This document shows, one piece after another, positions 1 through 61,251 of a DNA stretch of 61,251 nt; position 1 is the stretch's first letter, and every line of letters begins with the position of its first letter. The translations under genes were made by a program, and so were the position numbers. This stretch comes from Burkholderiales bacterium (GTDB lineage: Bacteria; Pseudomonadota; Gammaproteobacteria; Burkholderiales; SG8-39): NCBI GenBank assembly GCA_014860355.1, contig JACZJV010000001.1, positions 1 through 61,251 of the forward strand. Direction: 5' to 3'. A model generated the notes under the pieces. It searched no databases, was not told where the DNA came from, and saw only the letters and a program-made list of their open reading frames with translations.

Positions 1-464
1 GTGTGGAAATACCACTGATACCAGTAGCGCTGCTCCTGGGCGGCATCCGCCGGCTCGCCGGAACGCGCGATGTTCTGGATGTTGTAGCCCGTGACCGTCA
101 CCAGGCCGCGCACGCGCGCGGGCCACAGCGCGGCGACGACACAGGCCGCCCGGCCTCCCCAGTCATAGCCCGCGAGCAGCGCGCTATCGATGGCTAGCGC
201 ATCCAGAAAATCGCGCAGGTCCGCGCCCAGCGCCGCCTGCTGGCCGGAGCGAACGGTTTGCGGGGAAAGAAAGCGCGTCGGCCCGAAGCCGCGCAGCCAG
301 GGCACCAGCACGCGATAGCCCGCAGCGGCAAGCGGCGGCGCGACCCCGTCCCAATCGTGCACATCGGATGGCCAGCCGTGCAGCAGGACGACGGCAGGCC
401 CGTCGGGCGGACCGCTTTCGAGATAGGCGATATCCAGATTCGCCGTGCGCGCGAGTTGCTGCAT
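1..464 (-). CDS. alpha/beta hydrolase, epoxide hydrolase/haloalkane dehalogenase type (3' end outside window)
   Basis: About 154 residues are visible; the gene runs off the left edge. It begins with an ATG at 464 (MQQLARTANLDIAYLESG). An HGWP oxyanion-hole motif lies at about residues 29-32 and the nucleophile elbow is GYDWGG with Asp101. An Asp in this position is typical of epoxide hydrolases and haloalkane dehalogenases rather than Ser esterases. The rest of the triad (an acid and a His) would lie outside the window. The frame stays open upstream to an ATG at 593, adding 43 residues that look like a toxin-antitoxin fragment (separate entry), so the true start is uncertain. Substrate unknown. 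Confidence 0.75.
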   Translation of the reverse strand, partial: MQQLARTANLDIAYLESGPPDGPAVVLLHGWPSDVHDWDGVAPPLAAAGYRVLVPWLRGFGPTRFLSPQTVRSGQQAALGADLRDFLDALAIDSALLAGYDWGGRAACVVAALWPARVRGLVTVTGYNIQNIARSGEPADAAQEQRYWYQWYFH

Positions 465-593
465 GAAGCTGGTGCTGGGGCCGGGATAGGGAGATGGCGG
501 GATTGTATCGGCACAAGCGCAGCAGCGCCTGTCCCAGAGCTTCTCGAGGAGTTGAAGTTGTTCGTCCCGGCTAAGCGTGGTGATGTCGATCAT
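465..593 (-). pseudogene. antitoxin N-terminus fused in frame to the hydrolase
   Basis: An ATG at 593 opens MIDITTLSRDEQLQLLEKLW, which resembles the first helix of the 'addiction module component' antitoxin family; compare LEKMSVEEKLQAMESLWDDL in the intact gene at 10724. The frame then passes through a Cys/Pro-rich stretch straight into the hydrolase with no stop. The likely origin is decay of a small antitoxin gene against the hydrolase, giving a fortuitous fusion. It could also be a translated leader. Confidence 0.4.
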
Positions 594-678
594 CGCATGG
601 TCCTCAAGACCTGAAAATAGTCCAATATTTCCCGAGGTCCCTGCATTCCGGGGGTGAAGCCTGCGTTGGCCGCCCCCG

Positions 679-909
679 CTACTCCCGCGCCGGCTCCTTG
701 AACACCTCCGCCCGGTGCCAGGCGGCAAACCCCACGCTCGGCAGGCACTCCCTGCCCTGCGGTCCGATCAACCCGGCGCCGTGGTGGGCCAGCAGCTTCG
801 CCCTGGTGTCCTCGCCGCCCATCAGGTGGCGGCTGAACACGATCCGGTGGTTCCCGGGGAGCACGGTGAAGGCGCCGAGGTCGAAGATCTTGTGGTGCAG
901 CGAAACGCT
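679..909 (-). pseudogene. 3' remnant of an HNH endonuclease (copy 1)
   Basis: The reading frame covers about the last 75 residues of the intact HNH endonuclease at 11864-12805, from LHHKIFDLGAFTVL to AWHRAEVFKEPAR and the stop. Identity in that span is high, but everything upstream of the SLHHKIF part of the HNH fold, including the zinc-binding cysteines and the N-terminal DNA-binding domain, is missing. It cannot encode an active nuclease. It is one of three 3' ends of this gene in the window, all in the same orientation. Confidence 0.75.
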
Positions 910-937
910 AAGGGCAACCGATGGCAAATACCGCCAA

Positions 938-1258
938 CTACTTCACCCGCCACCTGGCCAGCAGCCTGGCCTGCAACGCTTTGCGCTCCGGTTTCAATCT
1001 TGTTCGCTGGGCTGCAATGCGCTCGGCTATCTCACGTTGGCGGCGCGGATCGAACCAGGCCTTGCCGTCCTTTGCCATATTCCAGGTGCTCGAGACGGCG
1101 TGGCGATGAACAGGCCGTGGATCACCATCCGGCCCAAGTGCAGTGAGCTGATCGCGTTCGCGCGAGCGCCAGCGCTAGTGCCACAGCCGTTTGTCGTCGG
1201 CTTCCGGGCGTGCTGTGGTATGGCCGAAAATAGCTGTCTTACGACGACCGCGGCTCAT
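938..1258 (-). pseudogene. small conserved basic protein, interrupted by a TAG
   Basis: The gene starts 1 nt after the Fic stop (TGA A ATG), so the two appear co-transcribed. It reads MSRGRRKTAIFGHTTARPEA, then meets a TAG at 1177-1175 (codon 28), and continues in the same frame to a stop at 938 with an Arg/Lys-rich C-terminus (QREIAERIAAQRTRLKPERK). The total of 106 codons and the maintained frame suggest a recent nonsense mutation, for example CAG to TAG, in a small conserved hypothetical protein. Function unknown; a Fic partner or antitoxin is only a guess from position. Confidence 0.5.
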
Positions 1259-1259
1259 T

Positions 1260-2312
1260 TCACACCCTCAATTCGTACCAGGCCCCGCGGCCGCTGCCTT
1301 GCTGATTGAGATGCCCGCGTTCGACCAGCGCGCGCAAATGCTGCTTCAGCGTGTTGCGGCTCACACTGGTCAATCGGATCGCGTCGCCCATCGTGATGCG
1401 ACCGTGTTCGCGAGCAAATTCGACGATGCGCAACGAAAGCTCGGGCAGGGCTGCGAGCACCAGCTTTTCGCGTTCGATCTTCTTTTCGAGGCGACGCACC
1501 TGCTCGGCGAGCGCCCGCAGGAAGAACAGGAGCCAGGGCTGCCAGTTCTGGGCCTCGGTGCGAATTGTCCCCTGGGTCTGCCGAAGCGCGAGGTAATAGG
1601 CTTCCTTGTTCTGCTCGATCACGCTCTCAAGCGAACTGTACGGCACGTATGCGTAACCCGCCTGCAAGAGCAAAAGCGTGGTCAGCACGCGGCTCAAGCG
1701 GCCATTGCCGTCCTGGAACGGGTGGATCTGCAGGAACGCCACTACCCACACGCCGATGAGCAGCAGCGGATGCAGTTTGGCAGCCGATCGCTCGTCTTGA
1801 AACCAGGCGGTGAGTTCTGTCATCAGGCGCGGCGTATCGAAGGGCGTCGCAGTCTCGAATACGATGCCAATCTGCGCTCCCGTTTCGTCGAAAGCGGCCA
1901 CGCTATTCGGCGTGGTCTTGTAGTTGCCGCGGTGCCATTCGTCTTTTTCGCTGTGCTTGAGCAGGTCGCGGTGCAACTGCCTGATGTGGTTTTCGGTGGG
2001 CGCGATCTCCTGCCACGAAGCGAACACCTGATCCATCACTTCGGCGTAGCCGGCAACTTCCTGTTCGTCCCGGGTGGCAAACGACTTGATTTCGAGATTG
2101 GACAGCAGGCGCTCGACCTCGCGGTCAGATAGCTTGCTGCCCTCGATGCGGGTGGAAGAGCCGATGCTTTCAATGGTAGCGACCCGGCGCAGGGCCGACA
2201 TCCGCTCTGGCGCAAGCGTCCCCAAAGCGCGCCACGCGCCCTTGAACTCGTCGATCTTGGCGATAAACGCCAGGATTTCGTGTGTGATATGGATGACGTC
2301 GGAATGGATCAT
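1260..2312 (-). CDS. Fic/DOC family protein with C-terminal winged helix
   Basis: This 350-residue protein probably transfers AMP or a related group to a target protein. The Fic active-site motif HPFQDGNGR is complete at about residues 197-205. An inhibitory-helix motif of the (S/T)xxxE(G/N) type (S53-TRI-E57-G58) lies N-terminal, which marks a self-inhibited Fic enzyme in which the Glu blocks ATP binding. The last ~70 residues (ITMGDAIRLTSVSRNTLKQH) form a winged helix-turn-helix, so it may bind DNA. I chose the ATG at 2312; a TTG at 2321 is also in frame. The adjacent upstream repeats could be its own operator. It lies in gene debris with a broken partner gene downstream. Confidence 0.85.
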   Translation of the reverse strand: MIHSDVIHITHEILAFIAKIDEFKGAWRALGTLAPERMSALRRVATIESIGSSTRIEGSKLSDREVERLLSNLEIKSFATRDEQEVAGYAEVMDQVFASWQEIAPTENHIRQLHRDLLKHSEKDEWHRGNYKTTPNSVAAFDETGAQIGIVFETATPFDTPRLMTELTAWFQDERSAAKLHPLLLIGVWVVAFLQIHPFQDGNGRLSRVLTTLLLLQAGYAYVPYSSLESVIEQNKEAYYLALRQTQGTIRTEAQNWQPWLLFFLRALAEQVRRLEKKIEREKLVLAALPELSLRIVEFAREHGRITMGDAIRLTSVSRNTLKQHLRALVERGHLNQQGSGRGAWYELRV

Positions 2313-2314
2313 GA

Positions 2315-2418
2315 CGCCCAATTATACACCCATTTACACCCATTTCCCTTGGCGGTGAGCGCTGTTTTCTTGGCACAACTTCCGTTTCACCCAATATAAC
2401 GCCCGTTTCCACCCAATT
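2315..2418. repeat. duplicated triple repeat (CACCCATTT-like) upstream of fic
   Basis: Six copies of a 9-bp unit close to CACCCATTT or CGCCCAATT start at 2315, 2327, 2337, 2388, 2400 and 2410. The spacing is 12 then 10 bp in both triplets, and the second triplet lies exactly 73 bp from the first. On the fic coding strand, set 1 contains TATAAT just before the ATG and set 2 contains TTATAT, so the repeats overlap likely -10 boxes. The pattern fits a duplicated operator-promoter block, possibly bound by the Fic protein's own winged helix. Confidence 0.6.
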
Positions 2419-2499
2419 TTGCGCCAGCCACGCAGATCTCGGCCGCGCTCGCAAGGGCGTTGCATTGGCAGCGTCTGCTCGAGGAAGGCTTCAGCGTTC

Positions 2500-2519
2500 T
2501 GGTGGGGAGGAGGATCGAA
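2500..2519 (+). repeat. degenerate copy of a tRNA 3' end
   Basis: The 20 bp TGGTGGGGAGGAGGATCGAA match the complement of the T-arm/acceptor/CCA end of the tRNA-Ala gene at 16001, apart from a 2-bp gap and a base change shared with the copy at 8851. Further on, GCCGTGGATAAACG resembles GCCGTTTGAATAAACG beyond the 8851 copy. It may be an old attachment-site relic bounding a second insertion; the match is short. Confidence 0.35.
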
Positions 2520-2595
2520 TAGTCGTTCGAAACCGCCGTGGATAAACGGACTCAGGACACCCGGCCGACGCGCGCCAGCCTTTTACTTGCGCAAA

Positions 2596-3288
2596 CTACC
2601 GCTTGCCGTACGGATGCCGTTTGGCCGGCGTCGCCTCGGGCGCTGCACGCGCGGGCAAGCCGTGCCCAACCGCGATCAGGGCCGCCTCGGTGCGACTGCG
2701 CGCCTGGAGCTTCTGCAGGATGCAAGTCACATAGTGCTTGACCGTCTTTTCGGCGAGATGGAGTTGTTCGGCAATTTCTCGGTTGCTGGCACCCTGGCCT
2801 AGGAGCTTGACGACGTCGTGCTCGCGCGCCGTCAGCTCGGAGAGCGGATCGCGTTCCTGCGGGTGGGAGAATTCGACCAGCAGCCGCGTGGCAAGCGCAG
2901 GCGAGATGAAGGCCTCACCGGCCGCCACGCGGCGCACGATGGCCCGCAACTCGCTTGCCGACGTCCCCTTGAGCACGTACCCATGCGCCCCGGCCTTGAG
3001 GGCGGCCAACAGGTTGTCCTTGTCCTCGGAAACGGTGAGCATCAGGATGCGTATGTCGGGCAGGCCTGCGGCAATCCTTGCGGCGGCCGCAATGCCCCCG
3101 ATCCCGGGCATGGTGATATCGAGCAGCGCCACGTCTGGCTTCAGGCGCAGTGCGAATTCCGCGGCCTCTTCGCCGCTTGCGGTCTGGGCGACGACCTCGA
3201 AATCGGGCTCGCCGCTGAGCGAGTGAGCGACGCCCTCGCGGAACATCGGGTGGTCATCGGCGAGCAGGATGCGTATCGGATCAGGCAC
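2596..3288 (-). CDS. NarL/FixJ-family response regulator
   Basis: The 230-residue protein has an N-terminal receiver domain (acidic pair D11-D12, phospho-acceptor D57 in VALLD, conserved Lys in YVLKG) and a C-terminal LuxR helix-turn-helix at about residues 160-215 (LTAREHDVVKLLGQGASNREIA). The GTG start at 3288 overlaps the kinase stop by 8 bp (GTGCCTGA), so the two are translationally coupled; the longer upstream frame is antisense noise. It is the output partner of the kinase at 3281-4723. The pair diverges from the decahaem cytochrome, the most likely target. The signal is unknown. Confidence 0.9.
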   Translation of the reverse strand: MPDPIRILLADDHPMFREGVAHSLSGEPDFEVVAQTASGEEAAEFALRLKPDVALLDITMPGIGGIAAAARIAAGLPDIRILMLTVSEDKDNLLAALKAGAHGYVLKGTSASELRAIVRRVAAGEAFISPALATRLLVEFSHPQERDPLSELTAREHDVVKLLGQGASNREIAEQLHLAEKTVKHYVTCILQKLQARSRTEAALIAVGHGLPARAAPEATPAKRHPYGKR

Positions 3289-4723
3289 GTTCCGCCTCTT
3301 CCAGCGAAAGCGGAAGCCTGGCCAGGACGCGCGTACCGCGCCCGGGTTCGGACGCGATCTCGAAGACACCGCCGAGCATACGAACGCGCTCGCGCATGTA
3401 GGCGAGTCCGAGTCGCCCGGATTCGAAGGCCGCCTGCGGAACGAAGCCCGGGCCCTGGTCCGAAACCTCGATGAGCGCCTGTCCGCCGGCGCGCTGCGCG
3501 CGCACCCGCTGCGCCGCCCCGTGCGTGTGCCGCCAACCATTGGTGAGCGACTCCTGCAGCAAACGGTAGACGGTGATCCTGATCGCAAGCGGGGCTTCCT
3601 CCAGCGCCTCGTCGACCTCGCTCTGGACCGTCGTTTCGGACTTGTCCTCGAAATCGCGCACGGCGCGCCTTACGGTGTCGGCGAGCGACAGATCGGCGAT
3701 TTCCGGCATCCCCAGTCCGGACGCCATGTTACGCAGCTCCGACAGCGAGGCATTCAGGGCCCGGTAGATGGTCTCGAAGTCGTGCGAAACATTGCCATTG
3801 TGCGCCCCCTCGCCGCATCGTGCTTCGCCGAGCGTCTCCAGGCGCATCAAGGCCAGGGCAATCTCTTGCGCCGGTCCGTCGTGCAGGTCGGCAGCCACCC
3901 GGTGCAAAAACTGCTCATTGAGCGCGGTAGTGCGCGCAACCGCCTCGCGCAGCTGCCCGCGCATTTCCTCGTTTTCGGCGATCGTGGTCCGCAGTTGCTG
4001 CAGCTGGCGGTTCAAATCGAGCTGCTGGGCGACGATGGTGTTGTCTGCGCGGCGCGCCATGCCCAGCAGCAGCAGGTACATCGCCGCGGTAGCGATTGCG
4101 ACCAGCACCCAGCTGCGTCGTTTGGCGGCGCGGATGTCGCGACCCAGGTTTTCGGTCGAGTTATAGAACTCGGCGACGGTGCTGACTTTGCCATTCTCGC
4201 CGGTGCGCAAGGGCACGTAGACTTCGAGCAGCTCCGACCAATGCGTTCGCTCGGAAGCGTTATCGGAATCGCCCAGATTGCTGATCCTGGACTGAACCGC
4301 TCCCGCAAAAGCCGCGGCGAGCAACTCGTCGACCGCGTAGCGGCGTCCAATCTGCGCGGCGTCACTGCTGTAGAGTATCGTGCCGTCGGCATCCCAGAGC
4401 TTGAAGCGGACCACTTTGCGGCGCAGCGGACCTTCGACGAACACGCGGTCCAGCGCCGCCCGCTCCTCGCTGTCGATACCGGTGCGGCTTGCGCGCGCGC
4501 CCAGCTGAGTGGCCAGGATACTCTCCACGTAAGCGGTCGCTATCGCCGCGGCGCGGTTGACGGTGTTGCGCTCGATCTGATCGCCCATCCAGGTTCCGAT
4601 GACGAACATGCCCGTGAGGAGGACCACGAAGCTGACCACCACGAACTGGCGCGAATGGTTCAGGCGACCAATGGGCATTTTCAGTGCCATCAGCAGGGAT
4701 TGGGGGAATGTTGCGTGTGCCAT
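3281..4723 (-). CDS. membrane sensor histidine kinase, NarX/HisKA_3 type
   Basis: In this 480-residue kinase, TM1 at about 27-46 and TM2 at about 205-222 enclose a ~160-residue periplasmic sensor region containing an FKLWDADGTILYSS stretch. The dimerisation/phospho-acceptor helix has H281 in VAADLHDGPAQEIALAL, the HisKA_3 signature that pairs with NarL-type regulators. The ATPase domain follows, with ESLTNGWRH as N-box and DQGPGF as G1-box. The sensor region does not resemble the NarX nitrate domain, so the ligand is unknown. Starts at residues 1, 12 and 16 are possible. The divergent spacing to the cytochrome gene (about 190 bp) suggests a shared control region. Confidence 0.9.
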   Translation of the reverse strand: MAHATFPQSLLMALKMPIGRLNHSRQFVVVSFVVLLTGMFVIGTWMGDQIERNTVNRAAAIATAYVESILATQLGARASRTGIDSEERAALDRVFVEGPLRRKVVRFKLWDADGTILYSSDAAQIGRRYAVDELLAAAFAGAVQSRISNLGDSDNASERTHWSELLEVYVPLRTGENGKVSTVAEFYNSTENLGRDIRAAKRRSWVLVAIATAAMYLLLLGMARRADNTIVAQQLDLNRQLQQLRTTIAENEEMRGQLREAVARTTALNEQFLHRVAADLHDGPAQEIALALMRLETLGEARCGEGAHNGNVSHDFETIYRALNASLSELRNMASGLGMPEIADLSLADTVRRAVRDFEDKSETTVQSEVDEALEEAPLAIRITVYRLLQESLTNGWRHTHGAAQRVRAQRAGGQALIEVSDQGPGFVPQAAFESGRLGLAYMRERVRMLGGVFEIASEPGRGTRVLARLPLSLEEAERA

Positions 4724-4819
4724 GGCGGAAAGTTAGCGTGCACACCAGCATATCACGCAAGGGCGCCACTCACGATGCGACCAAAGTCTGATCCAAATGA
4801 GACCTAAGACCAAATTCAT

Positions 4820-4832
4820 CTTATGCAATAAG
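4820..4832. promoter_or_regulatory. short inverted repeat in the kinase/cytochrome divergent region
   Basis: CTTAT-GCA-ATAAG lies about 90 bp upstream of both genes, in the ~190-bp region between the kinase start (4723) and the cytochrome start (4916). Its position suits a regulator site for the adjacent response regulator, but no known consensus is matched with confidence. Confidence 0.3.
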
Positions 4833-4915
4833 GCCATAGTCGGCGAGTTCACCGCGGCATATGCTGTGCCGGTCACTAGTCTATCCAAGTGTCTTGATAT
4901 TTGAAGGAGCATGCC

Positions 4916-7534
4916 GTGAATTTATCTTGCAAGAGCCGATTTTCACCCCGTTGGACCGGATATATGGCGGCCGGCTTGCTGGCGGCAGCCCTGGCGGGTT
5001 GTGGCGGTGGCAGCGACGGCGGTACTACGACCGCTGCAGCGCCGCCGGCGACAGGCACCCCATCGGCCGGTACCACGCCAAACACCACGGCGATGCTCGC
5101 TGCCGCGGCGGCGGACCCCGCGGGTACCAATACCGCAGCCAACCCGGCCCAGGCCTTTGCGCTGGTCCAGGCGCCCGCGGCGGGCAACGCAGCGCCGGTC
5201 GTGGTGCAAAGTCCCCCGGTGGTCAATTTCACGGTGATCGACGCGGCCGGCAAGTTCGTGCCGGGTCTGACCCTGGTCAGGGCGGCAGGCACGGCAGACC
5301 CGGCCTGCAGCACCAGCGCGACCTCCACCACCGGCAACGTGACCGTTGCGATGGCCAAACTGAATCAGCCGACGGACAACAGCCCGAGCACCTGGCAAAG
5401 CCTGATCTCCCGGCAAAGATATGCGGCCGACGACCTGACTGCGCGCTATGCAACGTCCGATACGGCGAAGCTGTATCCTCCGACCTTTCGCTATGCGGTA
5501 GCCGAGGGGACCACCGATCCGAAACCCACCGCGACCGTCACCAATCCTGATGGCGCAGACAAGGACCCGAGCCTGCGCATAGTCGGTATCCTGGAAGAAA
5601 ACACGACTGGCGGCTATTACACCTACCGTTTCGCCATCGATGTGGTGACGCCCCTGTTGCTGGCGGACGCCGTCGACAGCCTGAACGGCGTTTCCGGCAA
5701 GGTCGCGAACAACGGCAATGTCGCGGTCAAGGATGGCAAGACCGTGCACCGCGTCGGCATGCAGCTGTGCTACACCGATCCGGCGTCGCAAGCGAAAGTC
5801 GTCGTCAATCCCCTGTTCGACTTCACCCTGGGTGCGGACGGCATCGCGGTGCCGGTCATGGCCGCCGACGGCACGACGCCCACCGACATCAAGAAAGTGG
5901 TGGACCGGGCTTCGTGCAACGAATGCCACTCCTCCCTGACCGCGCACGGCACGCGCGTCGATCCGAATTATTGCGTGATCTGCCACAACCCGGGCAGCAC
6001 CGACTACAACACCAATAACACCATCGACCTGAAGAACATGATCCACAAGTTCCACATGGGCAAGGATCTGACCAAGGACTACCAGATCGTGCGCGCCTAC
6101 GCCAAGGGCACGCTGGCGGACGCGGCGGCCACGAAAATCGGATTTACCTTTCCGCAGGCGCCGCAGAACTGCGTGAAATGCCATGACGGTTCCGCGACCG
6201 CGAGCCACCCGAGCGCGCAGGGCGACAACTGGAAGAACGTACCCAGCCGCAACGCCTGCGGCGCCTGTCATGACGGCATCGACTTTTCCACCGGCAAAGG
6301 CACCACCCTCGGCGGCGCGACCACCGGCCACATCGGCGGCGCCAAGCAGGACGACACCCAGTGCGTGTTGTGCCATGACGCCACGACCATACCCATCTAT
6401 CACAAGGACACGACGCCGACGACGGCCGACGCGTCCAAGCGCAGCATGAGCGCGAGCATCAGCAACGTGGCGGTCGATGCCGCCGGTGGCGTGACGGTCA
6501 GCTTCAGCGTGACCGACGCCGGCGTGGCTGTTACCGACTCCACCAAATTCACCAAACCCTCGTTCGGCTTGGTGAAGCTTGTGCCCGCGGCCCTGGGATC
6601 GTCCACCTATTGGGTGAGCTACACCGCCCGCTTCCGCACCAAGGACGCGGCCAAGGCGCCGGTACTGCAGTCGTCCAATGAAAATGCCGGCACGCTGAGC
6701 TCCAACGCCGACGGCAGCTTCAGCTACAAGTTCGCGCTGCCGAACGGGACCACTGCGGGTGACATCAGGACCATCTCGCACGCCCACGTGTTGACCGGTT
6801 CGGCAGGCCCCGCCGCTGATACTACGATAGGAACCTGGACCTGGAATGCGCTCGCCAAGACCTGGACTGAAGCATCGACGACGGGTGGTGCCAATACAGG
6901 CCCGAACACGGTTGCATACGAGCCTACCCTGACCCATAGGGTGGCGATGACGTTCCAGAAAGTCGGCACCCCCAATGTCGACAACCTGACGAACGCCTAC
7001 TTCGACTTTGTTCCCGACGGCAGCGCTGTCCAGACGACGCGCAACATCGTGACCATGAACACCTGTGCCACCTGCCACGGGGGCGTGAAGCTGCATTCGG
7101 GCTATGCCACGGAGTACTGCGTGACCTGCCACAATCAACTCACGCTGGACCCGTTCACTGCGGATCCGGTCGATTTCCAGAGACTCGTGCACAAGCTCCA
7201 CCGGGGCAAGGATCTGCCCAGCGTCGTGGCCGGCGGTTCCTATGTGGTCAACGGCACGCACAATTACAGCTACAGCGCATTCCCCGGCAACATCACGGAC
7301 TGCGCGGTCTGCCACAGCGCAACAGCGACCAAGGCCGATGGCACGACCCTGCTCGAGGACAGGAACGCCTGGTACACGACGCCTACCCAGCGCGCCTGCG
7401 GCACCTGTCACGACGACACCGCGGCCCTGGATCACATCGCTTCGAACGTCACCGCATCGGGCGAGCAGTGCACCTTCTGCCACAACGATACCAGCGCGTT
7501 CGGACTGGGCGTGAGGGCGGTCCACAAGCAGTAG
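4916..7534 (+). CDS. OmcA/MtrC-family decahaem c-type cytochrome, outer-membrane lipoprotein
   Basis: This 872-residue protein probably carries electrons at the cell surface. The start is GTG at 4916, with AAGGAG 6 bp upstream. A lipoprotein signal peptide ends in LAGC with Cys29. Exactly ten CxxCH haem motifs occur in two groups of five: CNECH, CVICH, CVKCH, CGACH, CVLCH from about residue 334, and CATCH, CVTCH, CAVCH, CGTCH, CTFCH near the C-terminus. They are separated by a ~220-residue beta-rich stretch, which matches the pentahaem-domain layout of MtrC/OmcA proteins. No mtrA decahaem or mtrB porin gene is nearby, so its electron partner must be elsewhere. A terminator follows. Confidence 0.92.
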   Translation: MNLSCKSRFSPRWTGYMAAGLLAAALAGCGGGSDGGTTTAAAPPATGTPSAGTTPNTTAMLAAAAADPAGTNTAANPAQAFALVQAPAAGNAAPVVVQSPPVVNFTVIDAAGKFVPGLTLVRAAGTADPACSTSATSTTGNVTVAMAKLNQPTDNSPSTWQSLISRQRYAADDLTARYATSDTAKLYPPTFRYAVAEGTTDPKPTATVTNPDGADKDPSLRIVGILEENTTGGYYTYRFAIDVVTPLLLADAVDSLNGVSGKVANNGNVAVKDGKTVHRVGMQLCYTDPASQAKVVVNPLFDFTLGADGIAVPVMAADGTTPTDIKKVVDRASCNECHSSLTAHGTRVDPNYCVICHNPGSTDYNTNNTIDLKNMIHKFHMGKDLTKDYQIVRAYAKGTLADAAATKIGFTFPQAPQNCVKCHDGSATASHPSAQGDNWKNVPSRNACGACHDGIDFSTGKGTTLGGATTGHIGGAKQDDTQCVLCHDATTIPIYHKDTTPTTADASKRSMSASISNVAVDAAGGVTVSFSVTDAGVAVTDSTKFTKPSFGLVKLVPAALGSSTYWVSYTARFRTKDAAKAPVLQSSNENAGTLSSNADGSFSYKFALPNGTTAGDIRTISHAHVLTGSAGPAADTTIGTWTWNALAKTWTEASTTGGANTGPNTVAYEPTLTHRVAMTFQKVGTPNVDNLTNAYFDFVPDGSAVQTTRNIVTMNTCATCHGGVKLHSGYATEYCVTCHNQLTLDPFTADPVDFQRLVHKLHRGKDLPSVVAGGSYVVNGTHNYSYSAFPGNITDCAVCHSATATKADGTTLLEDRNAWYTTPTQRACGTCHDDTAALDHIASNVTASGEQCTFCHNDTSAFGLGVRAVHKQ

Positions 7535-7597
7535 GTCGAGCAGGGTGCGGGACAGGTGCAAGGCCTGTCCTGCCTGCGCAACAGCGACCAAGGGATG

Positions 7598-7629
7598 ACC
7601 CGGGAGCGGAAACGTTTCCGGGTTTTTTT
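7598..7629 (+). terminator. rho-independent terminator of the decahaem cytochrome gene
   Basis: The stem ACCCGG...CCGGGT encloses the palindrome GGAAACGTTTCC and is followed by seven T residues, 64 bp after the stop. Confidence 0.8.
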
Positions 7630-7720
7630 GTCACCCTGAAACCAACCGCCAGCCCTGGAATGGCTGCCGCACTCCATCCCACCGCGATTCACGCCATTGC
7701 TCGCGCACTTCGAGGAGGAA

Positions 7721-7749
7721 TTGCCTTGCCGCGTGTTAATTGCTATAGT
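7721..7749 (+). promoter_or_regulatory. sigma-70-type promoter of the Phd/PIN module
   Basis: TTGCCT at 7721 and TATAGT at 7744 are separated by 17 bp. An inverted repeat (ATTGCC at 7720-7725, GGCAAT at 7770-7775) brackets the promoter and could be the antitoxin operator. Confidence 0.55.
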
Positions 7750-7780
7750 CACATCAACCATATCAATTGAGGCAATAACC

Positions 7781-8062
7781 ATGATCCGCGAAGCCGCTGC
7801 AATGACGGTCCGGCAAAACCTCGGCGAACTGCTCAACGAGGTCCAGTATCGGCATGGCAAGGTGCTAATCACCAAAGCCGGCAAACCCGTGGCCGCCCTG
7901 GTCGACGTCGCCATGTTCACGCGCCTGCGCAAGCTGGATGAAGAGTTCGACCGGATGCGCGCCGAACTGGCGCAGGCGTTCGCCGGTATGACGGAAAAGG
8001 CAGTCGACGCGCTGGTCGGCGAGGCAGTTAAGGACGTGCGCACACGACGCAGAAAGAAGTGA
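7781..8062 (+). CDS. Phd/YefM-family antitoxin
   Basis: The 93-residue protein has a Phd/YefM N-terminus (MIREAAAMTVRQNLGELLNE, then VLITKAGKPVAALVD) that normally dimerises and binds the operon promoter, followed by a charged helical C-terminus (FDRMRAELAQAFAGM) ending RTRRRKK that would wrap the toxin. It overlaps the PIN toxin gene by 4 bp (GTGA), the usual arrangement in which antitoxin comes first. It should neutralise the PIN ribonuclease and autoregulate. Confidence 0.85.
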   Translation: MIREAAAMTVRQNLGELLNEVQYRHGKVLITKAGKPVAALVDVAMFTRLRKLDEEFDRMRAELAQAFAGMTEKAVDALVGEAVKDVRTRRRKK

Positions 8063-8466
8063 AGGTCGTACTCGATACCAACGTCCTGCTCTCGGGGCTG
8101 ATGTCCCCCGAGGGAACACCTGGACGCATCGTCGCGGCGTGGATTAAGGCGCGGTTCGAGGTGGCGCTCTCCCTGGATCAGCTCGCCGAGATCGGCAGGG
8201 TCCTCGAATATCCGAAGATCCGCCGCAAGCTTGGATGGAACGATGAGAGCATCGAGCTGTTCATCAAACAGCTTTACATCCGGGCCGAGGTGGTGGAACT
8301 CGGACCGACAACGGTCGATGTCCCGCGCGACTCGGGCGACGTGCCGATACTCGCGACGCTTGCGGCGGCCAAAGCCGACGTTCTGGTGACGGGCGACGGC
8401 GATCTGCTCGCGCTGCGCGACAAATACTCGATCGAGACGCCCGCCGAGTTCGTGCGCCGCCTGTGA
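8059..8466 (+). CDS. PIN-domain toxin (COG1569-like ribonuclease)
   Basis: This 135-residue protein is a probable RNA-cleaving toxin. It has the PIN-domain acidic residues in order: VVLDTNVLLSGL near the N-terminus, QLAEIGRVL in the middle, then RDSGDVPILATLAAAKADVLVTGDGDLL at the C-terminus. The GTG start overlaps the antitoxin stop. All expected acidic positions are present, so the module appears intact. Confidence 0.85.
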   Translation: MKVVLDTNVLLSGLMSPEGTPGRIVAAWIKARFEVALSLDQLAEIGRVLEYPKIRRKLGWNDESIELFIKQLYIRAEVVELGPTTVDVPRDSGDVPILATLAAAKADVLVTGDGDLLALRDKYSIETPAEFVRRL

Positions 8467-8515
8467 CGCCTAAGCGCCGGTGCCTGCGCTTGGTCGCCCG
8501 TCCGCCCCCGCCCCG

Positions 8516-8710
8516 CTACTCCCGCGCCGGCTCCTTGAATACTTGCGCCCTGTGCCAGGCGAGAAACTCCGGTTCCGGCTGCCACTCCCTGCCCTGCGGC
8601 CCGATCAAGCCGGCACCGTGGTGGGAGAGCAGCTTGGCTTTCGTGTCATCGCCGCCCATCAGGTGGCGGCTGAACACGATCTAGTGGTTCGCCGGCAGAA
8701 CGGTGCCGGC
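8516..8710 (-). pseudogene. 3' remnant of an HNH endonuclease (copy 2)
   Basis: Read leftwards, it matches the last ~60 codons of the intact gene at 11864-12805 (SRHLMGGDDTKAKLLSHHGA, then AWHRAQVFKEPARE and a TAG at 8518). An in-frame TAG at the ATCTAGTGG site (about 8682) and the loss of everything upstream confirm a dead copy. It is more diverged than copy 1. Homology stops near 8710, where helicase debris begins on the other strand. Confidence 0.7.
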
Positions 8711-8717
8711 ACCAGAA

Positions 8718-8816
8718 CAGTCGAACGAGGATGAAGCTCGACTACTTTATGTCGCAATGACGCGTGCGACGTCCCAGCTTTTTGTTACGGGCGCAGCACC
8801 TCGAAGTCGGCGGTGA
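8718..8816 (+). pseudogene. C-terminal remnant of a UvrD/superfamily-1 helicase
   Basis: The 32-codon stretch EDEARLLYVAMTRATSQLFV, ending in TGA at 8814, carries the LLYVAMTRA motif VI that is diagnostic of UvrD/Rep/PcrA-type helicases. No upstream part of such a gene is present. It abuts the HNH remnant on the opposite strand, so the junction at about 8710 is a recombination or deletion scar. Confidence 0.6.
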
Positions 8817-8831
8817 CGGAGCACGCGCCTC

Positions 8832-8874
8832 ACGACGTTGGAGGATGAAATGGTGGGGTGGAGGAGGATCGAAC
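8832..8874 (+). repeat. 43-bp direct repeat with tRNA-Ala 3' end (putative attachment site, distal copy)
   Basis: It matches 15982-16024 with two mismatches at an offset of exactly 7150 bp. The shared block covers the T-loop, acceptor 3' strand and CCA of the tRNA-Ala gene plus about 19 bp beyond it. This is the structure expected when an element integrates at a tRNA 3' end. Confidence 0.7.
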
Positions 8875-8879
8875 ACTGG

Positions 8880-8908
8880 CTGGAGCGCCGTTTGAATAAA
8901 CGCTCCAG
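8880..8908. other. hairpin beside the distal tRNA-end repeat
   Basis: CTGGAGCG and CGCTCCAG form an 8-bp stem around a 13-nt loop that itself contains GTTT/AAAC. There is no T-run. It could be a terminator-like or recombinase-related structure; function unknown. Confidence 0.35.
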
Positions 8909-8986
8909 CGAGTTCGATTATTCCAGTTGCCCCCATAGATGCCCCAGCGCCAATCGCGCCAAGCACACACCGGCGCGCGACGCGGG

Positions 8987-9262
8987 TCAGTAGACTTCGT
9001 CGTGGTCGCCAACATTGATCGGCACGATCTCGGGTTCCGTAACCAGCATCTCGAGGGTGATCCGGTAGCTGAGATTGATTGACACGCTATGCAGTCCCGC
9101 CAACTTCCCCTTCAGCGCGTGTAGCCGCAAAGATGGGTGATGCGGATTTGCCTGGAGCAGCTTGAGCGTCTTGGCGTACTGACCGATCGCGTCCGGGTGG
9201 AGTCGCAGGAAGCGTGCGGCACGCCGATTGTATTGCTCGGTGAAAACGAGCTGCCACGCCAC
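8987..9262 (-). CDS. RelE/ParE-superfamily toxin
   Basis: The 91-residue protein has the compact RelE-fold pattern: MAWQLVFTEQYNRRAARFLR at the N-terminus, a helical region (HPDAIGQYAKTLKLLQANP), then LRLHALKGKLAGLHSVSINL and SYRITLEML. It probably cleaves mRNA on ribosomes or otherwise inhibits growth. The GTG start follows the antitoxin stop directly (TAG GTG). The antitoxin gene precedes it in the same transcription unit. Confidence 0.8.
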   Translation of the reverse strand: MAWQLVFTEQYNRRAARFLRLHPDAIGQYAKTLKLLQANPHHPSLRLHALKGKLAGLHSVSINLSYRITLEMLVTEPEIVPINVGDHDEVY

Positions 9263-9523
9263 CTATGCCGCCAGTTTGGCCAGGCGCTTTATGTGCTGCT
9301 CGACCGATTCCTTGACGAAGCGACCTGCGTCCAAATCCGCCTTCGATTCAGCCAACGCAGCTTCTAATTCACACTCGCGCAGGTGCACATACTGTTCGTG
9401 GCTCATCACGACGTACTTCATTTGACCTCGAACCGTAACGGAGGCTTCCGGTTGATCCGCGAGCGCTTGTTCAATTGCGCTGACGCCCTTGGTTTTCAGA
9501 TCATTGGCGGAGATTGTGTTCAT
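9263..9523 (-). CDS. Phd/YefM-type antitoxin for the RelE toxin
   Basis: The 86-residue protein reads MNTISANDLKTKGVSAIEQA at the N-terminus, with a VRGQMKYVVMSHEQY strand, the Phd/YefM pattern. A long charged helix (LREC-E-LEAALAESKADLDAG) follows and would contact the toxin. The ATG at 9523 was chosen because a good promoter lies about 70 bp upstream. It should repress its own promoter and bind the toxin encoded immediately downstream. Confidence 0.75.
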   Translation of the reverse strand: MNTISANDLKTKGVSAIEQALADQPEASVTVRGQMKYVVMSHEQYVHLRECELEAALAESKADLDAGRFVKESVEQHIKRLAKLAA

Positions 9524-9568
9524 AGTTGTCGCTCTATTGGTCGCTCTATAAATAGCACTATATGCAGC

Positions 9569-9597
9569 ATTATAGACAATGCGATTCAGGTTAGCAA
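9569..9597 (-). promoter_or_regulatory. promoter of the Phd/RelE module
   Basis: On the minus strand, TTGCTA (9597-9592) and TATAAT (9574-9569) are separated by exactly 17 bp. Around the -10 box, CTATAATGCTGCATATAG is an imperfect palindrome that could be the antitoxin operator. Confidence 0.65.
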
Positions 9598-9670
9598 GCA
9601 CGGCTTCTGGCCGAGGGCGATAGCGTGGCAGCGGCGCTACCTCTCTTCCCGCGTCTCCGTTTGAGGCAGC

Positions 9671-10660
9671 TCATACGCCCGGCATACCGTCCGATAATCG
9701 ATCGATCAACACCTTCGCCGCCGCCTCCGACACCACCAGCGTGAGCTTCATGGTCGCGCGCGTGGCGCCGACGAAAATGCGGCGCACGGCGGCGGCGTCG
9801 AGCGTGTCGAAATCGACCTCAGTCAAAATTACGCAGGGTGCGGCGCGGCCCTTGAAGCGCAGCACCGAATCGATGAGCACCTCGCCCTCGGTGTAGACCG
9901 AGTTCCCGAGCAGGTCGTAGCGCCCGGTGGGCGCGCGCAGCGCATAGGGGCCGAGCTTGTCGTAGGGCGAGAGCTTGGAATGTTCGCGCCCGCGGTAGCT
10001 GATCACGGCGATGTGCTGGCGCTTGAAGCCCGCGCCGATGCAGTCGGTGACCGCGCCCACTGTTTTCGCGATCAGATCCGCGGTATCCGTGTAGCTCTCG
10101 ATGTCCACTTTCTACCCGGTGAGCGGGCTGCCGGCTTCTACCGGATGCGCTAGCGGCAGCATGCGGTTCAGCGCGTCGAGGATGACGTGCAGCAGCTGGT
10201 CCTTCCTGGTTGCATCGACGATGCGCTCCGGGGCGATGCCGGCGCTGCCCGGCTGCTTCACCCTGTAGTCCGGGCAATAGAGCAGCGAATCGAGGTAGGC
10301 CGCCTGCCCGCCGCAGGCCTGGCGCAGCCGCGCATGCAGCGCGTCGGCCGAGCGCACCATCTGGAACGCGACGTTCTTTTCCTTATCCAGATATTTCTTG
10401 GCGAGGCCCGCGCGCGTCTCGGAGAGAAAGCCCGACGTCTGCTCGATCAGCAGCACCTTGCCAGTCGGCCCGACGACGGCGAAGTCGATCTCGCCATAGA
10501 TCGCGAAGTTTCCGCGCTCGACTTGCGTCCAGTGCACGCCGTGATAGACGGCGTAGTCGTCGGAGAGCCCGGCGGCAAGCTGGGCGAGCGTCTGCAGCTC
10601 GCGCTCGGCCGCGCCCGTGGCCTTGAGTTCGCGCCAGCCGTCGGGGAATACTTTGGCCAT
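9671..10660 (-). pseudogene. NERD-domain/helicase-like gene with central deletion and stop
   Basis: The N-terminal half (ATG at 10660, MAKVFPDGWRELKATGAAER) carries a nuclease-related NERD region with YGEIDFAVVGPTGKVLLIEQ. It ends at a TAG at 10114-10112. After one codon the same frame resumes (VDIESYTDTADLI) and gives a helicase C-terminus with RRIFVGATRATMKLTLVVSE, a motif VI-like segment, ending at 9671. The ATP-binding helicase core that should lie between (Walker A and B) is absent. The gene therefore probably suffered an internal deletion and a nonsense codon. Intact relatives combine a NERD nuclease and a UvrD-type helicase. Confidence 0.65.
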
Positions 10661-10723
10661 GGGTCGGGAGTGCCTCATCGGAGTTGGAAGCGCACATGAT
10701 ATCCTTCTGTGCAGAGGAGACAT

Positions 10724-10943
10724 CATGGCGAGTATCTTGCCCCTGGAAAAAATGTCGGTGGAAGAAAAGCTTCAAGCCATGGAATCGCTTTGGGACGATT
10801 TGTGCAGCAAAGCGGGAGCCGTGCCATCCCCGGCCTGGCATGAAGACGTCCTGGCCGACAGGGACGCGATGCAATATCGCGGGGATGATCAATTCGAAGA
10901 TTGGGAAGCAGCCGGGAGGAATATCAGAACCAAAGTTTCATGA
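10724..10943 (+). CDS. addiction-module-component antitoxin
   Basis: The 72-residue protein opens MASILPLEKMSVEEKLQAME, with SLWDDL, then SPAWHEDVLADRDAMQYRGD and an acidic C-terminus. This is the layout of small antitoxins paired with ParE/RelE toxins. A purine-rich GAGGAG lies upstream of the ATG at 10724. The stop overlaps the next ATG (ATGA), and the toxin there is truncated, so this is an orphan antitoxin. Confidence 0.75.
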
Positions 10944-11029
10944 AGACCAGGATCCTCGCATCCGCTAGCCGCGATCTGATCGAATGCTACCGGTTCTACG
11001 AGTTGCAAGCCGAAGGCGTCGGCGCCTGA
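10940..11029 (+). pseudogene. truncated ParE/RelE-type toxin
   Basis: An ATG overlapping the antitoxin stop opens MKTRILASASRDLIECYRFY and then ELQAEGVGA, the usual N-terminus of this toxin group. A TGA follows at codon 30, where homologues continue for about 65 residues with the catalytic strands. No clear continuation is seen in another frame, so the 3' part is lost. Confidence 0.65.
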
Positions 11030-11170
11030 GTTTTCGCCCGATAAATGCTTGTAAATTTGGCCACCGCCCCACTTTCTAAAAGCGCCGCAAATCGTTTGCG
11101 TCCCCTCGCCTCGCGCCGCGGGTAGAGGGTTGAATACGGGCTGGTGGTTCGGAGCGTCCGCGACCCCGCG

Positions 11171-11386
11171 CTATGCCGCCACCGGCGTCAGGCTGTATAC
11201 CCGGGCAATCCGGGTCGCCGCCTTCAGGTCTCCGCGCTTCAGGGCGTCGCGAACATCGTCAAGCTTGTACGCGTCCTCGACCGACAGATAGGGAGACCAT
11301 CCGTCGTCAGTGTAGATCGTCTCCACCTCGACTTCCGCCACGTAGGTACCCTCGTGGACCAGCTTGGAAATTCGCCGTCCGTTCAT
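11171..11386 (-). CDS. probable antitoxin of a DUF4258-type pair
   Basis: The 71-residue protein reads MNGRRISKLVHEGTYVAEVE, then TDDGWSPYLSVEDAYKLDDV and a KRGDLKAATRIARVYSLTPV end. It overlaps the upstream DUF4258 gene by 4 bp (ATGA). This partner resembles small hypothetical proteins found next to DUF4258 genes; an antitoxin role is inferred only from that pairing. Confidence 0.6.
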   Translation of the reverse strand: MNGRRISKLVHEGTYVAEVEVETIYTDDGWSPYLSVEDAYKLDDVRDALKRGDLKAATRIARVYSLTPVAA

Positions 11387-11706
11387 TTGCGCCTCCTCAG
11401 AAAACCGGGTTCCCATCGATCCGGGCCCGGCCTGTACGCCGTAATCAACACCGCAGGGGATGATGCCCCTTTCGGAATACCCCATACTACGTGCATCGGT
11501 TCGCCGCTTCGGTCTTTCTGCAGAACCAGCACACAAGGCCCCTTGGCATAGTCAGGGTAGTCCTCGACGACGATCGCTTCAGCGACGCCTCCCAGTACGT
11601 CTCTGGCAAATATCCCGTCTGCCGCCAACTCATCGTATCCGTGGTCCGATATTCGGACCTCTCCACGTCGAATCAGGCCGGCAAGCTGCTGGAACGTTTC
11701 ACTCAC
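11383..11706 (-). CDS. DUF4258-like small protein, probable toxin
   Basis: The protein has about 107 residues from a GTG at 11706 (VSETFQQLAGLIRRGEVRIS) preceded by AGGA; a longer frame to 11778 is less convincing. DHGYDEL, then VLGGVAEAIVVEDYPDYAKGP, CVLVLQKD and HVVWGI follow the DUF4258 pattern, a RelE-like small fold with a conserved early His. The toxin gene here precedes its partner, the reverse of the usual order. Confidence 0.65.
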   Translation of the reverse strand: MSETFQQLAGLIRRGEVRISDHGYDELAADGIFARDVLGGVAEAIVVEDYPDYAKGPCVLVLQKDRSGEPMHVVWGIPKGASSPAVLITAYRPGPDRWEPGFLRRRK

Positions 11707-11863
11707 CCGAAATCCTGTCAGAGTCACGTCGTAATGCCAGGTCCCTCGTGAGGACGAAGCCTCTGCCCCACAGACCATTCAATTCCTGGTTAAGAGCTCC
11801 TGATACGCCGGGACAGTTTACGCCTCACGGGAACCACATGCAAAAGCATGGTTTTCCCCTCCG

Positions 11864-12805
11864 CTACCCCCGCGCCGGCTCCTTGAACACCTCCGCCCGG
11901 TGCCACGCCAGATACTCCGGATCCGGCAGGCAGTCCCCGCCCTGCGGCCCGATCAACCCGGCGCCGTGATGAGCCAGCAGCTTCGCCTTGGTGTCCTCGC
12001 CGCCCATCAGGTGGCGGCTGAACACGATCTGGTGGTTGCCCGACAGCACGGTGAACGCGCCTAGGTCGAAGATCTTGTGATGCAACGAGCACAGAGCAAG
12101 ACCATTTTGCACCACGTCCGGCCCGCGCGCCTGAAACCACTTGATGTGCGCGGCCTCCAGACCGATCGCATGGCCGCCCATGCGCAGGTCGTGCCCGCAG
12201 ACGCAACAGCGGTATTCGTAGGCAAGCAGCACCTTCTCGCGGAACGTGGGATCGCGGCGGCGCTGCTCCTGCTCGGGGGCGGCCGCGCTGTCCGCACCGG
12301 CATTTGTGGGAGCGAGCTCGCTCGCGAATGCATCGAGGTCCAGCCCAACAGCATCGGCCACGTCCCGCCGGATGCTCTCGGGAAAATGGGCATTCAGAAT
12401 GCGGCGGGCAATCTCCGCGGCGAGCGCAGCATCATGCGCGAGGGCGAGGCGCACCGGCTCGGCGAACCCGCCTTCGACGTGACCGCGCCGTAACTCGGTG
12501 ATCGTCGGCGTGGCGCCGGGTGGGCGGGAGGTGGTTTCGGCCGGTCCGGAAAGCTGCCAGACGCCGTCTGTGCGCAGATGCCAGAAGGGATTGTGTCGGG
12601 TCCTTTCGGAGCCGGACGGGCCGAACTCCTCCAGCAGCTTCCCGAGCTTGTTCTCGATGCCGGCGAATTCCACCAGCGGTGATTCGCCGCGCAGCAGGCG
12701 CCCGAGCGCGAGCAGCACCAGCAGTGGTTTATGCACCGCGCGCCGGTCCCCTTGTTGCCAGACGCGAATGCGGTCGAACGCAGCCAGGATTTCGTCGCGG
12801 GTCAT
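11864..12805 (-). CDS. sulfur-binding-domain HNH endonuclease (phosphorothioate-dependent type IV restriction-like)
   Basis: This 313-residue protein probably cleaves modified invading DNA. The N-terminal ~110 residues (MTRDEILAAFDRIRVWQQGD, then HNPFWHLRTDGVWQL) resemble the sulfur-binding domain of ScoMcrA-like enzymes that recognise phosphorothioated DNA. The C-terminal HNH nuclease has CxxC in CCVCGHDL, the catalytic region GLEAAHIKWFQ, and NGLALCSLHHKIFDLGAF. No dnd modification genes are in the window, which suits a type IV enzyme that attacks only foreign modified DNA. Two degraded copies of its 3' end lie at 679 and 8516. It diverges from the nuclease-helicase gene. Confidence 0.8.
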   Translation of the reverse strand: MTRDEILAAFDRIRVWQQGDRRAVHKPLLVLLALGRLLRGESPLVEFAGIENKLGKLLEEFGPSGSERTRHNPFWHLRTDGVWQLSGPAETTSRPPGATPTITELRRGHVEGGFAEPVRLALAHDAALAAEIARRILNAHFPESIRRDVADAVGLDLDAFASELAPTNAGADSAAAPEQEQRRRDPTFREKVLLAYEYRCCVCGHDLRMGGHAIGLEAAHIKWFQARGPDVVQNGLALCSLHHKIFDLGAFTVLSGNHQIVFSRHLMGGEDTKAKLLAHHGAGLIGPQGGDCLPDPEYLAWHRAEVFKEPARG

Positions 12806-12963
12806 GCTGGCATTTTATCGCCTCAGACGTTTCGCGGGAGACGCAAACAGGCAAAGCGCTTCCGGCCCAGTCAGGGTTTCGCCACTATCCGTCGACGTTG
12901 CGACGTCGGCCGGCAGCTGCGGATCAGTCAGATACCCTATTGCCGATGCGGTATATTGGCGCC
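12806..12963. promoter_or_regulatory. divergent promoter region, HNH gene / nuclease-helicase gene
   Basis: This 158-bp spacer holds a TATATT -10-like box at 12952-12957 only 7 bp before the helicase ATG and no purine-rich ribosome-binding site, suggesting a leaderless mRNA. CGACGT/ACGTCG forms a small inverted repeat near 12893-12908. Confidence 0.35.
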
Positions 12964-14952
12964 ATGTCCCTCTCTTCTGTTTCGAACGCTTATTACGACT
13001 CCGACGTAGCGACGTTTATCGCGACTACCTCAGAAGCGATTCTTGGACACATTACGGCGAATAATGCTTTTGCCGTCGAACCCGAGCAGCGTGACGCGTG
13101 GCTCATAGAAATTGACGTGCTTAAGCATGCGCTTGCGATCATGGAGGGAACCATCTTCCTCGAGTTCAACGTCCCTCGAATCGGAAGCCGCATAGATGCG
13201 GTGCTGATCTCAGGTCCCGTAATATTCGCAATTGAGTTCAAAGTCGGCGAAACACGATTCAAGCGCGACGATCTAAATCAGGTGTGGGACTACGCACTGG
13301 ATTTGAAAAACTTCCACAAAGCGAGCCACCGCGCGCCAATCATCCCCATCTTGGTCGCAACGCATGCACTTCAGTCAGAGACAGCATTGCCCGCACCGCA
13401 TGACGACCAAGTCTTTCCGCCCGTACGGTGCAATTCGGAAGGATTGCAGTACCTGATACAGGCAGGGCTTGAACACGCTGTTGGCGAAACGCTCGATGCA
13501 AGACGATGGGGCGGCTCGCCTTATCAGCCGACCCCCACCATCATTCAGGCCGCGCAAACCCTCTACGCGCAACATTCCGTTGATGCGATAGCGCGCCACG
13601 ATGCCGGAGCACGCAATCTCAAGGTCACCTCGCGACGAATTGAAGAACTCGTCGAGGAAGCGCGTCAACAGAAGCACAAGATAATCATCTTTGTCACGAG
13701 CGTTCCGGGCGCCGGCAAGACCCTGGTCGGCCTAAACGTTGCAACCAAAAAGCGCGATCAAACGCAACCCACGCATGCCGTGTTCTTGTCGGGCAACGGG
13801 CCCATAGTCGAGGTTCTTCGAGAAGCGCTTACGCGCGACGAGGTCACTCGTCTTCGCGCGCGATTTGATAAGACGCGAAAAGGACAAGTGAAACAGAAGA
13901 TCAAAGCATTTATTCAGAATGTGCATCACTTCCGCGATGCTGGGTTAAACGATAACGCAGCACCCAGCGACCACGTGGTTATCTTTGATGAAGCGCAGCG
14001 GGCATGGAATCACGAGATGACCGCAAGCTTCATGCTCAGGAAGAAGAAGCGCGTAGGCTTTACTCAGTCAGAGCCGGAATTTCTAATTTCTTACCTCGAC
14101 CGACACGACGACTGGGCCGTAGTAATTTGTCTCGTCGGGGGAGGTCAAGAAATCAATCGAGGCGAAGCTGGGATTTCCGCCTGGCTCGACGCCGTTACAG
14201 CAGGGTTTCCATCGTGGCACGCATACGTTTCCCCCGATCTGACGGATAGCGAATATGCTGCAGGTCATGCGCTCGATCAACTCGCCGGGCGAGCCAAGGT
14301 GGTGCAAGATGACAGCCTCCATCTCGCCGTCTCTTTGCGTTCGTTCCGCGCCGAAAACGTATCCTCTTTTGTGAAAGCAGTTCTGGATTGCGAGACTAGG
14401 CAGGCCCGTGAATGTTTTGCAGCGATTTCCTCGCGCTACCCGATTGCCCTAACGCGCGATCTGGACAAAGCAAAGCAATGGATACGCACACATGCGCGTG
14501 GGTCAGAGCGCTTCGGTTTAGTGGCCTCATCCGGCGCTCAACGACTTAAGCCGCACGCCATCGATATCCGCGTCGAAATCAACCCGATACACTGGTTCCT
14601 TAACGATTCTGACGACACGAGGTCGAGCTTCTACATGGAAGACGCGGCCACGGAGTTCCAAGTGCAAGGTCTTGAACTAGACTGGGTTTGCATGACCTGG
14701 GATGCCGACCTTCGCTTCGGAGAGTCGGATTGGAGCTACCACTCGTTTGTTGGGAGCAAGTGGACCACAGTTCATAAAGCAGATCGCCTACAATACTTGC
14801 GCAACGCATACCGTGTCCTACTGACACGCGCGCGCCAAGGAATGGTCATCTTCGTCCCGACTGGAAATAAATCAGACCCGACGCGTACTCCCGGGTACTA
14901 TGACTCTACATTCAAATACCTTGCGGATATCGGTATTCCAGTGTTGGTTTAA
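12964..14952 (+). CDS. DUF2075-family helicase with N-terminal PD-(D/E)xK-like nuclease domain
   Basis: The 662-residue protein likely acts on DNA in defence. In the N-terminal ~130 residues, GSRIDAVLI (D78) and FAIEFKVG (E91-x-K93) form a PD-(D/E)xK nuclease-like signature. The helicase part has Walker A SVPGAGKT (246-253), Walker B VVIFDEAQRAW (DEAQ at 342-345), and near the C-terminus a QVQGLELDWVCMTW segment followed by NAYRVLLTRARQGM (motif VI). Codon use is visibly more AT-rich than in its neighbours, suggesting transfer. The stop codon directly touches the ATG of the Mrr-like gene (TAAATG), so the two form an operon. Confidence 0.8.
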   Translation: MSLSSVSNAYYDSDVATFIATTSEAILGHITANNAFAVEPEQRDAWLIEIDVLKHALAIMEGTIFLEFNVPRIGSRIDAVLISGPVIFAIEFKVGETRFKRDDLNQVWDYALDLKNFHKASHRAPIIPILVATHALQSETALPAPHDDQVFPPVRCNSEGLQYLIQAGLEHAVGETLDARRWGGSPYQPTPTIIQAAQTLYAQHSVDAIARHDAGARNLKVTSRRIEELVEEARQQKHKIIIFVTSVPGAGKTLVGLNVATKKRDQTQPTHAVFLSGNGPIVEVLREALTRDEVTRLRARFDKTRKGQVKQKIKAFIQNVHHFRDAGLNDNAAPSDHVVIFDEAQRAWNHEMTASFMLRKKKRVGFTQSEPEFLISYLDRHDDWAVVICLVGGGQEINRGEAGISAWLDAVTAGFPSWHAYVSPDLTDSEYAAGHALDQLAGRAKVVQDDSLHLAVSLRSFRAENVSSFVKAVLDCETRQARECFAAISSRYPIALTRDLDKAKQWIRTHARGSERFGLVASSGAQRLKPHAIDIRVEINPIHWFLNDSDDTRSSFYMEDAATEFQVQGLELDWVCMTWDADLRFGESDWSYHSFVGSKWTTVHKADRLQYLRNAYRVLLTRARQGMVIFVPTGNKSDPTRTPGYYDSTFKYLADIGIPVLV

Positions 14953-15942
14953 ATGGCAAAGCGACAAAGAATTCTTGTGGATCTGACGGTAATCGCGGCA
15001 CGGCTGCCGTGGTGGGTTGGCGTCCTGCTCGCCCTCCTATCGTATGTTGGGATGCACTCGCTGGCCGGGATGGCGATCACGCCGCCTAAAGGATTCCAGG
15101 GCCTCGGAAGCAGCATTGTGCAAAACGTCGCGAAAACATTTGGAATGTTTGCGCAATTTGTCTTACCCGTCCTTTTCCTTATTGGCGCAGGGATATCGGC
15201 ATTCCGTAGACCGAAGCGAGGCGCGCCGTCCTCTGGCGCTGCCGGCTCCTTTGATGCGTACCTTCAAGGCAACAACAAGAAAGGAGAGAAGGACCCAGGC
15301 GCTGAGCAGCAATCCGATAAACATGAAGATCGAATTTATCCACTATGGAAATCCGCATCGACCGACGCTAAACCACCAGCAGCGGTCGACGTAACGCGCT
15401 GGAACGCCGGTTTGATTGCCGCGCTCGAATGGAAGCGTTTTGAAGAAATCTGTGCCGGATTATTCGAGCGATTGGGCTTCGCGCCCAAATTGGCGGCTTG
15501 CGGTGCTGACGGTGGCATCGACATTCATTTGTATTGGCCGCCATCGGATCGGCTGGTGGCGATCGTGCAATGCAAGGCATGGGCCAAGAAGGTGGGGGTC
15601 AACGTCATCAGAGAATTGCGCGGAGTGATGGCCTCGGAGCCTGCACCGAAGGGCATTTTCGTCACGAGCAGTACCTTCTCGGACGATGCGATAGCGTTCG
15701 CAAAGGCAAACAAGATCGCCCTAATGGACGGGGCTGAACTGCTCAAGTCTATTCTCAAGCTGCCGGAAGAAAAGCAAACTAGCTTGTTGCACCTTGCCAC
15801 GGCTGGGGACTACACCACACCTACCTGTGCTTCCTGCGGCATCAAGCTGATAGCGCGCAAACCCAAGCTGGGCGGAAAGGCGTTCTGGGGGTGTGTGAAT
15901 TATCCGAGGTGCAAAATGAAGCTTAATGTGGCCGGAGCGTAG
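14953..15942 (+). CDS. membrane-anchored Mrr-type restriction endonuclease with C-terminal zinc ribbon
   Basis: The 329-residue protein has two N-terminal membrane helices (about 19-40 and 64-83), a polar linker, and a restriction-endonuclease domain. The latter shows RFEE (E164-E165), GADGGIDIHLY (D190) and IVQCKAW (Q206-x-K208), the Mrr-type catalytic pattern. The C-terminal four-cysteine topoisomerase-like zinc ribbon runs CASC...GCVNYPRC. It is translated directly after the nuclease-helicase gene. Membrane-tethered Mrr proteins with zinc ribbons occur in defence islands, but this exact pairing is not one I can name. Confidence 0.8.
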   Translation: MAKRQRILVDLTVIAARLPWWVGVLLALLSYVGMHSLAGMAITPPKGFQGLGSSIVQNVAKTFGMFAQFVLPVLFLIGAGISAFRRPKRGAPSSGAAGSFDAYLQGNNKKGEKDPGAEQQSDKHEDRIYPLWKSASTDAKPPAAVDVTRWNAGLIAALEWKRFEEICAGLFERLGFAPKLAACGADGGIDIHLYWPPSDRLVAIVQCKAWAKKVGVNVIRELRGVMASEPAPKGIFVTSSTFSDDAIAFAKANKIALMDGAELLKSILKLPEEKQTSLLHLATAGDYTTPTCASCGIKLIARKPKLGGKAFWGCVNYPRCKMKLNVAGA

Positions 15943-16000
15943 TCGACTAATCGACTTGGATGAGAATGGAGCCTGCGTCGGACGACGCTGGAGGATGAAA

Positions 16001-16076
<76 letters not shown>

Positions 16077-16202
16077 ATGGAGGTGCGAATTTTAGCCCTA
16101 TTCGGGCCCGGCGACAATCCGCGCTTTGGTGCCGGCTTGGTGCCTGCACGCCGGGCGCGATATCATGCCCCTATATTCAATTCACCGTGATTCGGAGCCA
16201 GT

Positions 16203-16949
16203 ATGCAAATCAACCCGCCCTTCGGCTACAAGGAAATCGTCCCGCTGTACAAGAACAACAAGGTAACCCTGCCCGCACCGGGCTCGGTGCCCGAGTTCTG
16301 CAAGGGGCTCAACGCCATGCCGGTCACCTACATGGAGTTTTCGGTCGCCTGCCACGATTACCCCCTGGTGTTCACCAGCGGCGATGAGGGCAAGACCTAC
16401 GCGCCGGTGGCGGTGCTGGGCCTCTCCAGCGGCGAGAATCTGTTCCTCAGCGGCGGCGCCTGGGAACAGAAGGTCTACCTGCCGGCCTACCTGCGGCGCT
16501 ACCCATTCTGCATGGCGCGCGTGAACATGGACAACGTGGAGCAGGCCGAGCGGCTGATCTGCGTCGAAAAGGCGTTCATCGACGACGCGGGCGAAGTCAT
16601 GTTCGACGCCGAGGGCAAGTCGCTGCCGAAGTGGCAGCCGATCGAAAAGCTGCTGCAGGAGTACGAAGCCGACCTCGAGCGCAGCCGCGAGATGTCCGGC
16701 ATCCTCGCAGACTACGGGCTGCTCGAGCCCTTCGCGATCCAGATGCAGGTCAAGGACGGCGCGGCGATGAACCTGACCGGCATGCACCGCGTGGCCGAGA
16801 AGAAGCTGGAGTTTCTCAACGCCAGCCAGCACAAGAACCTGCTCAAGAAGGGCATCATGGGGCGCATCTACGCGCACCTGATTTCGCTGGACAACTTTAC
16901 GCGCCTGATGGACCGAAAGGCAGCCAGAACGCAAAGCGCAGCTGCTTAA
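16203..16949 (+). CDS. SapC family protein
   Basis: The 248-residue protein matches the proteobacterial SapC (PF07277-type) family: MQINPPFGYKEIVPLYKNNK at the N-terminus, then YMEFSVACHDYPLVF, GENLFLSGGAWEQKVYLPAY and YLRRYPF. The molecular role of this family is poorly known; it is distinct from the SapC permease of the Sap transporter. There is no signal peptide or membrane helix. It stands alone downstream of tRNA-Ala and converges with the tsaC operon, leaving a 73-bp gap with a short GC-rich palindrome (CCCCGGCCCGGGG). Confidence 0.85.
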   Translation: MQINPPFGYKEIVPLYKNNKVTLPAPGSVPEFCKGLNAMPVTYMEFSVACHDYPLVFTSGDEGKTYAPVAVLGLSSGENLFLSGGAWEQKVYLPAYLRRYPFCMARVNMDNVEQAERLICVEKAFIDDAGEVMFDAEGKSLPKWQPIEKLLQEYEADLERSREMSGILADYGLLEPFAIQMQVKDGAAMNLTGMHRVAEKKLEFLNASQHKNLLKKGIMGRIYAHLISLDNFTRLMDRKAARTQSAAA

Positions 16950-17022
16950 GCAGGTGCCTCGCCGATAGCAAAAGCAGATTCCCCGGCCCGGGGCCTCGGA
17001 ATGACAATTCCCGGCGGTATCC

Positions 17023-18009
17023 TTAGTTCGACGCCGCGCGCCTGAGCCGGTCGCTCACGCCCTGCCAGCCCGGCACCGGGGGCGGGGCCTCCACCAGGAT
17101 CACCGCGCACCCCAGCTCGTCGAGGCGGCGCAGGCTCGCATAGAGTTCGCGCGCATAGCCTTCGACCGAGCGCGGCGCTTCCTGCCAGTAGATCTCTTTC
17201 AGGCCTGAAGGCGCTTCGGCGCGCGCCAGCACGGCGATTTTCTGCCCGCGCAGCTCGGCCATGCGCGCCGGCAGTTCCGCCGCCGGCACGAGTCGCAGCG
17301 GGGTGCGCGGCGCATAGTGGCTCTCGAGCGTGCCCGGCGCGCGCGGCGCGCCGGCGTCGGGCTCTTCCACCTCCGCGCCGAGGACCGCGGCGACCTGCGC
17401 CGGCGTGATCTGCCCCGGGCGCAGCAGCACCGCGCGCCCGCGCGACAAGTCGATGATGGTCGATTCGATGCCGACCTCGCAGGCGCCGCCGTCTAGCACC
17501 GCATCCAGGGCGTCGCCGAGCTCGGCGCGCGCATGCCCGGCCGTGGTCGGGCTGATGCGGCCGAACCTGTTGGCCGAGGGCGCGGCCAGGCCGCTGAATG
17601 CGCGCCCGCCCTCTTCCCCGGCGAAAGCGCGCAGCAGTTCGAGCGCCACCGGATGCCCCGGGACGCGCAGCCCCACCGTGTCCTGTCCGCCGGTGACGCA
17701 ACCGGCTACGCCTTTGCCGCGCTTCAGGATCAGGGTGAGCGGCCCCGGCCAGAACGCGGCGGCCAGCTTGCGCGCATCTTCCGGTATTTCGCGCGCCCAC
17801 TGCGGCAGCGACTCCACACCGGCAAGGTGCACGATCAGCGGATGGTTCTGCGGCCGGCCTTTGGCGGCGAATATCTTCGCCACCGCTTGCGGGTTGGAAG
17901 CGTCGGCGCCCAGGCCGTAGACGGTCTCGGTCGGAAACGCCACCAGCCCGCCCGCCCTCAGGATCGCCGCGGCGCGTTCGATTTCGGCTGGGGTGGCGGT
18001 GTCGGGCAT
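17023..18009 (-). CDS. tsaC: threonylcarbamoyl-AMP synthase, Sua5 type
   Basis: The enzyme makes L-threonylcarbamoyl-AMP from threonine, bicarbonate and ATP for t6A37 modification of ANN-decoding tRNAs. The 328-residue protein has the YrdC domain (PTETVYGLGADA, KIFAAKGRPQNHPL, STIIDLS) plus a ~120-residue C-terminal Sua5 domain (YAPRTPLRLVPAAEL, REIY-like region), so it is the long Sua5 form. The ATG at 18009 is chosen over upstream in-frame Arg-rich sequence. It is the last gene of the fba-purE-purC-tsaC unit, 57 bp after purC. Confidence 0.92.
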   Translation of the reverse strand: MPDTATPAEIERAAAILRAGGLVAFPTETVYGLGADASNPQAVAKIFAAKGRPQNHPLIVHLAGVESLPQWAREIPEDARKLAAAFWPGPLTLILKRGKGVAGCVTGGQDTVGLRVPGHPVALELLRAFAGEEGGRAFSGLAAPSANRFGRISPTTAGHARAELGDALDAVLDGGACEVGIESTIIDLSRGRAVLLRPGQITPAQVAAVLGAEVEEPDAGAPRAPGTLESHYAPRTPLRLVPAAELPARMAELRGQKIAVLARAEAPSGLKEIYWQEAPRSVEGYARELYASLRRLDELGCAVILVEAPPPVPGWQGVSDRLRRAASN

Positions 18010-18066
18010 GCGCTTGTGCTCGGGTGGAGGCTCCCGCCGCGCCCGGCGGGGCAAGGCGGAAAAGCT

Positions 18067-18948
18067 TCAGCTCGTCAGCAGGCGCAAAGCCTCGCGGTAT
18101 TTCTCCGCGGTCTTCGCGATGATGTCGGCCGGCAGCCGCGGCGCCGGCGCCTTCTTGTTCCAGGGCTGCAGCTCCAGCCAGTCGCGCACGAACTGCTTGT
18201 CGAACGAGGGCGGGCTCATGCCGACCTTGTATTGCACCATCGGCCAGAAGCGCGAGGAATCCGAAGTCAGGATCTCGTCGATCAGGTAGACCTTGCCGGC
18301 GGCATCGGTGCCGAACTCGAACTTGGTGTCGGCGATGATGATGCCGCGCCCGGCTGCGTATTCCGCCGCGCGGGTGTAGAGCGAGATCGACGCGTCGCGC
18401 ACCTGGCGCGCGACCTCCTTGCCCACGCGCGCTTCGGCCTCGGCAAAGGAGATGTTCTCGTCGTGATGCCCCGCCGGCGCCTTGGTCGAGGGCGTGAACA
18501 GGGTCTGCGGCAGTTTCTCGGCTTCCCGCAGCCCCTTGGGCAGGGCGATGCCGCACAGGCTGCCGTTCTGCTGGTAGTCCTTCCAGCCCGAGCCGATGAT
18601 GTAGCCGCGCACGATGGCCTCGATCGTCAGCGGCTTGTACCGGGTCACGACCATGGCGCGGCCGCGCACCTGCGCGCGCTCGTCATCGCCCTTCACCACG
18701 GTTTCGGGGTCGATGCCGGTCATGTGATTCGGGATCAGGTGGCCGAGCTTGCCGAACCAGAAGTTGGACATGGCCGTGAGCACTTCGCCCTTGCCCGGGA
18801 TCGGGTCGTCGAGAATGACGTCGAAGGCGGACAGGCGGTCGGTCTGGATCACCAGCAGCCTGTCCTCGCCCAGGGCGTAGATGTCGCGCACCTTGCCGCG
18901 GTGCAGGAAGGGCAGGCTCTTGATCGATGTTTGCAATACGGTGGTCAT
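18067..18948 (-). CDS. purC: phosphoribosylaminoimidazole-succinocarboxamide synthase
   Basis: This SAICAR synthetase adds aspartate to CAIR with ATP in purine synthesis. The 293-residue protein is full-length for the long bacterial form. Recognisable parts are [13 protein letters not shown] (N-terminal ATP loop), [27 protein letters not shown], and [13 protein letters not shown] with [14 protein letters not shown]. It lies 66 bp downstream of purE in the same operon. Confidence 0.96.
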
Positions 18949-19014
18949 CGCTGTTTTCTCTGTGATGTGAATCGGTGATGGCGCAAGGCGGGCGCGCGGC
19001 GCGCCTTGCGCGCC

Positions 19015-19500
19015 TTAGAGTTCGGGCAGCTGCGCCCGTTTTACGGCGTCCGCCTGCTTTTCGCGGAAGGCCCGCAGGCGCTGCGCCAGGGCGGCGTCCC
19101 CGAGCGCGAGCATCGCCACCGCGAACAGTCCCGCATTGGCGGCGCCGGCCTCGCCGATGGCGAAAGTCGCCACCGGTATGCCCTTGGGCATCTGCACGAT
19201 GGACAGCAGCGAATCCAGGCCCTTGAGGTATTTGGACGGGATGGGCACGCCGAGCACCGGCAGCGGCGTCTGCGCCGCGACCACGCCCGCGAGGTGCGCT
19301 GCGCCGCCGGCGCCGGCGATGAAGGCCTTCGCGCCGCGGCTTTCCATGTCCCTGATCCAGGCCTCGAGTTCGGCCGGGGTGCGGTGCGCAGACAGCGCGC
19401 GCGCCTCGTAGGCGACTCCGAGGTCCTTCAGCTGCTGCGCCGCCTGTTTCATCACCTCCCAGTCCGAGGTGCTGCCCATGACTATGCCGATGGTGCTCAT
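19015..19500 (-). CDS. purE: N5-carboxyaminoimidazole ribonucleotide mutase
   Basis: This class I PurE (161 residues) converts N5-CAIR to CAIR, the step before PurC. Signature segments are IGIVMGSTSDWEVM, ALSAHRTPAELEAW with the catalytic His, AGAGGAAHLAGVVAAQT, and PVLGVPI. It starts 15 bp downstream of the aldolase gene stop and precedes purC. No purK is present in the window. Confidence 0.96.
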   Translation of the reverse strand: MSTIGIVMGSTSDWEVMKQAAQQLKDLGVAYEARALSAHRTPAELEAWIRDMESRGAKAFIAGAGGAAHLAGVVAAQTPLPVLGVPIPSKYLKGLDSLLSIVQMPKGIPVATFAIGEAGAANAGLFAVAMLALGDAALAQRLRAFREKQADAVKRAQLPEL

Positions 19501-19515
19501 GCCGGGATTCGCCTC

Positions 19516-20580
19516 CTATCTCACGACCTGCGCGAGCTCGCCCGCGCCGTAGCGCTGCGCCATGCTCGTCAGCGGCAGCGGCTTGATCTTCGAGGCCATG
19601 CCGGCGCAGCCGAACTGCTCGTAGCGCTGCTTGCACAGCGCCTTGGCCGCGGCGCGCGCGGGCTTGAGGTAGTCGCGCGGGTCGAAGGCGCTCTTGTTCT
19701 CGTTCATGTATTTGCGGATGGCCGCGGTCATCGACAGGCGGATGTCGGTGTCGATGTTGATCTTGCGCACGCCGTGCTTGATGCCTTCGAGGATTTCCTC
19801 CACCGGCACGCCGTAGGTCTCCTTCATCTCGCCGCCGTTGGCGCGGATGATTTCGAGCTGGTCCTGCGGCACCGAGGACGAACCGTGCATCACCAGGTGC
19901 GTGTTGGGTATGCGCTGGTTGATCGCCTTGATGCGGTCGATCGCAAGGATGTCGCCCGTGGGCTTGCGCGTGAACTTGTAGGCGCCGTGCGAGGTGCCGA
20001 TGGCGATCGCGAGCGCATCGAGCTGGGTCTTCTTGACGAAGTCGGCGGCCTGGTCCGGGTCGGTCAGCAGCATGTCCAGCGTCATCGTGCCATCGGCGCC
20101 GTGGCCGTCCTCCTTGTCGCCCCGCATGGTCTCCAGCGAGCCGAGGCAGCCGAGCTCGCCCTCCACGGTCACGCCCAGCCGGTGCGCAGCATCGACCACC
20201 TTGCGCGTGACCTCGACGTTGTAGTCGTAGTCGGCGACGGTCTTGCCGTCCTCGCGCAGGCTGCCGTCCATCATGACGCTGGAAAAGCCGAGCTTCATCG
20301 CCGATGCGCACACTGCGGGGGACTGGCCGTGGTCCTGGTGCATCACCACCGGCACATTCGGATAGGTCTCGATCGCAGCCTGGATCAGGTGCTTGAGGAA
20401 GGTCTCGCCGGCGTATTTGCGCGCCCCGGCCGAGGCCTGCATGATCACCGGGCTGTCGGTCTCGCTCGCGGCCTCCATGATGGCCTGGACCTGTTCCAGG
20501 TTGTTGACGTTGAACGCGGGCAGGCCGTAGCCCTGGTCCGCGGCGTGGTCCAGCAATTGGCGCATGGATACTATGGGCAT
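19516..20580 (-). CDS. fba: class II fructose-bisphosphate aldolase (Calvin-cycle/long type)
   Basis: The enzyme cleaves fructose 1,6-bisphosphate to DHAP and G3P and is zinc-dependent. The 354-residue protein has [18 protein letters not shown], the metal ligands in [41 protein letters not shown] and [12 protein letters not shown] at 20580 is preceded by AGGAG at a good distance. It leads an operon with purE, purC and tsaC. Confidence 0.95.
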
Positions 20581-20722
20581 GATCGTTACTCCTCGAACTG
20601 GCTGGAAAGGATACCGGAGGTGGGCCTCCGCTCCGCCGCAGCCGTGCGCGGCGGGGACAGGCACTATTCTACCGGAGACCGGGGCGCTACGTGGATTCGA
20701 GCCGTTTCATTTTTTCCGGCGC

Positions 20723-21232
20723 TCAGCGCGGTTTCCGCGCCGGGCGTCCGCGCGCACGGTGCGCGCTCTCGGGCGGGGGAAGCCGGTAAATCGCCCTGGG
20801 ATCTTCCGCCGCAAGGGTGAACGGGCTGCGTACGGTGACGCTGCCAAAGACAGCGCCGTCCTGCAGGTCCTCGGTGAGCAGCAAGGCACAATCCTGCAAC
20901 TGGGCGGCGCCGACAACTGCGCTGTCCCACCAGCTCAGATGGTAGCGCTGCTCGATCTGGTAGGCGCGCTCGAGCAGCGCGGCGTCGACGGCCTGCGGAT
21001 GCCACGAAAGAAATGCGTTCACCTCGTCCCAGGCCTGCGCGGCGGACATGCCCGGCTTCAGCTTGCGCGTCACCGTCACGTAGAACTCGGACAGCACCTG
21101 CGTGCTGGTGCGCCCGCTGCGCTCGCGCCACAACTGCTCGATCCACAGCGCTGCGGCCGGCTGCTTTGCCTTCTCCCGCAGATCCCGCGCATAGACGAGA
21201 ACCTTGGTATCAACGAAGACCGGCGCGCTCAT
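20723..21232 (-). CDS. PIN-domain toxin (VapC-like)
   Basis: This 169-residue PIN protein is a probable toxic ribonuclease. It opens MSAPVFVDTKVLVYARD, where most VapC proteins have DTN; here the Asn is Lys. Other acidic motif residues are present: VLSEFYVTV, LSWWDSAVVGAAQL, LLLTEDLQDG. The start overlaps the antitoxin gene by 23 bp. A basic tail (HRARGRPARKPR) extends beyond the usual length. The N-to-K change may reduce metal binding. Confidence 0.8.
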   Translation of the reverse strand: MSAPVFVDTKVLVYARDLREKAKQPAAALWIEQLWRERSGRTSTQVLSEFYVTVTRKLKPGMSAAQAWDEVNAFLSWHPQAVDAALLERAYQIEQRYHLSWWDSAVVGAAQLQDCALLLTEDLQDGAVFGSVTVRSPFTLAAEDPRAIYRLPPPESAHRARGRPARKPR

Positions 21233-21452
21233 GCAGTTCGTTGCGGCCGGGGTAGCGCTGGCGTGGACCGGAGAGCGCCGTGAGCGGCGCGGCAAGGTAG
21301 CGCCGCATGGCCTCTTCGTACTCGCGCGACTCCCGCATGCGCTCGCGCAGCAATTCGCCGACAAAACGCGAAAGGCTGAGCTTGTGCCGGGCCGCGTACA
21401 CGCGCGCCCAGGCAGCCGTTTTTGGGTCCAGGGTAATCGTGATGTTCTTCAT
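21210..21452 (-). CDS. ribbon-helix-helix-type antitoxin
   Basis: The 80-residue protein opens MKNITITLDPKTAAWARVYA, a short beta strand followed by helices as in ribbon-helix-helix repressors, then KLSLSRFVGELLRERMRESR. The C-terminus (RQRYPGRNELHERAGLR) would bind the PIN toxin encoded immediately downstream with a 23-bp overlap. Its ATG at 21452 is chosen because the preceding codons have no ribosome-binding site. Confidence 0.75.
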   Translation of the reverse strand: MKNITITLDPKTAAWARVYAARHKLSLSRFVGELLRERMRESREYEEAMRRYLAAPLTALSGPRQRYPGRNELHERAGLR

Positions 21453-21514
21453 CTTTGGTTCGCTTCGCTGCTGCCATGCATAATAACACAAAGCCAGTGT
21501 AATTAAGAGGCTGC

Positions 21515-21556
21515 GACATAACGAGGGGATACGCCCCGATGCTCCATCCGGGGCGA
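21515..21556 (-). terminator. GC hairpin after the D-2-hydroxyacid dehydrogenase gene
   Basis: On the minus strand, CGCCCCG-N10-CGGGGCG lies about 15-40 bp past the dehydrogenase stop, followed by TATCCCCTCGTTAT. It ends the long minus-strand catabolic operon. It lacks a clean T-run, so termination strength is uncertain. Confidence 0.4.
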
Positions 21557-21570
21557 GGCCGGGCGGCGCG

Positions 21571-22518
21571 TCAGCTCACGACATTTCGCGGCGCGCCGGC
21601 GACGAACGCCTCGATATTGTCGATCAGCTGGTCGGCCAGCGCCTGCACCGCGCCGCTGCTCGCCCAGGCGATATGCGGCGTCAAAATGAAATTGGGCAGC
21701 TTCAGTTCGAGGAGCACATTTCCATCCCGCGGCGGCTCGACGCCGAGCACGTCGAAACCCGCGCCGGCGATCCTGCCGCTCCTCAGCGCCTCGGCGAGTG
21801 CATTCTCGTCCACCAGCCCGCCGCGCGCGGTATTGATCAGCAAGGCGCCCGGTTTCATCAGCGCCAGCTCGCGCGCGCCGATCAGCTTGCGGTTGGCTGC
21901 GGTGAGCGGCAGATGCAGCGTCACCACGTCGGCCTCGCGCAGCACCTGCTCGAACGGCACGAACTCCACCCCTGGCGCCTTGGGCGGCTCATGGTCGGCA
22001 AAGAGCACGCGCATGCCGAAGCCGCGCGCGATCTGCGCCGTGCCCTGGCCCAGGGCGCCCTCCCCGACGATGCCGAGCGTGCTGCCGTGCAGATCGCCGA
22101 TGGGATGTCCGGAAAGGCAGAACTGGTCCGCCTTTGCCCACAATCCGGCCTCGACGTCGCGGCAATAGGCAAAGAGATTGCGCCGCAGCGCGAGGATCAG
22201 CGCGAACGCGTGTTCGGGCACGGAATGCACGGCGTAGTTGCGGATATTGGATATCACGATGCCGCGCCCGCGGCAGTACGCGACGTCGACATTGTCGGTC
22301 CCGGTCGCGGCGACCGCGATCATGCGCAGCCGGGGCAGCTGCGACAGGACCTCAGCCCTGAGCGCGGTCTTGTTGACCGATACGATGTCGGCTCCGGCCA
22401 GCGTTTCGACCAGGGCTTCGGGCGGCACTTTGCCGTATTCCGTCCAGCGGTGCGGAAAATTCGGGCGCCGCACTTTGGCGTCCAGCGAGTCGCGCTCGAT
22501 GAAAACGAGGTTCAGCAC
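21571..22518 (-). CDS. D-isomer-specific 2-hydroxyacid dehydrogenase
   Basis: This NAD(P)H-dependent oxidoreductase interconverts a 2-keto and a D-2-hydroxy acid (glycerate/hydroxypyruvate-type). Over 315 residues it has the Rossmann loop GIVGEGALGQ, the catalytic Arg in LINTARGGLVDE, the Glu in GFDVLGVEPP and the His in LTPHIAWAS. Its start lies 4 bp from the stop of the upstream TIM-barrel gene. It is the last gene of a five-gene unit headed by an ABC ATPase. Real substrate unknown. Confidence 0.88.
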   Translation of the reverse strand: MLNLVFIERDSLDAKVRRPNFPHRWTEYGKVPPEALVETLAGADIVSVNKTALRAEVLSQLPRLRMIAVAATGTDNVDVAYCRGRGIVISNIRNYAVHSVPEHAFALILALRRNLFAYCRDVEAGLWAKADQFCLSGHPIGDLHGSTLGIVGEGALGQGTAQIARGFGMRVLFADHEPPKAPGVEFVPFEQVLREADVVTLHLPLTAANRKLIGARELALMKPGALLINTARGGLVDENALAEALRSGRIAGAGFDVLGVEPPRDGNVLLELKLPNFILTPHIAWASSGAVQALADQLIDNIEAFVAGAPRNVVS

Positions 22519-22522
22519 CGGA

Positions 22523-23371
22523 TCAGCAGCAGGTCTGATGGCGCTCGCGGCAGGTGGCGAGCACCTCGTCCGGATCGCGCCGCCACCAGTTATCGGCGGA
22601 GAAGATCTCCACTTCGTGAAAGCCGCGATAGCCGGCGGCCTCGACCCAGGAGCGGATTAATGGGATGTCGATCACGCCGTCGCCCATCATGCCGCGATCG
22701 AGCAGCATGTCGGCGGTCGGCACCAGCCAGTCGCAGATATGAAAAGCGAGCAGGCGCTGGTCGCCGGCACGCTCGATTTCGGCTTTTAGCTGCGGATCCC
22801 ACCAGACGTGATAGACGTCGAGCGCGATCCCCAGGCCGGTCCCGCTCTTGCCCAGGAGTTCGTCGCAAAGGTCGTTCGCCTGCCCCATGGTGTTGACACA
22901 GGCGCGGTCCGCCGCATACATCGGGTGCAGCGGCTCGATCGCGAGCGGGACGCCGCAGCCGCGGGCGTGGTCGAGCACGGCGCCGATGCCGTCGCGCACC
23001 TGCTCGCGCGCTCCGGCGAGGTCTTTCGACCCGGCCGCCATGCCGCCGACCACCAGCACCAGGCACCTGGCTTCGAGGATGGCGGCGTCTTCGATGGCGC
23101 GCAGATTGTCCTCGATCGCCGCCTGCCGGCCGCGTCTGTCCGCCGCCGGAAACATGCCGCCGCGGCACAGTCCGGTGACCGTGAGGCCGTGGGCGCGTAT
23201 CAATCTCGCCGCCTCCTTCGCGCCGAGCTCGGCGAGCTTGTCGCGCCAGGGCGAGATGCCGCGTATGCCATGGCGCGCGCAGCCCTCGATCATCTGGCGC
23301 AGGCTCCACTTCTCGCGCACCGTGGCGGTGTTGAGCGCGAGCAGGTCGGGGTTGGGCGGGGAATGGTTCAT
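22523..23371 (-). CDS. sugar phosphate isomerase/epimerase-like TIM-barrel protein
   Basis: The 282-residue protein has the xylose isomerase-like TIM-barrel pattern: RQMIEGCARHGIRGISPWRD, VPLAIEPLHPMYAADRACVN (metal-binding Glu), GIALDVYHVWWDP (Asp and His), LLAFHICDW, and RGFHEVEIFSADNWW with a C-terminal metal-binding Glu. It probably isomerises or dehydrates a sugar-like intermediate in the pathway encoded by its neighbours. The 293-bp gap upstream contains repeat element A. Confidence 0.85.
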   Translation of the reverse strand: MNHSPPNPDLLALNTATVREKWSLRQMIEGCARHGIRGISPWRDKLAELGAKEAARLIRAHGLTVTGLCRGGMFPAADRRGRQAAIEDNLRAIEDAAILEARCLVLVVGGMAAGSKDLAGAREQVRDGIGAVLDHARGCGVPLAIEPLHPMYAADRACVNTMGQANDLCDELLGKSGTGLGIALDVYHVWWDPQLKAEIERAGDQRLLAFHICDWLVPTADMLLDRGMMGDGVIDIPLIRSWVEAAGYRGFHEVEIFSADNWWRRDPDEVLATCRERHQTCC

Positions 23372-23411
23372 CTATTCGTTGCCCCCGATGCTTGCAGCTG
23401 CCAAGAACGAC

Positions 23412-23601
23412 CATTGCGCGCTCCGCGCGCCAACCGCGATTTCTACACGGATAAGAAACGCATCCGCGCAGAAATCGCGGTTACGGAGAAAACCGGAGCA
23501 CGATTTGGGGTGGCTTTTATACAAGATCGTCGATTGCGCACGGATACGCTTTTCATCCGTGCGCAATCGACGATCCGCGCGGACGGCTTTTCGTCCGCGC
23601 A
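23412..23601 (+). repeat. three-hairpin intergenic repeat, copy A
   Basis: Hairpin 1 at 23432-23482 (21-bp arms with two A.C mismatches), hairpin 2 at 23525-23575 (perfect 21-bp arms starting GATCGTCGATTG) and hairpin 3 at 23577-23600 (GCGCGGACG/CGTCCGCGC) are arranged in the same order as in copies B and C. A CG-rich mini-hairpin (TTGCGCGC...GCGCGCCAA) precedes them. It lies between two genes of one minus-strand operon. No protein or tRNA is encoded. Confidence 0.8.
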
Positions 23602-23664
23602 ATATCGCAACTGTGCGAGAACGCGCAAGCGATTCAAACTGCCGCACACGAAAGAACCTTGCCG

Positions 23665-24852
23665 TCACTGCGCAATCCCGTGCACCGCCAGCAGCTGCTT
23701 CATGCGCGCGCAGGCGAGTTCGGGGTCGCGCAGCAGCCCTGCGGCGTCGGCGAGGCGGAACAGCTCGGCCAGATGCAGGATGGAGCGCGCGCTTTGCTGG
23801 CCGCCGACCATGACGAAATGGTCCTGGTGGCCGTTGAGCCAGCTCATGCACACCACGCCGGTCTTGTAGTAGCGCGTCGGCGCGCCGAATATGTGGCGAG
23901 ACAGCGGCACCGTGGGCGCGAGAATCTCGTGGAAGGCCTTGCGATCGTCTTTCGCCAGCGCCGTCAGCGCCGCCGATGCAGCCGGCGCGATGGCGTCGAA
24001 TATTCCCAGCAGCGCATCGGAATGCCCGTCGCCGTCGCCGTCGATGAGCTCGGCGTAATTGAAATCGTCGCCGGTGTACATGCGCACCGCCCGTGGCAGC
24101 CGCCGGCGCATGGCGATTTCCTTCTCCTTGGCTAGCAGCGATATCTTCACGCCGTCCACTTTGGCCGCATTGCGGCCGATGATCTCGAGCGCGACTTCCA
24201 TCGCCTGATAGTGGTCGATGTGGCCCCAGTATCCGGCCAGCGCCGGATCGAACATCTCGCCCAGCCAGTGAATGATTACCGGCTGCCTGACCTGGCCGAG
24301 GATGCGGTCGTAGACCTTGTGGTAATCATCGGGCGAGCGCGCCACACGCGCCAGCGCCCTGCTGGCCATGAGGATGATGCGGCCGCCCAAAGCTTCGATC
24401 GCGCCGACCTGCTCTTCGTAGGCGTGGATCACCTGGTCCAGGCTGGTCGCGGCGTCGGCGGCCAGATGATCGGTGCCGGCGCCGCTGGCGAGCAGCGCCC
24501 CCTTGCAGTCGCGGCTTGCGTCGATCGAGCGGCGGATGAGCTCGAGCGAGGTCTTCCAGTCCAGGCCCATGCCGCGCTGCGCGGTGTCCATGGCCTCGGC
24601 CACGCCCAGCCCCAGGTCCCAGAGGCTGCGCCGATAGGCGATGGTCGCATCCCAGTCGATGGCGCAGCCCTGCCAGGGATCGACCGCGGCCAGCGGATCG
24701 GCCACCACATGCGCGGCGGAATAGGCGACGCGATTGAACGCGGCGGCGGCCTTGCGCGGGAAATTGCGCGGCACCGAAAGCTTGTAGTGCTCCAGCCGTC
24801 CGCCGGCGGCGGGTAATCGGATGTTGAGGCTCAGTTTCCCGGGTGCATTCAT
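23665..24852 (-). CDS. DUF993 family protein, dihydrodipicolinate synthase-like
   Basis: The 395-residue protein resembles the DUF993 branch of the DHDPS/N-acetylneuraminate lyase aldolases: WDATIAYRRSLWDLGLGVAE, GRIILMASRALARVA, PVIIHWLGEMFDPALAGYW, VDGVKISLLAKEKE (the Lys may be the Schiff-base residue) and MYTGDDFNYAELI. It likely performs a retro-aldol or hydrolytic cleavage of a 2-keto intermediate. It overlaps nothing and is followed 10 bp upstream by the Gfo/Idh/MocA gene. Genes of this family often neighbour Gfo/Idh oxidoreductases, as here. Confidence 0.85.
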   Translation of the reverse strand: MNAPGKLSLNIRLPAAGGRLEHYKLSVPRNFPRKAAAAFNRVAYSAAHVVADPLAAVDPWQGCAIDWDATIAYRRSLWDLGLGVAEAMDTAQRGMGLDWKTSLELIRRSIDASRDCKGALLASGAGTDHLAADAATSLDQVIHAYEEQVGAIEALGGRIILMASRALARVARSPDDYHKVYDRILGQVRQPVIIHWLGEMFDPALAGYWGHIDHYQAMEVALEIIGRNAAKVDGVKISLLAKEKEIAMRRRLPRAVRMYTGDDFNYAELIDGDGDGHSDALLGIFDAIAPAASAALTALAKDDRKAFHEILAPTVPLSRHIFGAPTRYYKTGVVCMSWLNGHQDHFVMVGGQQSARSILHLAELFRLADAAGLLRDPELACARMKQLLAVHGIAQ

Positions 24853-24862
24853 ACGCCTTGCC

Positions 24863-26014
24863 TCAGGCTTCGAGCGCGGGCAGGTCCACCCAGCGCCGCT
24901 CGGCCCAGCTCTTGAGCGCGCAATCGACCAGCTGCACGCCTTTCGCACCCTCGAGCAGGTTCCACTTGAACGGCGTGTCCTCGAACAGGTGGCGGATGAA
25001 CAGCTCCCACTCGACCTTGAACGCGTTGTCGTAGGCGGCGTTGCTCGGCACCTCCTGCCAGGTGTCGAAGAAATTGATGCTCTGCGGCACATCCGGATTC
25101 CACACCGGCTTGGGCGTATTCACGCGCGCCTGGCTGTAGCAGCGCTGCAGACCCGCTACGGCCGAACCCAGGGTGCCGTCGACCTGGAAAGTCACCAGAT
25201 CGTCGCGGCGCACGCGCACGTCCCAGGAACTGTTGATATGCGCAATCACCCCGCCCTCGAGTTCGAAGGTGGCGTAGGCCGCATCGTCGGCAGTGGCCTG
25301 ATATTTCTTTCCGTGTTCGTCCCAGCGCTCGGGTATATGGGTCGCGCCGAGGCAGCTGACGCTTTTGACCGTGCCGAACAGATTGTCCAGCACGTAGCGC
25401 CAGTGGCACAGCATGTCGAGGATGATGCCGCCGCCGTCTTCCTTGCGGTAGTTCCAGCTCGGTCGCTGCGCCGCCTGCCAGTCGCCCTCGAACACCCAGT
25501 AACCGAACTCGCCGCGCAGCGAGAGGATCCTGCCGAAGAAGCCCGCATCGCGCAGCATCTTCAGCTTCAGCAGGCCGGGCAGCCACAGCTTGTCCTGCAC
25601 CACGCCGTGCTTGATGCCGGCTTGCTTCGCCGCGCGGTACAGGTCCAGCGCCTCGGCGAGCCCGGTCGCCACCGGCTTCTCGCAGTAGATGTCCTTGCCC
25701 GCGGCGATGGCTTTCTTCAGGATGGTCGGACGCAGCTGCGTCGAGGCCGCATCGAAGAACAGCCTGTCGTCCTTGTTTGCGAGCGCCGCGTCCATGTCGG
25801 TCGTCCAGCGCGCGATGCCGTGGACCTTGGCCAGTTGTTCGAGCTTGTCGCGGCTGCGGCCGACGAGCAGCGGATCGGGCATGACGCGCGTGCCGTCGGC
25901 GAGCGCCACGCCGCCCTGATCGCGGATCGCGCAAATCGAGCGGATCAGGTGCTGGTTGGTGCCCATGCGCCCGGTCACGCCGTTCATGATGATGCCAATC
26001 CGTGTTTCCGCCAT
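24863..26014 (-). CDS. Gfo/Idh/MocA-family NAD(P)-dependent oxidoreductase
   Basis: The 383-residue enzyme probably oxidises a sugar or polyol-like substrate. The N-terminal nucleotide-binding region reads [15 protein letters not shown]; the conserved EKP motif is in [16 protein letters not shown]; the C-terminal sheet includes [15 protein letters not shown] with the catalytic Asp/His, and [16 protein letters not shown] prefer the ATG at 26014, with GGAG upstream, over the GTG at 26017. It sits between a micro-ORF that duplicates its first 12 codons and the DUF993 gene, in the operon headed by the ABC ATPase. Confidence 0.88.
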
Positions 26015-26139
26015 CACCTCGCTCCCGTATTCAGCATCGGCTTCGGCGTGACCGGGCGTAGCGTCCCGGCGGGACGCCGCGCCCGCGCCTTTTCGTCATC
26101 GCTGCCGTTCATGATGATTCCAGGTCGTAGTTTGGCCAT
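26014..26139 (-). pseudogene. micro-ORF duplicating the oxidoreductase N-terminus
   Basis: This 41-codon frame opens [20 protein letters not shown]; its first 12 residues are nearly the same as [12 protein letters not shown] of the Gfo/Idh/MocA gene downstream. At DNA level 17 of 18 bases around GGCATCATCATGAACGGC agree. It looks like a partial tandem duplication, ending in a TGA that touches the oxidoreductase ATG, so it might couple translation. Probably not a functional protein. Confidence 0.4.
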
Positions 26140-26142
26140 CGT

Positions 26143-26907
26143 CTATTCCATTCCGAGCAGCCTGTAGATGTGCCTGGTGTAGTCGCCGAAGTTCTTGTCG
26201 GTTTTCATGTCGAGGGTGCGCGGATGCGCCAATTTGATCGTAATGTTGTCGGCCATGCGCGCCGGCCCGGCTGTGAGCACCACCACGCGCGTTCCCAGGA
26301 ACACCGCCTCGGAAATGCCGTGGGTGACGAAGATGATGGTCTTCTGGCTTTCCTTCCAGATGCGCAGCAGCTCGAGGTTCATTTTCTCGCGCGTCAGCGC
26401 GTCGAGCGCGCCGAAGGGCTCGTCCATCAGGATCAGCTTCGGATCGTGCACGAGGGCGCGCGCAATGGCGGCGCGCTGCTGCATCCCGCCGGAGAGTTCG
26501 TAGGGATACTTGTGCTCGAAGCCGGACAGTCCCACCAGATCGAGCAGCTGCATCGCGCGCTCGCGGCTCGGCTCTGGCGGCAGGCCCAGAATCTCCGCGG
26601 GCAGCAGGACGTTCTCGAGAATGCGCCGCCATTTGAGCAGCAGCGGCTGCTGGAACACCATGCCGACGTCGCGCGCCGGGTTGAACGGGTGCGTGCCCGA
26701 TCCGATCCTGACCTCGCCGGCGTCGTGACCGTGCAGGCCGGCCAGAATTTTCAACAAGGTGGTCTTGCCGCAGCCGGAAGGACCGACCAGCGCGACCAAT
26801 TCGCCCGGCATGACGTCGAAGCTCGCGTCGGATATGGCCAGGTACTCGGCGTCGCGCCGGCGGTAGAGCTTGCGCACGCCGGACAGATGAATGAACGGCT
26901 CAACCAT
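26143..26907 (-). CDS. ABC transporter ATP-binding protein, nitrate/sulfonate/taurine (SsuB/TauB) type
   Basis: This 254-residue ATPase powers an importer. Walker A is GPSGCGKTT, the Q-loop is VFQQPLL, the signature is LSGGMQQR, Walker B is LILMDEP and the H-loop is [11 protein letters not shown]. It belongs to the family that pairs with permeases like 29019-29777 and NMT1/THI5-like binding proteins like 33373-34383, though these lie kilobases away. It heads a five-gene minus-strand unit and has the TTAACC palindrome about 70 bp upstream. Confidence 0.93.
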
Positions 26908-26978
26908 CTGTCGGAATCTCCCTCAATCGCCCCGCTGCGCGCCATTGCGCCTGCCGGCGCCGCGGCGTGTTTCCGCTA

Positions 26979-26994
26979 TTAACCAGTTGGTTAC
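26979..26994. promoter_or_regulatory. TetR-type operator O1 upstream of the ABC ATPase operon
   Basis: TTAACC-AGTT-GGTTAC matches the palindrome found at 27731, 33193 and 36336. It lies between the ATPase start and the 3' end of the tetR gene. Confidence 0.75.
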
Positions 26995-27045
26995 ATTAGA
27001 CACGATGTCGAATGTCCGGTCAAGAAAGCCGCCGCCGCTCCTCGC

Positions 27046-27720
27046 CTACTTCTCCAGATAGCCCAGCACCAGCGCGCTCATGTGCGCCAGGCGCTGCTTC
27101 AGCGCGGGCTCCTGCATCAGGTCGCGCCCGAAGATCGTCGACAGGGTGTGGTTGTTCGACAGGTAAAAATAGCCGAGCGCGGCGATCGATATGTAAAGCT
27201 GCACCGGGTCGACGCCGCGCCTGAACACGCCTGCGCGCTGTCCGCGCCGCAGCACGGCTTCGAGCATTGCAACCAGCGGCGAATGCAGTGCGCGGATTTT
27301 CTTGGATTTCTTCAGCAGCCGCGCGCGGTGCAGGTTCTCGCTGTTGAGCAGGGTGATGAACTCGGGGTGCGCGAGGTAGTATTCCCAGGTGAACCGTACC
27401 AGCCGGCGCATGCCTTCGGCCGGGTCCAGATCGGTGAGCTTGAGCGCCTGCTCGGCCGTGCGGATGTGCTCGTAGGCCGATTCGAGCGCCGCCAGGAACA
27501 GCGCCTCCTTGTTGCCGAAATAGTAGTAGATCATGCGCTTGTTCGAGCCGGCGCGCGCGGTGATCTGGTCGACGCGCGCCCCGCCCAGGCCGCGGCGGGC
27601 GAATTCGACCCGCGCGGCGTCGAGGATGCGCGAGCGGGTGCGCTCTGGGTCGCGCCGGACGGGTTGGTCGGCCTTGCGCGCCCGGGGCTGCGCCACTTTC
27701 GCTTTTTTCTTTTCCGGCAT
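27046..27720 (-). CDS. TetR/AcrR-family transcriptional regulator of the catabolic locus
   Basis: This 224-residue repressor has a basic N-terminal tail (MPEKKKAKVAQPRARKADQP) and a TetR helix-turn-helix at about residues 27-72 (RSRILDAARVEFARRGLGGA, then AGSNKRMIYYYFGNKEALF). The ligand-binding C-terminal domain includes RRLVRFTWEYYLAHPEFITL and RRGVDPVQLYISIAALGYFY. It is divergently transcribed from the MetE-like gene with an operator copy (O2) 10 bp ahead of its start, so it probably represses itself. The same palindrome lies at three other promoters of this locus, making it the likely local regulator. Confidence 0.9.
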   Translation of the reverse strand: MPEKKKAKVAQPRARKADQPVRRDPERTRSRILDAARVEFARRGLGGARVDQITARAGSNKRMIYYYFGNKEALFLAALESAYEHIRTAEQALKLTDLDPAEGMRRLVRFTWEYYLAHPEFITLLNSENLHRARLLKKSKKIRALHSPLVAMLEAVLRRGQRAGVFRRGVDPVQLYISIAALGYFYLSNNHTLSTIFGRDLMQEPALKQRLAHMSALVLGYLEK

Positions 27721-27730
27721 GGTGAAATTT

Positions 27731-27746
27731 TTATCCAAACGGTTAA
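27731..27746. promoter_or_regulatory. TetR-type operator O2 in the tetR/metE-like divergent region
   Basis: TTATCC-AAAC-GGTTAA matches 15 of 16 positions of the consensus TTAACC-N4-GGTTAA (one left-arm change). It sits in the 62-bp gap between two divergent starts, where one bound repressor could block both. Confidence 0.75.
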
Positions 27747-27782
27747 TAATTGCAAACACCGGACTTCCGTTACGGAGAGACC

Positions 27783-28790
27783 ATGGCCGCGCCGCGCATC
27801 AAGACCACCGTCGTCGGTTCCTACCCCATTCCCGACTGGCTCGCCACCAGCCCGACCGAACAGGCGCTCACCGACGCCATGCGCGTGGTCCTGGCGACCC
27901 AGGAGCACGCAGGCATCGACGTCGTCTGCGACGGCGAGCTCTACCGCTACGACATCAACCACCCCGAAACCAACGGCATGATCGAGTACTTCGTGCGCCC
28001 GATGACCGGGGTGCGCCGCGAAATCGGATTCGAGGAGCTGATCGAATACCGCAAGGCGGGCGGCATGCAGTTTCGCGCGCGCCCGCCCGGTGTCGTCGAC
28101 CGGGCGCTCGGCAGCGGAACGCTCGACCTGCCATCGGCCTGCGCGCGCGCCAGGGCGCTCGCTACCAGGCCGCTCAAGTTCACGCTCACCGGCCCGCACA
28201 TGCTCGCCAAGACGCTGCTCGACAAGCATTACAGGGACACGGAGGAACTCGCGCATGCCATCGCCGACGTGCTCGCCGCGCAGGTCCGCCACGTCGACGC
28301 CGACGTGGTGCAGATAGACGAGGCCAACCTGCCCGGGCATCCGGACGAATGGAAGTGGGCGGCCAGCGCGATCAACCGCGTGCTCGATGCGGTGAAGGGC
28401 ACGCCCGCGGTGCACCTTTGCTTCGGCAACTACGGCGGCCAGTCGATCCAGAAAGGAAACTGGGCGAAGCTGATGGACTATCTCAACGCCCTGCACGCCG
28501 ATCACGTGGTAATGGAATGCGCGCACCGCCCGGCGGAGGAGCTTGCCGTGTTTCGCGAGCTGCGGCCCGGGATCGGCCTGGGCCTTGGGGTCGTCGACGT
28601 CAAGCGCACCGAAGTCGAATCGGCCGAGGACATCGCGCGCGCGATCGAGCGCGCGCAGAAGACGCTGGGCGCCGGGCGGGTCAAGTACATACACCCCGAC
28701 TGCGGCCTGTGGATGCTCAAACGCAACGTGGCCGACGGCAAGATCCGCGCGCTGGTGCTGGGGCGCGACCTGTTCGAGGGGCGGAATTAG
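27783..28790 (+). CDS. MetE C-terminal-domain-like (cobalamin-independent methionine synthase family) protein
   Basis: The 335-residue protein is a standalone copy of the UROD/MetE-like barrel, much shorter than full MetE (about 750). It has KTTVVGSYPIPDWL at the start, ADVVQIDEANLPGHPDEW, VHLCFGNYGGQS, DHVVMECAHRPAEEL, and YIHPDCGLWMLKRNVADGKI, which supplies His, Glu and Cys candidates for zinc. ATG at 27783 has GGAGAG upstream. Such short forms may be methyltransferases or C-C/C-S lyases; the catabolic context argues against methionine synthesis. Confidence 0.82.
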   Translation: MAAPRIKTTVVGSYPIPDWLATSPTEQALTDAMRVVLATQEHAGIDVVCDGELYRYDINHPETNGMIEYFVRPMTGVRREIGFEELIEYRKAGGMQFRARPPGVVDRALGSGTLDLPSACARARALATRPLKFTLTGPHMLAKTLLDKHYRDTEELAHAIADVLAAQVRHVDADVVQIDEANLPGHPDEWKWAASAINRVLDAVKGTPAVHLCFGNYGGQSIQKGNWAKLMDYLNALHADHVVMECAHRPAEELAVFRELRPGIGLGLGVVDVKRTEVESAEDIARAIERAQKTLGAGRVKYIHPDCGLWMLKRNVADGKIRALVLGRDLFEGRN

Positions 28791-28811
28791 GAGTCCGGAT
28801 TCCGGCTAGAA

Positions 28812-28995
28812 CCTTGCGCGCTGCGCGCGCCAACCGTGTCTTCTGTACGGATAAAAAGCGCATCCGTACAGAAGACACGGTTCTGGATGAAAACCAGGAC
28901 AGTTTGGGGTTTTACACAAGATCGCCGATTGCGTGCGGACGGCCTTTCGTCCGTACGCAATCGAGTATCCGCGCGGACGGGTTTTCGTCCGCGCA
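28812..28995 (+). repeat. three-hairpin intergenic repeat, copy B
   Basis: Hairpin 1 at 28832-28882 has perfect 21-bp arms starting AACCGTGTCTTCTG; hairpin 2 at 28920-28969 has about 21-bp arms with a few mismatches; hairpin 3 at 28971-28994 is GCGCGGACG/CGTCCGCGC. It shares TTGGGG(T)TTTTA(C/T)ACAA between hairpins 1 and 2 with the other copies. It fills the gap between two converging genes and might act as a two-way terminator. Confidence 0.8.
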
Positions 28996-29018
28996 GGTTT
29001 TCACGGGACCTTCCCGCT

Positions 29019-29777
29019 TCAGTTCACGCGCGCGTCGCGCACCACCAGCAGGTGCTCGAGCAGCAGCACCAGGCCGTACAGCAGCACGCCGATCAGGGTG
29101 ATCAGGATCACCGCCATGAACATCGCGGCCGTGTCCAGCGTCACCTGCACCTGCAGCATCAGGTAGCCCAGGCCTTTCTCGGAACCGAGGAACTCGCCGA
29201 CAATGGCCCCTGCCACGGCCAGCACCGCCGCCACCTTCATGCCCGAAAAAATGTAGGGCAGCGCGCCGGGCAGCTGGATCTTGCTGAAGACCTGCCATTT
29301 CGAGCCGCGCAGGCTGCGCACCAGATCGAGCAGTTCGGGTTCCACTTCGCGCAGGCCGCGCGCCGTGGTCAGGACGATGGGGAACACGCCGATGGAAAAC
29401 GAAATCAGCATATTGGGAAACATGCCATAGGAAAACCAGACGATGATCAGCGGTCCCAGCGCCACCTTGGGGATCATGTTGAGGCTCACCAGCAGCGGCA
29501 TCATCGCGTCCTCCCAGATGCGCGACCATGAAAACGAAAGTGCCAACCCGACCCCTACGAGGACCGCGAGGATGTAGCCGCCGAATATCTCGACGCAGGT
29601 GACGTAGATGTTGTCCCACCAGGGATAGTTCCCGCTGAACAGCGCCCCCAGGGTCGCCTGCGGCGAGGGCATGACGTACTTCGGCACCTTGCCGATCTCG
29701 ACGAACAGGTACCAGGCTGCGACGAGCAGCACATGGGCGAGGATTGCAAGCGTGTAGCGGCGCGGTGTGTCGTTCAT
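29019..29777 (-). CDS. ABC transporter permease, SsuC/TauC type
   Basis: This 252-residue inner-membrane protein has about six membrane helices (for example YTLAILAHVLLVAAWYLFVE, FGGYILAVLVGVGLALSF, NMLISFSIGVFPIVLTTA). The cytoplasmic EAA-like loop LRGSKWQVFSKIQLPGALPY would couple to the ATPase at 26143. It forms the channel of an importer with the NMT1-like binding protein at 33373. In the 72-bp gap upstream, CTAAGGGTCGGGTTAT is only a weak match to the local operator. Confidence 0.92.
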   Translation of the reverse strand: MNDTPRRYTLAILAHVLLVAAWYLFVEIGKVPKYVMPSPQATLGALFSGNYPWWDNIYVTCVEIFGGYILAVLVGVGLALSFSWSRIWEDAMMPLLVSLNMIPKVALGPLIIVWFSYGMFPNMLISFSIGVFPIVLTTARGLREVEPELLDLVRSLRGSKWQVFSKIQLPGALPYIFSGMKVAAVLAVAGAIVGEFLGSEKGLGYLMLQVQVTLDTAAMFMAVILITLIGVLLYGLVLLLEHLLVVRDARVN

Positions 29778-29849
29778 GTCTAAGCCCCGGAATGGCTAAG
29801 GGTCGGGTTATACGCAACTTCAGGTCGTAGCACGATCATACGGCATCTA

Positions 29850-30407
29850 CTACCCCGGGGGCGTGGACTGCCCGCGAAGACGCCGCCAGAGCAGCCTGAG
29901 CCATCGCGCGATCCGCCCGACGGGCTTTCGCGCCGCGCCGGGACCACTGCAAATCTGCGCCGCAGCGTCTCGCGACGCAGCGGCACCGAAGCGCTGCTGC
30001 AGGGAATCCGCAAACTGGGCGGTCCGCTCGGTCGCCCTGCGCTCGAACAGGCGATCGACGATCGCTTTGAGCTGTCCCTCGCCCTTGACGTCGAACACGG
30101 TGATCAGTTCGGTCCCTGATGCGCCTGCCTGCAAGCTGACGTCGATCGCCATCGTCAGATGCTCGGCCCTGGCAGTGGCATGAAGCTTGTGCGGCGGGTC
30201 CTCCGAATCGATCTGCGCCCTCAGCTCGATGATCAGGGGCACGACGCCGACTTTTTCCCTTACCGTCAGCTCGGCCGTGCGTTCGTTCACCACGGTGATG
30301 CGCTCCACGCCGGGAATGCAGGTGCACAAGGATTCGAAGTCGCGGATGAACCGCCACAATTCCCCGGGCGGGGCGTTCACGCTGAATCTGGCTTCCCGCT
30401 GCGGCAT
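29850..30407 (-). CDS. SRPBCC-family protein, CoxG-like
   Basis: The 185-residue protein has the SRPBCC/START-type hydrophobic cavity fold typical of CoxG: MPQREARFSVNAPPGELWRF, then FIRDFESLCTCIPGVERITV, VPLIIELRAQID and VDRLFERRA. The C-terminus has a basic amphipathic tail (RIARWLRLLWRRLRGQ) that may contact the membrane, as reported for CoxG. No CO dehydrogenase genes are nearby; association with the FAD protein 9 bp upstream is more relevant. The real role is unknown. Confidence 0.75.
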   Translation of the reverse strand: MPQREARFSVNAPPGELWRFIRDFESLCTCIPGVERITVVNERTAELTVREKVGVVPLIIELRAQIDSEDPPHKLHATARAEHLTMAIDVSLQAGASGTELITVFDVKGEGQLKAIVDRLFERRATERTAQFADSLQQRFGAAASRDAAAQICSGPGAARKPVGRIARWLRLLWRRLRGQSTPPG

Positions 30408-30415
30408 CGGTGTCC

Positions 30416-31984
30416 CTAGTCCCACCACTTCTTCAGCTTGTGATCCTGCACGATCACGCCGGCTGCGTTGTACCCCCCTCCGGCGTGCACGCCCCCGCCC
30501 GGATGACAGGAACCGCCGCACATGTACAGCCCTTCTACGGGCGATCTGTAGCCGGACCAGCCGGCGAAGGGCCGGAAATATCCCATCTGGTCCGGCGTCA
30601 TGTCTCCGACGACGTCGACGCCATTGACGAAGTTGTCGTTCAGCCGCTCGGTATCGGTCGGATCCTGAATCGCCATGCCGAGGATCTTGTCTTTAGTAAT
30701 GTTCGGCGCGTAGGACCTCCACAGATCCAGAAGGTGCGCGGCATACTCGTCCCTGAGCCTGCGCCATCCTGCCGGACCTTCGGGCGCCACGCTGTAGGGC
30801 GCGTACTGCCAGAGTACCGTCGTGTGCTTGCCCGCGGGCGCCTGCGACGGATCGAACAGCGTAGGCAGGGTGATCTGCAGCATCTCGTTGCGGGGAGGCG
30901 TGCCCCGGGCGATGTCCTGGTAGGCGCGAACCTGGTCCTGTATCGTCGCCCCGAACATTTCCTGGCTGAACGCCAGGTTCACCGGCGCGTTGTGCGCGGC
31001 GGCGCGGTACTGCGGCGGCTCCGACAGCGCCAGATGCAGGGCGAAGAGCGAGCGCCCTTGCGCATGGTAGTTCTTCACCCGCGTGGCAAACGGCGGCGGC
31101 AGGAACTCTTCTCCGACCATCCGCAGGAAACTCTTTTTCGGCTCGACGTCGGTGATCACCGCCTTCGCCGCTTCGATGCGGTTGCCGTCCTTCATTTGCA
31201 CTCCTGTGGCCCGGTTGCCGCTCAGGAGTATGCGCTGCACCTCCATGCCCGTGCGCACGACGCCGCCGCTCGCCTCGACGACGCTGCGCAGGCCGTGCGC
31301 CAGCTGCTGGGAGCCGCCGACGCAGATGGGCGCCTCGCCCGTGAGGATGCGGAACAGGCAGATCCATCCCTGTCCGTGCTGATCGGGCGGGAAGCCGAGC
31401 ACGGTCATGCGCGTGAGGAAATGGACCTTTACCTCCTCGCTCTCGAACAGTTCGTTCAACAGCTGCACCGGCGTGCTCTGGCGCCACTGCAGCATGGTCC
31501 TGCCTTCCGCGGATTTCTCCAGTTCGGCGCCCTCGAGCGAGGGCGGCAGCGGCGGGGAGTACATCAACGGCAGGTAGGTCGAGTCGATGAACTCGGCATA
31601 GTCTTCATGCAGCTGCGTGAAGGTCCGTGCGTCCCGCGCCGAGAACCTGCCCAGTTCGGCAGCCATCCGCTCGGGTTCGCGGTACATCACGATGCTCTTG
31701 TGGTCCGGGAATATGGTGCCGCGCAGGTATTCCGGGTAGACGTAGCTTACGCCATGGCGTTCGAGCTCCAGGTCGCGGTAGACCGGGCTGCTGGGGATAT
31801 GCGTGTGAACGACGGAGCACAGATTGTGTTTGAATCCGGGCAGCGTCGCCTCCTCGGTGTGGCAGCCGCCGCCCACGCGGGCGCTGCGCTCGAGCACCAG
31901 GACTTTGGCGCCCGCCTTCGCAAGGTACGCCGCGCAGGCGAGGCCGTTGTGGCCGGCGCCGATGATGATGAAATCGTAGGACAC
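30416..31984 (-). CDS. FAD-dependent oxidoreductase, phytoene desaturase/CrtI-like
   Basis: This 522-residue flavoprotein has the N-terminal dinucleotide-binding motif IIGAGHNGLACAAYLAKAG followed by VLVLERSARVGGGCHTEEA, and the C-terminal FAD segment SPVEGLYMCGGSCHPGGGVH with GGYNAAGVIVQD. The whole pattern matches the CrtI/PDS-like amine-oxidase superfamily, but there are no carotenoid genes here. GTG at 31984 has GGAGG at 8 bp; a GTG at 31993 is in frame but too close to that site. It forms a unit with the SRPBCC gene. Confidence 0.85.
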   Translation of the reverse strand: MSYDFIIIGAGHNGLACAAYLAKAGAKVLVLERSARVGGGCHTEEATLPGFKHNLCSVVHTHIPSSPVYRDLELERHGVSYVYPEYLRGTIFPDHKSIVMYREPERMAAELGRFSARDARTFTQLHEDYAEFIDSTYLPLMYSPPLPPSLEGAELEKSAEGRTMLQWRQSTPVQLLNELFESEEVKVHFLTRMTVLGFPPDQHGQGWICLFRILTGEAPICVGGSQQLAHGLRSVVEASGGVVRTGMEVQRILLSGNRATGVQMKDGNRIEAAKAVITDVEPKKSFLRMVGEEFLPPPFATRVKNYHAQGRSLFALHLALSEPPQYRAAAHNAPVNLAFSQEMFGATIQDQVRAYQDIARGTPPRNEMLQITLPTLFDPSQAPAGKHTTVLWQYAPYSVAPEGPAGWRRLRDEYAAHLLDLWRSYAPNITKDKILGMAIQDPTDTERLNDNFVNGVDVVGDMTPDQMGYFRPFAGWSGYRSPVEGLYMCGGSCHPGGGVHAGGGYNAAGVIVQDHKLKKWWD

Positions 31985-32115
31985 GTCGAACACCTCCAGT
32001 CAGTCGTTTGATCGTGCGCCCCGGCCAACCCGCCTGCATGGGCGCAGTCTTTCGCGGGTTCGGCCGCGGCGATCCCGCTTGCCGCAGCGCGCCGGCTGGC
32101 CACGGGCGGGCAGGC

Positions 32116-33177
32116 TCATGTCATCCATCGCGCCAGATTGGCGGCGACGAAGGCGCTGTCGTCGAATTCGGAATGGTCGGAGAATACGCGGCCGATTTCG
32201 TCGGCCTGGCCCGGGGAGAGGCCTTCGTGCGGATCCAGGCACCAGATGCCTTCGAGCAGGCCCTGGCGGCGCAGCACCTCGTGGCAGCCGGCGATGCAGC
32301 CGCGAAAATCGTGGGCCACGTCGAAAAACGCGCTGTTGCAGTCGGTCACCCTGGAATCGAGCGCGAGCAGTTCGGGGGCGATGGCGCCGGCCGCAACCGC
32401 GGCCTGGATGCGCGCGAGCAGTTCCACCGCGGTTTTTGTCCACACGCTCCAGTGCCCGAGCAGTCCGCCCTTGATGCGCAGCGCGACTTCTGCGCCGCCG
32501 CGCATCACCACGAAAGGCGTGAGCAGGTCCAGGACGATGTGATCGTCGTTGCCGGTGTACAGCGTGATGCGCTCTTCGGCGCGCGCCTCGACCACGCCGC
32601 GCATCACATCGAGCGTGCGGTAGCGATTGAACGGCGCCATCTTGATCGCAACCACGTTTTCAATCCCGGCCAGCCGGCGCCAGAACGAAGCCGGAAGCTG
32701 CAGTCCGCCCACCGCCGGCTGCAGGTAAAAGCCCACCACCGGAATCTCGGCGGCGATGGCGCCGCAATGCGCGATGAGTTCATCCTCGGACGCGCTCTTC
32801 ATCGCCGCGAGCGAGAGCAGTCCGGCATGGTAGCCCAGGTCGCGCGCCACCGCCGCCTCGCGCAGCGCCTGCCCGGTCTTGCCGGCGAGCCCGGCGATCA
32901 TCACCAGCGGCCGCCTGCCCCAGGATCCGGCGGTCTCCATCGCGAGCCGCAGCACCGGCTCATACAGGCCCGCTTCGCGGATGGCGAACTGGGTGGAATG
33001 CACGCCCACCGCGAGGCCGCCCGAGCCGGCGTCCAGGTAATAGCGCGCCAGTGCACGCTGGCGGCGCCGGTCGAGCTTGCGCCCGGCATCGAGCGCGAGC
33101 AGGTGCGCCGGGATCACCGCCCCGCGGCGCAATACCGCCAGCACCTCCGCCGGCCAATCGGTCCAGAGCAAGCCCAC
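32116..33177 (-). CDS. dihydrodipicolinate synthase/NAL-superfamily aldolase-like protein
   Basis: The 353-residue TIM-barrel lyase has IPAHLLALDAGRKLDRRRQR and GSGGLAVGVHSTQF at the phosphate/keto-acid binding region, the catalytic Tyr in PVVGFYLQPAVGG (about Y151), and the Schiff-base Lys in GIENVVAIKMAPFN (K179). It probably cleaves or forms a C-C bond of a pyruvate-containing intermediate. Operator O3 lies 16 bp upstream of the start, so it appears regulated with the rest of the locus. It is unlike the DUF993 protein in sequence although from the same superfamily. Confidence 0.85.
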   Translation of the reverse strand: MGLLWTDWPAEVLAVLRRGAVIPAHLLALDAGRKLDRRRQRALARYYLDAGSGGLAVGVHSTQFAIREAGLYEPVLRLAMETAGSWGRRPLVMIAGLAGKTGQALREAAVARDLGYHAGLLSLAAMKSASEDELIAHCGAIAAEIPVVGFYLQPAVGGLQLPASFWRRLAGIENVVAIKMAPFNRYRTLDVMRGVVEARAEERITLYTGNDDHIVLDLLTPFVVMRGGAEVALRIKGGLLGHWSVWTKTAVELLARIQAAVAAGAIAPELLALDSRVTDCNSAFFDVAHDFRGCIAGCHEVLRRQGLLEGIWCLDPHEGLSPGQADEIGRVFSDHSEFDDSAFVAANLARWMT

Positions 33178-33192
33178 GGCTCATCCTTCCAA

Positions 33193-33208
33193 TTAACTGC
33201 CTGGTTAC
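33193..33208. promoter_or_regulatory. TetR-type operator O3 between the aldolase and binding-protein genes
   Basis: TTAACT-GCCT-GGTTAC has 14 of 16 positions of the shared palindrome. It lies between the divergent genes at 33177 (minus) and 33373 (plus) and could control both. Confidence 0.7.
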
Positions 33209-33372
33209 TTTTGCATGGAACCGGAAAATCTGTCAATACCGCCGGCGCCGCATGCCGGCGGGCGCCGCCGCGTTCGTTGACAGTCAAACCCCGTCTCGGT
33301 ACCATCGCCGCACACCGTCAGGTTGCGCCAGTGCGGACCTGCCGCGCACAAAATCCACCCGAGGAGAAACCC

Positions 33373-34383
33373 ATGACCGAATTTCGCATCCGCCGCCTCG
33401 CCGCGGCAGCCGTCTGCGCACTGGCGCTCGCCGCCAGCGGCCCCGCGCTGGCACAGAAGACCGAAACGGTCGACTTCATCCTCAACTGGATTGCCGGCGG
33501 CGACCATGCGCCTTACTACTACGCCAAGAAAATGGGCTGGTACACGCAGGCGGGGATCGACCTGAACATCATGCAGGGCAAGGGCTCGGCGCTCGCGACC
33601 CAGAAAGTGGGTGCCGGCGCCACGCCCATCGGCCTCGCGGACATGGGCGGCGTGCTGGTAGCGCGCGGCAAGGGCGCCGACATCGTCGGCGTGTACAACG
33701 TCTATGCCAATTCGCCGCAGGGCCTCTACTGGCTGAAGAGCTCGGGCATCAAGTCGGTGAAGGATCTCTCCGGCAGGAAGATCGGCAACCCGGCAGGCGA
33801 CGGCGCGCGCATCATGTGGCCGGCGCTGGCCAAGGCGAACGGCATCGACCCGAAATCGGTGACCTGGGTCAACATCGACCCCAACAGCAAGCTCGCTGCG
33901 CTCAAATCCAAATCCATCGACGCCACCACGTCCTTCTACAACCTGCACCATGTATTCAAGCGGGAGCTGGGCGACGACATGGGCTTTCTCGCATGGCGCG
34001 ATGCCGGACTCAACCCCTACGGCAACTCCATCATCGTCAACGCCGAGTACCTCAAGAAGAACAAGGACATCGTCGCGGGCTTCGTCAAGGTGACGCAAAA
34101 GGCGTTCGCTGCCTGCGTGGCCGATCCCAAGCCCTGCATTCAGGCCCTGGTCGATGCCAACGGCGCGCTCAAGTACGACAACGAAATGACCAACTGGACG
34201 CTGGTGGAAGTGCTGATGAGCGACAAGACCTCGAAAACGGTGGCGCTCGGCTGGCACGACAGTGCGCGCATGGCGGCCGACTACGATCTGGTGAAAACCT
34301 ACATCGGCCTGGATCAGCCTTTCGACATCAAGACTGCCTACACCAACGAATTCCTGGACAAGTCGATCAAGATGACCAAGTAG
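33373..34383 (+). CDS. ABC transporter periplasmic substrate-binding protein, NMT1/THI5-like
   Basis: This 336-residue exported protein delivers substrate to the permease at 29019. A Sec signal peptide ends ASGPALAQK. The mature part reads DFILNWIAGGDHAPYYYAKK, GWYTQAGIDLNIMQGKGSA, SIDATTSFYN and WHDSARMAADYDLVKTYIGL, the pattern of the NMT1/THI5-like family that binds small organic or pyrimidine-type ligands. The ATG has GAGGAGAAA upstream. The ligand may be the substrate of the pathway; it cannot be read from sequence. Confidence 0.9.
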   Translation: MTEFRIRRLAAAAVCALALAASGPALAQKTETVDFILNWIAGGDHAPYYYAKKMGWYTQAGIDLNIMQGKGSALATQKVGAGATPIGLADMGGVLVARGKGADIVGVYNVYANSPQGLYWLKSSGIKSVKDLSGRKIGNPAGDGARIMWPALAKANGIDPKSVTWVNIDPNSKLAALKSKSIDATTSFYNLHHVFKRELGDDMGFLAWRDAGLNPYGNSIIVNAEYLKKNKDIVAGFVKVTQKAFAACVADPKPCIQALVDANGALKYDNEMTNWTLVEVLMSDKTSKTVALGWHDSARMAADYDLVKTYIGLDQPFDIKTAYTNEFLDKSIKMTK

Positions 34384-34407
34384 CGGGAGTCCGCGGCCCG
34401 GGCGGGC

Positions 34408-35286
34408 CTAGCCGAGCTCGGGCCCCGCCACCAGCATCACGTTTCGGTTGTCCCCGGGGGCGCGCTGCGCGCCGTGGACCATGCGCGTGAACGGCCGCTG
34501 CACGCTGAAACCCTGCATCAGGGCCCAGCTGCGCAGACTGGCGTGGCGATCGACGATGTCCATGTACCAGGGACCCGGTACGCGCGCGAGCGCATGCGAG
34601 AGCAAGGCCTGCGCCGACACCAGGTCCGCGGCCACCAGCGGGCCGAGCTGGCGCGCTTCGCGCCCGTCGCGGCCGAGCAGATAGGCGCAGATCTTTCCGC
34701 CGCGCGAGGCAAGCAGCGCCGCCTCGGGCAGGCGCGCAGCGAGCGCGCGCAGCAGCGGCTCGCGGCTCGCGCCGAAAGCGGGCAGGTCGAGCGCGAGGAT
34801 CTGCGGCCAATCGCCGTCGGCGATCTGCCGCAGCTCGAGCCCGGAAACATCCTGCCAGCCCGAAAGCGGCGGCGCCGCAGGCAGGCTGTAGCGCTGAAAG
34901 CCCCAGGTATCGCGCAGGCCCTCCTGCACGTAGACCTCATGCCCTGCCGGCGTGGCGTCGAGGACGCCGACCATTGCGCGCGACTGCAGCCAGGCGAGCG
35001 CGCGGCGCAGCATGCGCGAGGCGTAGCCCAGGCGCCGATGCCCGGGCGACACCAGCACCATGCTCATCCAGGCGTATGCATTCCCGTAGGGCAGAAGGAC
35101 GATGCTCGCGACCAGGGTGCCGTCCGCTGCCGACAGTCCGAACCCCTTTCCCAGGCGCAGCATCATGCGCCAGTCGGCCTCGTTCTGGTTCCAGTTCGCC
35201 GCGCGCGACAGGGCCAGGCCGCCCGCGATATGTTCTTCGGCCAGGTCGTGCTCGCGCACCAGGGTGGTTTCAGTATTTTCCGTCAC
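34408..35286 (-). CDS. two-domain GNAT acetyltransferase-like protein
   Basis: The 292-residue protein has an N-terminal GNAT domain with the acetyl-CoA loop VSPGHRRLGYASRML, preceded by NAYAWMSMVL, and a second GNAT-like half (ICAYLLGRDGREARQLGPLV, LVSAQALLSHAL). GTG at 35286 overlaps the stop of the epimerase-like gene by 17 bp, so the two are coupled. It may modify an intermediate or be a detoxifying enzyme. The substrate is unknown. Confidence 0.75.
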   Translation of the reverse strand: MTENTETTLVREHDLAEEHIAGGLALSRAANWNQNEADWRMMLRLGKGFGLSAADGTLVASIVLLPYGNAYAWMSMVLVSPGHRRLGYASRMLRRALAWLQSRAMVGVLDATPAGHEVYVQEGLRDTWGFQRYSLPAAPPLSGWQDVSGLELRQIADGDWPQILALDLPAFGASREPLLRALAARLPEAALLASRGGKICAYLLGRDGREARQLGPLVAADLVSAQALLSHALARVPGPWYMDIVDRHASLRSWALMQGFSVQRPFTRMVHGAQRAPGDNRNVMLVAGPELG

Positions 35287-36298
35287 GGCTGTCGAAATGC
35301 GTGTCCTTGCCCAGGCTCGCGCCGCCGCGCTCGATCCAGTCCGCCTGCCAGGCGATCATGGTGTCCAGCGCCACCTCCGGCCGTCCGAGCAGGCGCTGCG
35401 CCTCGGCGCAGTTGACGAGCCAGGCTGTGCCCGCCTCCTTGCCGGTGTACACCGGCTGCCGCTGGAAACGCTCACCGAAAGCCTCTGCCAGCGCGCGCAC
35501 GCTCAGCGTCTCCGGGCCGCTCAGGTTGAGCGCGCTCGTCGGGGACGTGCACAGCCCGAGCGCGCGCAGCGCCATGCTGTTGGCGTCGCCCTGCCAGATG
35601 ACGTTGACATGCCCCATGCTGAGGTCGATGCTCGCGCCGGAAAACACTTTCCTGCCGATGTCGTGGAGCACGCCGTAGCGCATGTCGATCGCGTACTCCA
35701 GCCGCAGCAGACGGCCCGGGGTTGCGTGCTTGCGCGAGAAGTATTCGAACATGCGCTCGCGGCCGACGCAGGAGTTGGCGTAATCGCCCGAGGGCGGAAC
35801 CGCCGGCACCGCCTCGGTCGCGCCGCCCGAGGCCACCTCGACATAGGGATAGACGCAGGCGGTGGAGAACGCCACGATGCGCGAAGCGCGGAATGCTTCG
35901 GCCACCTGGGCCGGCACCATCACGTTCATCGCCCAGGTGAGGTCCTCGCGCCCGCTCGAGCCGAACTTGCGCCCTGCCATGAACACCAGGTTTTCGCATT
36001 TCGGCAGGCGCTCGATCTGTTCGCGCTCGAGCAGGTCGCAGGCGATGCATTCCACGCCCCAGGCTTGCAGTTTGTCCCGCAACCCGGGTTCGCTGAAGCG
36101 CGCCACGCCGATCACGCGCTTGCCCGGCGCGGCGCGCTTGGCCAGGCGCGCGAGCGTAGGCCCCATCTTGCCGCCGACGCCCAGGATCAGGATATCGCCC
36201 GAAAGCCGCTCGAGGTCTGCGACCAGCGCGGGCGCGGGCGTGCTCATGACGTCTTCGAGATGCGCGACGTCGGAAAAGCGCTGCGGAAGAAGATTCAA
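35270..36298 (-). CDS. NAD-dependent epimerase/dehydratase-family protein
   Basis: The protein has about 342 residues and an extended-SDR Rossmann fold: GDILILGVGGKMGPTLARLA, then RIVAFSTACVYPYV (Ser/Tyr region), GDYANSCVGRERMFEY with YxxxK-like region altered (S-C-V-G), and LNLSGPETLSVRALAEAF. The usual Tyr-x-x-x-Lys is not clear, so catalysis may differ. The start is uncertain: a TTG at 36298 fits alignment with relatives, an ATG at 36241 is shorter, and a GTG at 36343 would overlap operator O4. Operator O4 lies about 40 bp upstream. Confidence 0.75.
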   Translation of the reverse strand: MNLLPQRFSDVAHLEDVMSTPAPALVADLERLSGDILILGVGGKMGPTLARLAKRAAPGKRVIGVARFSEPGLRDKLQAWGVECIACDLLEREQIERLPKCENLVFMAGRKFGSSGREDLTWAMNVMVPAQVAEAFRASRIVAFSTACVYPYVEVASGGATEAVPAVPPSGDYANSCVGRERMFEYFSRKHATPGRLLRLEYAIDMRYGVLHDIGRKVFSGASIDLSMGHVNVIWQGDANSMALRALGLCTSPTSALNLSGPETLSVRALAEAFGERFQRQPVYTGKEAGTAWLVNCAEAQRLLGRPEVALDTMIAWQADWIERGGASLGKDTHFDSRDGKY

Positions 36299-36335
36299 GG
36301 GAGGACTCGCTGCGGGAAAATGCGATGCGCCAATA

Positions 36336-36351
36336 TTAACCACGCGGTTAA
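36336..36351. promoter_or_regulatory. TetR-type operator O4 upstream of the epimerase-GNAT unit
   Basis: TTAACC-ACGC-GGTTAA is a perfect 16-bp palindrome and the best copy of the set. Confidence 0.8.
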
Positions 36352-36425
36352 TTCAAGGCAAGATCGCGCAGCGCGCGGAAATCCGGCCCGGCCCGCCGGG
36401 CCGCGCGCCTGCCCCAGGCAAGACA

Positions 36426-37865
36426 TCAGGGCCGGCGATGCTCGCCGACCTTGACTATCTTCATGGTATTGGTGCCGCCGGCCTTGCCTATGGGCTCGCC
36501 TATGGTGAGCACGATCAGGTCGCCCTTTTCCACCAGGCCCGCGCGCAGGAGCACGTTTTCCGATTCCGCCAGCAGCTCCTCGCGGTCGCTGCCGGCATAG
36601 TTCACCATCTCCGGATAGGTGTCGCGCAACAGCGCGCAGCGGTAGCGCGTGGAGGTGCGCGTGGTAAGCGCATAGATCGGCACGCCGCAGTTCAGGCGCG
36701 ACATCCACAGCGCGGTCGAGCCCGACTCGGTCAGCGCGGCGATGGCCTTGACCTTGAGGTGGAAAGCGGTGAACAGCGCCGCCATCGCGATCGACTGGTC
36801 CACGCGGGTGAACACGCGGTCGAGGAACTCGCGATCGAGCGTAACCGGCGTCGAACTCTCGGCAACGGCGCAGATGCGGCTCATCGACGCCACGGTCTCG
36901 ACCGGATACCTGCCGCTCGCGGTCTCGGCCGACAGCATCACGGCGTCGGTGCCGTCGAGCACCGCATTGGCGACATCGGACACCTCGGCGCGCGTGGGCA
37001 CCGGGCTTGCGACCATCGATTCCATCATCTGCGTCGCGGTGATGGTGACCTTGTTGGCCTCGCGCGCCATGCGGATCATGCGCTTTTGCAGCGCAGGCAC
37101 CAGCGCATCGCCGACTTCGACCGCGAGATCGCCGCGCGCCACCATGATGCCGTCGCAGGCCGACATGATGTCCTCCAGGGCCCCGGGCGCGACCGCCTCG
37201 GCGCGCTCGATCTTGGCGATCAGGAAGGCTTCGCCGCCCGCGGCCCGCAGCAACTGGCGCGCCATGTACATGTCCGCGCTCGACTTGGGAAACGACACCG
37301 CGAGAAAGTCCACCTTGATCGAGGCGGCGGTGCGGATGTCTTCCATGTCCTTGCCGGTGAGCGCGGCCGCGGTCAGTCCGCCGCCGCGACGGTTGATGCC
37401 CTTGTTGTTGGACAGCACGCCGCCGTGGACCACGCGGCAGTGCACCTCGTTGCCCGCGACCCGCTCGACCTCGAACTCGATGCGGCCGTCGTCGAGCAGC
37501 AGCACATCGCCCGCGGCGACGTCGCGCGGCAGTTCCTTGTAGTCCAGGCCGGCGCGGCCCTCGTCGCCGAGCGCACAGTCGGCGTCGAGGATGAAGGACT
37601 CCCCCGGTTTGAGCGTGACCTTGCCGTCCTTGAACTTGCCGACGCGGATCTTCGGGCCCTGCAGATCGCCCATGATGCCCACGGTGCGGCCGGTCTTGCG
37701 GCACAGCTCGCGCACCGTCTCGGCGCGCTGCCGGTGATCCTCCGCCGTGCCGTGCGAGAAATTGAGCCGCACCACATCCACGCCCGCGACGAACATGCGT
37801 TCGAGGATTTCGGGGCTGTTGGACGAGGGGCCGAGGGTTGCGACTATCTTGGTGCTGCGTAACAT
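36426..37865 (-). CDS. pyk: pyruvate kinase
   Basis: The enzyme converts PEP and ADP to pyruvate and ATP. The 479-residue protein opens STKIVATLGPSSNSPE with RLNFSHGT following; the signature segments are IMVARGDLAVEVG and MMESMVASPVPTRAEVSDVA, with AVMLSAETASGRYPVE. The length is normal. It stands alone and may end the catabolic locus functionally (pyruvate is the expected product of DHDPS-family lyases), but the genes converge on normal glycolysis regardless. There is no operator at its start. Confidence 0.96.
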   Translation of the reverse strand: MLRSTKIVATLGPSSNSPEILERMFVAGVDVVRLNFSHGTAEDHRQRAETVRELCRKTGRTVGIMGDLQGPKIRVGKFKDGKVTLKPGESFILDADCALGDEGRAGLDYKELPRDVAAGDVLLLDDGRIEFEVERVAGNEVHCRVVHGGVLSNNKGINRRGGGLTAAALTGKDMEDIRTAASIKVDFLAVSFPKSSADMYMARQLLRAAGGEAFLIAKIERAEAVAPGALEDIMSACDGIMVARGDLAVEVGDALVPALQKRMIRMAREANKVTITATQMMESMVASPVPTRAEVSDVANAVLDGTDAVMLSAETASGRYPVETVASMSRICAVAESSTPVTLDREFLDRVFTRVDQSIAMAALFTAFHLKVKAIAALTESGSTALWMSRLNCGVPIYALTTRTSTRYRCALLRDTYPEMVNYAGSDREELLAESENVLLRAGLVEKGDLIVLTIGEPIGKAGGTNTMKIVKVGEHRRP

Positions 37866-37990
37866 GGCGGGACCAGCCTTTTCTTCTTCGCAGAATCGCG
37901 GGGTAATCCGGACGATGCGCCCAGTTTATCATCAGCCTGCGCTATTTTGCCCTGCGCCGGGCCGGGGCCAGCGCATGGGCAGGGCGCCGG

Positions 37991-38338
37991 CTACTTGCAG
38001 CGCAGGTTTGCGCTGGGCGCCTCCATCGGCTGCGTGCAATCGCGCTCGGCGATGGCGCGACCCTGGTCCATTTGCGGCGGGAGGCGTCCGCCCGGCCCGT
38101 AGCTGCTGCCCGGATGATCGTCCTGTACGCCGGCGGCGTACAGGCCCAGCATGAGCAGGGCGAAATAGGCGTTGGCGTCCACGTCGAAGTAGACGACGCC
38201 TGAGCTGTAAGCGCTGCCCGGGGCGGGCACGCTGCCCTGCATCGAGGGCGTTACACCGGCCCCGGTGATGCTGGTGCTGGCGCAGCCCGCGAGCGCGAGG
38301 GCGGTGCACAGCGCTGCAATCGCCGGTCCGGGTTTCAT
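37991..38338 (-). CDS. small lipoprotein of unknown function
   Basis: The 115-residue protein has a lipoprotein signal peptide MKPGPAIAALCTALALAGC, with Cys19 as lipid site. The mature part is Gly/Pro/Ser-rich with YSSGVVYFDVDANAYFALLM, a hydrophobic stretch, and a Cys pair (RDCTQPMEAPSANLRC) that may form a disulfide. I do not recognise the family. It lies between pyk and the control region of urtA. Confidence 0.65.
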   Translation of the reverse strand: MKPGPAIAALCTALALAGCASTSITGAGVTPSMQGSVPAPGSAYSSGVVYFDVDANAYFALLMLGLYAAGVQDDHPGSSYGPGGRLPPQMDQGRAIAERDCTQPMEAPSANLRCK

Positions 38339-38429
38339 CTGCGGATTCTAGACCGCGCCCGCACCAGCGACAAATCCGGGTGTAACTGGACTGGTCAACT
38401 CGTCCACGCGTCCGCGCACCGGCGCAGGC

Positions 38430-38446
38430 GCCACCATTTTGGTGCA
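38430..38446. promoter_or_regulatory. NtrC-like binding site upstream of urtA
   Basis: GCCACCA-TTT-TGGTGCA fits the NtrC palindrome TGCACCA-N3-TGGTGCA: the right half is perfect and the left half has 5 of 7. A second half site (CGCACCA at 38461) lies about three helical turns away. The distance to the sigma-54 box is about 160 bp, suitable for an enhancer. Confidence 0.6.
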
Positions 38447-38597
38447 CGCGCCGATTTCGCCGCACCAACAACGACCATGCGCTGCGCACGGGCCTGCGCG
38501 CGCTGCTGCGCACGGTCCCTGGTCCGGCGCCGCGCCCCGGCCTCATCCACTTCATAAACAGTCGCTTACTCGACGAGGCGCAGCTCGTTCGCGCGGC

Positions 38598-38613
38598 TGG
38601 CACGGCTTGTGCT
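38598..38613 (+). promoter_or_regulatory. sigma-54 (RpoN) promoter of urtA
   Basis: TGGCACGGCTTGTGCT matches TGGCAYR-N4-TTGCW at all but one position; the GG and GC dinucleotides have the required spacing. It is about 90 bp before the urtA ATG and suggests induction under nitrogen limitation. Confidence 0.7.
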
Positions 38614-38701
38614 CAACATCTCCGTAAGCCGGCCTACGAGACGCGCAAGCGCAACCGGTCTGGCTCATGGTTGATTTTTTTTACTTCTGGGAGATGCGAA
38701 C

Positions 38702-39991
38702 ATGGAACGGCGAAGTTTTGTAAAGAGTATTGCGGCAGGCGCAGTGGTTGCGGCAGCGTCATTGATTCCCGGGCATTACGCCCTGGCCGCCGACACCATC
38801 AAGGTCGGCATCCTGCATTCGCTGTCGGGCACCATGGCGATCAGCGAAACCGTGCTGAAGGACGTGACGCTGATGGCGATAGACGATATCAACGCCAAGG
38901 GCGGCGTGCTCGGCAAGAAACTCGAGCCGGTGGTGGTGGACCCGGCCTCGAACTGGCCGCTGTTCGCGGAAAAGGCGCGCCAGCTGCTCTCCCAGGACAA
39001 GGTGGCCGTGGTGTTCGGCTGCTGGACCTCGGTGTCGCGCAAGTCGGTGCTGCCGGTGTTCGAGGAATTGAACGGACTGCTGTTCTATCCGGTGCAGTAC
39101 GAAGGCGAGGAACTGTCCAAGAACGTGTTCTACACCGGCGCCGCGCCCAACCAGCAGGCGATACCCGCAGTCGAATACCTGCTCTCCAAGGAAGGCGGCG
39201 GCGCCAAGCGCTTCGTGCTGCTGGGCACCGACTACGTCTATCCGCGCACCACCAACAAGATCCTGCGCGCCTTCCTGCACTCCAAAGGCATACAGGACAA
39301 GGATATCGACGAGAAATACACGCCCTTCGGCCATTCCGATTATCAGACCATCGTCGCCGACATCAAGAAGTTTTCCGCCGGCGGCAAGACCGCAGTGGTA
39401 TCGACCATCAACGGCGATTCGAACGTGCCCTTCTACAAGGAACTGGGCAACGCCGGACTGAAAGCGACCGATGTGCCGGTGGTGGCGTTCTCCGTGGGTG
39501 AAGAGGAACTGCGCGGCGTGGACACCAAGCCGCTGGTGGGCCATCTCGCCGCCTGGAACTACTTCATGTCGATGAAGAATCCGGCCAACACCGCGTGGAA
39601 AAAGCAGTGGGCCGACTATGCCAAGGCGAAGAAGCTGCCCAACGCCGACAAGCCGCTCACCAACGACCCGATGGAAGCCGCCTGGATCGGCATCCACATG
39701 TGGAAGCAGGCCGTGGAAAAAGCCAAGACCACGGACGTGGACAAGGTGATCGCCGCGATGGCCGGCCAGACTTTCACCGCACCCTCGGGCATCACCTCGA
39801 CCATGGATACGAAGAACCACCATCTGCACAAGTCGGTGTTCATCGGCGAAGTCAAGTCCGACGGCCAGTTCAACGTGGTGTGGAAGACCAAGGGCCCGGT
39901 CAAGGCGCAACCCTGGAGCCCCTTCATACCCGAGAACGTGGGCAAGAAGGACGAGCCGGCCAAGATGTCCGTGAAGGTATCGCAAAAGTAA
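38702..39991 (+). CDS. urtA: urea ABC transporter, substrate-binding protein
   Basis: This 429-residue exported protein captures urea for the UrtBCDE importer. The N-terminus MERRSFVKSIAAGAVVAAAS has a twin-arginine-like RRSFVK motif. The body carries UrtA hallmarks: IKVGILHSLSGTMAISETVL, VAVVFGCWTSVSRKSVLPVF and LLFYPVQYEGEELSKNVFYT. Sigma-54 and NtrC-like sites lie upstream. A strong stem-loop follows the stop, which could raise its transcript level over downstream genes. Confidence 0.97.
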   Translation: MERRSFVKSIAAGAVVAAASLIPGHYALAADTIKVGILHSLSGTMAISETVLKDVTLMAIDDINAKGGVLGKKLEPVVVDPASNWPLFAEKARQLLSQDKVAVVFGCWTSVSRKSVLPVFEELNGLLFYPVQYEGEELSKNVFYTGAAPNQQAIPAVEYLLSKEGGGAKRFVLLGTDYVYPRTTNKILRAFLHSKGIQDKDIDEKYTPFGHSDYQTIVADIKKFSAGGKTAVVSTINGDSNVPFYKELGNAGLKATDVPVVAFSVGEEELRGVDTKPLVGHLAAWNYFMSMKNPANTAWKKQWADYAKAKKLPNADKPLTNDPMEAAWIGIHMWKQAVEKAKTTDVDKVIAAMAGQTFTAPSGITSTMDTKNHHLHKSVFIGEVKSDGQFNVVWKTKGPVKAQPWSPFIPENVGKKDEPAKMSVKVSQK

Positions 39992-40000
39992 GCGCAAGCT

Positions 40001-40029
40001 GGCGGGCTGCGGCGGCGCCGCAGCCCGCC
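40001..40029 (+). other. strong urtA-urtB intercistronic hairpin
   Basis: Thirteen-base arms GGCGGGCTGCGGC / GCCGCAGCCCGCC are separated by 3 nt. There is no T-run, so it is more likely an mRNA-stabilising or attenuating structure behind the highly expressed binding-protein gene than a terminator. Confidence 0.65.
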
Positions 40030-40039
40030 ATTCAAGTAC

Positions 40040-40096
40040 CCGCAGCCGGTTTGCTGCGGCCCGATTCGGGGAAGCGCGAGGGGATACGTCCCCTCG
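40040..40096 (+). promoter_or_regulatory. urtB leader with tandem hairpins (shared GGGGA/TCCCC motif)
   Basis: CCGCAGC/GCTGCGG forms a first hairpin (40040-40059) and CGAGGGGA-TACG-TCCCCTCG the second (40077-40096), ending 27 bp before the urtB ATG. About 50 nt of this leader match the ureD leader, and the second hairpin and its TTGTTAC tail resemble the livK leader. Confidence 0.55.
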
Positions 40097-40123
40097 TCTT
40101 GTTACAGAGTCCAAGAAGGTGCC

Positions 40124-41734
40124 ATGTTCCTGAAAAAAATCGCGCAGGCCCTGGGCCTCGCCGCCTTCCTCTGCTGCACGCAAGCGGCCTGGGCCCTGCC
40201 CGCCGACCTGGTGCTGGCGGTGGCCGCGGGCGACAGCGACGAGCAGGTGGCCGCAGTGGGCAAGCTGGTCGCCTCGGGGGACGCGGGCGTAGACGCCTAT
40301 TTTCAGGCGCTGCTCGAGGGCGTAGTGCAGGTGGCCGGCGGCAGGCGCGTGCTCATCGTGAAGGACACGCAGGGCATCGACGCCGCGAGCGGCGAAAAAG
40401 TCGATCCGCTGCCGGCGGACCTGGAAGACGCAATCGTGAACAACCGGCTGCGCGGCACGCTCGAAGGCGCGCGCAGCGCACTCAAACTGAGTTCTCCGGA
40501 CCGCGCCCTGCGGCTGGCCGCGGTCAAATCGCTGGAAGACGGCGCGCGCGAAGAAATGCTGCCGCTGATCGCCACTGCGCTCGCGCGCGAAACCGACCCG
40601 CAGATCAGGCAATCGCTCACCCTGGTGCAGGCTGGCATACAGCTGAAAAGCGCCGACGCTGCGCTGCGCCTGGCGGCGGTCAAGGCGCTGGCGCAAAGCG
40701 ACAACCCCAACACCAAGATGCTGCTGCTCGGCCGGCTGGAAAAAAAGGGCGAGGTCTATGCCGAGCCGGACGCGGCCGTGCGCGACGCGGCGCAGGCCAC
40801 GCTGAAAGCGGTGCAGGCGCGGCTCAGCACGGCGGATCGCATCAACCAGGTGTTCACCGGCGTCAGCCTCGGCTCCATCCTGCTGCTCGCGGCGCTGGGC
40901 CTCGCGATCACCTACGGCCTGATGGGCGTGATCAACATGGCGCACGGCGAATTGATCATGGTCGGCGCCTACGGCACCTACCTGGTGCAGAACCTGTTCC
41001 GGGCGCAGCTGCCGGCCCTGTTCGACTGGTACCTGCTCGCCGCCGTGCCGGCGGCATTTTTCGCCTCGGCCCTGGTCGGCATTCTGCTTGAGCGCAGCGT
41101 GATCCGCTTTCTTTACGGCCGGCCGCTGGAAACCCTGCTCGCCACCTGGGGCATCAGCCTGATCCTGATCCAGTCGGTGCGCACCCTGTACGGCGCGCAG
41201 AACGTGCAGGTGGAAAATCCGGTGTGGATGTCCGGCGGCGTGGAACTCATGGCGAACGTCGTGTTCCCCTGGAACCGCGTGCTCATCATCGGCTTCGCCG
41301 CGGCGGTGCTGCTGCTGGTCTGGTTTGTGCTCACGCGCACGCGGCTGGGCCTGTTCGTGCGCGCGGTCACGCAGAACCGCGGCATGGCCAGCTGCGTCGG
41401 CGTGCCGACCGCGCGCGTCGATACGCTGGCCTTCGGCCTGGGATCGGGCATCGCCGGGCTCGCCGGATGCGCCCTGTCGCAGATCGGCAACGTCGGCCCC
41501 GACCTGGGCCAGACCTATATCGTCGATTCCTTCATGGTGGTGGTGCTGGGCGGCGTCGGCCAGCTCGCCGGCACCGTGTATGCGGCGCTGGGCCTGGGCA
41601 TGGCGAACAAGTTTCTCGAAGCCTGGTCGGGCGCGGTGCTCGCCAAGATCGCCATTCTGGCTTTCATCATCGTGTTCATACAGAAGCGCCCGCAGGGCCT
41701 GTTCGCCCTCAAGGGCCGCATGGCGGACAGCTGA
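40124..41734 (+). CDS. urtB: urea ABC transporter permease UrtB
   Basis: The 536-residue permease has a signal sequence, a ~230-residue N-terminal extracytoplasmic domain rich in Ala/Leu helices (long UrtB type) and a C-terminal LivH-like membrane domain from about residue 240: VSLGSILLLAALGLAITYGL, MGVINMAHGELIMVGAYGTY, LETLLATWGISLILIQSVRT. MFLKK at the start follows AAGAAGGTG. The stop overlaps the urtC ATG (TGATG). Confidence 0.95.
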   Translation: MFLKKIAQALGLAAFLCCTQAAWALPADLVLAVAAGDSDEQVAAVGKLVASGDAGVDAYFQALLEGVVQVAGGRRVLIVKDTQGIDAASGEKVDPLPADLEDAIVNNRLRGTLEGARSALKLSSPDRALRLAAVKSLEDGAREEMLPLIATALARETDPQIRQSLTLVQAGIQLKSADAALRLAAVKALAQSDNPNTKMLLLGRLEKKGEVYAEPDAAVRDAAQATLKAVQARLSTADRINQVFTGVSLGSILLLAALGLAITYGLMGVINMAHGELIMVGAYGTYLVQNLFRAQLPALFDWYLLAAVPAAFFASALVGILLERSVIRFLYGRPLETLLATWGISLILIQSVRTLYGAQNVQVENPVWMSGGVELMANVVFPWNRVLIIGFAAAVLLLVWFVLTRTRLGLFVRAVTQNRGMASCVGVPTARVDTLAFGLGSGIAGLAGCALSQIGNVGPDLGQTYIVDSFMVVVLGGVGQLAGTVYAALGLGMANKFLEAWSGAVLAKIAILAFIIVFIQKRPQGLFALKGRMADS

Positions 41735-42834
41735 TGGGTCCGCTGGGTGCCACGATATCCCGACTCTACGGGCGCCGCGGCTGGATCGCGCTAGCCGCGT
41801 GCGCGCTTATTCTGTTCGTAGCCTTTCCGCTGGCCAACCTGGCCCTGCCCCAGGGCAGCCTGTTCCATGTTTCGGACTACAGCGTCGCGCTCATCGGCAA
41901 GATCATGTGCTACGCCATCGTGGCGCTGGCCATGGATCTGGTCTGGGGCTACACCGGCATCCTGTCGCTGGGCCACGGCCTGTTCTTCGCCCTGGGCGGC
42001 TACGCCATGGGCATGTACCTGATGCGCATGATCGGCCGCGAAGGCCAGTACCAGAGCGAACTGCCCGATTTCATGGTGTTCCTGAACTGGAAGGAATATC
42101 CCTGGTACTGGAGCTTCACCGACCATTTCTGGTACGCGGCGCTGCTGGTGGTGCTGGTGCCGGGGCTGCTCGCCTTCGTCTTCGGCTTTTTCGCCTTCCG
42201 CTCGCGCATCAAGGGGGTGTATTTCTCCATCATTACCCAGGCGCTCACCTTTGCCTTCATGCTGCTGTTCTTTCGCAACGACACCGGCTTCGGCGGCAAC
42301 AACGGCTTCACCGACTTCAAGCGCATCCTCGGCTTTCACATCGCCACCGCCGAGACGCGCATGGCGCTGTTCGTGGCCACCGGCGCCGTCCTCCTGCTCA
42401 CCCTGCTCGCAGCGCGCGCCATCGTCGCCTCCAAACTCGGCCGGGTGCTCACCGCGATCCGCGACGCCGAATCGCGCGTGATGTTCTGCGGCTACAACCC
42501 GGTGCACTACAAACTGTTCATCTGGACGGTATCGGCGGTGATCTGCGGCATCGCCGGCGCGCTCTACGTACCGCAGGTGGGCATCATCAATCCCAGCGAA
42601 ATGTCGCCCGCCAACTCGATCGAGATCGCCATCTGGGTGGCGGTGGGCGGGCGCGGCAGCCTGGTGGGCGCAATCCTCGGCGCCGGCCTGGTCAACGGCG
42701 CGAAAAGCCTGCTCACCGTGGCCTTTCCCGAATACTGGCTGTTTTTCCTCGGCCTGCTGTTCATCCTGGTCACATTGTTCCTGCCCCAGGGCGTGATCGG
42801 GCTGCTCAAACCATCGCGCGCGAAGCGCACATGA
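41734..42834 (+). CDS. urtC: urea ABC transporter permease UrtC
   Basis: This 366-residue LivM-like membrane protein pairs with UrtB. Features include LVWGYTGILSLGHGLFFALG, the FRSRIKGVYFSIITQALTF segment, DTGFGGNNGFTDFKRILGF and IWVAVGGRGSLVGAILGAGL. The ATG at 41734 overlaps the urtB stop, and its own stop overlaps the urtD ATG (ATGA), so translation is coupled. Confidence 0.96.
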   Translation: MGPLGATISRLYGRRGWIALAACALILFVAFPLANLALPQGSLFHVSDYSVALIGKIMCYAIVALAMDLVWGYTGILSLGHGLFFALGGYAMGMYLMRMIGREGQYQSELPDFMVFLNWKEYPWYWSFTDHFWYAALLVVLVPGLLAFVFGFFAFRSRIKGVYFSIITQALTFAFMLLFFRNDTGFGGNNGFTDFKRILGFHIATAETRMALFVATGAVLLLTLLAARAIVASKLGRVLTAIRDAESRVMFCGYNPVHYKLFIWTVSAVICGIAGALYVPQVGIINPSEMSPANSIEIAIWVAVGGRGSLVGAILGAGLVNGAKSLLTVAFPEYWLFFLGLLFILVTLFLPQGVIGLLKPSRAKRT

Positions 42835-43658
42835 ACGCCGCGGCGATCAACGATCCGGATTCCTTCGGCGGGGGCGCAGCGGCGGGCGCCCGGGTGCTAG
42901 CGCCCGGCATCGACGTCTCGCACAAGACCATCCTCTACCTCGAGGACATCAGCGTCAGCTTCGACGGCTTCAAGGCGCTGAACAAACTCTCGCTGGACAT
43001 CGACAACGGTGAGCTGCGCTGCATCATCGGCCCCAACGGCGCGGGCAAGACCACCATGATGGATGTGATTACCGGCAAGACCCGGCCCGATTCGGGCAGC
43101 GTATTCTTCGGCCAGACCATCGACCTCGCCAAACTCACCGAGGCCGAGATCGCCCACGCCGGCATAGGCCGAAAGTTCCAGAAGCCGACAGTGTTCGAGC
43201 AGCACAGCGTGTTCGAGAACCTGGAACTCGCGATGAAGACCGACAAGCGCGTGCGCGCGAGCCTCACCGCCAGGCTCGATTCGGCGCAGCACGACCGCAT
43301 CGCGGACACGCTGCGCCTGATCCATCTCGCCGGAGTAGCCGGCCGCGACGCGGGACTGCTGTCCCACGGGCAGAAGCAGTGGCTGGAGATCGGCATGCTG
43401 CTGATGCAGGAGCCGCGCGTCCTGCTGCTCGACGAGCCGGTCGCGGGCATGACCGACGAGGAGACCGAGCGCACCGGCGAATTGTGCAGGACCCTGGCGG
43501 GCAAGCACTCGGTGGTGGTGGTCGAGCACGACATGGATTTCGTCGCCGGCATCGCCAACAAGGTGACGGTGCTGCACGAGGGCAGCGTGCTCGCCGAAGG
43601 CAGCATGGGCGAGGTGCAGAACGATGCGCGCGTGATTGAAGTGTATTTGGGACGGTGA
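42831..43658 (+). CDS. urtD: urea ABC transporter ATP-binding protein UrtD
   Basis: The 275-residue LivG-like ATPase has Walker A GPNGAGKTTMMD, the UrtD-type FQKPTVFEQHSVFENLELAM region, the signature LLSHGQKQWLEIGML and Walker B VLLLDEPVAGM. A ~30-residue Gly/Ala-rich N-terminal extension precedes the usual start. It is followed not by urtE but by a 310-bp gap containing repeat element C. Confidence 0.96.
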   Translation: MNAAAINDPDSFGGGAAAGARVLAPGIDVSHKTILYLEDISVSFDGFKALNKLSLDIDNGELRCIIGPNGAGKTTMMDVITGKTRPDSGSVFFGQTIDLAKLTEAEIAHAGIGRKFQKPTVFEQHSVFENLELAMKTDKRVRASLTARLDSAQHDRIADTLRLIHLAGVAGRDAGLLSHGQKQWLEIGMLLMQEPRVLLLDEPVAGMTDEETERTGELCRTLAGKHSVVVVEHDMDFVAGIANKVTVLHEGSVLAEGSMGEVQNDARVIEVYLGR

Positions 43659-43715
43659 CCGGTGCTTAACCTTGACGACGAGAAATGCGCCTCCCTTGCT
43701 TTGAAGCCTTCATTT

Positions 43716-43887
43716 TGCGCGGACGAAAAACCGTCCGCGCGGATCGTCGATTGCCTGCGGATGAAAAGCACATCCGCAGGCAATCGACGATCTTGTATAA
43801 AAACCCGCGCTGTATTCGGTTTTAACCATAACCGTGTTTTTGGTACGGATGGTGTTTATCCGTACCAAAAACACGGTTGGCGCGCGT
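43716..43887 (-). repeat. three-hairpin intergenic repeat, copy C (inside the urt operon)
   Basis: It reads in reverse relative to A and B. On the minus strand, hairpin 1 (43878-43830, perfect 21-bp arms starting AACCGTGTTTTTGG), hairpin 2 (43792-43742, perfect 21-bp arms starting GATCGTCGATTGCC) and hairpin 3 (43740-43717) follow in the same order. It lies between urtD and urtE and so splits an operon that is normally continuous. Confidence 0.8.
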
Positions 43888-43968
43888 CCCCCAGGAGGAC
43901 TTGCTTCGCGGCGCAGCGCGCAATGCCTTTCACGGCCCGTGAGCATGCTTGAGACCCGGTACTGAACC

Positions 43969-44658
43969 ATGCTGAGCATAAAGAACCTCAACCAATACTA
44001 CGGCGGCAGCCACACCCTGCGCGACCTGAGCTTCGACATTCCCATGGGCTGCACCACGCTGCTCGGAAGAAACGGCGTGGGCAAGACCACTTTGCTCAAG
44101 TGCCTGATGGGTCTGGTGCCGGTCAGATCGGGCTCTGTCATGCTGGCCGGCACGAACATCACCGCGCTCACGCCGCATGCGCACGCGCGCCTGGGCATCG
44201 GCTACGTGCCGCAGGGGCGCGAAATATTTCCGCGCCTCACGGTGGAGGAAAACCTGCTGATGGGCCTGGCGACCCGGGGCCGCGGCGCCGCGATTCCGGC
44301 GCAGATCTTCGATATGTTTCCGGTATTGAAGGACATGCTCGGGCGGCGCGGAGGCGATCTGTCCGGCGGGCAGCAGCAGCAGCTCGCCATCGGCCGCGCG
44401 CTCGCGATGAAACCCAGGCTGCTGATCCTGGACGAACCTACCGAAGGCATCCAGCCCTCGATCATCAAGGACATCGAGCGCGTGATCCGCCTGCTCGCCC
44501 GGCAGGGCGAAATGGCGATCCTGCTGGTGGAGCAGTATTACGATTTCGCCCGTTCGCTGGCAGATCACTATGTGGTGATGTCGCGCGGCGAGGTGATCAA
44601 GAGCGGAGCGGGCGCCGACATGGAAAAGGACAACGTAAAAGCCTGCCTCGCGTTATAG
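43969..44658 (+). CDS. urtE: urea ABC transporter ATP-binding protein UrtE
   Basis: The 229-residue LivF-like ATPase begins MLSIKNLNQYYGGSHTLRDL, with Walker A LLGRNGVGKTTLLK, signature DLSGGQQQQLAIGRAL, Walker B LLILDEPTEGIQPS and a MAILLVEQYYDFARSLADHY end. It is the second ATPase of the importer. It lies 310 bp from urtD across repeat element C, so it may depend on read-through or an added promoter. Confidence 0.96.
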   Translation: MLSIKNLNQYYGGSHTLRDLSFDIPMGCTTLLGRNGVGKTTLLKCLMGLVPVRSGSVMLAGTNITALTPHAHARLGIGYVPQGREIFPRLTVEENLLMGLATRGRGAAIPAQIFDMFPVLKDMLGRRGGDLSGGQQQQLAIGRALAMKPRLLILDEPTEGIQPSIIKDIERVIRLLARQGEMAILLVEQYYDFARSLADHYVVMSRGEVIKSGAGADMEKDNVKACLAL

Positions 44659-44692
44659 TCATCGCCGTAGCCCGCAGCGAGATCTTTCTTGC

Positions 44693-44734
44693 TCCGGCCC
44701 ATTTCAGGGGAGCGCGAGGGGAACTTCCCCCCGC
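44693..44734 (+). promoter_or_regulatory. ureD leader hairpin (homologous to urtB leader)
   Basis: GCGAGGGGA-ACT-TCCCCCCGC folds with one A.C mismatch and ends 15 bp before the ureD ATG. The sequence from TGCTCCGGCCC through TTCGTGG is alignable to the urtB leader. Confidence 0.5.
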
Positions 44735-44749
44735 TTCGTGGGAAACATC

Positions 44750-45577
44750 ATGCACACTGCAGTTGCACAATGGCAGGCGCGGCTGGCGCTCGAATACACC
44801 CGGCAAGGCGGGCGCACCACGCTCACGGGGCGCGAGCACAGCGGCCCGCTGCTGGTGCAGAAGGCGCTCTATCCCGAGGGAGACGCAGTGTGCCACAGCA
44901 TCGTCGTGCATCCGCCCGGCGGCATCGCCGCAGGCGATGCCCTCAGGCTGGAACTGAGCCTGCGCGAGGGCGCGCATGCGCTGCTCACCACGCCGGGCGC
45001 GGGCAAGTGGTACAAGAGCGCGGGGCCGCAGGCGAGCCTCGCGCAGCGTTTCGACCTGGCGCGCGGCGCCGTGCTCGAATGGCTGCCGCAGCCGGCGATC
45101 GTATTCAATGCCGCGCGCGCCATCACCCGGACCGAAGTCCGGCTGCACCGGGATGCCTTGTACATGGGCTGGGAGATGACGTGCATGGGGCGCGCCGCGT
45201 CGGGCGAGCGCTTCAACAGCGGCGAACTGCGCCAGCGCACCGAGGTGTGGCAAGAGGAGCGGCGCCTGTGGTGCGAATACGCGCGCCTAGGAGGTGACGA
45301 TCCCATGCTCACATCGCCGGCGGGTTTGAACAAATGCACGGTAAGCGCGACCCTGATCGCAGCGGGCAGGGAAATTCCGAAGGACCTGCTAGAACAATGC
45401 CGCGGCGTGGTGCCCGAAGCTCAGGCGGGCATCACCGTGCTGCCGCGCCTGCTGCTGGCGCGCTATCTGGGCGCGAGCAGCGAGGCGGCAATGCGATACT
45501 TCATCGCGCTGTGGACCTTGCTGCGACCGGCGCTGGCCGGACGCAGCGCGGTGGCGCCGCGCATCTGGGCTACATGA
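44750..45577 (+). CDS. ureD: urease accessory protein UreD
   Basis: The 275-residue chaperone binds apo-urease first and recruits UreF and UreG. It contains GPLLVQKALYPEGDAVCHSI, HPPGGIAAGDALRLELSL, LLTTPGAGKWYKS and LEWLPQPAIVFNAARAITRT, typical UreD segments. ATG at 44750 was preferred to the GTG at 44738. It opens the ureDABCE block. Confidence 0.95.
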   Translation: MHTAVAQWQARLALEYTRQGGRTTLTGREHSGPLLVQKALYPEGDAVCHSIVVHPPGGIAAGDALRLELSLREGAHALLTTPGAGKWYKSAGPQASLAQRFDLARGAVLEWLPQPAIVFNAARAITRTEVRLHRDALYMGWEMTCMGRAASGERFNSGELRQRTEVWQEERRLWCEYARLGGDDPMLTSPAGLNKCTVSATLIAAGREIPKDLLEQCRGVVPEAQAGITVLPRLLLARYLGASSEAAMRYFIALWTLLRPALAGRSAVAPRIWAT

Positions 45578-45595
45578 GGCCAAGAGAGGACAGCA

Positions 45596-45898
45596 ATGGA
45601 ACTGACGCCGAGAGAGAAGGACAAGCTGCTCATATTCACCGCCGCGCTCCTTGCTGAAAGAAGGAAGGCGCGCGGGCTCAAGCTCAATTACCCCGAAGCG
45701 GTGGCCTTTATCAGCGCGGCCATCATGGAGGGCGCGCGCGAGGGCAGGAGCGTCGCCGAACTGATGGGCTATGGCACGAAATTGCTGGCCCGCGCCGACG
45801 TCATGGAGGGCGTGCCGGAAATGATCCCGGAGATCCAGGTGGAAGCGACTTTTCCCGACGGCACCAAGCTCGTCACCGTGCACCATCCCATCGTCTGA
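45596..45898 (+). CDS. ureA: urease subunit gamma
   Basis: The 100-residue gamma chain begins [20 protein letters not shown] and has [33 protein letters not shown] and [15 protein letters not shown]. It has the normal length for a separate gamma subunit and lies 18 bp after ureD with AAGAGAGGA upstream. It assembles with UreB and UreC. Confidence 0.97.
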
Positions 45899-45912
45899 CA
45901 CAGGGGAACGAG

Positions 45913-46229
45913 ATGATTCCAGGCGAAATGAAAATCAAGGCGGGCGTGATCACGCTGAACGCCGGGCGGCGCACATTCAAGCTCGAAGTCGCCAACAGCG
46001 GCGACCGGCCGATCCAGGTCGGCTCGCACTACCATTTCTACGAGACCAACGATGCGCTCGAATTCGACCGCGAGGCCGCCTACGGCACCCGGCTCAACAT
46101 CGCCGCCGGCACTGCGGTGCGCTTCGAGCCGGGCCAGTCGCGCACGGTCGAACTGGTCGAACTGGCCGGCGCGCGCGAGGTATTCGGCTTCCAGGGCAAG
46201 GTCATGGGCAAACTGAAGGGAGCTTCGAA

Positions 46230-46233
<4 letters not shown>
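45913..46233 (+). CDS. ureB: urease subunit beta
   Basis: The 106-residue beta chain has [20 protein letters not shown], then [40 protein letters not shown] and [20 protein letters not shown]. It overlaps ureC by 4 bp (ATGA), consistent with coupled translation of the structural subunits. Confidence 0.97.
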
Positions 46234-47933
<1,700 letters not shown>

Positions 47934-47952
47934 TGCGATAGAACGCCGCCCT

Positions 47953-48438
47953 GTGCTGACGCTGATCCAACGCTGCGAACCGGTAGCCGAACCCTACGGC
48001 GAACTGGTGTTGCCCTTCGATCTGCGCATCAGGAGCCGCCTGCGCACCCGGCTTACCTCGGGCGAGGAAGCGGTGCTGAAAACCGAGCGCGGCCTGGTCT
48101 TGCGCGGCGGCGAATGCCTGGCGGCCGAGGACGGGCGCGTGGTGCGCGTGGCGGCGGCGGCGGAGAAGGTGATGCACATCGCCTGCGCCGACCGCCTCGA
48201 ACTCACCCGCGCCGCCTACCATCTGGGCAATCGCCACGTGCCGGTCGAGATCGGCGAGGGCTATCTGCGCATCTTGGCTGATCACGTGCTCGGCGACATG
48301 CTCGCCGGGCTGGGTGCGAATGTCGCGGAAATCGAGGCGCCGTTCGAGCCGGAGTCCGGCGCCTACGGCGGCGGCCATGGGCACCACGACGAGTCCGGAC
48401 ATGGCGGTAGAATCCACCAGTACGAGCACAAAGCATAG
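47953..48438 (+). CDS. ureE: urease accessory nickel chaperone UreE
   Basis: The 161-residue UreE delivers nickel to UreG/urease. It has RSRLRTRLTSGEEAVLK, the AADGRVVRV-type core (AAEDGRVVRVAAAAEKVM), YHLGNRHVPVEIGEGYLRIL with the interfacial metal His, and a His-rich tail (GGGHGHHDESGHGGRIHQYE) for nickel storage. The GTG start at 47953 lies 19 bp after ureC. Confidence 0.93.
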   Translation: MLTLIQRCEPVAEPYGELVLPFDLRIRSRLRTRLTSGEEAVLKTERGLVLRGGECLAAEDGRVVRVAAAAEKVMHIACADRLELTRAAYHLGNRHVPVEIGEGYLRILADHVLGDMLAGLGANVAEIEAPFEPESGAYGGGHGHHDESGHGGRIHQYEHKA

Positions 48439-48481
48439 GCGTGCACGCGCAAACCGCGGGAGCGATCCGGACCCAACGCGC

Positions 48482-49615
48482 ATGAAGCTGGCTCAACTCG
48501 AAACCCCCTGCCTGGTTCTGGACGAGGCCAAGCTCGAACGCAACGTCGCGCGCATGCGCGCGCGCCTCGACCGGCTGGGGGTGGCGCTGCGCCCGCACCT
48601 GAAGACGGCGAAATCGATAGACGTGGCGCGGCGCGTGCTGCGCCGCCCGGACGACCCGATCACCGTGTCGACGCTGAAGGAAGCCGAATATTTCTTCGGC
48701 CACGGTGTGCGCGACATCCTGTATGCGGTCGGCCTTACGCCCAACAAGTTCGAGCACGTCAGCGCGCTGCGCCGGCGCGGGGCCCGGCTCTCGGTCATTC
48801 TCGACAACATCGATGCGGCAGACGCCCTGGCGGCGCATGCGCGCAAGGCGGGCGATCGCATTCCGGTTCTTATTGAAATCGACTGCGACGGCCACCGTTC
48901 CGGCATAGCGCCCGGCGAGCGCGCGCTGCTCGAAGTCGGCCGCGCGCTAGCCGAAGGGGGCTGCGAGTTGCGCGGGGTCATGACCCACGCGGGCAATTCA
49001 TACAACCAGGACTGCGTCGAGGGCATCAAGGCCATGGCGATCCAGGAGCGCGACGCAGTGGTCGATTCGGCGCGTGCCTTGCGCGACGCCGGCCTGCCCT
49101 GTCCGGTGGTGAGCGTAGGCTCTACGCCGACCGCGACCTTTGCCGAAGACCTGGCCGGCGTCAGCGAAGTGCGCGCCGGGGTGTACATGTTCTGCGACCT
49201 GGTGATGGCCGGCATCGGCGTGTGTACGCTCGACGACATCGCGGTCTCGGTGCTGGGCACCGTCGTCGGCCACCAGCGCGAAAAAGGCTGGATCATCGTC
49301 GACGCGGGCTGGATGGCGATGTCGCGCGACCGCGGCACCATGAAGCAGAAAACCGATCAGGGCTACGGCATCGTTTGCGACGCGCAGGGCAGGCCCTGGC
49401 CCGAGCTCATCATGACCGATGCCAACCAGGAGCACGGCATCCTCGCCCTGCGTCCGGATGCACGGGGCTGCCTGCCCGATCTGCCGGTCGGCGCCCTGGT
49501 GCGCATCCTCCCCAACCACGCCTGCGCCACCGGCGCGCAGCACCCGGCCTATCAGGTGGTGCGCGGCGCGGCGCAAGAGATCAGCGCCGTCTGGCCGCGT
49601 ATCGGCGGCTGGTGA
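48482..49615 (+). CDS. DSD1-family PLP enzyme (D-threonine aldolase/D-serine dehydratase-like)
   Basis: This 377-residue fold-III PLP enzyme is alanine-racemase-like at the N-terminus (ETPCLVLDEAKLERNVARMR, LRPHLKTAKSIDVARRVL with the PLP Lys) and has a C-terminal D-serine dehydratase-like metal-binding domain containing DANQEHGILAL and ILPNHACATGAQHPAY (His, Cys). Probable reaction: aldol cleavage or dehydration of a D-hydroxy amino acid. It starts 43 bp after ureE, unrelated to urease, and is the first gene of the insertion that separates ureE from ureF. Confidence 0.87.
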   Translation: MKLAQLETPCLVLDEAKLERNVARMRARLDRLGVALRPHLKTAKSIDVARRVLRRPDDPITVSTLKEAEYFFGHGVRDILYAVGLTPNKFEHVSALRRRGARLSVILDNIDAADALAAHARKAGDRIPVLIEIDCDGHRSGIAPGERALLEVGRALAEGGCELRGVMTHAGNSYNQDCVEGIKAMAIQERDAVVDSARALRDAGLPCPVVSVGSTPTATFAEDLAGVSEVRAGVYMFCDLVMAGIGVCTLDDIAVSVLGTVVGHQREKGWIIVDAGWMAMSRDRGTMKQKTDQGYGIVCDAQGRPWPELIMTDANQEHGILALRPDARGCLPDLPVGALVRILPNHACATGAQHPAYQVVRGAAQEISAVWPRIGGW

Positions 49616-49617
49616 GC

Positions 49618-50286
49618 TCAGGACATCAGCGGTACGAATAGCCGCTCGGCAAACTCCAGGGCCTGCGGCAGCGTAAAGATTTCCCTGTTCGAGGCATCTG
49701 CGGCCAGCCATTGCCGCGCAATGTTGCCGTCGCGCAGAAATATCATCTGCCGGCAAAGACTGTCTGCGCAGCGGGCATCGGGGTCGGCGGCGCCCCAGGC
49801 GATGCCCATATGGAGTTCGCCTGCCGCGTCCGGATTCTCTATGGTCCTTCCCGACTGCAGTATGCAGACGCGCTCGGCGCTGACTGCGCATCGGGAGTCG
49901 ATTCGCGTCGCCATCCCGAACATCGGGCTGACCGCCAGGGCGTCAAGGGCGCACATGGCATGGACCTGGTATCCGTTCACCTGGACCCGGTGCTCGCGCG
50001 CCTCCATGGTGAACGGGTAGGCGCCCACGGGTTCGCCGTCCCCGGAAAAGATGACCAATTCACATCTGCTCAACACATCGATCGCATGGTCCAGGTTGCT
50101 GACCTGTTGCGACATTTCTTGCCTGGTGAGCATCCGCCCCCTGGTCACGAAGGAGCGCAGAACCTGCTGATGCAGTTCCCTTAGCTCCCCGCCGATTTCA
50201 ATCTGCCTTTCTCCAAGCGGCAGAATCCCCTTCAGGCGCTGCAGCGCTTTCTCGACTTTGGCGCTCGTGCAGCGTCCGATCAACAA
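49618..50286 (-). CDS. alkylmercury lyase (MerB)-like protein
   Basis: The 222-residue protein resembles the organomercurial lyase family: VNGYQVHAMCALDALAVSPM carries the Cys and Asp expected in MerB (Cys96/Asp99 region), and ARCADSLCRQMIFL carries the second conserved Cys (Cys159 region). The N-terminal ~80 residues form the winged-helix-like part. TTG starts at 50286/50283 follow GGGGAG; no ATG is well placed. There is no merA, merR or merT nearby, so a role in mercury resistance is uncertain. It converges with the PLP enzyme 2 bp away. Confidence 0.65.
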   Translation of the reverse strand: MLIGRCTSAKVEKALQRLKGILPLGERQIEIGGELRELHQQVLRSFVTRGRMLTRQEMSQQVSNLDHAIDVLSRCELVIFSGDGEPVGAYPFTMEAREHRVQVNGYQVHAMCALDALAVSPMFGMATRIDSRCAVSAERVCILQSGRTIENPDAAGELHMGIAWGAADPDARCADSLCRQMIFLRDGNIARQWLAADASNREIFTLPQALEFAERLFVPLMS

Positions 50287-50301
50287 GCGCTCCCCGCCGG
50301 C

Positions 50302-51093
50302 CTACATCTGCCGGAATTGCTCGGCGTAGACGCGGCTTACCGGCAGCGTCTCCTTGCGCTGCTTCAGTCGCAGCGAATAGCGGCCGGCCTCGTCGCGCAG
50401 CGCCGAAGCGACCTCGAGCATGTTGACCACCGTGCCCCGGTGTATCTGCCGGAACCTGTCCTGCGGCAACTGCGCGAGCAGCTCCTTCAGCGGCGTGCGG
50501 ATGAGCAGCTCGGCGTCGCGCGTGACCACGCTGGTGTACTTGTCTGCGGCCTGGAAGTAACAGACTTCCTCCACCGGGATCATGCGCACCGTGTTGCCCA
50601 CGGCGGCGCGTATCGTCCTGAGCGTACCCGCACCCGCATCCGCACTCGATGACGGCGCGCCCATCACTTTCTGCAGTTTGGAAACGAGTTCTGCAAGATC
50701 GCCCCTGGGCGCCGCGAGCTGCGCCTTCAGGCGCTCGACCGCCTTCGCCAGCCGCTCGGCGCCTACCGGTTTGAGCAGGTAGTCGACGGCCGCAAGCTCG
50801 AACGCCTTCAGGGCGTACTCGTCGTAGGCGGTGACGAACACGATGCGCGGCACCGGCTCGCCCTGGTTCAGTTTGTCGGCGAGTTCCGCCGCGACCTCCA
50901 ATCCGCCCAGCCCCGGCATGCGGATGTCGAGGAAGACGACATCGGGGTGCTCCGCCTCGGCCACGCGCAGGGCTTCGATGCCGTTGGGCGCCAGCGCGAT
51001 CACCTGCAGATCCGGCCAGGCGAGGGCAAGCGCGTCCTTCAGGCTCTGGGCGAGCAGCGGTTCGTCTTCGGCGATCAGCGCGCGCGGGTTCAT
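50302..51093 (-). CDS. LytTR-family response regulator
   Basis: The 263-residue regulator has a receiver domain (ALIAEDEPLLAQSL, phospho-Asp in VVFLDIRMPG, Lys in DYLLKPVGAERL) and a LytTR DNA-binding domain (VRMIPVEEVCYFQAADKYTS, DRFRQIHRGTVVNMLEVASA). ATG at 51093 overlaps the kinase stop by 4 bp. It is paired with the LytS-like kinase upstream. Confidence 0.93.
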   Translation of the reverse strand: MNPRALIAEDEPLLAQSLKDALALAWPDLQVIALAPNGIEALRVAEAEHPDVVFLDIRMPGLGGLEVAAELADKLNQGEPVPRIVFVTAYDEYALKAFELAAVDYLLKPVGAERLAKAVERLKAQLAAPRGDLAELVSKLQKVMGAPSSSADAGAGTLRTIRAAVGNTVRMIPVEEVCYFQAADKYTSVVTRDAELLIRTPLKELLAQLPQDRFRQIHRGTVVNMLEVASALRDEAGRYSLRLKQRKETLPVSRVYAEQFRQM

Positions 51094-52091
51094 TGCTGCA
51101 ATGGCAGGCGCAGCGAAACGCGCACGCCTGCGCCCGCATTTTCACCGACTTCGGCGCTGGCGGCAGCGCCGTAGACCGCGGCGAGACGCTCCTTCACATG
51201 GCGCAGCCCGAGGCCGGTTCCGGGAGTGGATACGGCGCCGAAACCCAGGCCGCTGTCTTCCACCAGCAGAACCAGCTGCGCGCCCTCGGCGCTCGCCGTC
51301 ACGCGCAGACTGCCGCCTTCCAACTTGGGCTCCAGTCCATGCTTGATCGCATTCTCCACCAGGGGCTGCAGCAGCATCGGCGGCAGCCTGGCACTCGCCA
51401 ACTCCGGCGGCAGCTCGAGGTCAAACGCCAGACGCGGCCCCATGCGGATCGCAAGGATCTCCAGATAACCGCGCAACAGCGCGAACTCCTCGGCGAGCGT
51501 GCACATGTCGTTGCGGGTCGAGGCGAGCGTGGCGCGCAGGTAAGTGTCAAAATGGGCCAGCATCGCCTGCGCGCGCTTCGGGTCGGAGCCGATCAGCACC
51601 TGCAGGTTGGCCAGCGTATTGAACAGGAAGTGCGGTTCGATCTGGGCCTGCAGCAGTTTCAGGCGCGCTTCGGCCGCGCCCTGCTCGCTGTGCGCCAGCC
51701 GCTCGCGCGTCCAGAAGTAGTACGTGCCGCCCAGGCCTGCTCCCGCGGTGAGCGCCAGAAATCCGAGCATCGCGTTCAGGCTGGCGTAGCCGGGCTTCCA
51801 GGGCTCGCCCAGTAGCAGGCTGGCGACCAGGCTGCCGCCAAAGTAGCCCACCGGCGCGGCCACGAGCGCAAGGACTACCATGGGCACGAGCGCGGGAGAG
51901 CCTTGCGGCCACAGCCAGCGCCGCGGCAAATCGATCGTGGCGTAGGCGAGCAGGCCGATGCACAGGCTGTAGACCAGGTTGGTGCCGAATCCGCCGCTGC
52001 CGAAGGCCGTGAGCGCCACCGCGATCAGCGCACTCAACACCATCGTGCCGATCATGTAGCGCGATATGCTGGAATTCGAGACTATGGGCAT
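51090..52091 (-). CDS. LytS/YehU-like sensor histidine kinase
   Basis: The 333-residue membrane kinase has about four N-terminal membrane helices (residues ~12-30, 38-52, 67-90, 104-122), then the His_kinase domain LLQAQIEPHFLFNTLANLQ with the phospho-acceptor His, MLLQPLVENAIKHGLEPKLE (N-box) and VEDSGLGFGAVSTPGTGLGL (G-box). It has no separate periplasmic sensor, so it may sense membrane state or a small signal through the helices. It is coupled to the LytTR regulator; its start lies 16 bp past the small 2TM gene. Confidence 0.93.
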   Translation of the reverse strand: MPIVSNSSISRYMIGTMVLSALIAVALTAFGSGGFGTNLVYSLCIGLLAYATIDLPRRWLWPQGSPALVPMVVLALVAAPVGYFGGSLVASLLLGEPWKPGYASLNAMLGFLALTAGAGLGGTYYFWTRERLAHSEQGAAEARLKLLQAQIEPHFLFNTLANLQVLIGSDPKRAQAMLAHFDTYLRATLASTRNDMCTLAEEFALLRGYLEILAIRMGPRLAFDLELPPELASARLPPMLLQPLVENAIKHGLEPKLEGGSLRVTASAEGAQLVLLVEDSGLGFGAVSTPGTGLGLRHVKERLAAVYGAAASAEVGENAGAGVRVSLRLPLQQ

Positions 52092-52106
52092 CAGACCTCG
52101 GTCGGC

Positions 52107-52391
52107 TCAACGCGCGCCCGGGGCGCGGCGCGATTCCAGCTTGCGCAGTTCGTCGTCGACCATGCGCTCGCGCAATCCGGACCCGGACAAGTATACCGCA
52201 AGGCCGTGTATGCTCAGTCCGACGGCCCAGCCGCCTAAGGGAAACGGGAACCAGGTGTAGCCGGGTGTAGCCTGCTGGTTGATCAGGAACAGCAGCGTGT
52301 TCACCGCAATGAACACGCTGAGGTGGATGAAGAAGCCGAATTTCATGCCGGCGCGGCGGCGGGCGAGACGGACGAGGTGTTCGTGTTCCAT
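52107..52391 (-). CDS. 2TM domain-containing membrane protein
   Basis: The 94-residue protein has two membrane helices (about 17-40 and 53-70) around a Trp/Pro loop (PGYTWFPFPLGGW), and a charged C-terminus (GLRERMVDDELRKLESRRAP). The layout fits the 2TM family often placed beside LytTR two-component genes, as here. It probably shares the operon with the kinase (16-bp gap). Function unknown. Confidence 0.75.
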   Translation of the reverse strand: MEHEHLVRLARRRAGMKFGFFIHLSVFIAVNTLLFLINQQATPGYTWFPFPLGGWAVGLSIHGLAVYLSGSGLRERMVDDELRKLESRRAPGAR

Positions 52392-52418
52392 GACGCATCC
52401 CTTCGATAGTTAAATGAA

Positions 52419-52808
52419 TCAGATCAAGCCGGCCGAAGTCCACAGGGCGTGGCCTAGCAGGCGCTGCGGCAACAGGGTGAAGGCGCCGGCGACGATCAGC
52501 GCGCCGAAATACAGGGCTTTCATCGCGCTCTGGTGACGCCTGACATTTCCGTTCATTGCGAGGTACACCGCCCGCGCCAGCACAAGGAGCGTGATCACGG
52601 ACAGGCCGTGAATCCAGGAGAATCCACCGGTGCTCCTGATCCAAAAGGTGGAAATCGCGGTCACCAGCATCAGTAGTACCCAGACGCGGCCGAGCACTCG
52701 ATGGCCGAACGTGCCCTTGCGGCCGAAGAACACAACTGCTCCCAGTGCGAGCGCGACCAGTGCGGCGCCCAGATGAACCAGTATGATCGGGGTAAATTCA
52801 TGATACAT
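52419..52808 (-). CDS. DUF2306-like membrane protein
   Basis: The 129-residue integral membrane protein has four predicted helices: IILVHLGAALVALALGAVVF, VLLMLVTAISTFWI, IHGLSVITLLVLARAVYLAM and ALYFGALIVAGAFTLL. Conserved His residues near helix ends (H12, H35, H68, H91) suggest possible metal or haem contacts. ATG at 52808 has GGAG upstream. It lies 27 bp from the 2TM gene in the same direction. Role unknown. Confidence 0.65.
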   Translation of the reverse strand: MYHEFTPIILVHLGAALVALALGAVVFFGRKGTFGHRVLGRVWVLLMLVTAISTFWIRSTGGFSWIHGLSVITLLVLARAVYLAMNGNVRRHQSAMKALYFGALIVAGAFTLLPQRLLGHALWTSAGLI

Positions 52809-53056
52809 GATGAGCTCCGGTTGATTGCGGTGGAGGCAGTTTCCGCGGCCGGCGTGCGCCGGGCGAGCCATATGCGACGAACTGCTGGATTTGCGGGATG
52901 AAACGCGGTGCGGCGCGACAGGCTGCGCGGGCACATCGCGCAAACATGCCTCCTCGCGGCGCGTATCCAATAGAATGCCGGTATTGGCGCCGGTCTTCCG
53001 CCGCCGCGGCGCGGGTACGCCGGAACATCCTGCTGCATCGCTGACTATCGAATCCC

Positions 53057-53740
53057 GTGAGTACCGACCTCGCCCTGATCCGCTTGCTGCAACTCTCCAG
53101 TCCGACCCTGCCGGTCGGCGCCTACAGCTATTCGCAGGGGCTGGAAGCCGCGGTCGAGGCCGGTATCGTGCGCGACGCGACCAGCGCCGGGCGCTGGATC
53201 GGCGACGTGCTCGCCTATGCGCTCGCGCGCCTGGAAGCACCGGTATGGTGGCGCCTGCATGCGGCATGGTCCGATGGCGATATGCCGCGGGTGGCGCACT
53301 GGAACGACTTTTTCCGCAGCACACGCGAGAGCGCAGAACTGCGCGCGGAAACGCTGCAGATGGGCTATTCGCTGCAACGGCTGCTGCTCGAAACGGGCGA
53401 GTTCGACCAGCAATCGCTGGCGCAGCTGCGCGGGCTCGGCGAAATCACTTTTCCCGCAGCCTTCGCTTACTCGGTAGTGAAATGGGAAATTCCGGCGCGC
53501 AACGCGCTGATCGCCTATCTGTGGGCGTGGCTGGAGAACCAGGTCATGGCGGCGCTGAAATCGGTGCCGCTGGGCCAGACCGACGGCCAGCGCCTGCTGC
53601 TGTCGCTGGCCGCACGGCTGCCCGGCATCGTCGATGCCGCCTGCGCGCTCCCCGACGACGATCTATGCAACTACACGCCGGGTTTGGCGATACTGTGCAG
53701 CCGGCACGAAACCCAGTACAGCCGGCTGTTTCGATCTTAG
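53057..53740 (+). CDS. ureF: urease accessory protein UreF
   Basis: The 227-residue UreF links UreD-bound apo-urease to UreG. It has [20 protein letters not shown] at the start, then [11 protein letters not shown] and [20 protein letters not shown], and ends with [14 protein letters not shown] at 53057 is the best start. It is separated from ureE by 4.6 kb of unrelated genes. The ~250-bp gap upstream must hold its promoter; no clear box is recognised. Confidence 0.95.
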
Positions 53741-53754
53741 GAGCGGTACAAGAC

Positions 53755-54399
53755 ATGGTCAAAGCGCAAAGAACCACGAACCCCGACGCGCAACGCGCCA
53801 ATCCGCTGCGGGTCGGCATCGGCGGCCCGGTGGGTTCGGGCAAGACCGCCCTTGCCCTGTCGCTGTGCCGGGCGCTGCGCGACAAGTATCAACTGGGCGT
53901 GGTGACCAACGACATCTACACCGAGGAGGATGCGCAGTTCCTGGTGAAGAACGGCGCGCTCGCCCCCGAGCGCATCATCGGCGTCGAGACGGGCGGCTGC
54001 CCGCACACCGCCATCCGCGAGGACGCCTCGATCAACCTCGAAGCGGTGGCGCGGTTGAACCGCGCGTTCGACGACCTGGACATCATATTCATCGAATCCG
54101 GCGGCGACAACCTCGCCGCCACCTTCAGCCCTGAACTCTCCGACCTGACGCTTTACGTGATCGACGTCGCCGCCGGCGACAAGATACCGAGAAAGGGTGG
54201 ACCGGGCATCATGAAATCCGACCTGCTGGTGATCAACAAGATCGACCTTGCGCCCATGGTCGGTGCTTCGCTCGAAGTCATGGAGCGCGACGCGAAGAAG
54301 ATGCGCGGCGGGCGTCCGTTCGTATTCACCAATCTGAAGACCGGACAGGGTTTGGACACCATCGTCGGCTTCATTGAGCGCCAGGGCCTGATGCAGTGA
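53755..54399 (+). CDS. ureG: urease accessory GTPase UreG
   Basis: This 214-residue SIMIBI-class GTPase powers nickel insertion into urease. It has the P-loop [14 protein letters not shown], then [13 protein letters not shown], the metal-binding Cys-Pro-His in [33 protein letters not shown] and the NKID GTP-specificity motif. ATG at 53755 follows GGAGCGG. It lies 14 bp after ureF. Confidence 0.98.
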
Positions 54400-54401
54400 A
54401 T

Positions 54402-54835
54402 CCGCTACGCGCATCAGCCATCCGGCGCCGATAGCGGTCGGCGCGCCGTTCGCGCTGTCCTTGGACACCGCGAGCCAGGTGGCGCTGTTTTCCCTCACGG
54501 CGAAGAGCCTGTCGGGCTGGGCATTCGCCGCAATTCTGGGTGTCACATTCATGCTGGGGATGATGAGCACCGACGGCGTCAACGGACTGTGGGTCGCGCG
54601 GTTGCTCGCTCGCGCCGACCGGCGCGCCCTGATCGCATCGCGCGTGATGGGCCTGTCAATCGCCGGCCTGTCGCTGCTGGTTGGCAGCTACGGCCTGGCG
54701 CGACTGCTCTTTCCCGCCTTTGCCAGCCCCGCGCCGGAACGCGAACTGCTGCTCGGCTGCGCCGCGGCAGCCATCGTCGGCTTGAGCTTCGTGATCGGCC
54801 TGCGCCTCGCGCCGGCCCGGGCGCCGCAGACGTAA
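54402..54835 (+). pseudogene. 5'-truncated nickel/cobalt permease (HoxN/NicO-like)
   Basis: The frame open from inside the ureG end reads TRISHPAPIAVGAPFALSLD, then TASQVALFSL and AFAAILGVTFMLGMM-STDGVNG, and closes at TAA 54833-54835. The order LDTASQVALF followed by membrane helices and MxxxDGxNG matches the C-terminal half of NiCoT-type nickel permeases. The N-terminal half, with the nickel-binding HX4DH helix, is missing. A TTG at 54461 could start a residual protein, but transport is unlikely. Confidence 0.6.
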
Positions 54836-54917
54836 CTCGGCCCCGGCCGGCACGCTGCTCCGAACGGGAACAAGCGCAGGACGGGGCCGAAAGTGGCTAC
54901 GGCGCTTTGCGCGCGAC

Positions 54918-56129
54918 CTACTTGCCCAACACCTCGCCGAAACGCACCCACTGCTTGCCGTCGAAGCGTGCCAGTTGCTCCGCCTGAATCGGCGCGAAGT
55001 CGGTCGCGCTGGTGTTGATCTTGATCCCCGGCAGGATAAGGGTGGGGGCGAAATCCTTGAGGCTGGCCGCCTGCTTCATCACGTTTTCGCGTGTGAGGTT
55101 GTCGCCGCATTGCTTGAGTACCTGTACCAGCGTCTGCGCCACCGCATATCCGTACACATTGCTCGCGTCCTTGACGTTGCCATCCGGATAATATTTCGCC
55201 ATGAAGGCGAACCAGTCTTTCATGCCTTGGTCGTCTTTCCACGCGCTGTCCTGCGAATCCTTGAGATACGCAGTGGTGATCAGTCCTACGGATTTCTCCA
55301 GGCCTGCGGGCACCAGCACGGAACCGATCGAAGCACCGACGTTGTTCACATAGTGCACCGGCTTCCAACCGATGTCGTAGGTCTTGCGGATCGCCATGGC
55401 GGAAAACTTGGGAGTGGCAATGTTCACGAAGACATTGGCACCTGATCCCTGCAGCTGCACGATCTGCGAGTCAACGGTCGGATCGCTGGTTTCGTAGGAA
55501 ACCTTGGCCACGATCAGCGTTTTTGCCTTGGCGCCGAGTTCGTCTTCCAAGCCCTTCAGCAGATCCTTGCCGTAGTCGTCGTTCTGGTAGAGCACGGCGA
55601 TTTTCGCATCCGGCTTGGTCTGCAGGATGTGCTTGGCGTATATCGTGCCCTCGGTCTGGTAATTGGGCTGCCAGCCCATGGTCCATGGAAAGTGCTGCGG
55701 GTCGTTCCATTTGGTCGCCCCGGTGGCGACGAACAGCTGCGGCACTTTCTTCGCGTTCATGTACTTGTGGATTGCCGAGTTCGACGGCGTGCCCAGGGAC
55801 TGGAATACGAACAGCACCTGGTCCTGTTCGACCAGCCGCCGCGCCATCTCCACCGCCTTCGGCGGGCTGTAGCCGTCATCCACGCTGACGAAATTGATCA
55901 TGCGCCCGTTGATGCCGCCCTCTTCGTTTATTTTCTTGAAGTACGCGGCTTGGACCTTGCCGATGGTGCCGTAGGCCGAGGCCGGGCCGCTGTAAGGCAT
56001 GATGTTGCCGATCTTGATTTCCTTGTCGGTGGCGCCGGTATCGTATTTCTTCTGCGCCAGTGCAGACGATGCGCCGAGCGCAAGCCCGGCGATCACAGTT
56101 GCTGAGACTAACAATTGCCTGGTTGACAT
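54918..56129 (-). CDS. livK: branched-chain amino acid/amide ABC substrate-binding protein
   Basis: The 403-residue exported receptor has a Sec signal peptide (MSTRQLLVSATVIAGLALGA, cleavage after SALAQ) and a Peripla_BP_6 fold: IKIGNIMPYSGPASAYGTIG, FVSVDDGYSPPKAVEMARRL, IAVLYQNDDYGKDLLKGLED and ETSDPTVDSQIVQLQGSGAN. AAGGAGGT lies at ideal distance from the ATG. It is the last gene of livGFHMK, preceded by a hairpin leader. Specificity (amino acids, amides or aromatic acids) cannot be read; the symbol marks family only. Confidence 0.88.
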   Translation of the reverse strand: MSTRQLLVSATVIAGLALGASSALAQKKYDTGATDKEIKIGNIMPYSGPASAYGTIGKVQAAYFKKINEEGGINGRMINFVSVDDGYSPPKAVEMARRLVEQDQVLFVFQSLGTPSNSAIHKYMNAKKVPQLFVATGATKWNDPQHFPWTMGWQPNYQTEGTIYAKHILQTKPDAKIAVLYQNDDYGKDLLKGLEDELGAKAKTLIVAKVSYETSDPTVDSQIVQLQGSGANVFVNIATPKFSAMAIRKTYDIGWKPVHYVNNVGASIGSVLVPAGLEKSVGLITTAYLKDSQDSAWKDDQGMKDWFAFMAKYYPDGNVKDASNVYGYAVAQTLVQVLKQCGDNLTRENVMKQAASLKDFAPTLILPGIKINTSATDFAPIQAEQLARFDGKQWVRFGEVLGK

Positions 56130-56158
56130 GCTGACCTCCTTCACATGAGTTACAAAAT

Positions 56159-56180
56159 GGGGAGACACGTCCCCTCACGC
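56159..56180 (-). promoter_or_regulatory. livK leader hairpin (related to urtB/ureD leaders)
   Basis: On the minus strand, GGGGA-CGTGTC-TCCCC within GCGTGAGGGGACGTGTCTCC is followed by CATTTTGTAAC, comparable with CGTCTTGTTAC after the urtB hairpin. It ends 29 bp before the livK ATG. Confidence 0.45.
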
Positions 56181-56263
56181 CTCTCTATATCAAAGGCCGT
56201 CGCAGTCCCGCACGAACGGCCTCAGAATCCTGTTTCGAACCAGGGAATGCCGATCAAGTTCCC

Positions 56264-57271
56264 CTAGGTCGGTCCGGCGCCGCCGGTCTTGCGCTTGATG
56301 CGTGCCCATGCGATGCGCACGGCGCCCGCCACGCCAGTCGGCATCACGTACATGAATCCGATCAGGAACACGCCGTAGATCGCCCAGGGCGCCGCCTTGG
56401 ATATCTGGTCGGCGATATTGGGTACGAACTGAATGAATATCGCGCCATAGATGGCACCCGGGATCGATGCCAGCCCGCCGATCACGATACCGACGAGAAA
56501 TGTGATGGAGAGAAAAATATTGAAGCTGTCGGGCGCGACGAACTGCACGGCGATCGCCCCCAGCGCGCCGGCGACGCCGGTGTACATCGCGCTCACGCCG
56601 AATGCGAGCGACTTGTACAGCGCACTGTTCACGCCCATCGCCTCCGCGGCGATCGGCTGGTCGCGAATGGCGACCAGAGAGCGCCCGACGCGGCCCCGCA
56701 GCAGGTTCCAGCCGAGCAGGAACATGACCAGCAGCACCGCCAGGGTGAAGTAATACAGCCACTGGTCCTGATTGATCGGCAGCCCGAACGGAGGGTCTGG
56801 TTTGATGATGACTATTCCCTGTACGCCGCCGGTCCAGTGTTCGAGATGCTTTTCCTTGAGCACCTGCGGCATGGATACGCCCAGCGCGAACGTGGCCAAA
56901 GCGAGATATAGCCCCTCGAGGCGCAATGCCGGCAGGCCGAACAAAAAGCCTGCCGCGAGGCAGACGACGCCGGCCACCGGCACGGTGAGGTAGTAGGGCA
57001 CGCCGAACCTGTCCATCAGAATCGCGGCGACGTAGGCGCCGATGGCGTAGAACGCGCCATGGCCAAGCGAAATCTGGCCGTTGTAGCCGGTGAGTATGTT
57101 CAGTCCCAGCAGCGCGATCGCGTACACCAGCACCAGCGTCAGCTGGAACGTACGGTAATTGCTTACCATGAACGGCAGAGCGCACACGATCAGCAGCAGC
57201 GCGACGAGGGCAATGATCCGGTTCTTGTTCATCGCGCTTGGGTCGGCACTCACGGGCGGTTTGATGGTCAT
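56264..57271 (-). CDS. livM: ABC transporter permease LivM
   Basis: The 335-residue permease has about nine membrane helices. Typical LivM segments are LNILTGYNGQISLGHGAFYA, GLYLALATFALGVSM, GRSLVAIRDQPIAAEAMGVN and GIVIGGLASIPGAIYGAIFI. It starts 4 bp after livH and pairs with it in the membrane. The start could be the ATG at 57271 or the internal ATG at residue 14. Confidence 0.93.
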   Translation of the reverse strand: MTIKPPVSADPSAMNKNRIIALVALLLIVCALPFMVSNYRTFQLTLVLVYAIALLGLNILTGYNGQISLGHGAFYAIGAYVAAILMDRFGVPYYLTVPVAGVVCLAAGFLFGLPALRLEGLYLALATFALGVSMPQVLKEKHLEHWTGGVQGIVIIKPDPPFGLPINQDQWLYYFTLAVLLVMFLLGWNLLRGRVGRSLVAIRDQPIAAEAMGVNSALYKSLAFGVSAMYTGVAGALGAIAVQFVAPDSFNIFLSITFLVGIVIGGLASIPGAIYGAIFIQFVPNIADQISKAAPWAIYGVFLIGFMYVMPTGVAGAVRIAWARIKRKTGGAGPT

Positions 57272-57275
57272 GCGT

Positions 57276-58151
57276 TCATACCCTGGTTACGTGCACTCTG
57301 CCGAACAGGCCCGAAGGCCGGACTACCAGGACCCCGACGATGAGCACCAGCGCGAACGCGAGCTTGAGTTCGTTGCCGATCACGTAGGCGCCGAGCAGGT
57401 TCTCCAGCACGCCGACGATAAACCCGCCGAGCACCGCGCCGCCGGGGTTGTCGATTCCACCCACCAGCGCCGACGCAAATGCGTAAAGCAGGATGCCCGC
57501 CATCATGTTCGGATCGAGATAGACCGTGGGCGCGACCATCATGCCGGCGATCGCGCCGATAGAAGCGGCCAGCCCCCAACCCAGGGCCAACATCCAGCCG
57601 ACGCGTATGCCGACCAGGCGGCTTGAATCGGGGTTCTGCGCCGCGGCGCGCATCGCCAGCCCCAGCGGTGTGAATCGGAAGAACGCGTACAACAGGACTA
57701 GCACCACCAGGGTGACACCGACAGCGCCGATCTGGTGCGCGGAAAACAAATGACTGCCCAGGTGTACCGGTTCCTTTGGGAAAGGGCTCGGAAACACCTT
57801 GATGGTGTAAGTGTAGATCCAGCCGGCGAGGCTGTTGAATATCACCAGCAGGCCGATGAATACCACCACGACCGAGAGCACCGGCGCCCGCTCCACCGGG
57901 CGCACGATGATGCGTTCGATCAGCACGCCGAGGACGAAGGCGATCGCGACCGTGAGGAAGAACGCCGGCCAGTAAGGCACGCCGGCGTTGATCAGGGTCC
58001 AGGCGATGTAGGTCGCGAACATGGCGATTTCGCCTTGGGCGAAATTCACGTGATGTGTCGCCTGGTAGATCATCACCAGCGCCAGCGCGAGGCTGGCGTA
58101 GATGCCGCCGGTGGCGAGACCGGCAAAAACCTGATTGAGGAAGGCGTCCAT
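57276..58151 (-). CDS. livH: ABC transporter permease LivH
   Basis: The 291-residue permease has MDAFLNQVFAGLATGGIYAS, then LALVMIYQATHHVNFAQGEI (the hydrophobic NFAQGE loop typical of LivH), GLAMRAAAQNPDSSRLVGIR and VGGIDNPGGAVLGGFIVGVL. It lies 15 bp after livF and forms the membrane channel with LivM. Confidence 0.94.
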   Translation of the reverse strand: MDAFLNQVFAGLATGGIYASLALALVMIYQATHHVNFAQGEIAMFATYIAWTLINAGVPYWPAFFLTVAIAFVLGVLIERIIVRPVERAPVLSVVVVFIGLLVIFNSLAGWIYTYTIKVFPSPFPKEPVHLGSHLFSAHQIGAVGVTLVVLVLLYAFFRFTPLGLAMRAAAQNPDSSRLVGIRVGWMLALGWGLAASIGAIAGMMVAPTVYLDPNMMAGILLYAFASALVGGIDNPGGAVLGGFIVGVLENLLGAYVIGNELKLAFALVLIVGVLVVRPSGLFGRVHVTRV

Positions 58152-58166
58152 AGCTTTTGCGCTGCC

Positions 58167-58880
58167 CTAGTAGCCCAGATACGAGCGCCGCACGGCGTCG
58201 TTGCTCCTGATTTCGGCCGAAGTGCCGGAAAGCACCACGCGGCCGGTTTCAATCAGATACGCGTGATCGGCCAGATCCAGGGCCATGGCCGCGTTCTGCT
58301 CCACCAGCAGGATGCTGACTTTCTCGCTCTGGTTGATCGCGCGCATGATGTCAAAAATTTCGCGCACGATCAGCGGCGCCAGGCCGAAGGACGGTTCGTC
58401 CAGCAGCAGCAGCCGCGGCCGCAGCATCAGCGCGCGCGACACCGCCAGCATCTGCTGTTCGCCCCCGGAGAGCGTGCCGGCCTGCTGATGGCGGCGCTCC
58501 TTCAGCCGCGGAAAGTAGCTGTAAATGCGCTCGAAGTCCTGCTCGACCGCGCGCCTGTCCTTGCGCACATAGGCACCCAGGCGCAGGTTCTCCTCGGTGC
58601 TCAGATTGACGAACGTGCCGCGGCCGTCGGGCACATGCGCAATGCCCAGGCGCACGATGTCCTCGGTCGCCCTGGTCTCGATGCGCGTGCCGGCGTAGCT
58701 GATTGCGCCCGTGGTCTGCACCATATTGCACAGCGCGCGCAGCGTGGTGGTCTTGCCCGCGCCGTTGGCGCCCAGCAGCGCCGTGATCGAACCCTCCTCC
58801 AGCGCGAAGTCGATGCCGTGCAGCACCCGCGTCTGCCCGTAGGCGGCGTGCAGCCCGGACACCTGCAGCAGCGCTGCCAT
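58167..58880 (-). CDS. livF: ABC transporter ATP-binding protein LivF
   Basis: The 237-residue ATPase has Walker A LLGANGAGKTTTLRAL, HVPDGRGTFVNLSTEENLRL typical of LivF, signature GTLSGGEQQMLAVSRAL, Walker B LLLLDEPSFGLAP and H-loop VSILLVEQNAAMALDLADH. ATG at 58880 shares one base with the livG stop (TGATG). Confidence 0.95.
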   Translation of the reverse strand: MAALLQVSGLHAAYGQTRVLHGIDFALEEGSITALLGANGAGKTTTLRALCNMVQTTGAISYAGTRIETRATEDIVRLGIAHVPDGRGTFVNLSTEENLRLGAYVRKDRRAVEQDFERIYSYFPRLKERRHQQAGTLSGGEQQMLAVSRALMLRPRLLLLDEPSFGLAPLIVREIFDIMRAINQSEKVSILLVEQNAAMALDLADHAYLIETGRVVLSGTSAEIRSNDAVRRSYLGY

Positions 58881-59671
58881 CAGGCGCTGGCCCCCAGGTA
58901 AGCCTCGACTACCTCGGGGTGCTGCTGCACCTGGGCCGGAGTGCCCTCGGCGATCTTGCGCCCGAAATTGAGCGCCACGACCTTGTCCGAGACGTCCATC
59001 ACCAGGCTCATGTGATGCTCGACCAGCAGCACGGTGACGCCGAGCCGGTCGCGGATATTGCGGATCAGCTTGCCGAGTGCGTCCACTTCCTCGTGATTGA
59101 GCCCGCTCGCCGGCTCGTCCAGCAGCAGCAGCCTGGGCTCGCTCGCGAGCGCGCGCGCCAGTTCGACCCGCTTCTGCGTTCCGAACGGCAGCTCGGACAC
59201 GCGCTTGCCGGCTACCGCCTCCAGTTTCAGGAACGCGATCAGTTCGCGCACTTTGTCGGCGGTCGCACGCTCCTCGCGCGCCACCCGCGGCAGGCGCAGG
59301 GCATTGGACAGAAAACCCGTGCTGGTGCGGCAGTGGCGCCCCAGCATGACGTTGTCGAGCACCGTCATGGTGCGAAACAGCGCCAGGTTCTGGAAGGTGC
59401 GGCCTATGCCCGCCGCGGCGATCCCGTGCCGCGGAATGTCCAGCAGCGGGCGGCCGTCGAACGCGATAGTGCCGCCCTGGTAGCGGTAGAGCCGCGACAG
59501 GCAGTTGAACAGGGTGGTCTTGCCCGCGCCGTTGGGGCCGATCAGGCCGGCGATCTGCCCCGGCGCGATGTCGAACGAGACGCTGTCCAGCGCGACGATG
59601 CCGCCGAAATGCACAGATACGCCTTCCACGGCCAGAAGGCGATTTCCGCCCCTCGCTGGTGTTTGCAGCAT
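58880..59671 (-). CDS. livG: ABC transporter ATP-binding protein LivG
   Basis: The 263-residue ATPase is the first gene of the livGFHMK unit. It has Walker A GPNGAGKTTLFNCL, GIGRTFQNLALFRTMTVLDN, signature ELPFGTQKRVELARAL (LivG-type), Walker B LLLLDEPASGLN and H-loop VLLVEHHMSLVMDVSD. I prefer ATG 59671 with AGGAGG at 5 bp over a TTG at 59692. The 234-bp gap to ppc must carry the operon promoter; no clear consensus was found. Confidence 0.95.
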   Translation of the reverse strand: MLQTPARGGNRLLAVEGVSVHFGGIVALDSVSFDIAPGQIAGLIGPNGAGKTTLFNCLSRLYRYQGGTIAFDGRPLLDIPRHGIAAAGIGRTFQNLALFRTMTVLDNVMLGRHCRTSTGFLSNALRLPRVAREERATADKVRELIAFLKLEAVAGKRVSELPFGTQKRVELARALASEPRLLLLDEPASGLNHEEVDALGKLIRNIRDRLGVTVLLVEHHMSLVMDVSDKVVALNFGRKIAEGTPAQVQQHPEVVEAYLGASA

Positions 59672-59905
59672 CCATCCTCCTATTGTCGGCAAGCGCCTCC
59701 CGGGGTCGGGCCCCGAATCGAACTTGCCGGGCCGTCCCGGTCTGTGCCGGAATTCGCCCGCTATTTCCGCCCCTTCTCTCTGGCCGGGGGCTTAGGCACC
59801 GCGGGCCCATACTTTCACAAATTCCGGCCTGCGTAAAGCGGCGAAGAATGGAGTCTTGACAGTTCCGGCGGAATTGGTTCGCCGCCGGCGGCCCGCGCAT
59901 CCGTG

Positions 59906-61251
59906 CTAGCCGCTGTTGCGCAGGCCGGCGGTAATTCCGTTGATGCTCAGGTGTATGCCGCGTTGCGTCAGGGCATCGGTGTCGCCGGCGCGATAGCGGC
60001 GCAGCAATTCGATCTGCAGGTGGTTGAGCGGATCGAGATAAGGGACGCGATTGCGGATGCTCTGCGCGAGTTCCGGATTGTCGGCGAGCAGCGCCGCCTG
60101 TCCGGTGATCTGCAGCAGATAGCGGATGGATTTGTTCAGTTCGGCGCCGATGCGCCCCAGCACGCGTTCGCGCAACTCGGCATCCTCGAGCAATTCGGCA
60201 TAGCGCGTTGCGATCGGCAGGTCGGTCTTCGCGAGCACCATGTCCATATTGGACACGACGCTGTGGAAGAACGGCCAGTCCCGGTACATCTGCTGCAGCG
60301 TGTCCATGCCTTGAGGGTTTTCGGCGAGCCAGGCTTCGACCGCGCTGGCGAAGCCGTACCAGCCGGGTAGCAGCACGCGGCATTGCGCCCAGCTGAACAC
60401 CCAGGGAATCGCGCGCAGATCCTCGATGCGCCAGCTCGCCTTGCGCGCAGACGGCCGGCTGCCGATGTTGAGCTGGGCGATCTCGGCAATCGGCGTGGTC
60501 ATGCGGAAGTAGTCGACGAATCCGGGCGTCTCGTAGACCAGCCGGCGATACGCCAGAAACGCATGCGCGCTGAGCGAGCGCATGACTTCCTCGTAACGGG
60601 CGCTCGCCCCGTTCGCAGCCCGCGCCTGCAGCAGGCTCGCCTCCAGCGTCGCGGCGACCAGGGTTTCCAGGTTCTCGCGCCCCAGCTGCGCGTCGGCGTA
60701 TTTGCTGTCGATGATCTCGCCCTGTTCGGTCAGGCGCAGCATGCCGTCCACGCTGCCCGGCGGCTGCGCCAGTATGGCCGCATAGGCGGGCCCGCCGCCG
60801 CGGCCGACGGAGCCGCCGCGGCCATGGAACAGGCGCAGGCGGATGCCGTGGTCGCGGAATACGCCGACCAGGCTCGTTTCGGCCTGGTACAGCGCCCAGT
60901 TGGCGGAAAGATAACCGCCGTCCTTGTTGCTGTCGGAGTAGCCGAGCATGATCTCCTGCACGTTTCCGCGTCCTTCGACCCAGTGCCGGTAGGTGTCGAG
61001 CGCGAACGCCGTCGACATGATGTCGCCGCAGCCCGCGAGGTCCGCAATGGTTTCGAACAAGGGGACGATGTTGAGCGCCAGCCGCGCCGGCTTGCCCGGC
61101 AGGAGCAGCCCGACTTCCTTCAGCAGTACGCCCACTTCGAGCAGGTCGCTTGCCGAGGCGCAATTCGAGATGATGTAGTTCTGGATCGCGGCCTCGCCGA
61201 AACGCGCATGGACCTCCGCAGCCGCCTGCAGAATCTCGAGCTCGCCGGCCG
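59906..61251 (-). CDS. ppc: phosphoenolpyruvate carboxylase, C-terminal part (start outside window)
   Basis: About 448 residues are visible to the stop; the N-terminus lies beyond the right edge. The enzyme carboxylates PEP to oxaloacetate, an anaplerotic step. Signature regions are [37 protein letters not shown], the conserved glycine loop, and the regulatory C-terminus [20 protein letters not shown] ending in Gly; the usual NTG or NTE terminal motif is replaced by NSG. A GC-rich GCCGCCGGCGGC palindrome lies just past the stop. Confidence 0.95.

Follow-up and report, generated by a model that had tools for sequence, protein, structure and literature searches.

Three copies (A, B and C) of an intergenic element with a core of hairpins are present in the window, the whole 61,251-nucleotide stretch of Burkholderiales DNA that was analysed. 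In our best explanation, to which we assign a probability of about 0.55, they belong to a family of non-autonomous, MITE-like mobile elements with targets probably containing TA, whose ends decay and whose hairpin core is selectively kept, likely acting as DNA hairpins independently of orientation.

Architecture and distribution of the family

The coordinates and the order of parts given in the preliminary description, a mini-stem (H0), hairpin H1, a linker, hairpin H2 and hairpin H3, hold for all three copies. The features are as follows.

23372–23415, + strand: copy A, decayed left end (T1 region), reaching the start codon of the minus-strand neighbour (alignment with the G006 ortholog)
23416–23430, + strand: copy A, H0 mini-stem GCGCGC-TCC-GCGCGC (sequence; conserved across copies)
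23432–23482, + strand: copy A, H1, 21-bp arms with mismatches, 9-nt A-rich loop (fold, self-match)
23483–23524, + strand: copy A, linker (sequence; orthologous sites diverge by 39% here)
23525–23575, + strand: copy A, H2, perfect 21-bp arms, T-rich loop (fold, self-match)
23577–23600, + strand: copy A, H3, GCGCGGACG/CGTCCGCGC (sequence, fold)
23601–23664, + strand: copy A, decayed right end (T2 region) (sequence, end consensus, ortholog alignment)
28816–28830, + strand: copy B, H0 (sequence)
28832–28882, + strand: copy B, H1, perfect (fold)
28920–28969, + strand: copy B, H2, imperfect (fold)
28971–28994, + strand: copy B, H3 (sequence)
43717–43740, − strand: copy C, H3 (sequence)
43742–43792, − strand: copy C, H2, perfect (fold, self-match)
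43830–43878, − strand: copy C, H1, perfect (fold, self-match)
43880–43921, − strand: copy C, H0 with a GC-rich hairpin insertion of ~29 nt (sequence, other copies)

As had been described, pairing is perfect in four of the six long hairpins (A-H2, B-H1, C-H1 and C-H2), with mismatches in the arms of A-H1 and B-H2; the H3 arms are identical across A, B and C, and the example given of a compensated arm change, TTCTGTA versus TTTTGGTA, is found in the sequence. The mini-stem had been reported in A and B, where it is indeed present; C has it too, interrupted by the extra GC-rich hairpin, an insertion that recurs at loci L022, L023, L024 and L146. Against dinucleotide shuffles, the RNA folds of A, B and C have z scores of −9.0, −10.1 and −13.5, respectively, with none of 200 shuffles as stable in each case.

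Comparison with copies elsewhere showed that these elements form the inner part of a larger unit, ~275 bp long and bounded by inverted ends outside the hairpins, in the order left end T1–H0–H1–linker–H2–H3–right end T2. The consensus terminal inverted repeats are TATACGGCGTCTTAAATGCCG and (reverse complement) TATACGTGGCGACTTAAATCGCGCC, and the element end reads TATACGGCGTCTTAAAT…. These repeats have decayed in many copies, A, B and C among them; the G006 ortholog of copy A retains a recognisable T1. In addition, the H1 core is the reverse complement of the H2 core (CGGAT-loop-ATCCG), and the consensus loops are complementary. Kissing of the two loops was rejected as a candidate interaction, as this complementarity comes without covariation between the H1 and H2 loops (6.61 vs 6.60 in shuffled data, n = 75).

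A structure-model search identified 67 strong copies in the 5.1-Mb source genome and matches in 24 of 98 genomes of the same family, source genome included; model R1 was built on 23 of 24 copies, L071 being dropped for an insertion. The hosts are uncultured environmental bacteria, known mainly through metagenomes, with dozens of copies per genome. The family had not been recognised from sequence, and across the whole window no Rfam match reaches the gathering threshold; a sub-threshold search of the copy A region gave nothing credible (best 22.4 bits, threshold 47.7). Plasmids and phages contained no blastn match to copy A, viral contigs no match to the exact H3 pattern and the source genome no match to a strict T2 pattern. 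Searches of the open-licence PMC literature by sequence string and by repeat family found no description of the family.

Insertion and divergence in place

Empty sites in relatives demonstrate insertion. Near-identical elements occupy two sites of one genome (L193 and L199), differing by an H2 deletion in one of them. The L193 site is uninterrupted in 5 of 14 genomes of the genus, and at this one site, where junction sequences have diverged, four of the five empty sites agree in length with a duplicated TA. Copy C also has a clean empty site in the relative G006. Inverted ends, empty sites and a probable TA duplication thus support the MITE-like option of the preliminary description. Among 12 DDE_3 and 20 Y1 transposase loci, no ends matched the element, the best having 4 mismatches over 16 bases of either end; such a 4-mismatch match occurs in 5 of these 32 loci, including L175, which itself holds an element, and in 1 of 40 shuffled sequences searched on one strand. 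The missing end match weakens the claim of a named transposase and leaves the MITE-like claim intact. Some lineages have lost their element or carry a damaged one (L261 first copy, L263, L270, L274, L289 and L290), and hence the elements are not essential.

At the same site in different species, parts of the element diverge to very different degrees. In the flank-found set, the fast parts are T1 (48%), the linker (39%), T2 (29%), the middle of H1 (28%) and the middle of H2 (19%); the slow parts are the H1 tip (1.7%), H3 (2.8%), H0 (3.5%), the H2 base (5.8%), the H2 tip (7.0%) and the H1 base (8.3%). H3 conservation is partly built in, and so inflated, for loci L079–L172, because the search pattern required an exact H3; divergence of H3 is 1.1% in 34 copies found by BLAST in the source genome. 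Since H0, H3 and the H1 tip diverge by 2–4%, compared with 29–48% for the ends and 39% for the linker, the core seems to be held in place by selection.

Among known systems, the bacterial MITEs reviewed in PMC2229807 (Correia/NEMIS, ERIC/IRU, RUP, CIR and YPAL) are, in excerpts of that review, likewise short, non-coding and mostly intergenic, with long stem-loops and inverted ends carrying 5′-TA. They also duplicate their target, as is consistent with TA at one site here. They are smaller (~100–200 bp vs ~275 bp), and the present family differs from them, as excerpted, by its GC-rich core of four separate hairpins, the lack of an Rfam match and strong in-place covariation. Pneumococcal BOX elements, of which there are 125 in the genome studied in PMC3049150 and which its authors judge likely parasitic, resemble the family by description in the excerpted text: modular intergenic repeats with stem-loops, inverted ends and a variable number of modules. 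However, BOX belongs to another phylum, and in our family the core is conserved in place.

Paired changes and gene context

The compensating change between arms proposed in the preliminary description is strongly confirmed, both across many copies and at orthologous sites. In 80 copies, a subset reduced by hand from 122 full ones, 28 of 57 pairs are altered on both sides and 98.0% of cells are paired; both-sided cells number 242, compared with 52.3 (sd 8.3) after shuffling, a value attained in none of 500 shuffles. In all 122 full copies, Watson-Crick cells make up 95.3% of H1 and 93.1% of H2. At orthologous sites, 19 independent pairs comprising 777 stem pairs show 74 changes that are both-sided and still Watson-Crick, and 56 that are one-sided. 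Twelve intact pairs ascertained by their flanks (496 stem pairs) show 54 and 33, respectively; these come from five sites and are therefore not all independent. This count excludes the first L261 copy, L263, L270, L274, L289 and L290, which are damaged, and also the second L261 copy. We infer that selection causes this coupling.

Arm length is nearly fixed. The inner arms measure 12/12 in 128 of 136 H1 and in 107 of 107 H2, the H1 length of L094 in the 136-copy survey being a regular-expression artefact. In L005 (13/13) and L290 (11/11), as well as by eye in L024, both arms have changed in length by a matching 1 bp and still pair perfectly, and the length of one arm alone changes in five of the 136 H1.

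The genes next to the three copies are listed below.

22523–23371, − strand: xylose isomerase-like TIM-barrel protein, adjoins A (Pfam PF01261)
23665–24852, − strand: DUF993 protein, 3′ end toward A (Pfam PF06187)
27783–28790, + strand: cobalamin-independent methionine synthase-like protein, 3′ end toward B (Pfam PF01717)
29019–29777, − strand: ABC-transporter permease, 3′ end toward B (Pfam PF00528)
42831–43658, + strand: ABC ATPase of branched-chain amino acid type, adjoins C; presumably urtD-like, by position (Pfam PF00005, PF12399)
43969–44658, + strand: ABC ATPase, adjoins C; presumably urtE-like, by position (Pfam PF00005)

Of the 155 copies that have a gene no more than 400 nt away on each side, 149 adjoin the 3′ end of a gene, in either orientation: 54 are convergent, 51 tandem in one orientation, 44 tandem in the other and 6 divergent. 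The other gaps comprise 213 tandem, 76 divergent and 50 convergent cases. Gene contexts were derived from a codon model specific to this analysis. REP, BIME and REPIN sequences are also located behind genes. Stem mismatches were classified as G·U (114), A·C (83) and other (66). The G·U:A·C ratio runs in opposite directions in the two hairpins (25:46 in H1, 89:37 in H2), owing mostly to two homologous positions. Overall, the mild G·U excess, which has no link to the direction of transcription, argues against RNA of one strand and favours a hairpin that works in either orientation; the same excess makes some RNA-level contribution possible.

Alternative explanations and proposed function

Paired changes could also arise in a selfish MITE without host function, with pairing maintained by template switching at quasi-palindromes during replication, in which one arm serves as template for the other and both change together, although we consider this somewhat unlikely. 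Template switching is a mutational process and not an element family; as documented in excerpts of PMC8794818, it predicts compensatory change in a single event and loop inversion in perfect stems. It agrees with the surplus of both-sided over one-sided changes at orthologous sites, with the matched 1-bp changes, with mismatches lacking a strong strand bias and with three loops that seem inverted (L146 H1, L103 H2 and, by eye, L211 H2). Compared with that source, however, its signs are weak here: beside the matched length changes, inversions are rare (1 of 154 H1 and 1 clear case in 124 H2) and both-sided changes show no significant tendency to lie side by side (14 vs 10.8 expected, p 0.13). 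Moreover, it leaves unexplained the fixed arm length and the conservation of H0, the H1 tip and H3 relative to the linker. An RNA-level 3′ UTR element, whose hairpins in either orientation would shield mRNA 3′ ends or serve RNase III, is unlikely in our estimate. Location behind genes, strong RNA folds, arms of about two helical turns and the slight G·U surplus speak for it, as does the NEMIS/RNase III precedent in excerpts of PMC2229807. On the other hand, minus-transcribed copies show no A·C excess (G·U:A·C 22:17) and plus-transcribed ones are scarcely G·U-rich (35:31). This, together with the lack of orientation preference, also tells against the noncoding RNA initially suggested.

The initial suggestion of a two-way terminator fared no better, and a bidirectional intrinsic terminator appears very improbable. 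Convergent and 3′ locations would suit it, and behind H2 on the element's minus strand comes an interrupted tail, TCTTGTATAA. With this tail, H2 passes a loose scan in copies A and C and fails it in B; around C the scan scores 4 loose matches, compared with a shuffled mean of 0.7. Yet A and B give one match each (shuffled means 0.7 and 0.3), no hairpin is followed by an uninterrupted T-run, the plus strand has no comparable tail, and C splits two ABC-transporter ATPase genes that lie 1 nt apart in G006. Kinship with REP/BIME sequences, whose palindromes are preserved despite sequence change according to excerpts of PMC2817692, extends to many extragenic palindromes per genome and an alternating or mirror arrangement, so that the BIME-like option stands as a resemblance. 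It does not go beyond that: in an alignment of 80 copies the palindromes lack a GTAG-type head, and no RAYT gene flanked by family repeats was found. A REPIN/BIME-like element mobilised by a REP-associated tyrosine transposase (Y1) is accordingly most improbable of all, even with H1 and H2 as mirror-image palindromes and Y1 proteins in 17 of 24 searched genomes (36 matches). Among the 20 of these 36 loci examined, just one (L175) has an element nearby, on a single side, and none is flanked on both. The 21-bp arms and terminal inverted repeats outside the palindromes also differ from RAYT-associated REPINs as excerpted, the loops do not covary, and the inverted ends with a probable TA site suggest another kind of transposase.

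In the MITE-like reading with a selected core, the elements moved into sites that probably contain TA, and most now lie directly behind genes. Once inserted, they lose their transposition ends to decay, and selection would retain the core: the sequence is conserved in H0, in the tip and base of H1 and of H2, and throughout H3, and midway along the H1 and H2 arms only pairing and the 21-bp length persist. The core would most likely act as a pair of hairpins independent of orientation, more probably as extruded DNA (a cruciform or single-strand hairpins) than as RNA of one strand, and a putative host factor may bind the extruded hairpins at 3′ gene boundaries. It is possible, though we hold this only tentatively, that the family has been wholly co-opted by its hosts, the dispersed cores being selected as orientation-independent DNA structures (extruded hairpins or cruciforms, two helical turns per arm) that mark 3′ gene boundaries; the conserved tips and feet may then serve a putative protein.

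The many long, often perfect 21-bp stems, many of them at the same site across species, allow paired change to be observed in place. The family thereby makes testable the long-standing question of whether compensatory change proceeds via selection on two mutations or via copying of one arm, and it would give an example of a mobile element that is conserved after insertion in its core and not in its ends.

Anatomy of the hairpin element

The hairpin order of the preliminary description (mini-stem H0, hairpin H1, linker, hairpins H2 and H3) was found in three copies in the window.

Copies of the hairpin element in the window
Copy A, 23412-23601: hairpins in the common order
Copy B, 28812-28995: hairpins in the common order
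Copy C, 43716-43887, inverted: hairpins in the common order

As had been claimed, pairing is perfect in four of the six long hairpins. All three copies form much stronger folds than shuffled sequence (z = -9.0 for A, -10.1 for B and -13.5 for C). The mini-stem, attributed earlier to A and B, is present there and also in C, where it is interrupted by some 29 nt of inserted GC-rich sequence. This hairpin insert, CCGCGAAGCAAGTCCTCCyGGGGGACGCG, lies within H0 at 43880-43921 of the window, recurs at loci L022, L023, L024 and L146, and is perhaps a second small mobile module.

Alignments of copies give the consensus GCGCGC-tng-GCGCGC for H0, 21-bp arms AACCG-n11-CGGAT with an A-rich loop, usually 9 or 7 nt long, for H1, a variable linker some 38 nt long, 21-bp arms GATCG-n11-CGGAT with a T-rich loop for H2, and GCGCGGACG-loop-CGTCCGCGC for H3. 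In consensus, the core of H1 is the reverse complement of the core of H2, and this extends to the loops. Inverted-repeat ends (T1, left, TATATACGGCGTCTTAAATGCCGTCGCATGCC; T2, right, GGCGCGATTTAAGTCGCCACGTATA) flank the core, and two-ended copies span some 271-277 bp, counted from TACGG to CGTATA. An end-pattern search located 24 left ends, spread over 6 of the 14 genus genomes; all are followed by H0 or its remnant and some then by partly deleted cores. At L216 the core is inverted with a left-type end on either side, which suggests inversion or nesting. In tandem arrays (L061, L010, L080, L146, L213), H3 with a GC-rich loop is followed by a similar spacer of about 65 nt (AAGTTCGAnCGCTGCAGCTCGATGT...) and the next H0. 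In many copies the H1 tip, CGGATAA...GCGCATCCG, is like the apex of enterobacterial REPs given in PMC2817692, a likeness that may be chance.

The window holds other repeats. A 57-nt direct repeat (88%; 8818-8874 and 15968-16024), the second copy of which overlaps the 3' end of a tRNA gene (16004-16076, minus strand), resembles a pair of attachment sites bounding an integrated element some 7 kb long. Also present are three direct repeats of 231 nt (76-88%), at 673-903, 8510-8740 and 11858-12088, one inside this putative element and one just before it. An Rfam 5_ureB_sRNA match (112.8 bits, 46385-46668, minus strand), which lies antisense to a long plus-strand ORF within a region that we take to be urease-like, probably reflects coding conservation rather than RNA.

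Compensating changes and constraint on the core

The compensating arm changes claimed earlier are strong. In 80 copies (57 pairs, 500 shuffles), 98.0% of cells were paired versus 93.0% after shuffling, 28 pairs versus 12.4 had changed on both sides, and both-side-changed cells numbered 242 versus 52.3 (sd 8.3), counts that are not independent events since the copies are related. None of the 500 shuffles equalled any of these three values, and shifting the partner column abolished the pairing signal. The H1 pair of columns 42-68, for instance, is UA in 41 copies, CG in 15, GC in 14 and AU in 2. Comparison of orthologous sites answers the kinship problem: among 777 stem pairs in 19 orthologous full-copy pairs (each copy used once), 74 had changed on both sides and were still Watson-Crick, versus 56 changed on one side and 7 on both without pairing. 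The H1 arms at the L042 site differ in each of the six species compared: they pair perfectly in five, one of which shows matching 1-bp deletions in its two arms, and carry two mismatches in the home genome.

Copies dead after insertion would diverge alike in all parts. Relative to the home-genome copy, 12 intact orthologs at five sites, found by flanks alone, diverge by 48% in T1, 39% in the linker, 29% in T2, 28% in the H1 middle, 19% in the H2 middle and 17-30% in loops. Divergence is low, by contrast, at the H1 base (8.3%), H2 tip (7.0%) and H2 base (5.8%), in H0 (3.5%) and H3 (2.8%), and at the H1 tip (1.7%). The 19 orthologous pairs agree with this pattern, with the reservation that H3 conservation in L079-L172 is partly by construction, the search pattern having demanded exact H3. 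Inner arm length is nearly fixed, at 12/12 in 128 of 136 H1 and 107 of 107 H2.

Template switching, which according to PMC8794818 could yield paired changes in one step, is weakly indicated as their source: length changes are matched in both arms and inverted loops occur, if rarely, but clustering of the changes is not significant and the sequence-conserved blocks are beyond its reach. Retention of the core and template switching may act together.

Selection on one RNA strand predicts G·U far above A·C. Mismatches in 122 copies comprised 114 G·U, 83 A·C and 66 others, and one-sided changes in the 19 orthologous pairs 28, 14 and 14. If copies were transcribed by flanking genes, G·U would be favoured on the same strand and A·C on the opposite one; the G·U:A·C ratios were 35:31 for same-strand, 22:17 for opposite-strand and 36:19 for convergent contexts. 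H1 and H2 have opposite mismatch biases, due largely to a pair of homologous sites close to the tip, and a search for covariation between the H1 and H2 loops found none. These sequence comparisons take away the chief argument for an RNA of one strand; they do not prove a function in DNA, which we put forward as a proposal.

Filled and empty sites

One genome holds near-identical elements at two sites (L193, L199), except for an H2 deletion in L199. The L193 site is uninterrupted in genus genomes G008, G000, G009, G003 and G007, and in the first four its length fits arrival of the element with a TA duplication. The L215 site is filled in G011 and G000 and uninterrupted in eight genomes, a count that omits G002, G003 and G007 (state not settled) and G004 (no match). 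Retrieval for seven home-genome sites yielded 43 regions, of which L298 and L299 rest on one flank; the 41 two-flank regions comprise 18 with an element and 23 without, the latter including four intermediate-length gaps with no detected element (L260, L271, L277, L278) and two regions that carry a different insert (L275, L276). G006 has an element at site A, whereas in G004 this site is empty. Site B has two tandem copies in G002 and no detected element in G008 and G004. Site C is empty in G006, where the ABC ATPase genes lie 1 nt apart versus 310 nt in the home genome.

Gene calls from our own codon model place a gene within 400 nt on each side of 155 copies, out of 195 distinct ones with fragments counted in. 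Of the gaps that hold these 155, 54 are convergent, 95 tandem (51 + 44 by orientation) and 6 divergent, versus 50, 213 and 76 among the remaining gaps of 60 nt or more at the same loci. Few copies occupy divergent, promoter-side gaps, and orientation preference is absent. Loose terminator-like matches numbered 1 in A, 1 in B and 4 in C.

Host range and proposed mechanism

In the home genome (5.09 Mb, 202 contigs), BLAST with copies A and C gave 68 and 59 matches, lists in which full copies stand alongside fragments and opposite-strand self-matches. R1, a structure model of H2-H3 built from 23 sequences, gave at least 120 matches at E up to 1e-4 (150 of 8081 candidates scored): 67 are full-length at 78 bits or more, and most of the remaining 53 repeat these places on the other strand. 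Matches occur in each of the 13 further genus genomes examined, and family-wide in 24 of 98 genomes (home included) and 6 of 26 genera; no DNA match was found in any of 24 genomes belonging to the order's other families, or in the viral contigs, plasmids and phages searched. The named matches listed (at least 94 stretches) come from environmental MAGs; almost all bear the label Betaproteobacteria, Burkholderiales or Proteobacteria, and several names point to groundwater. At L133, on contig MIAC01000171.1 labelled Rhodospirillales, the sequence on either side of the element matches a betaproteobacterial MAG (L081) at 87-89% identity; this contig is likely mis-binned.

A search of the open-licence literature found no description of this hairpin-repeat family. 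It works like bacterial MITEs (PMC2229807) and resembles them in the features tested, and is like BOX elements by their description alone (PMC3049150). On the two features tested it is not a REP/RAYT system (RAYT, REP-associated tyrosine transposase).

In the reading we favour, a MITE-like element has inserted behind genes, probably at TA, and its hairpin core has then been kept as an orientation-independent structure, probably of DNA. Copy number differs widely within the genus, with 2-3 copies each in G004, G007 and G012 versus 34 to at least 48 in other members, and the three low-copy genomes are useful for tracing the cause of amplification.
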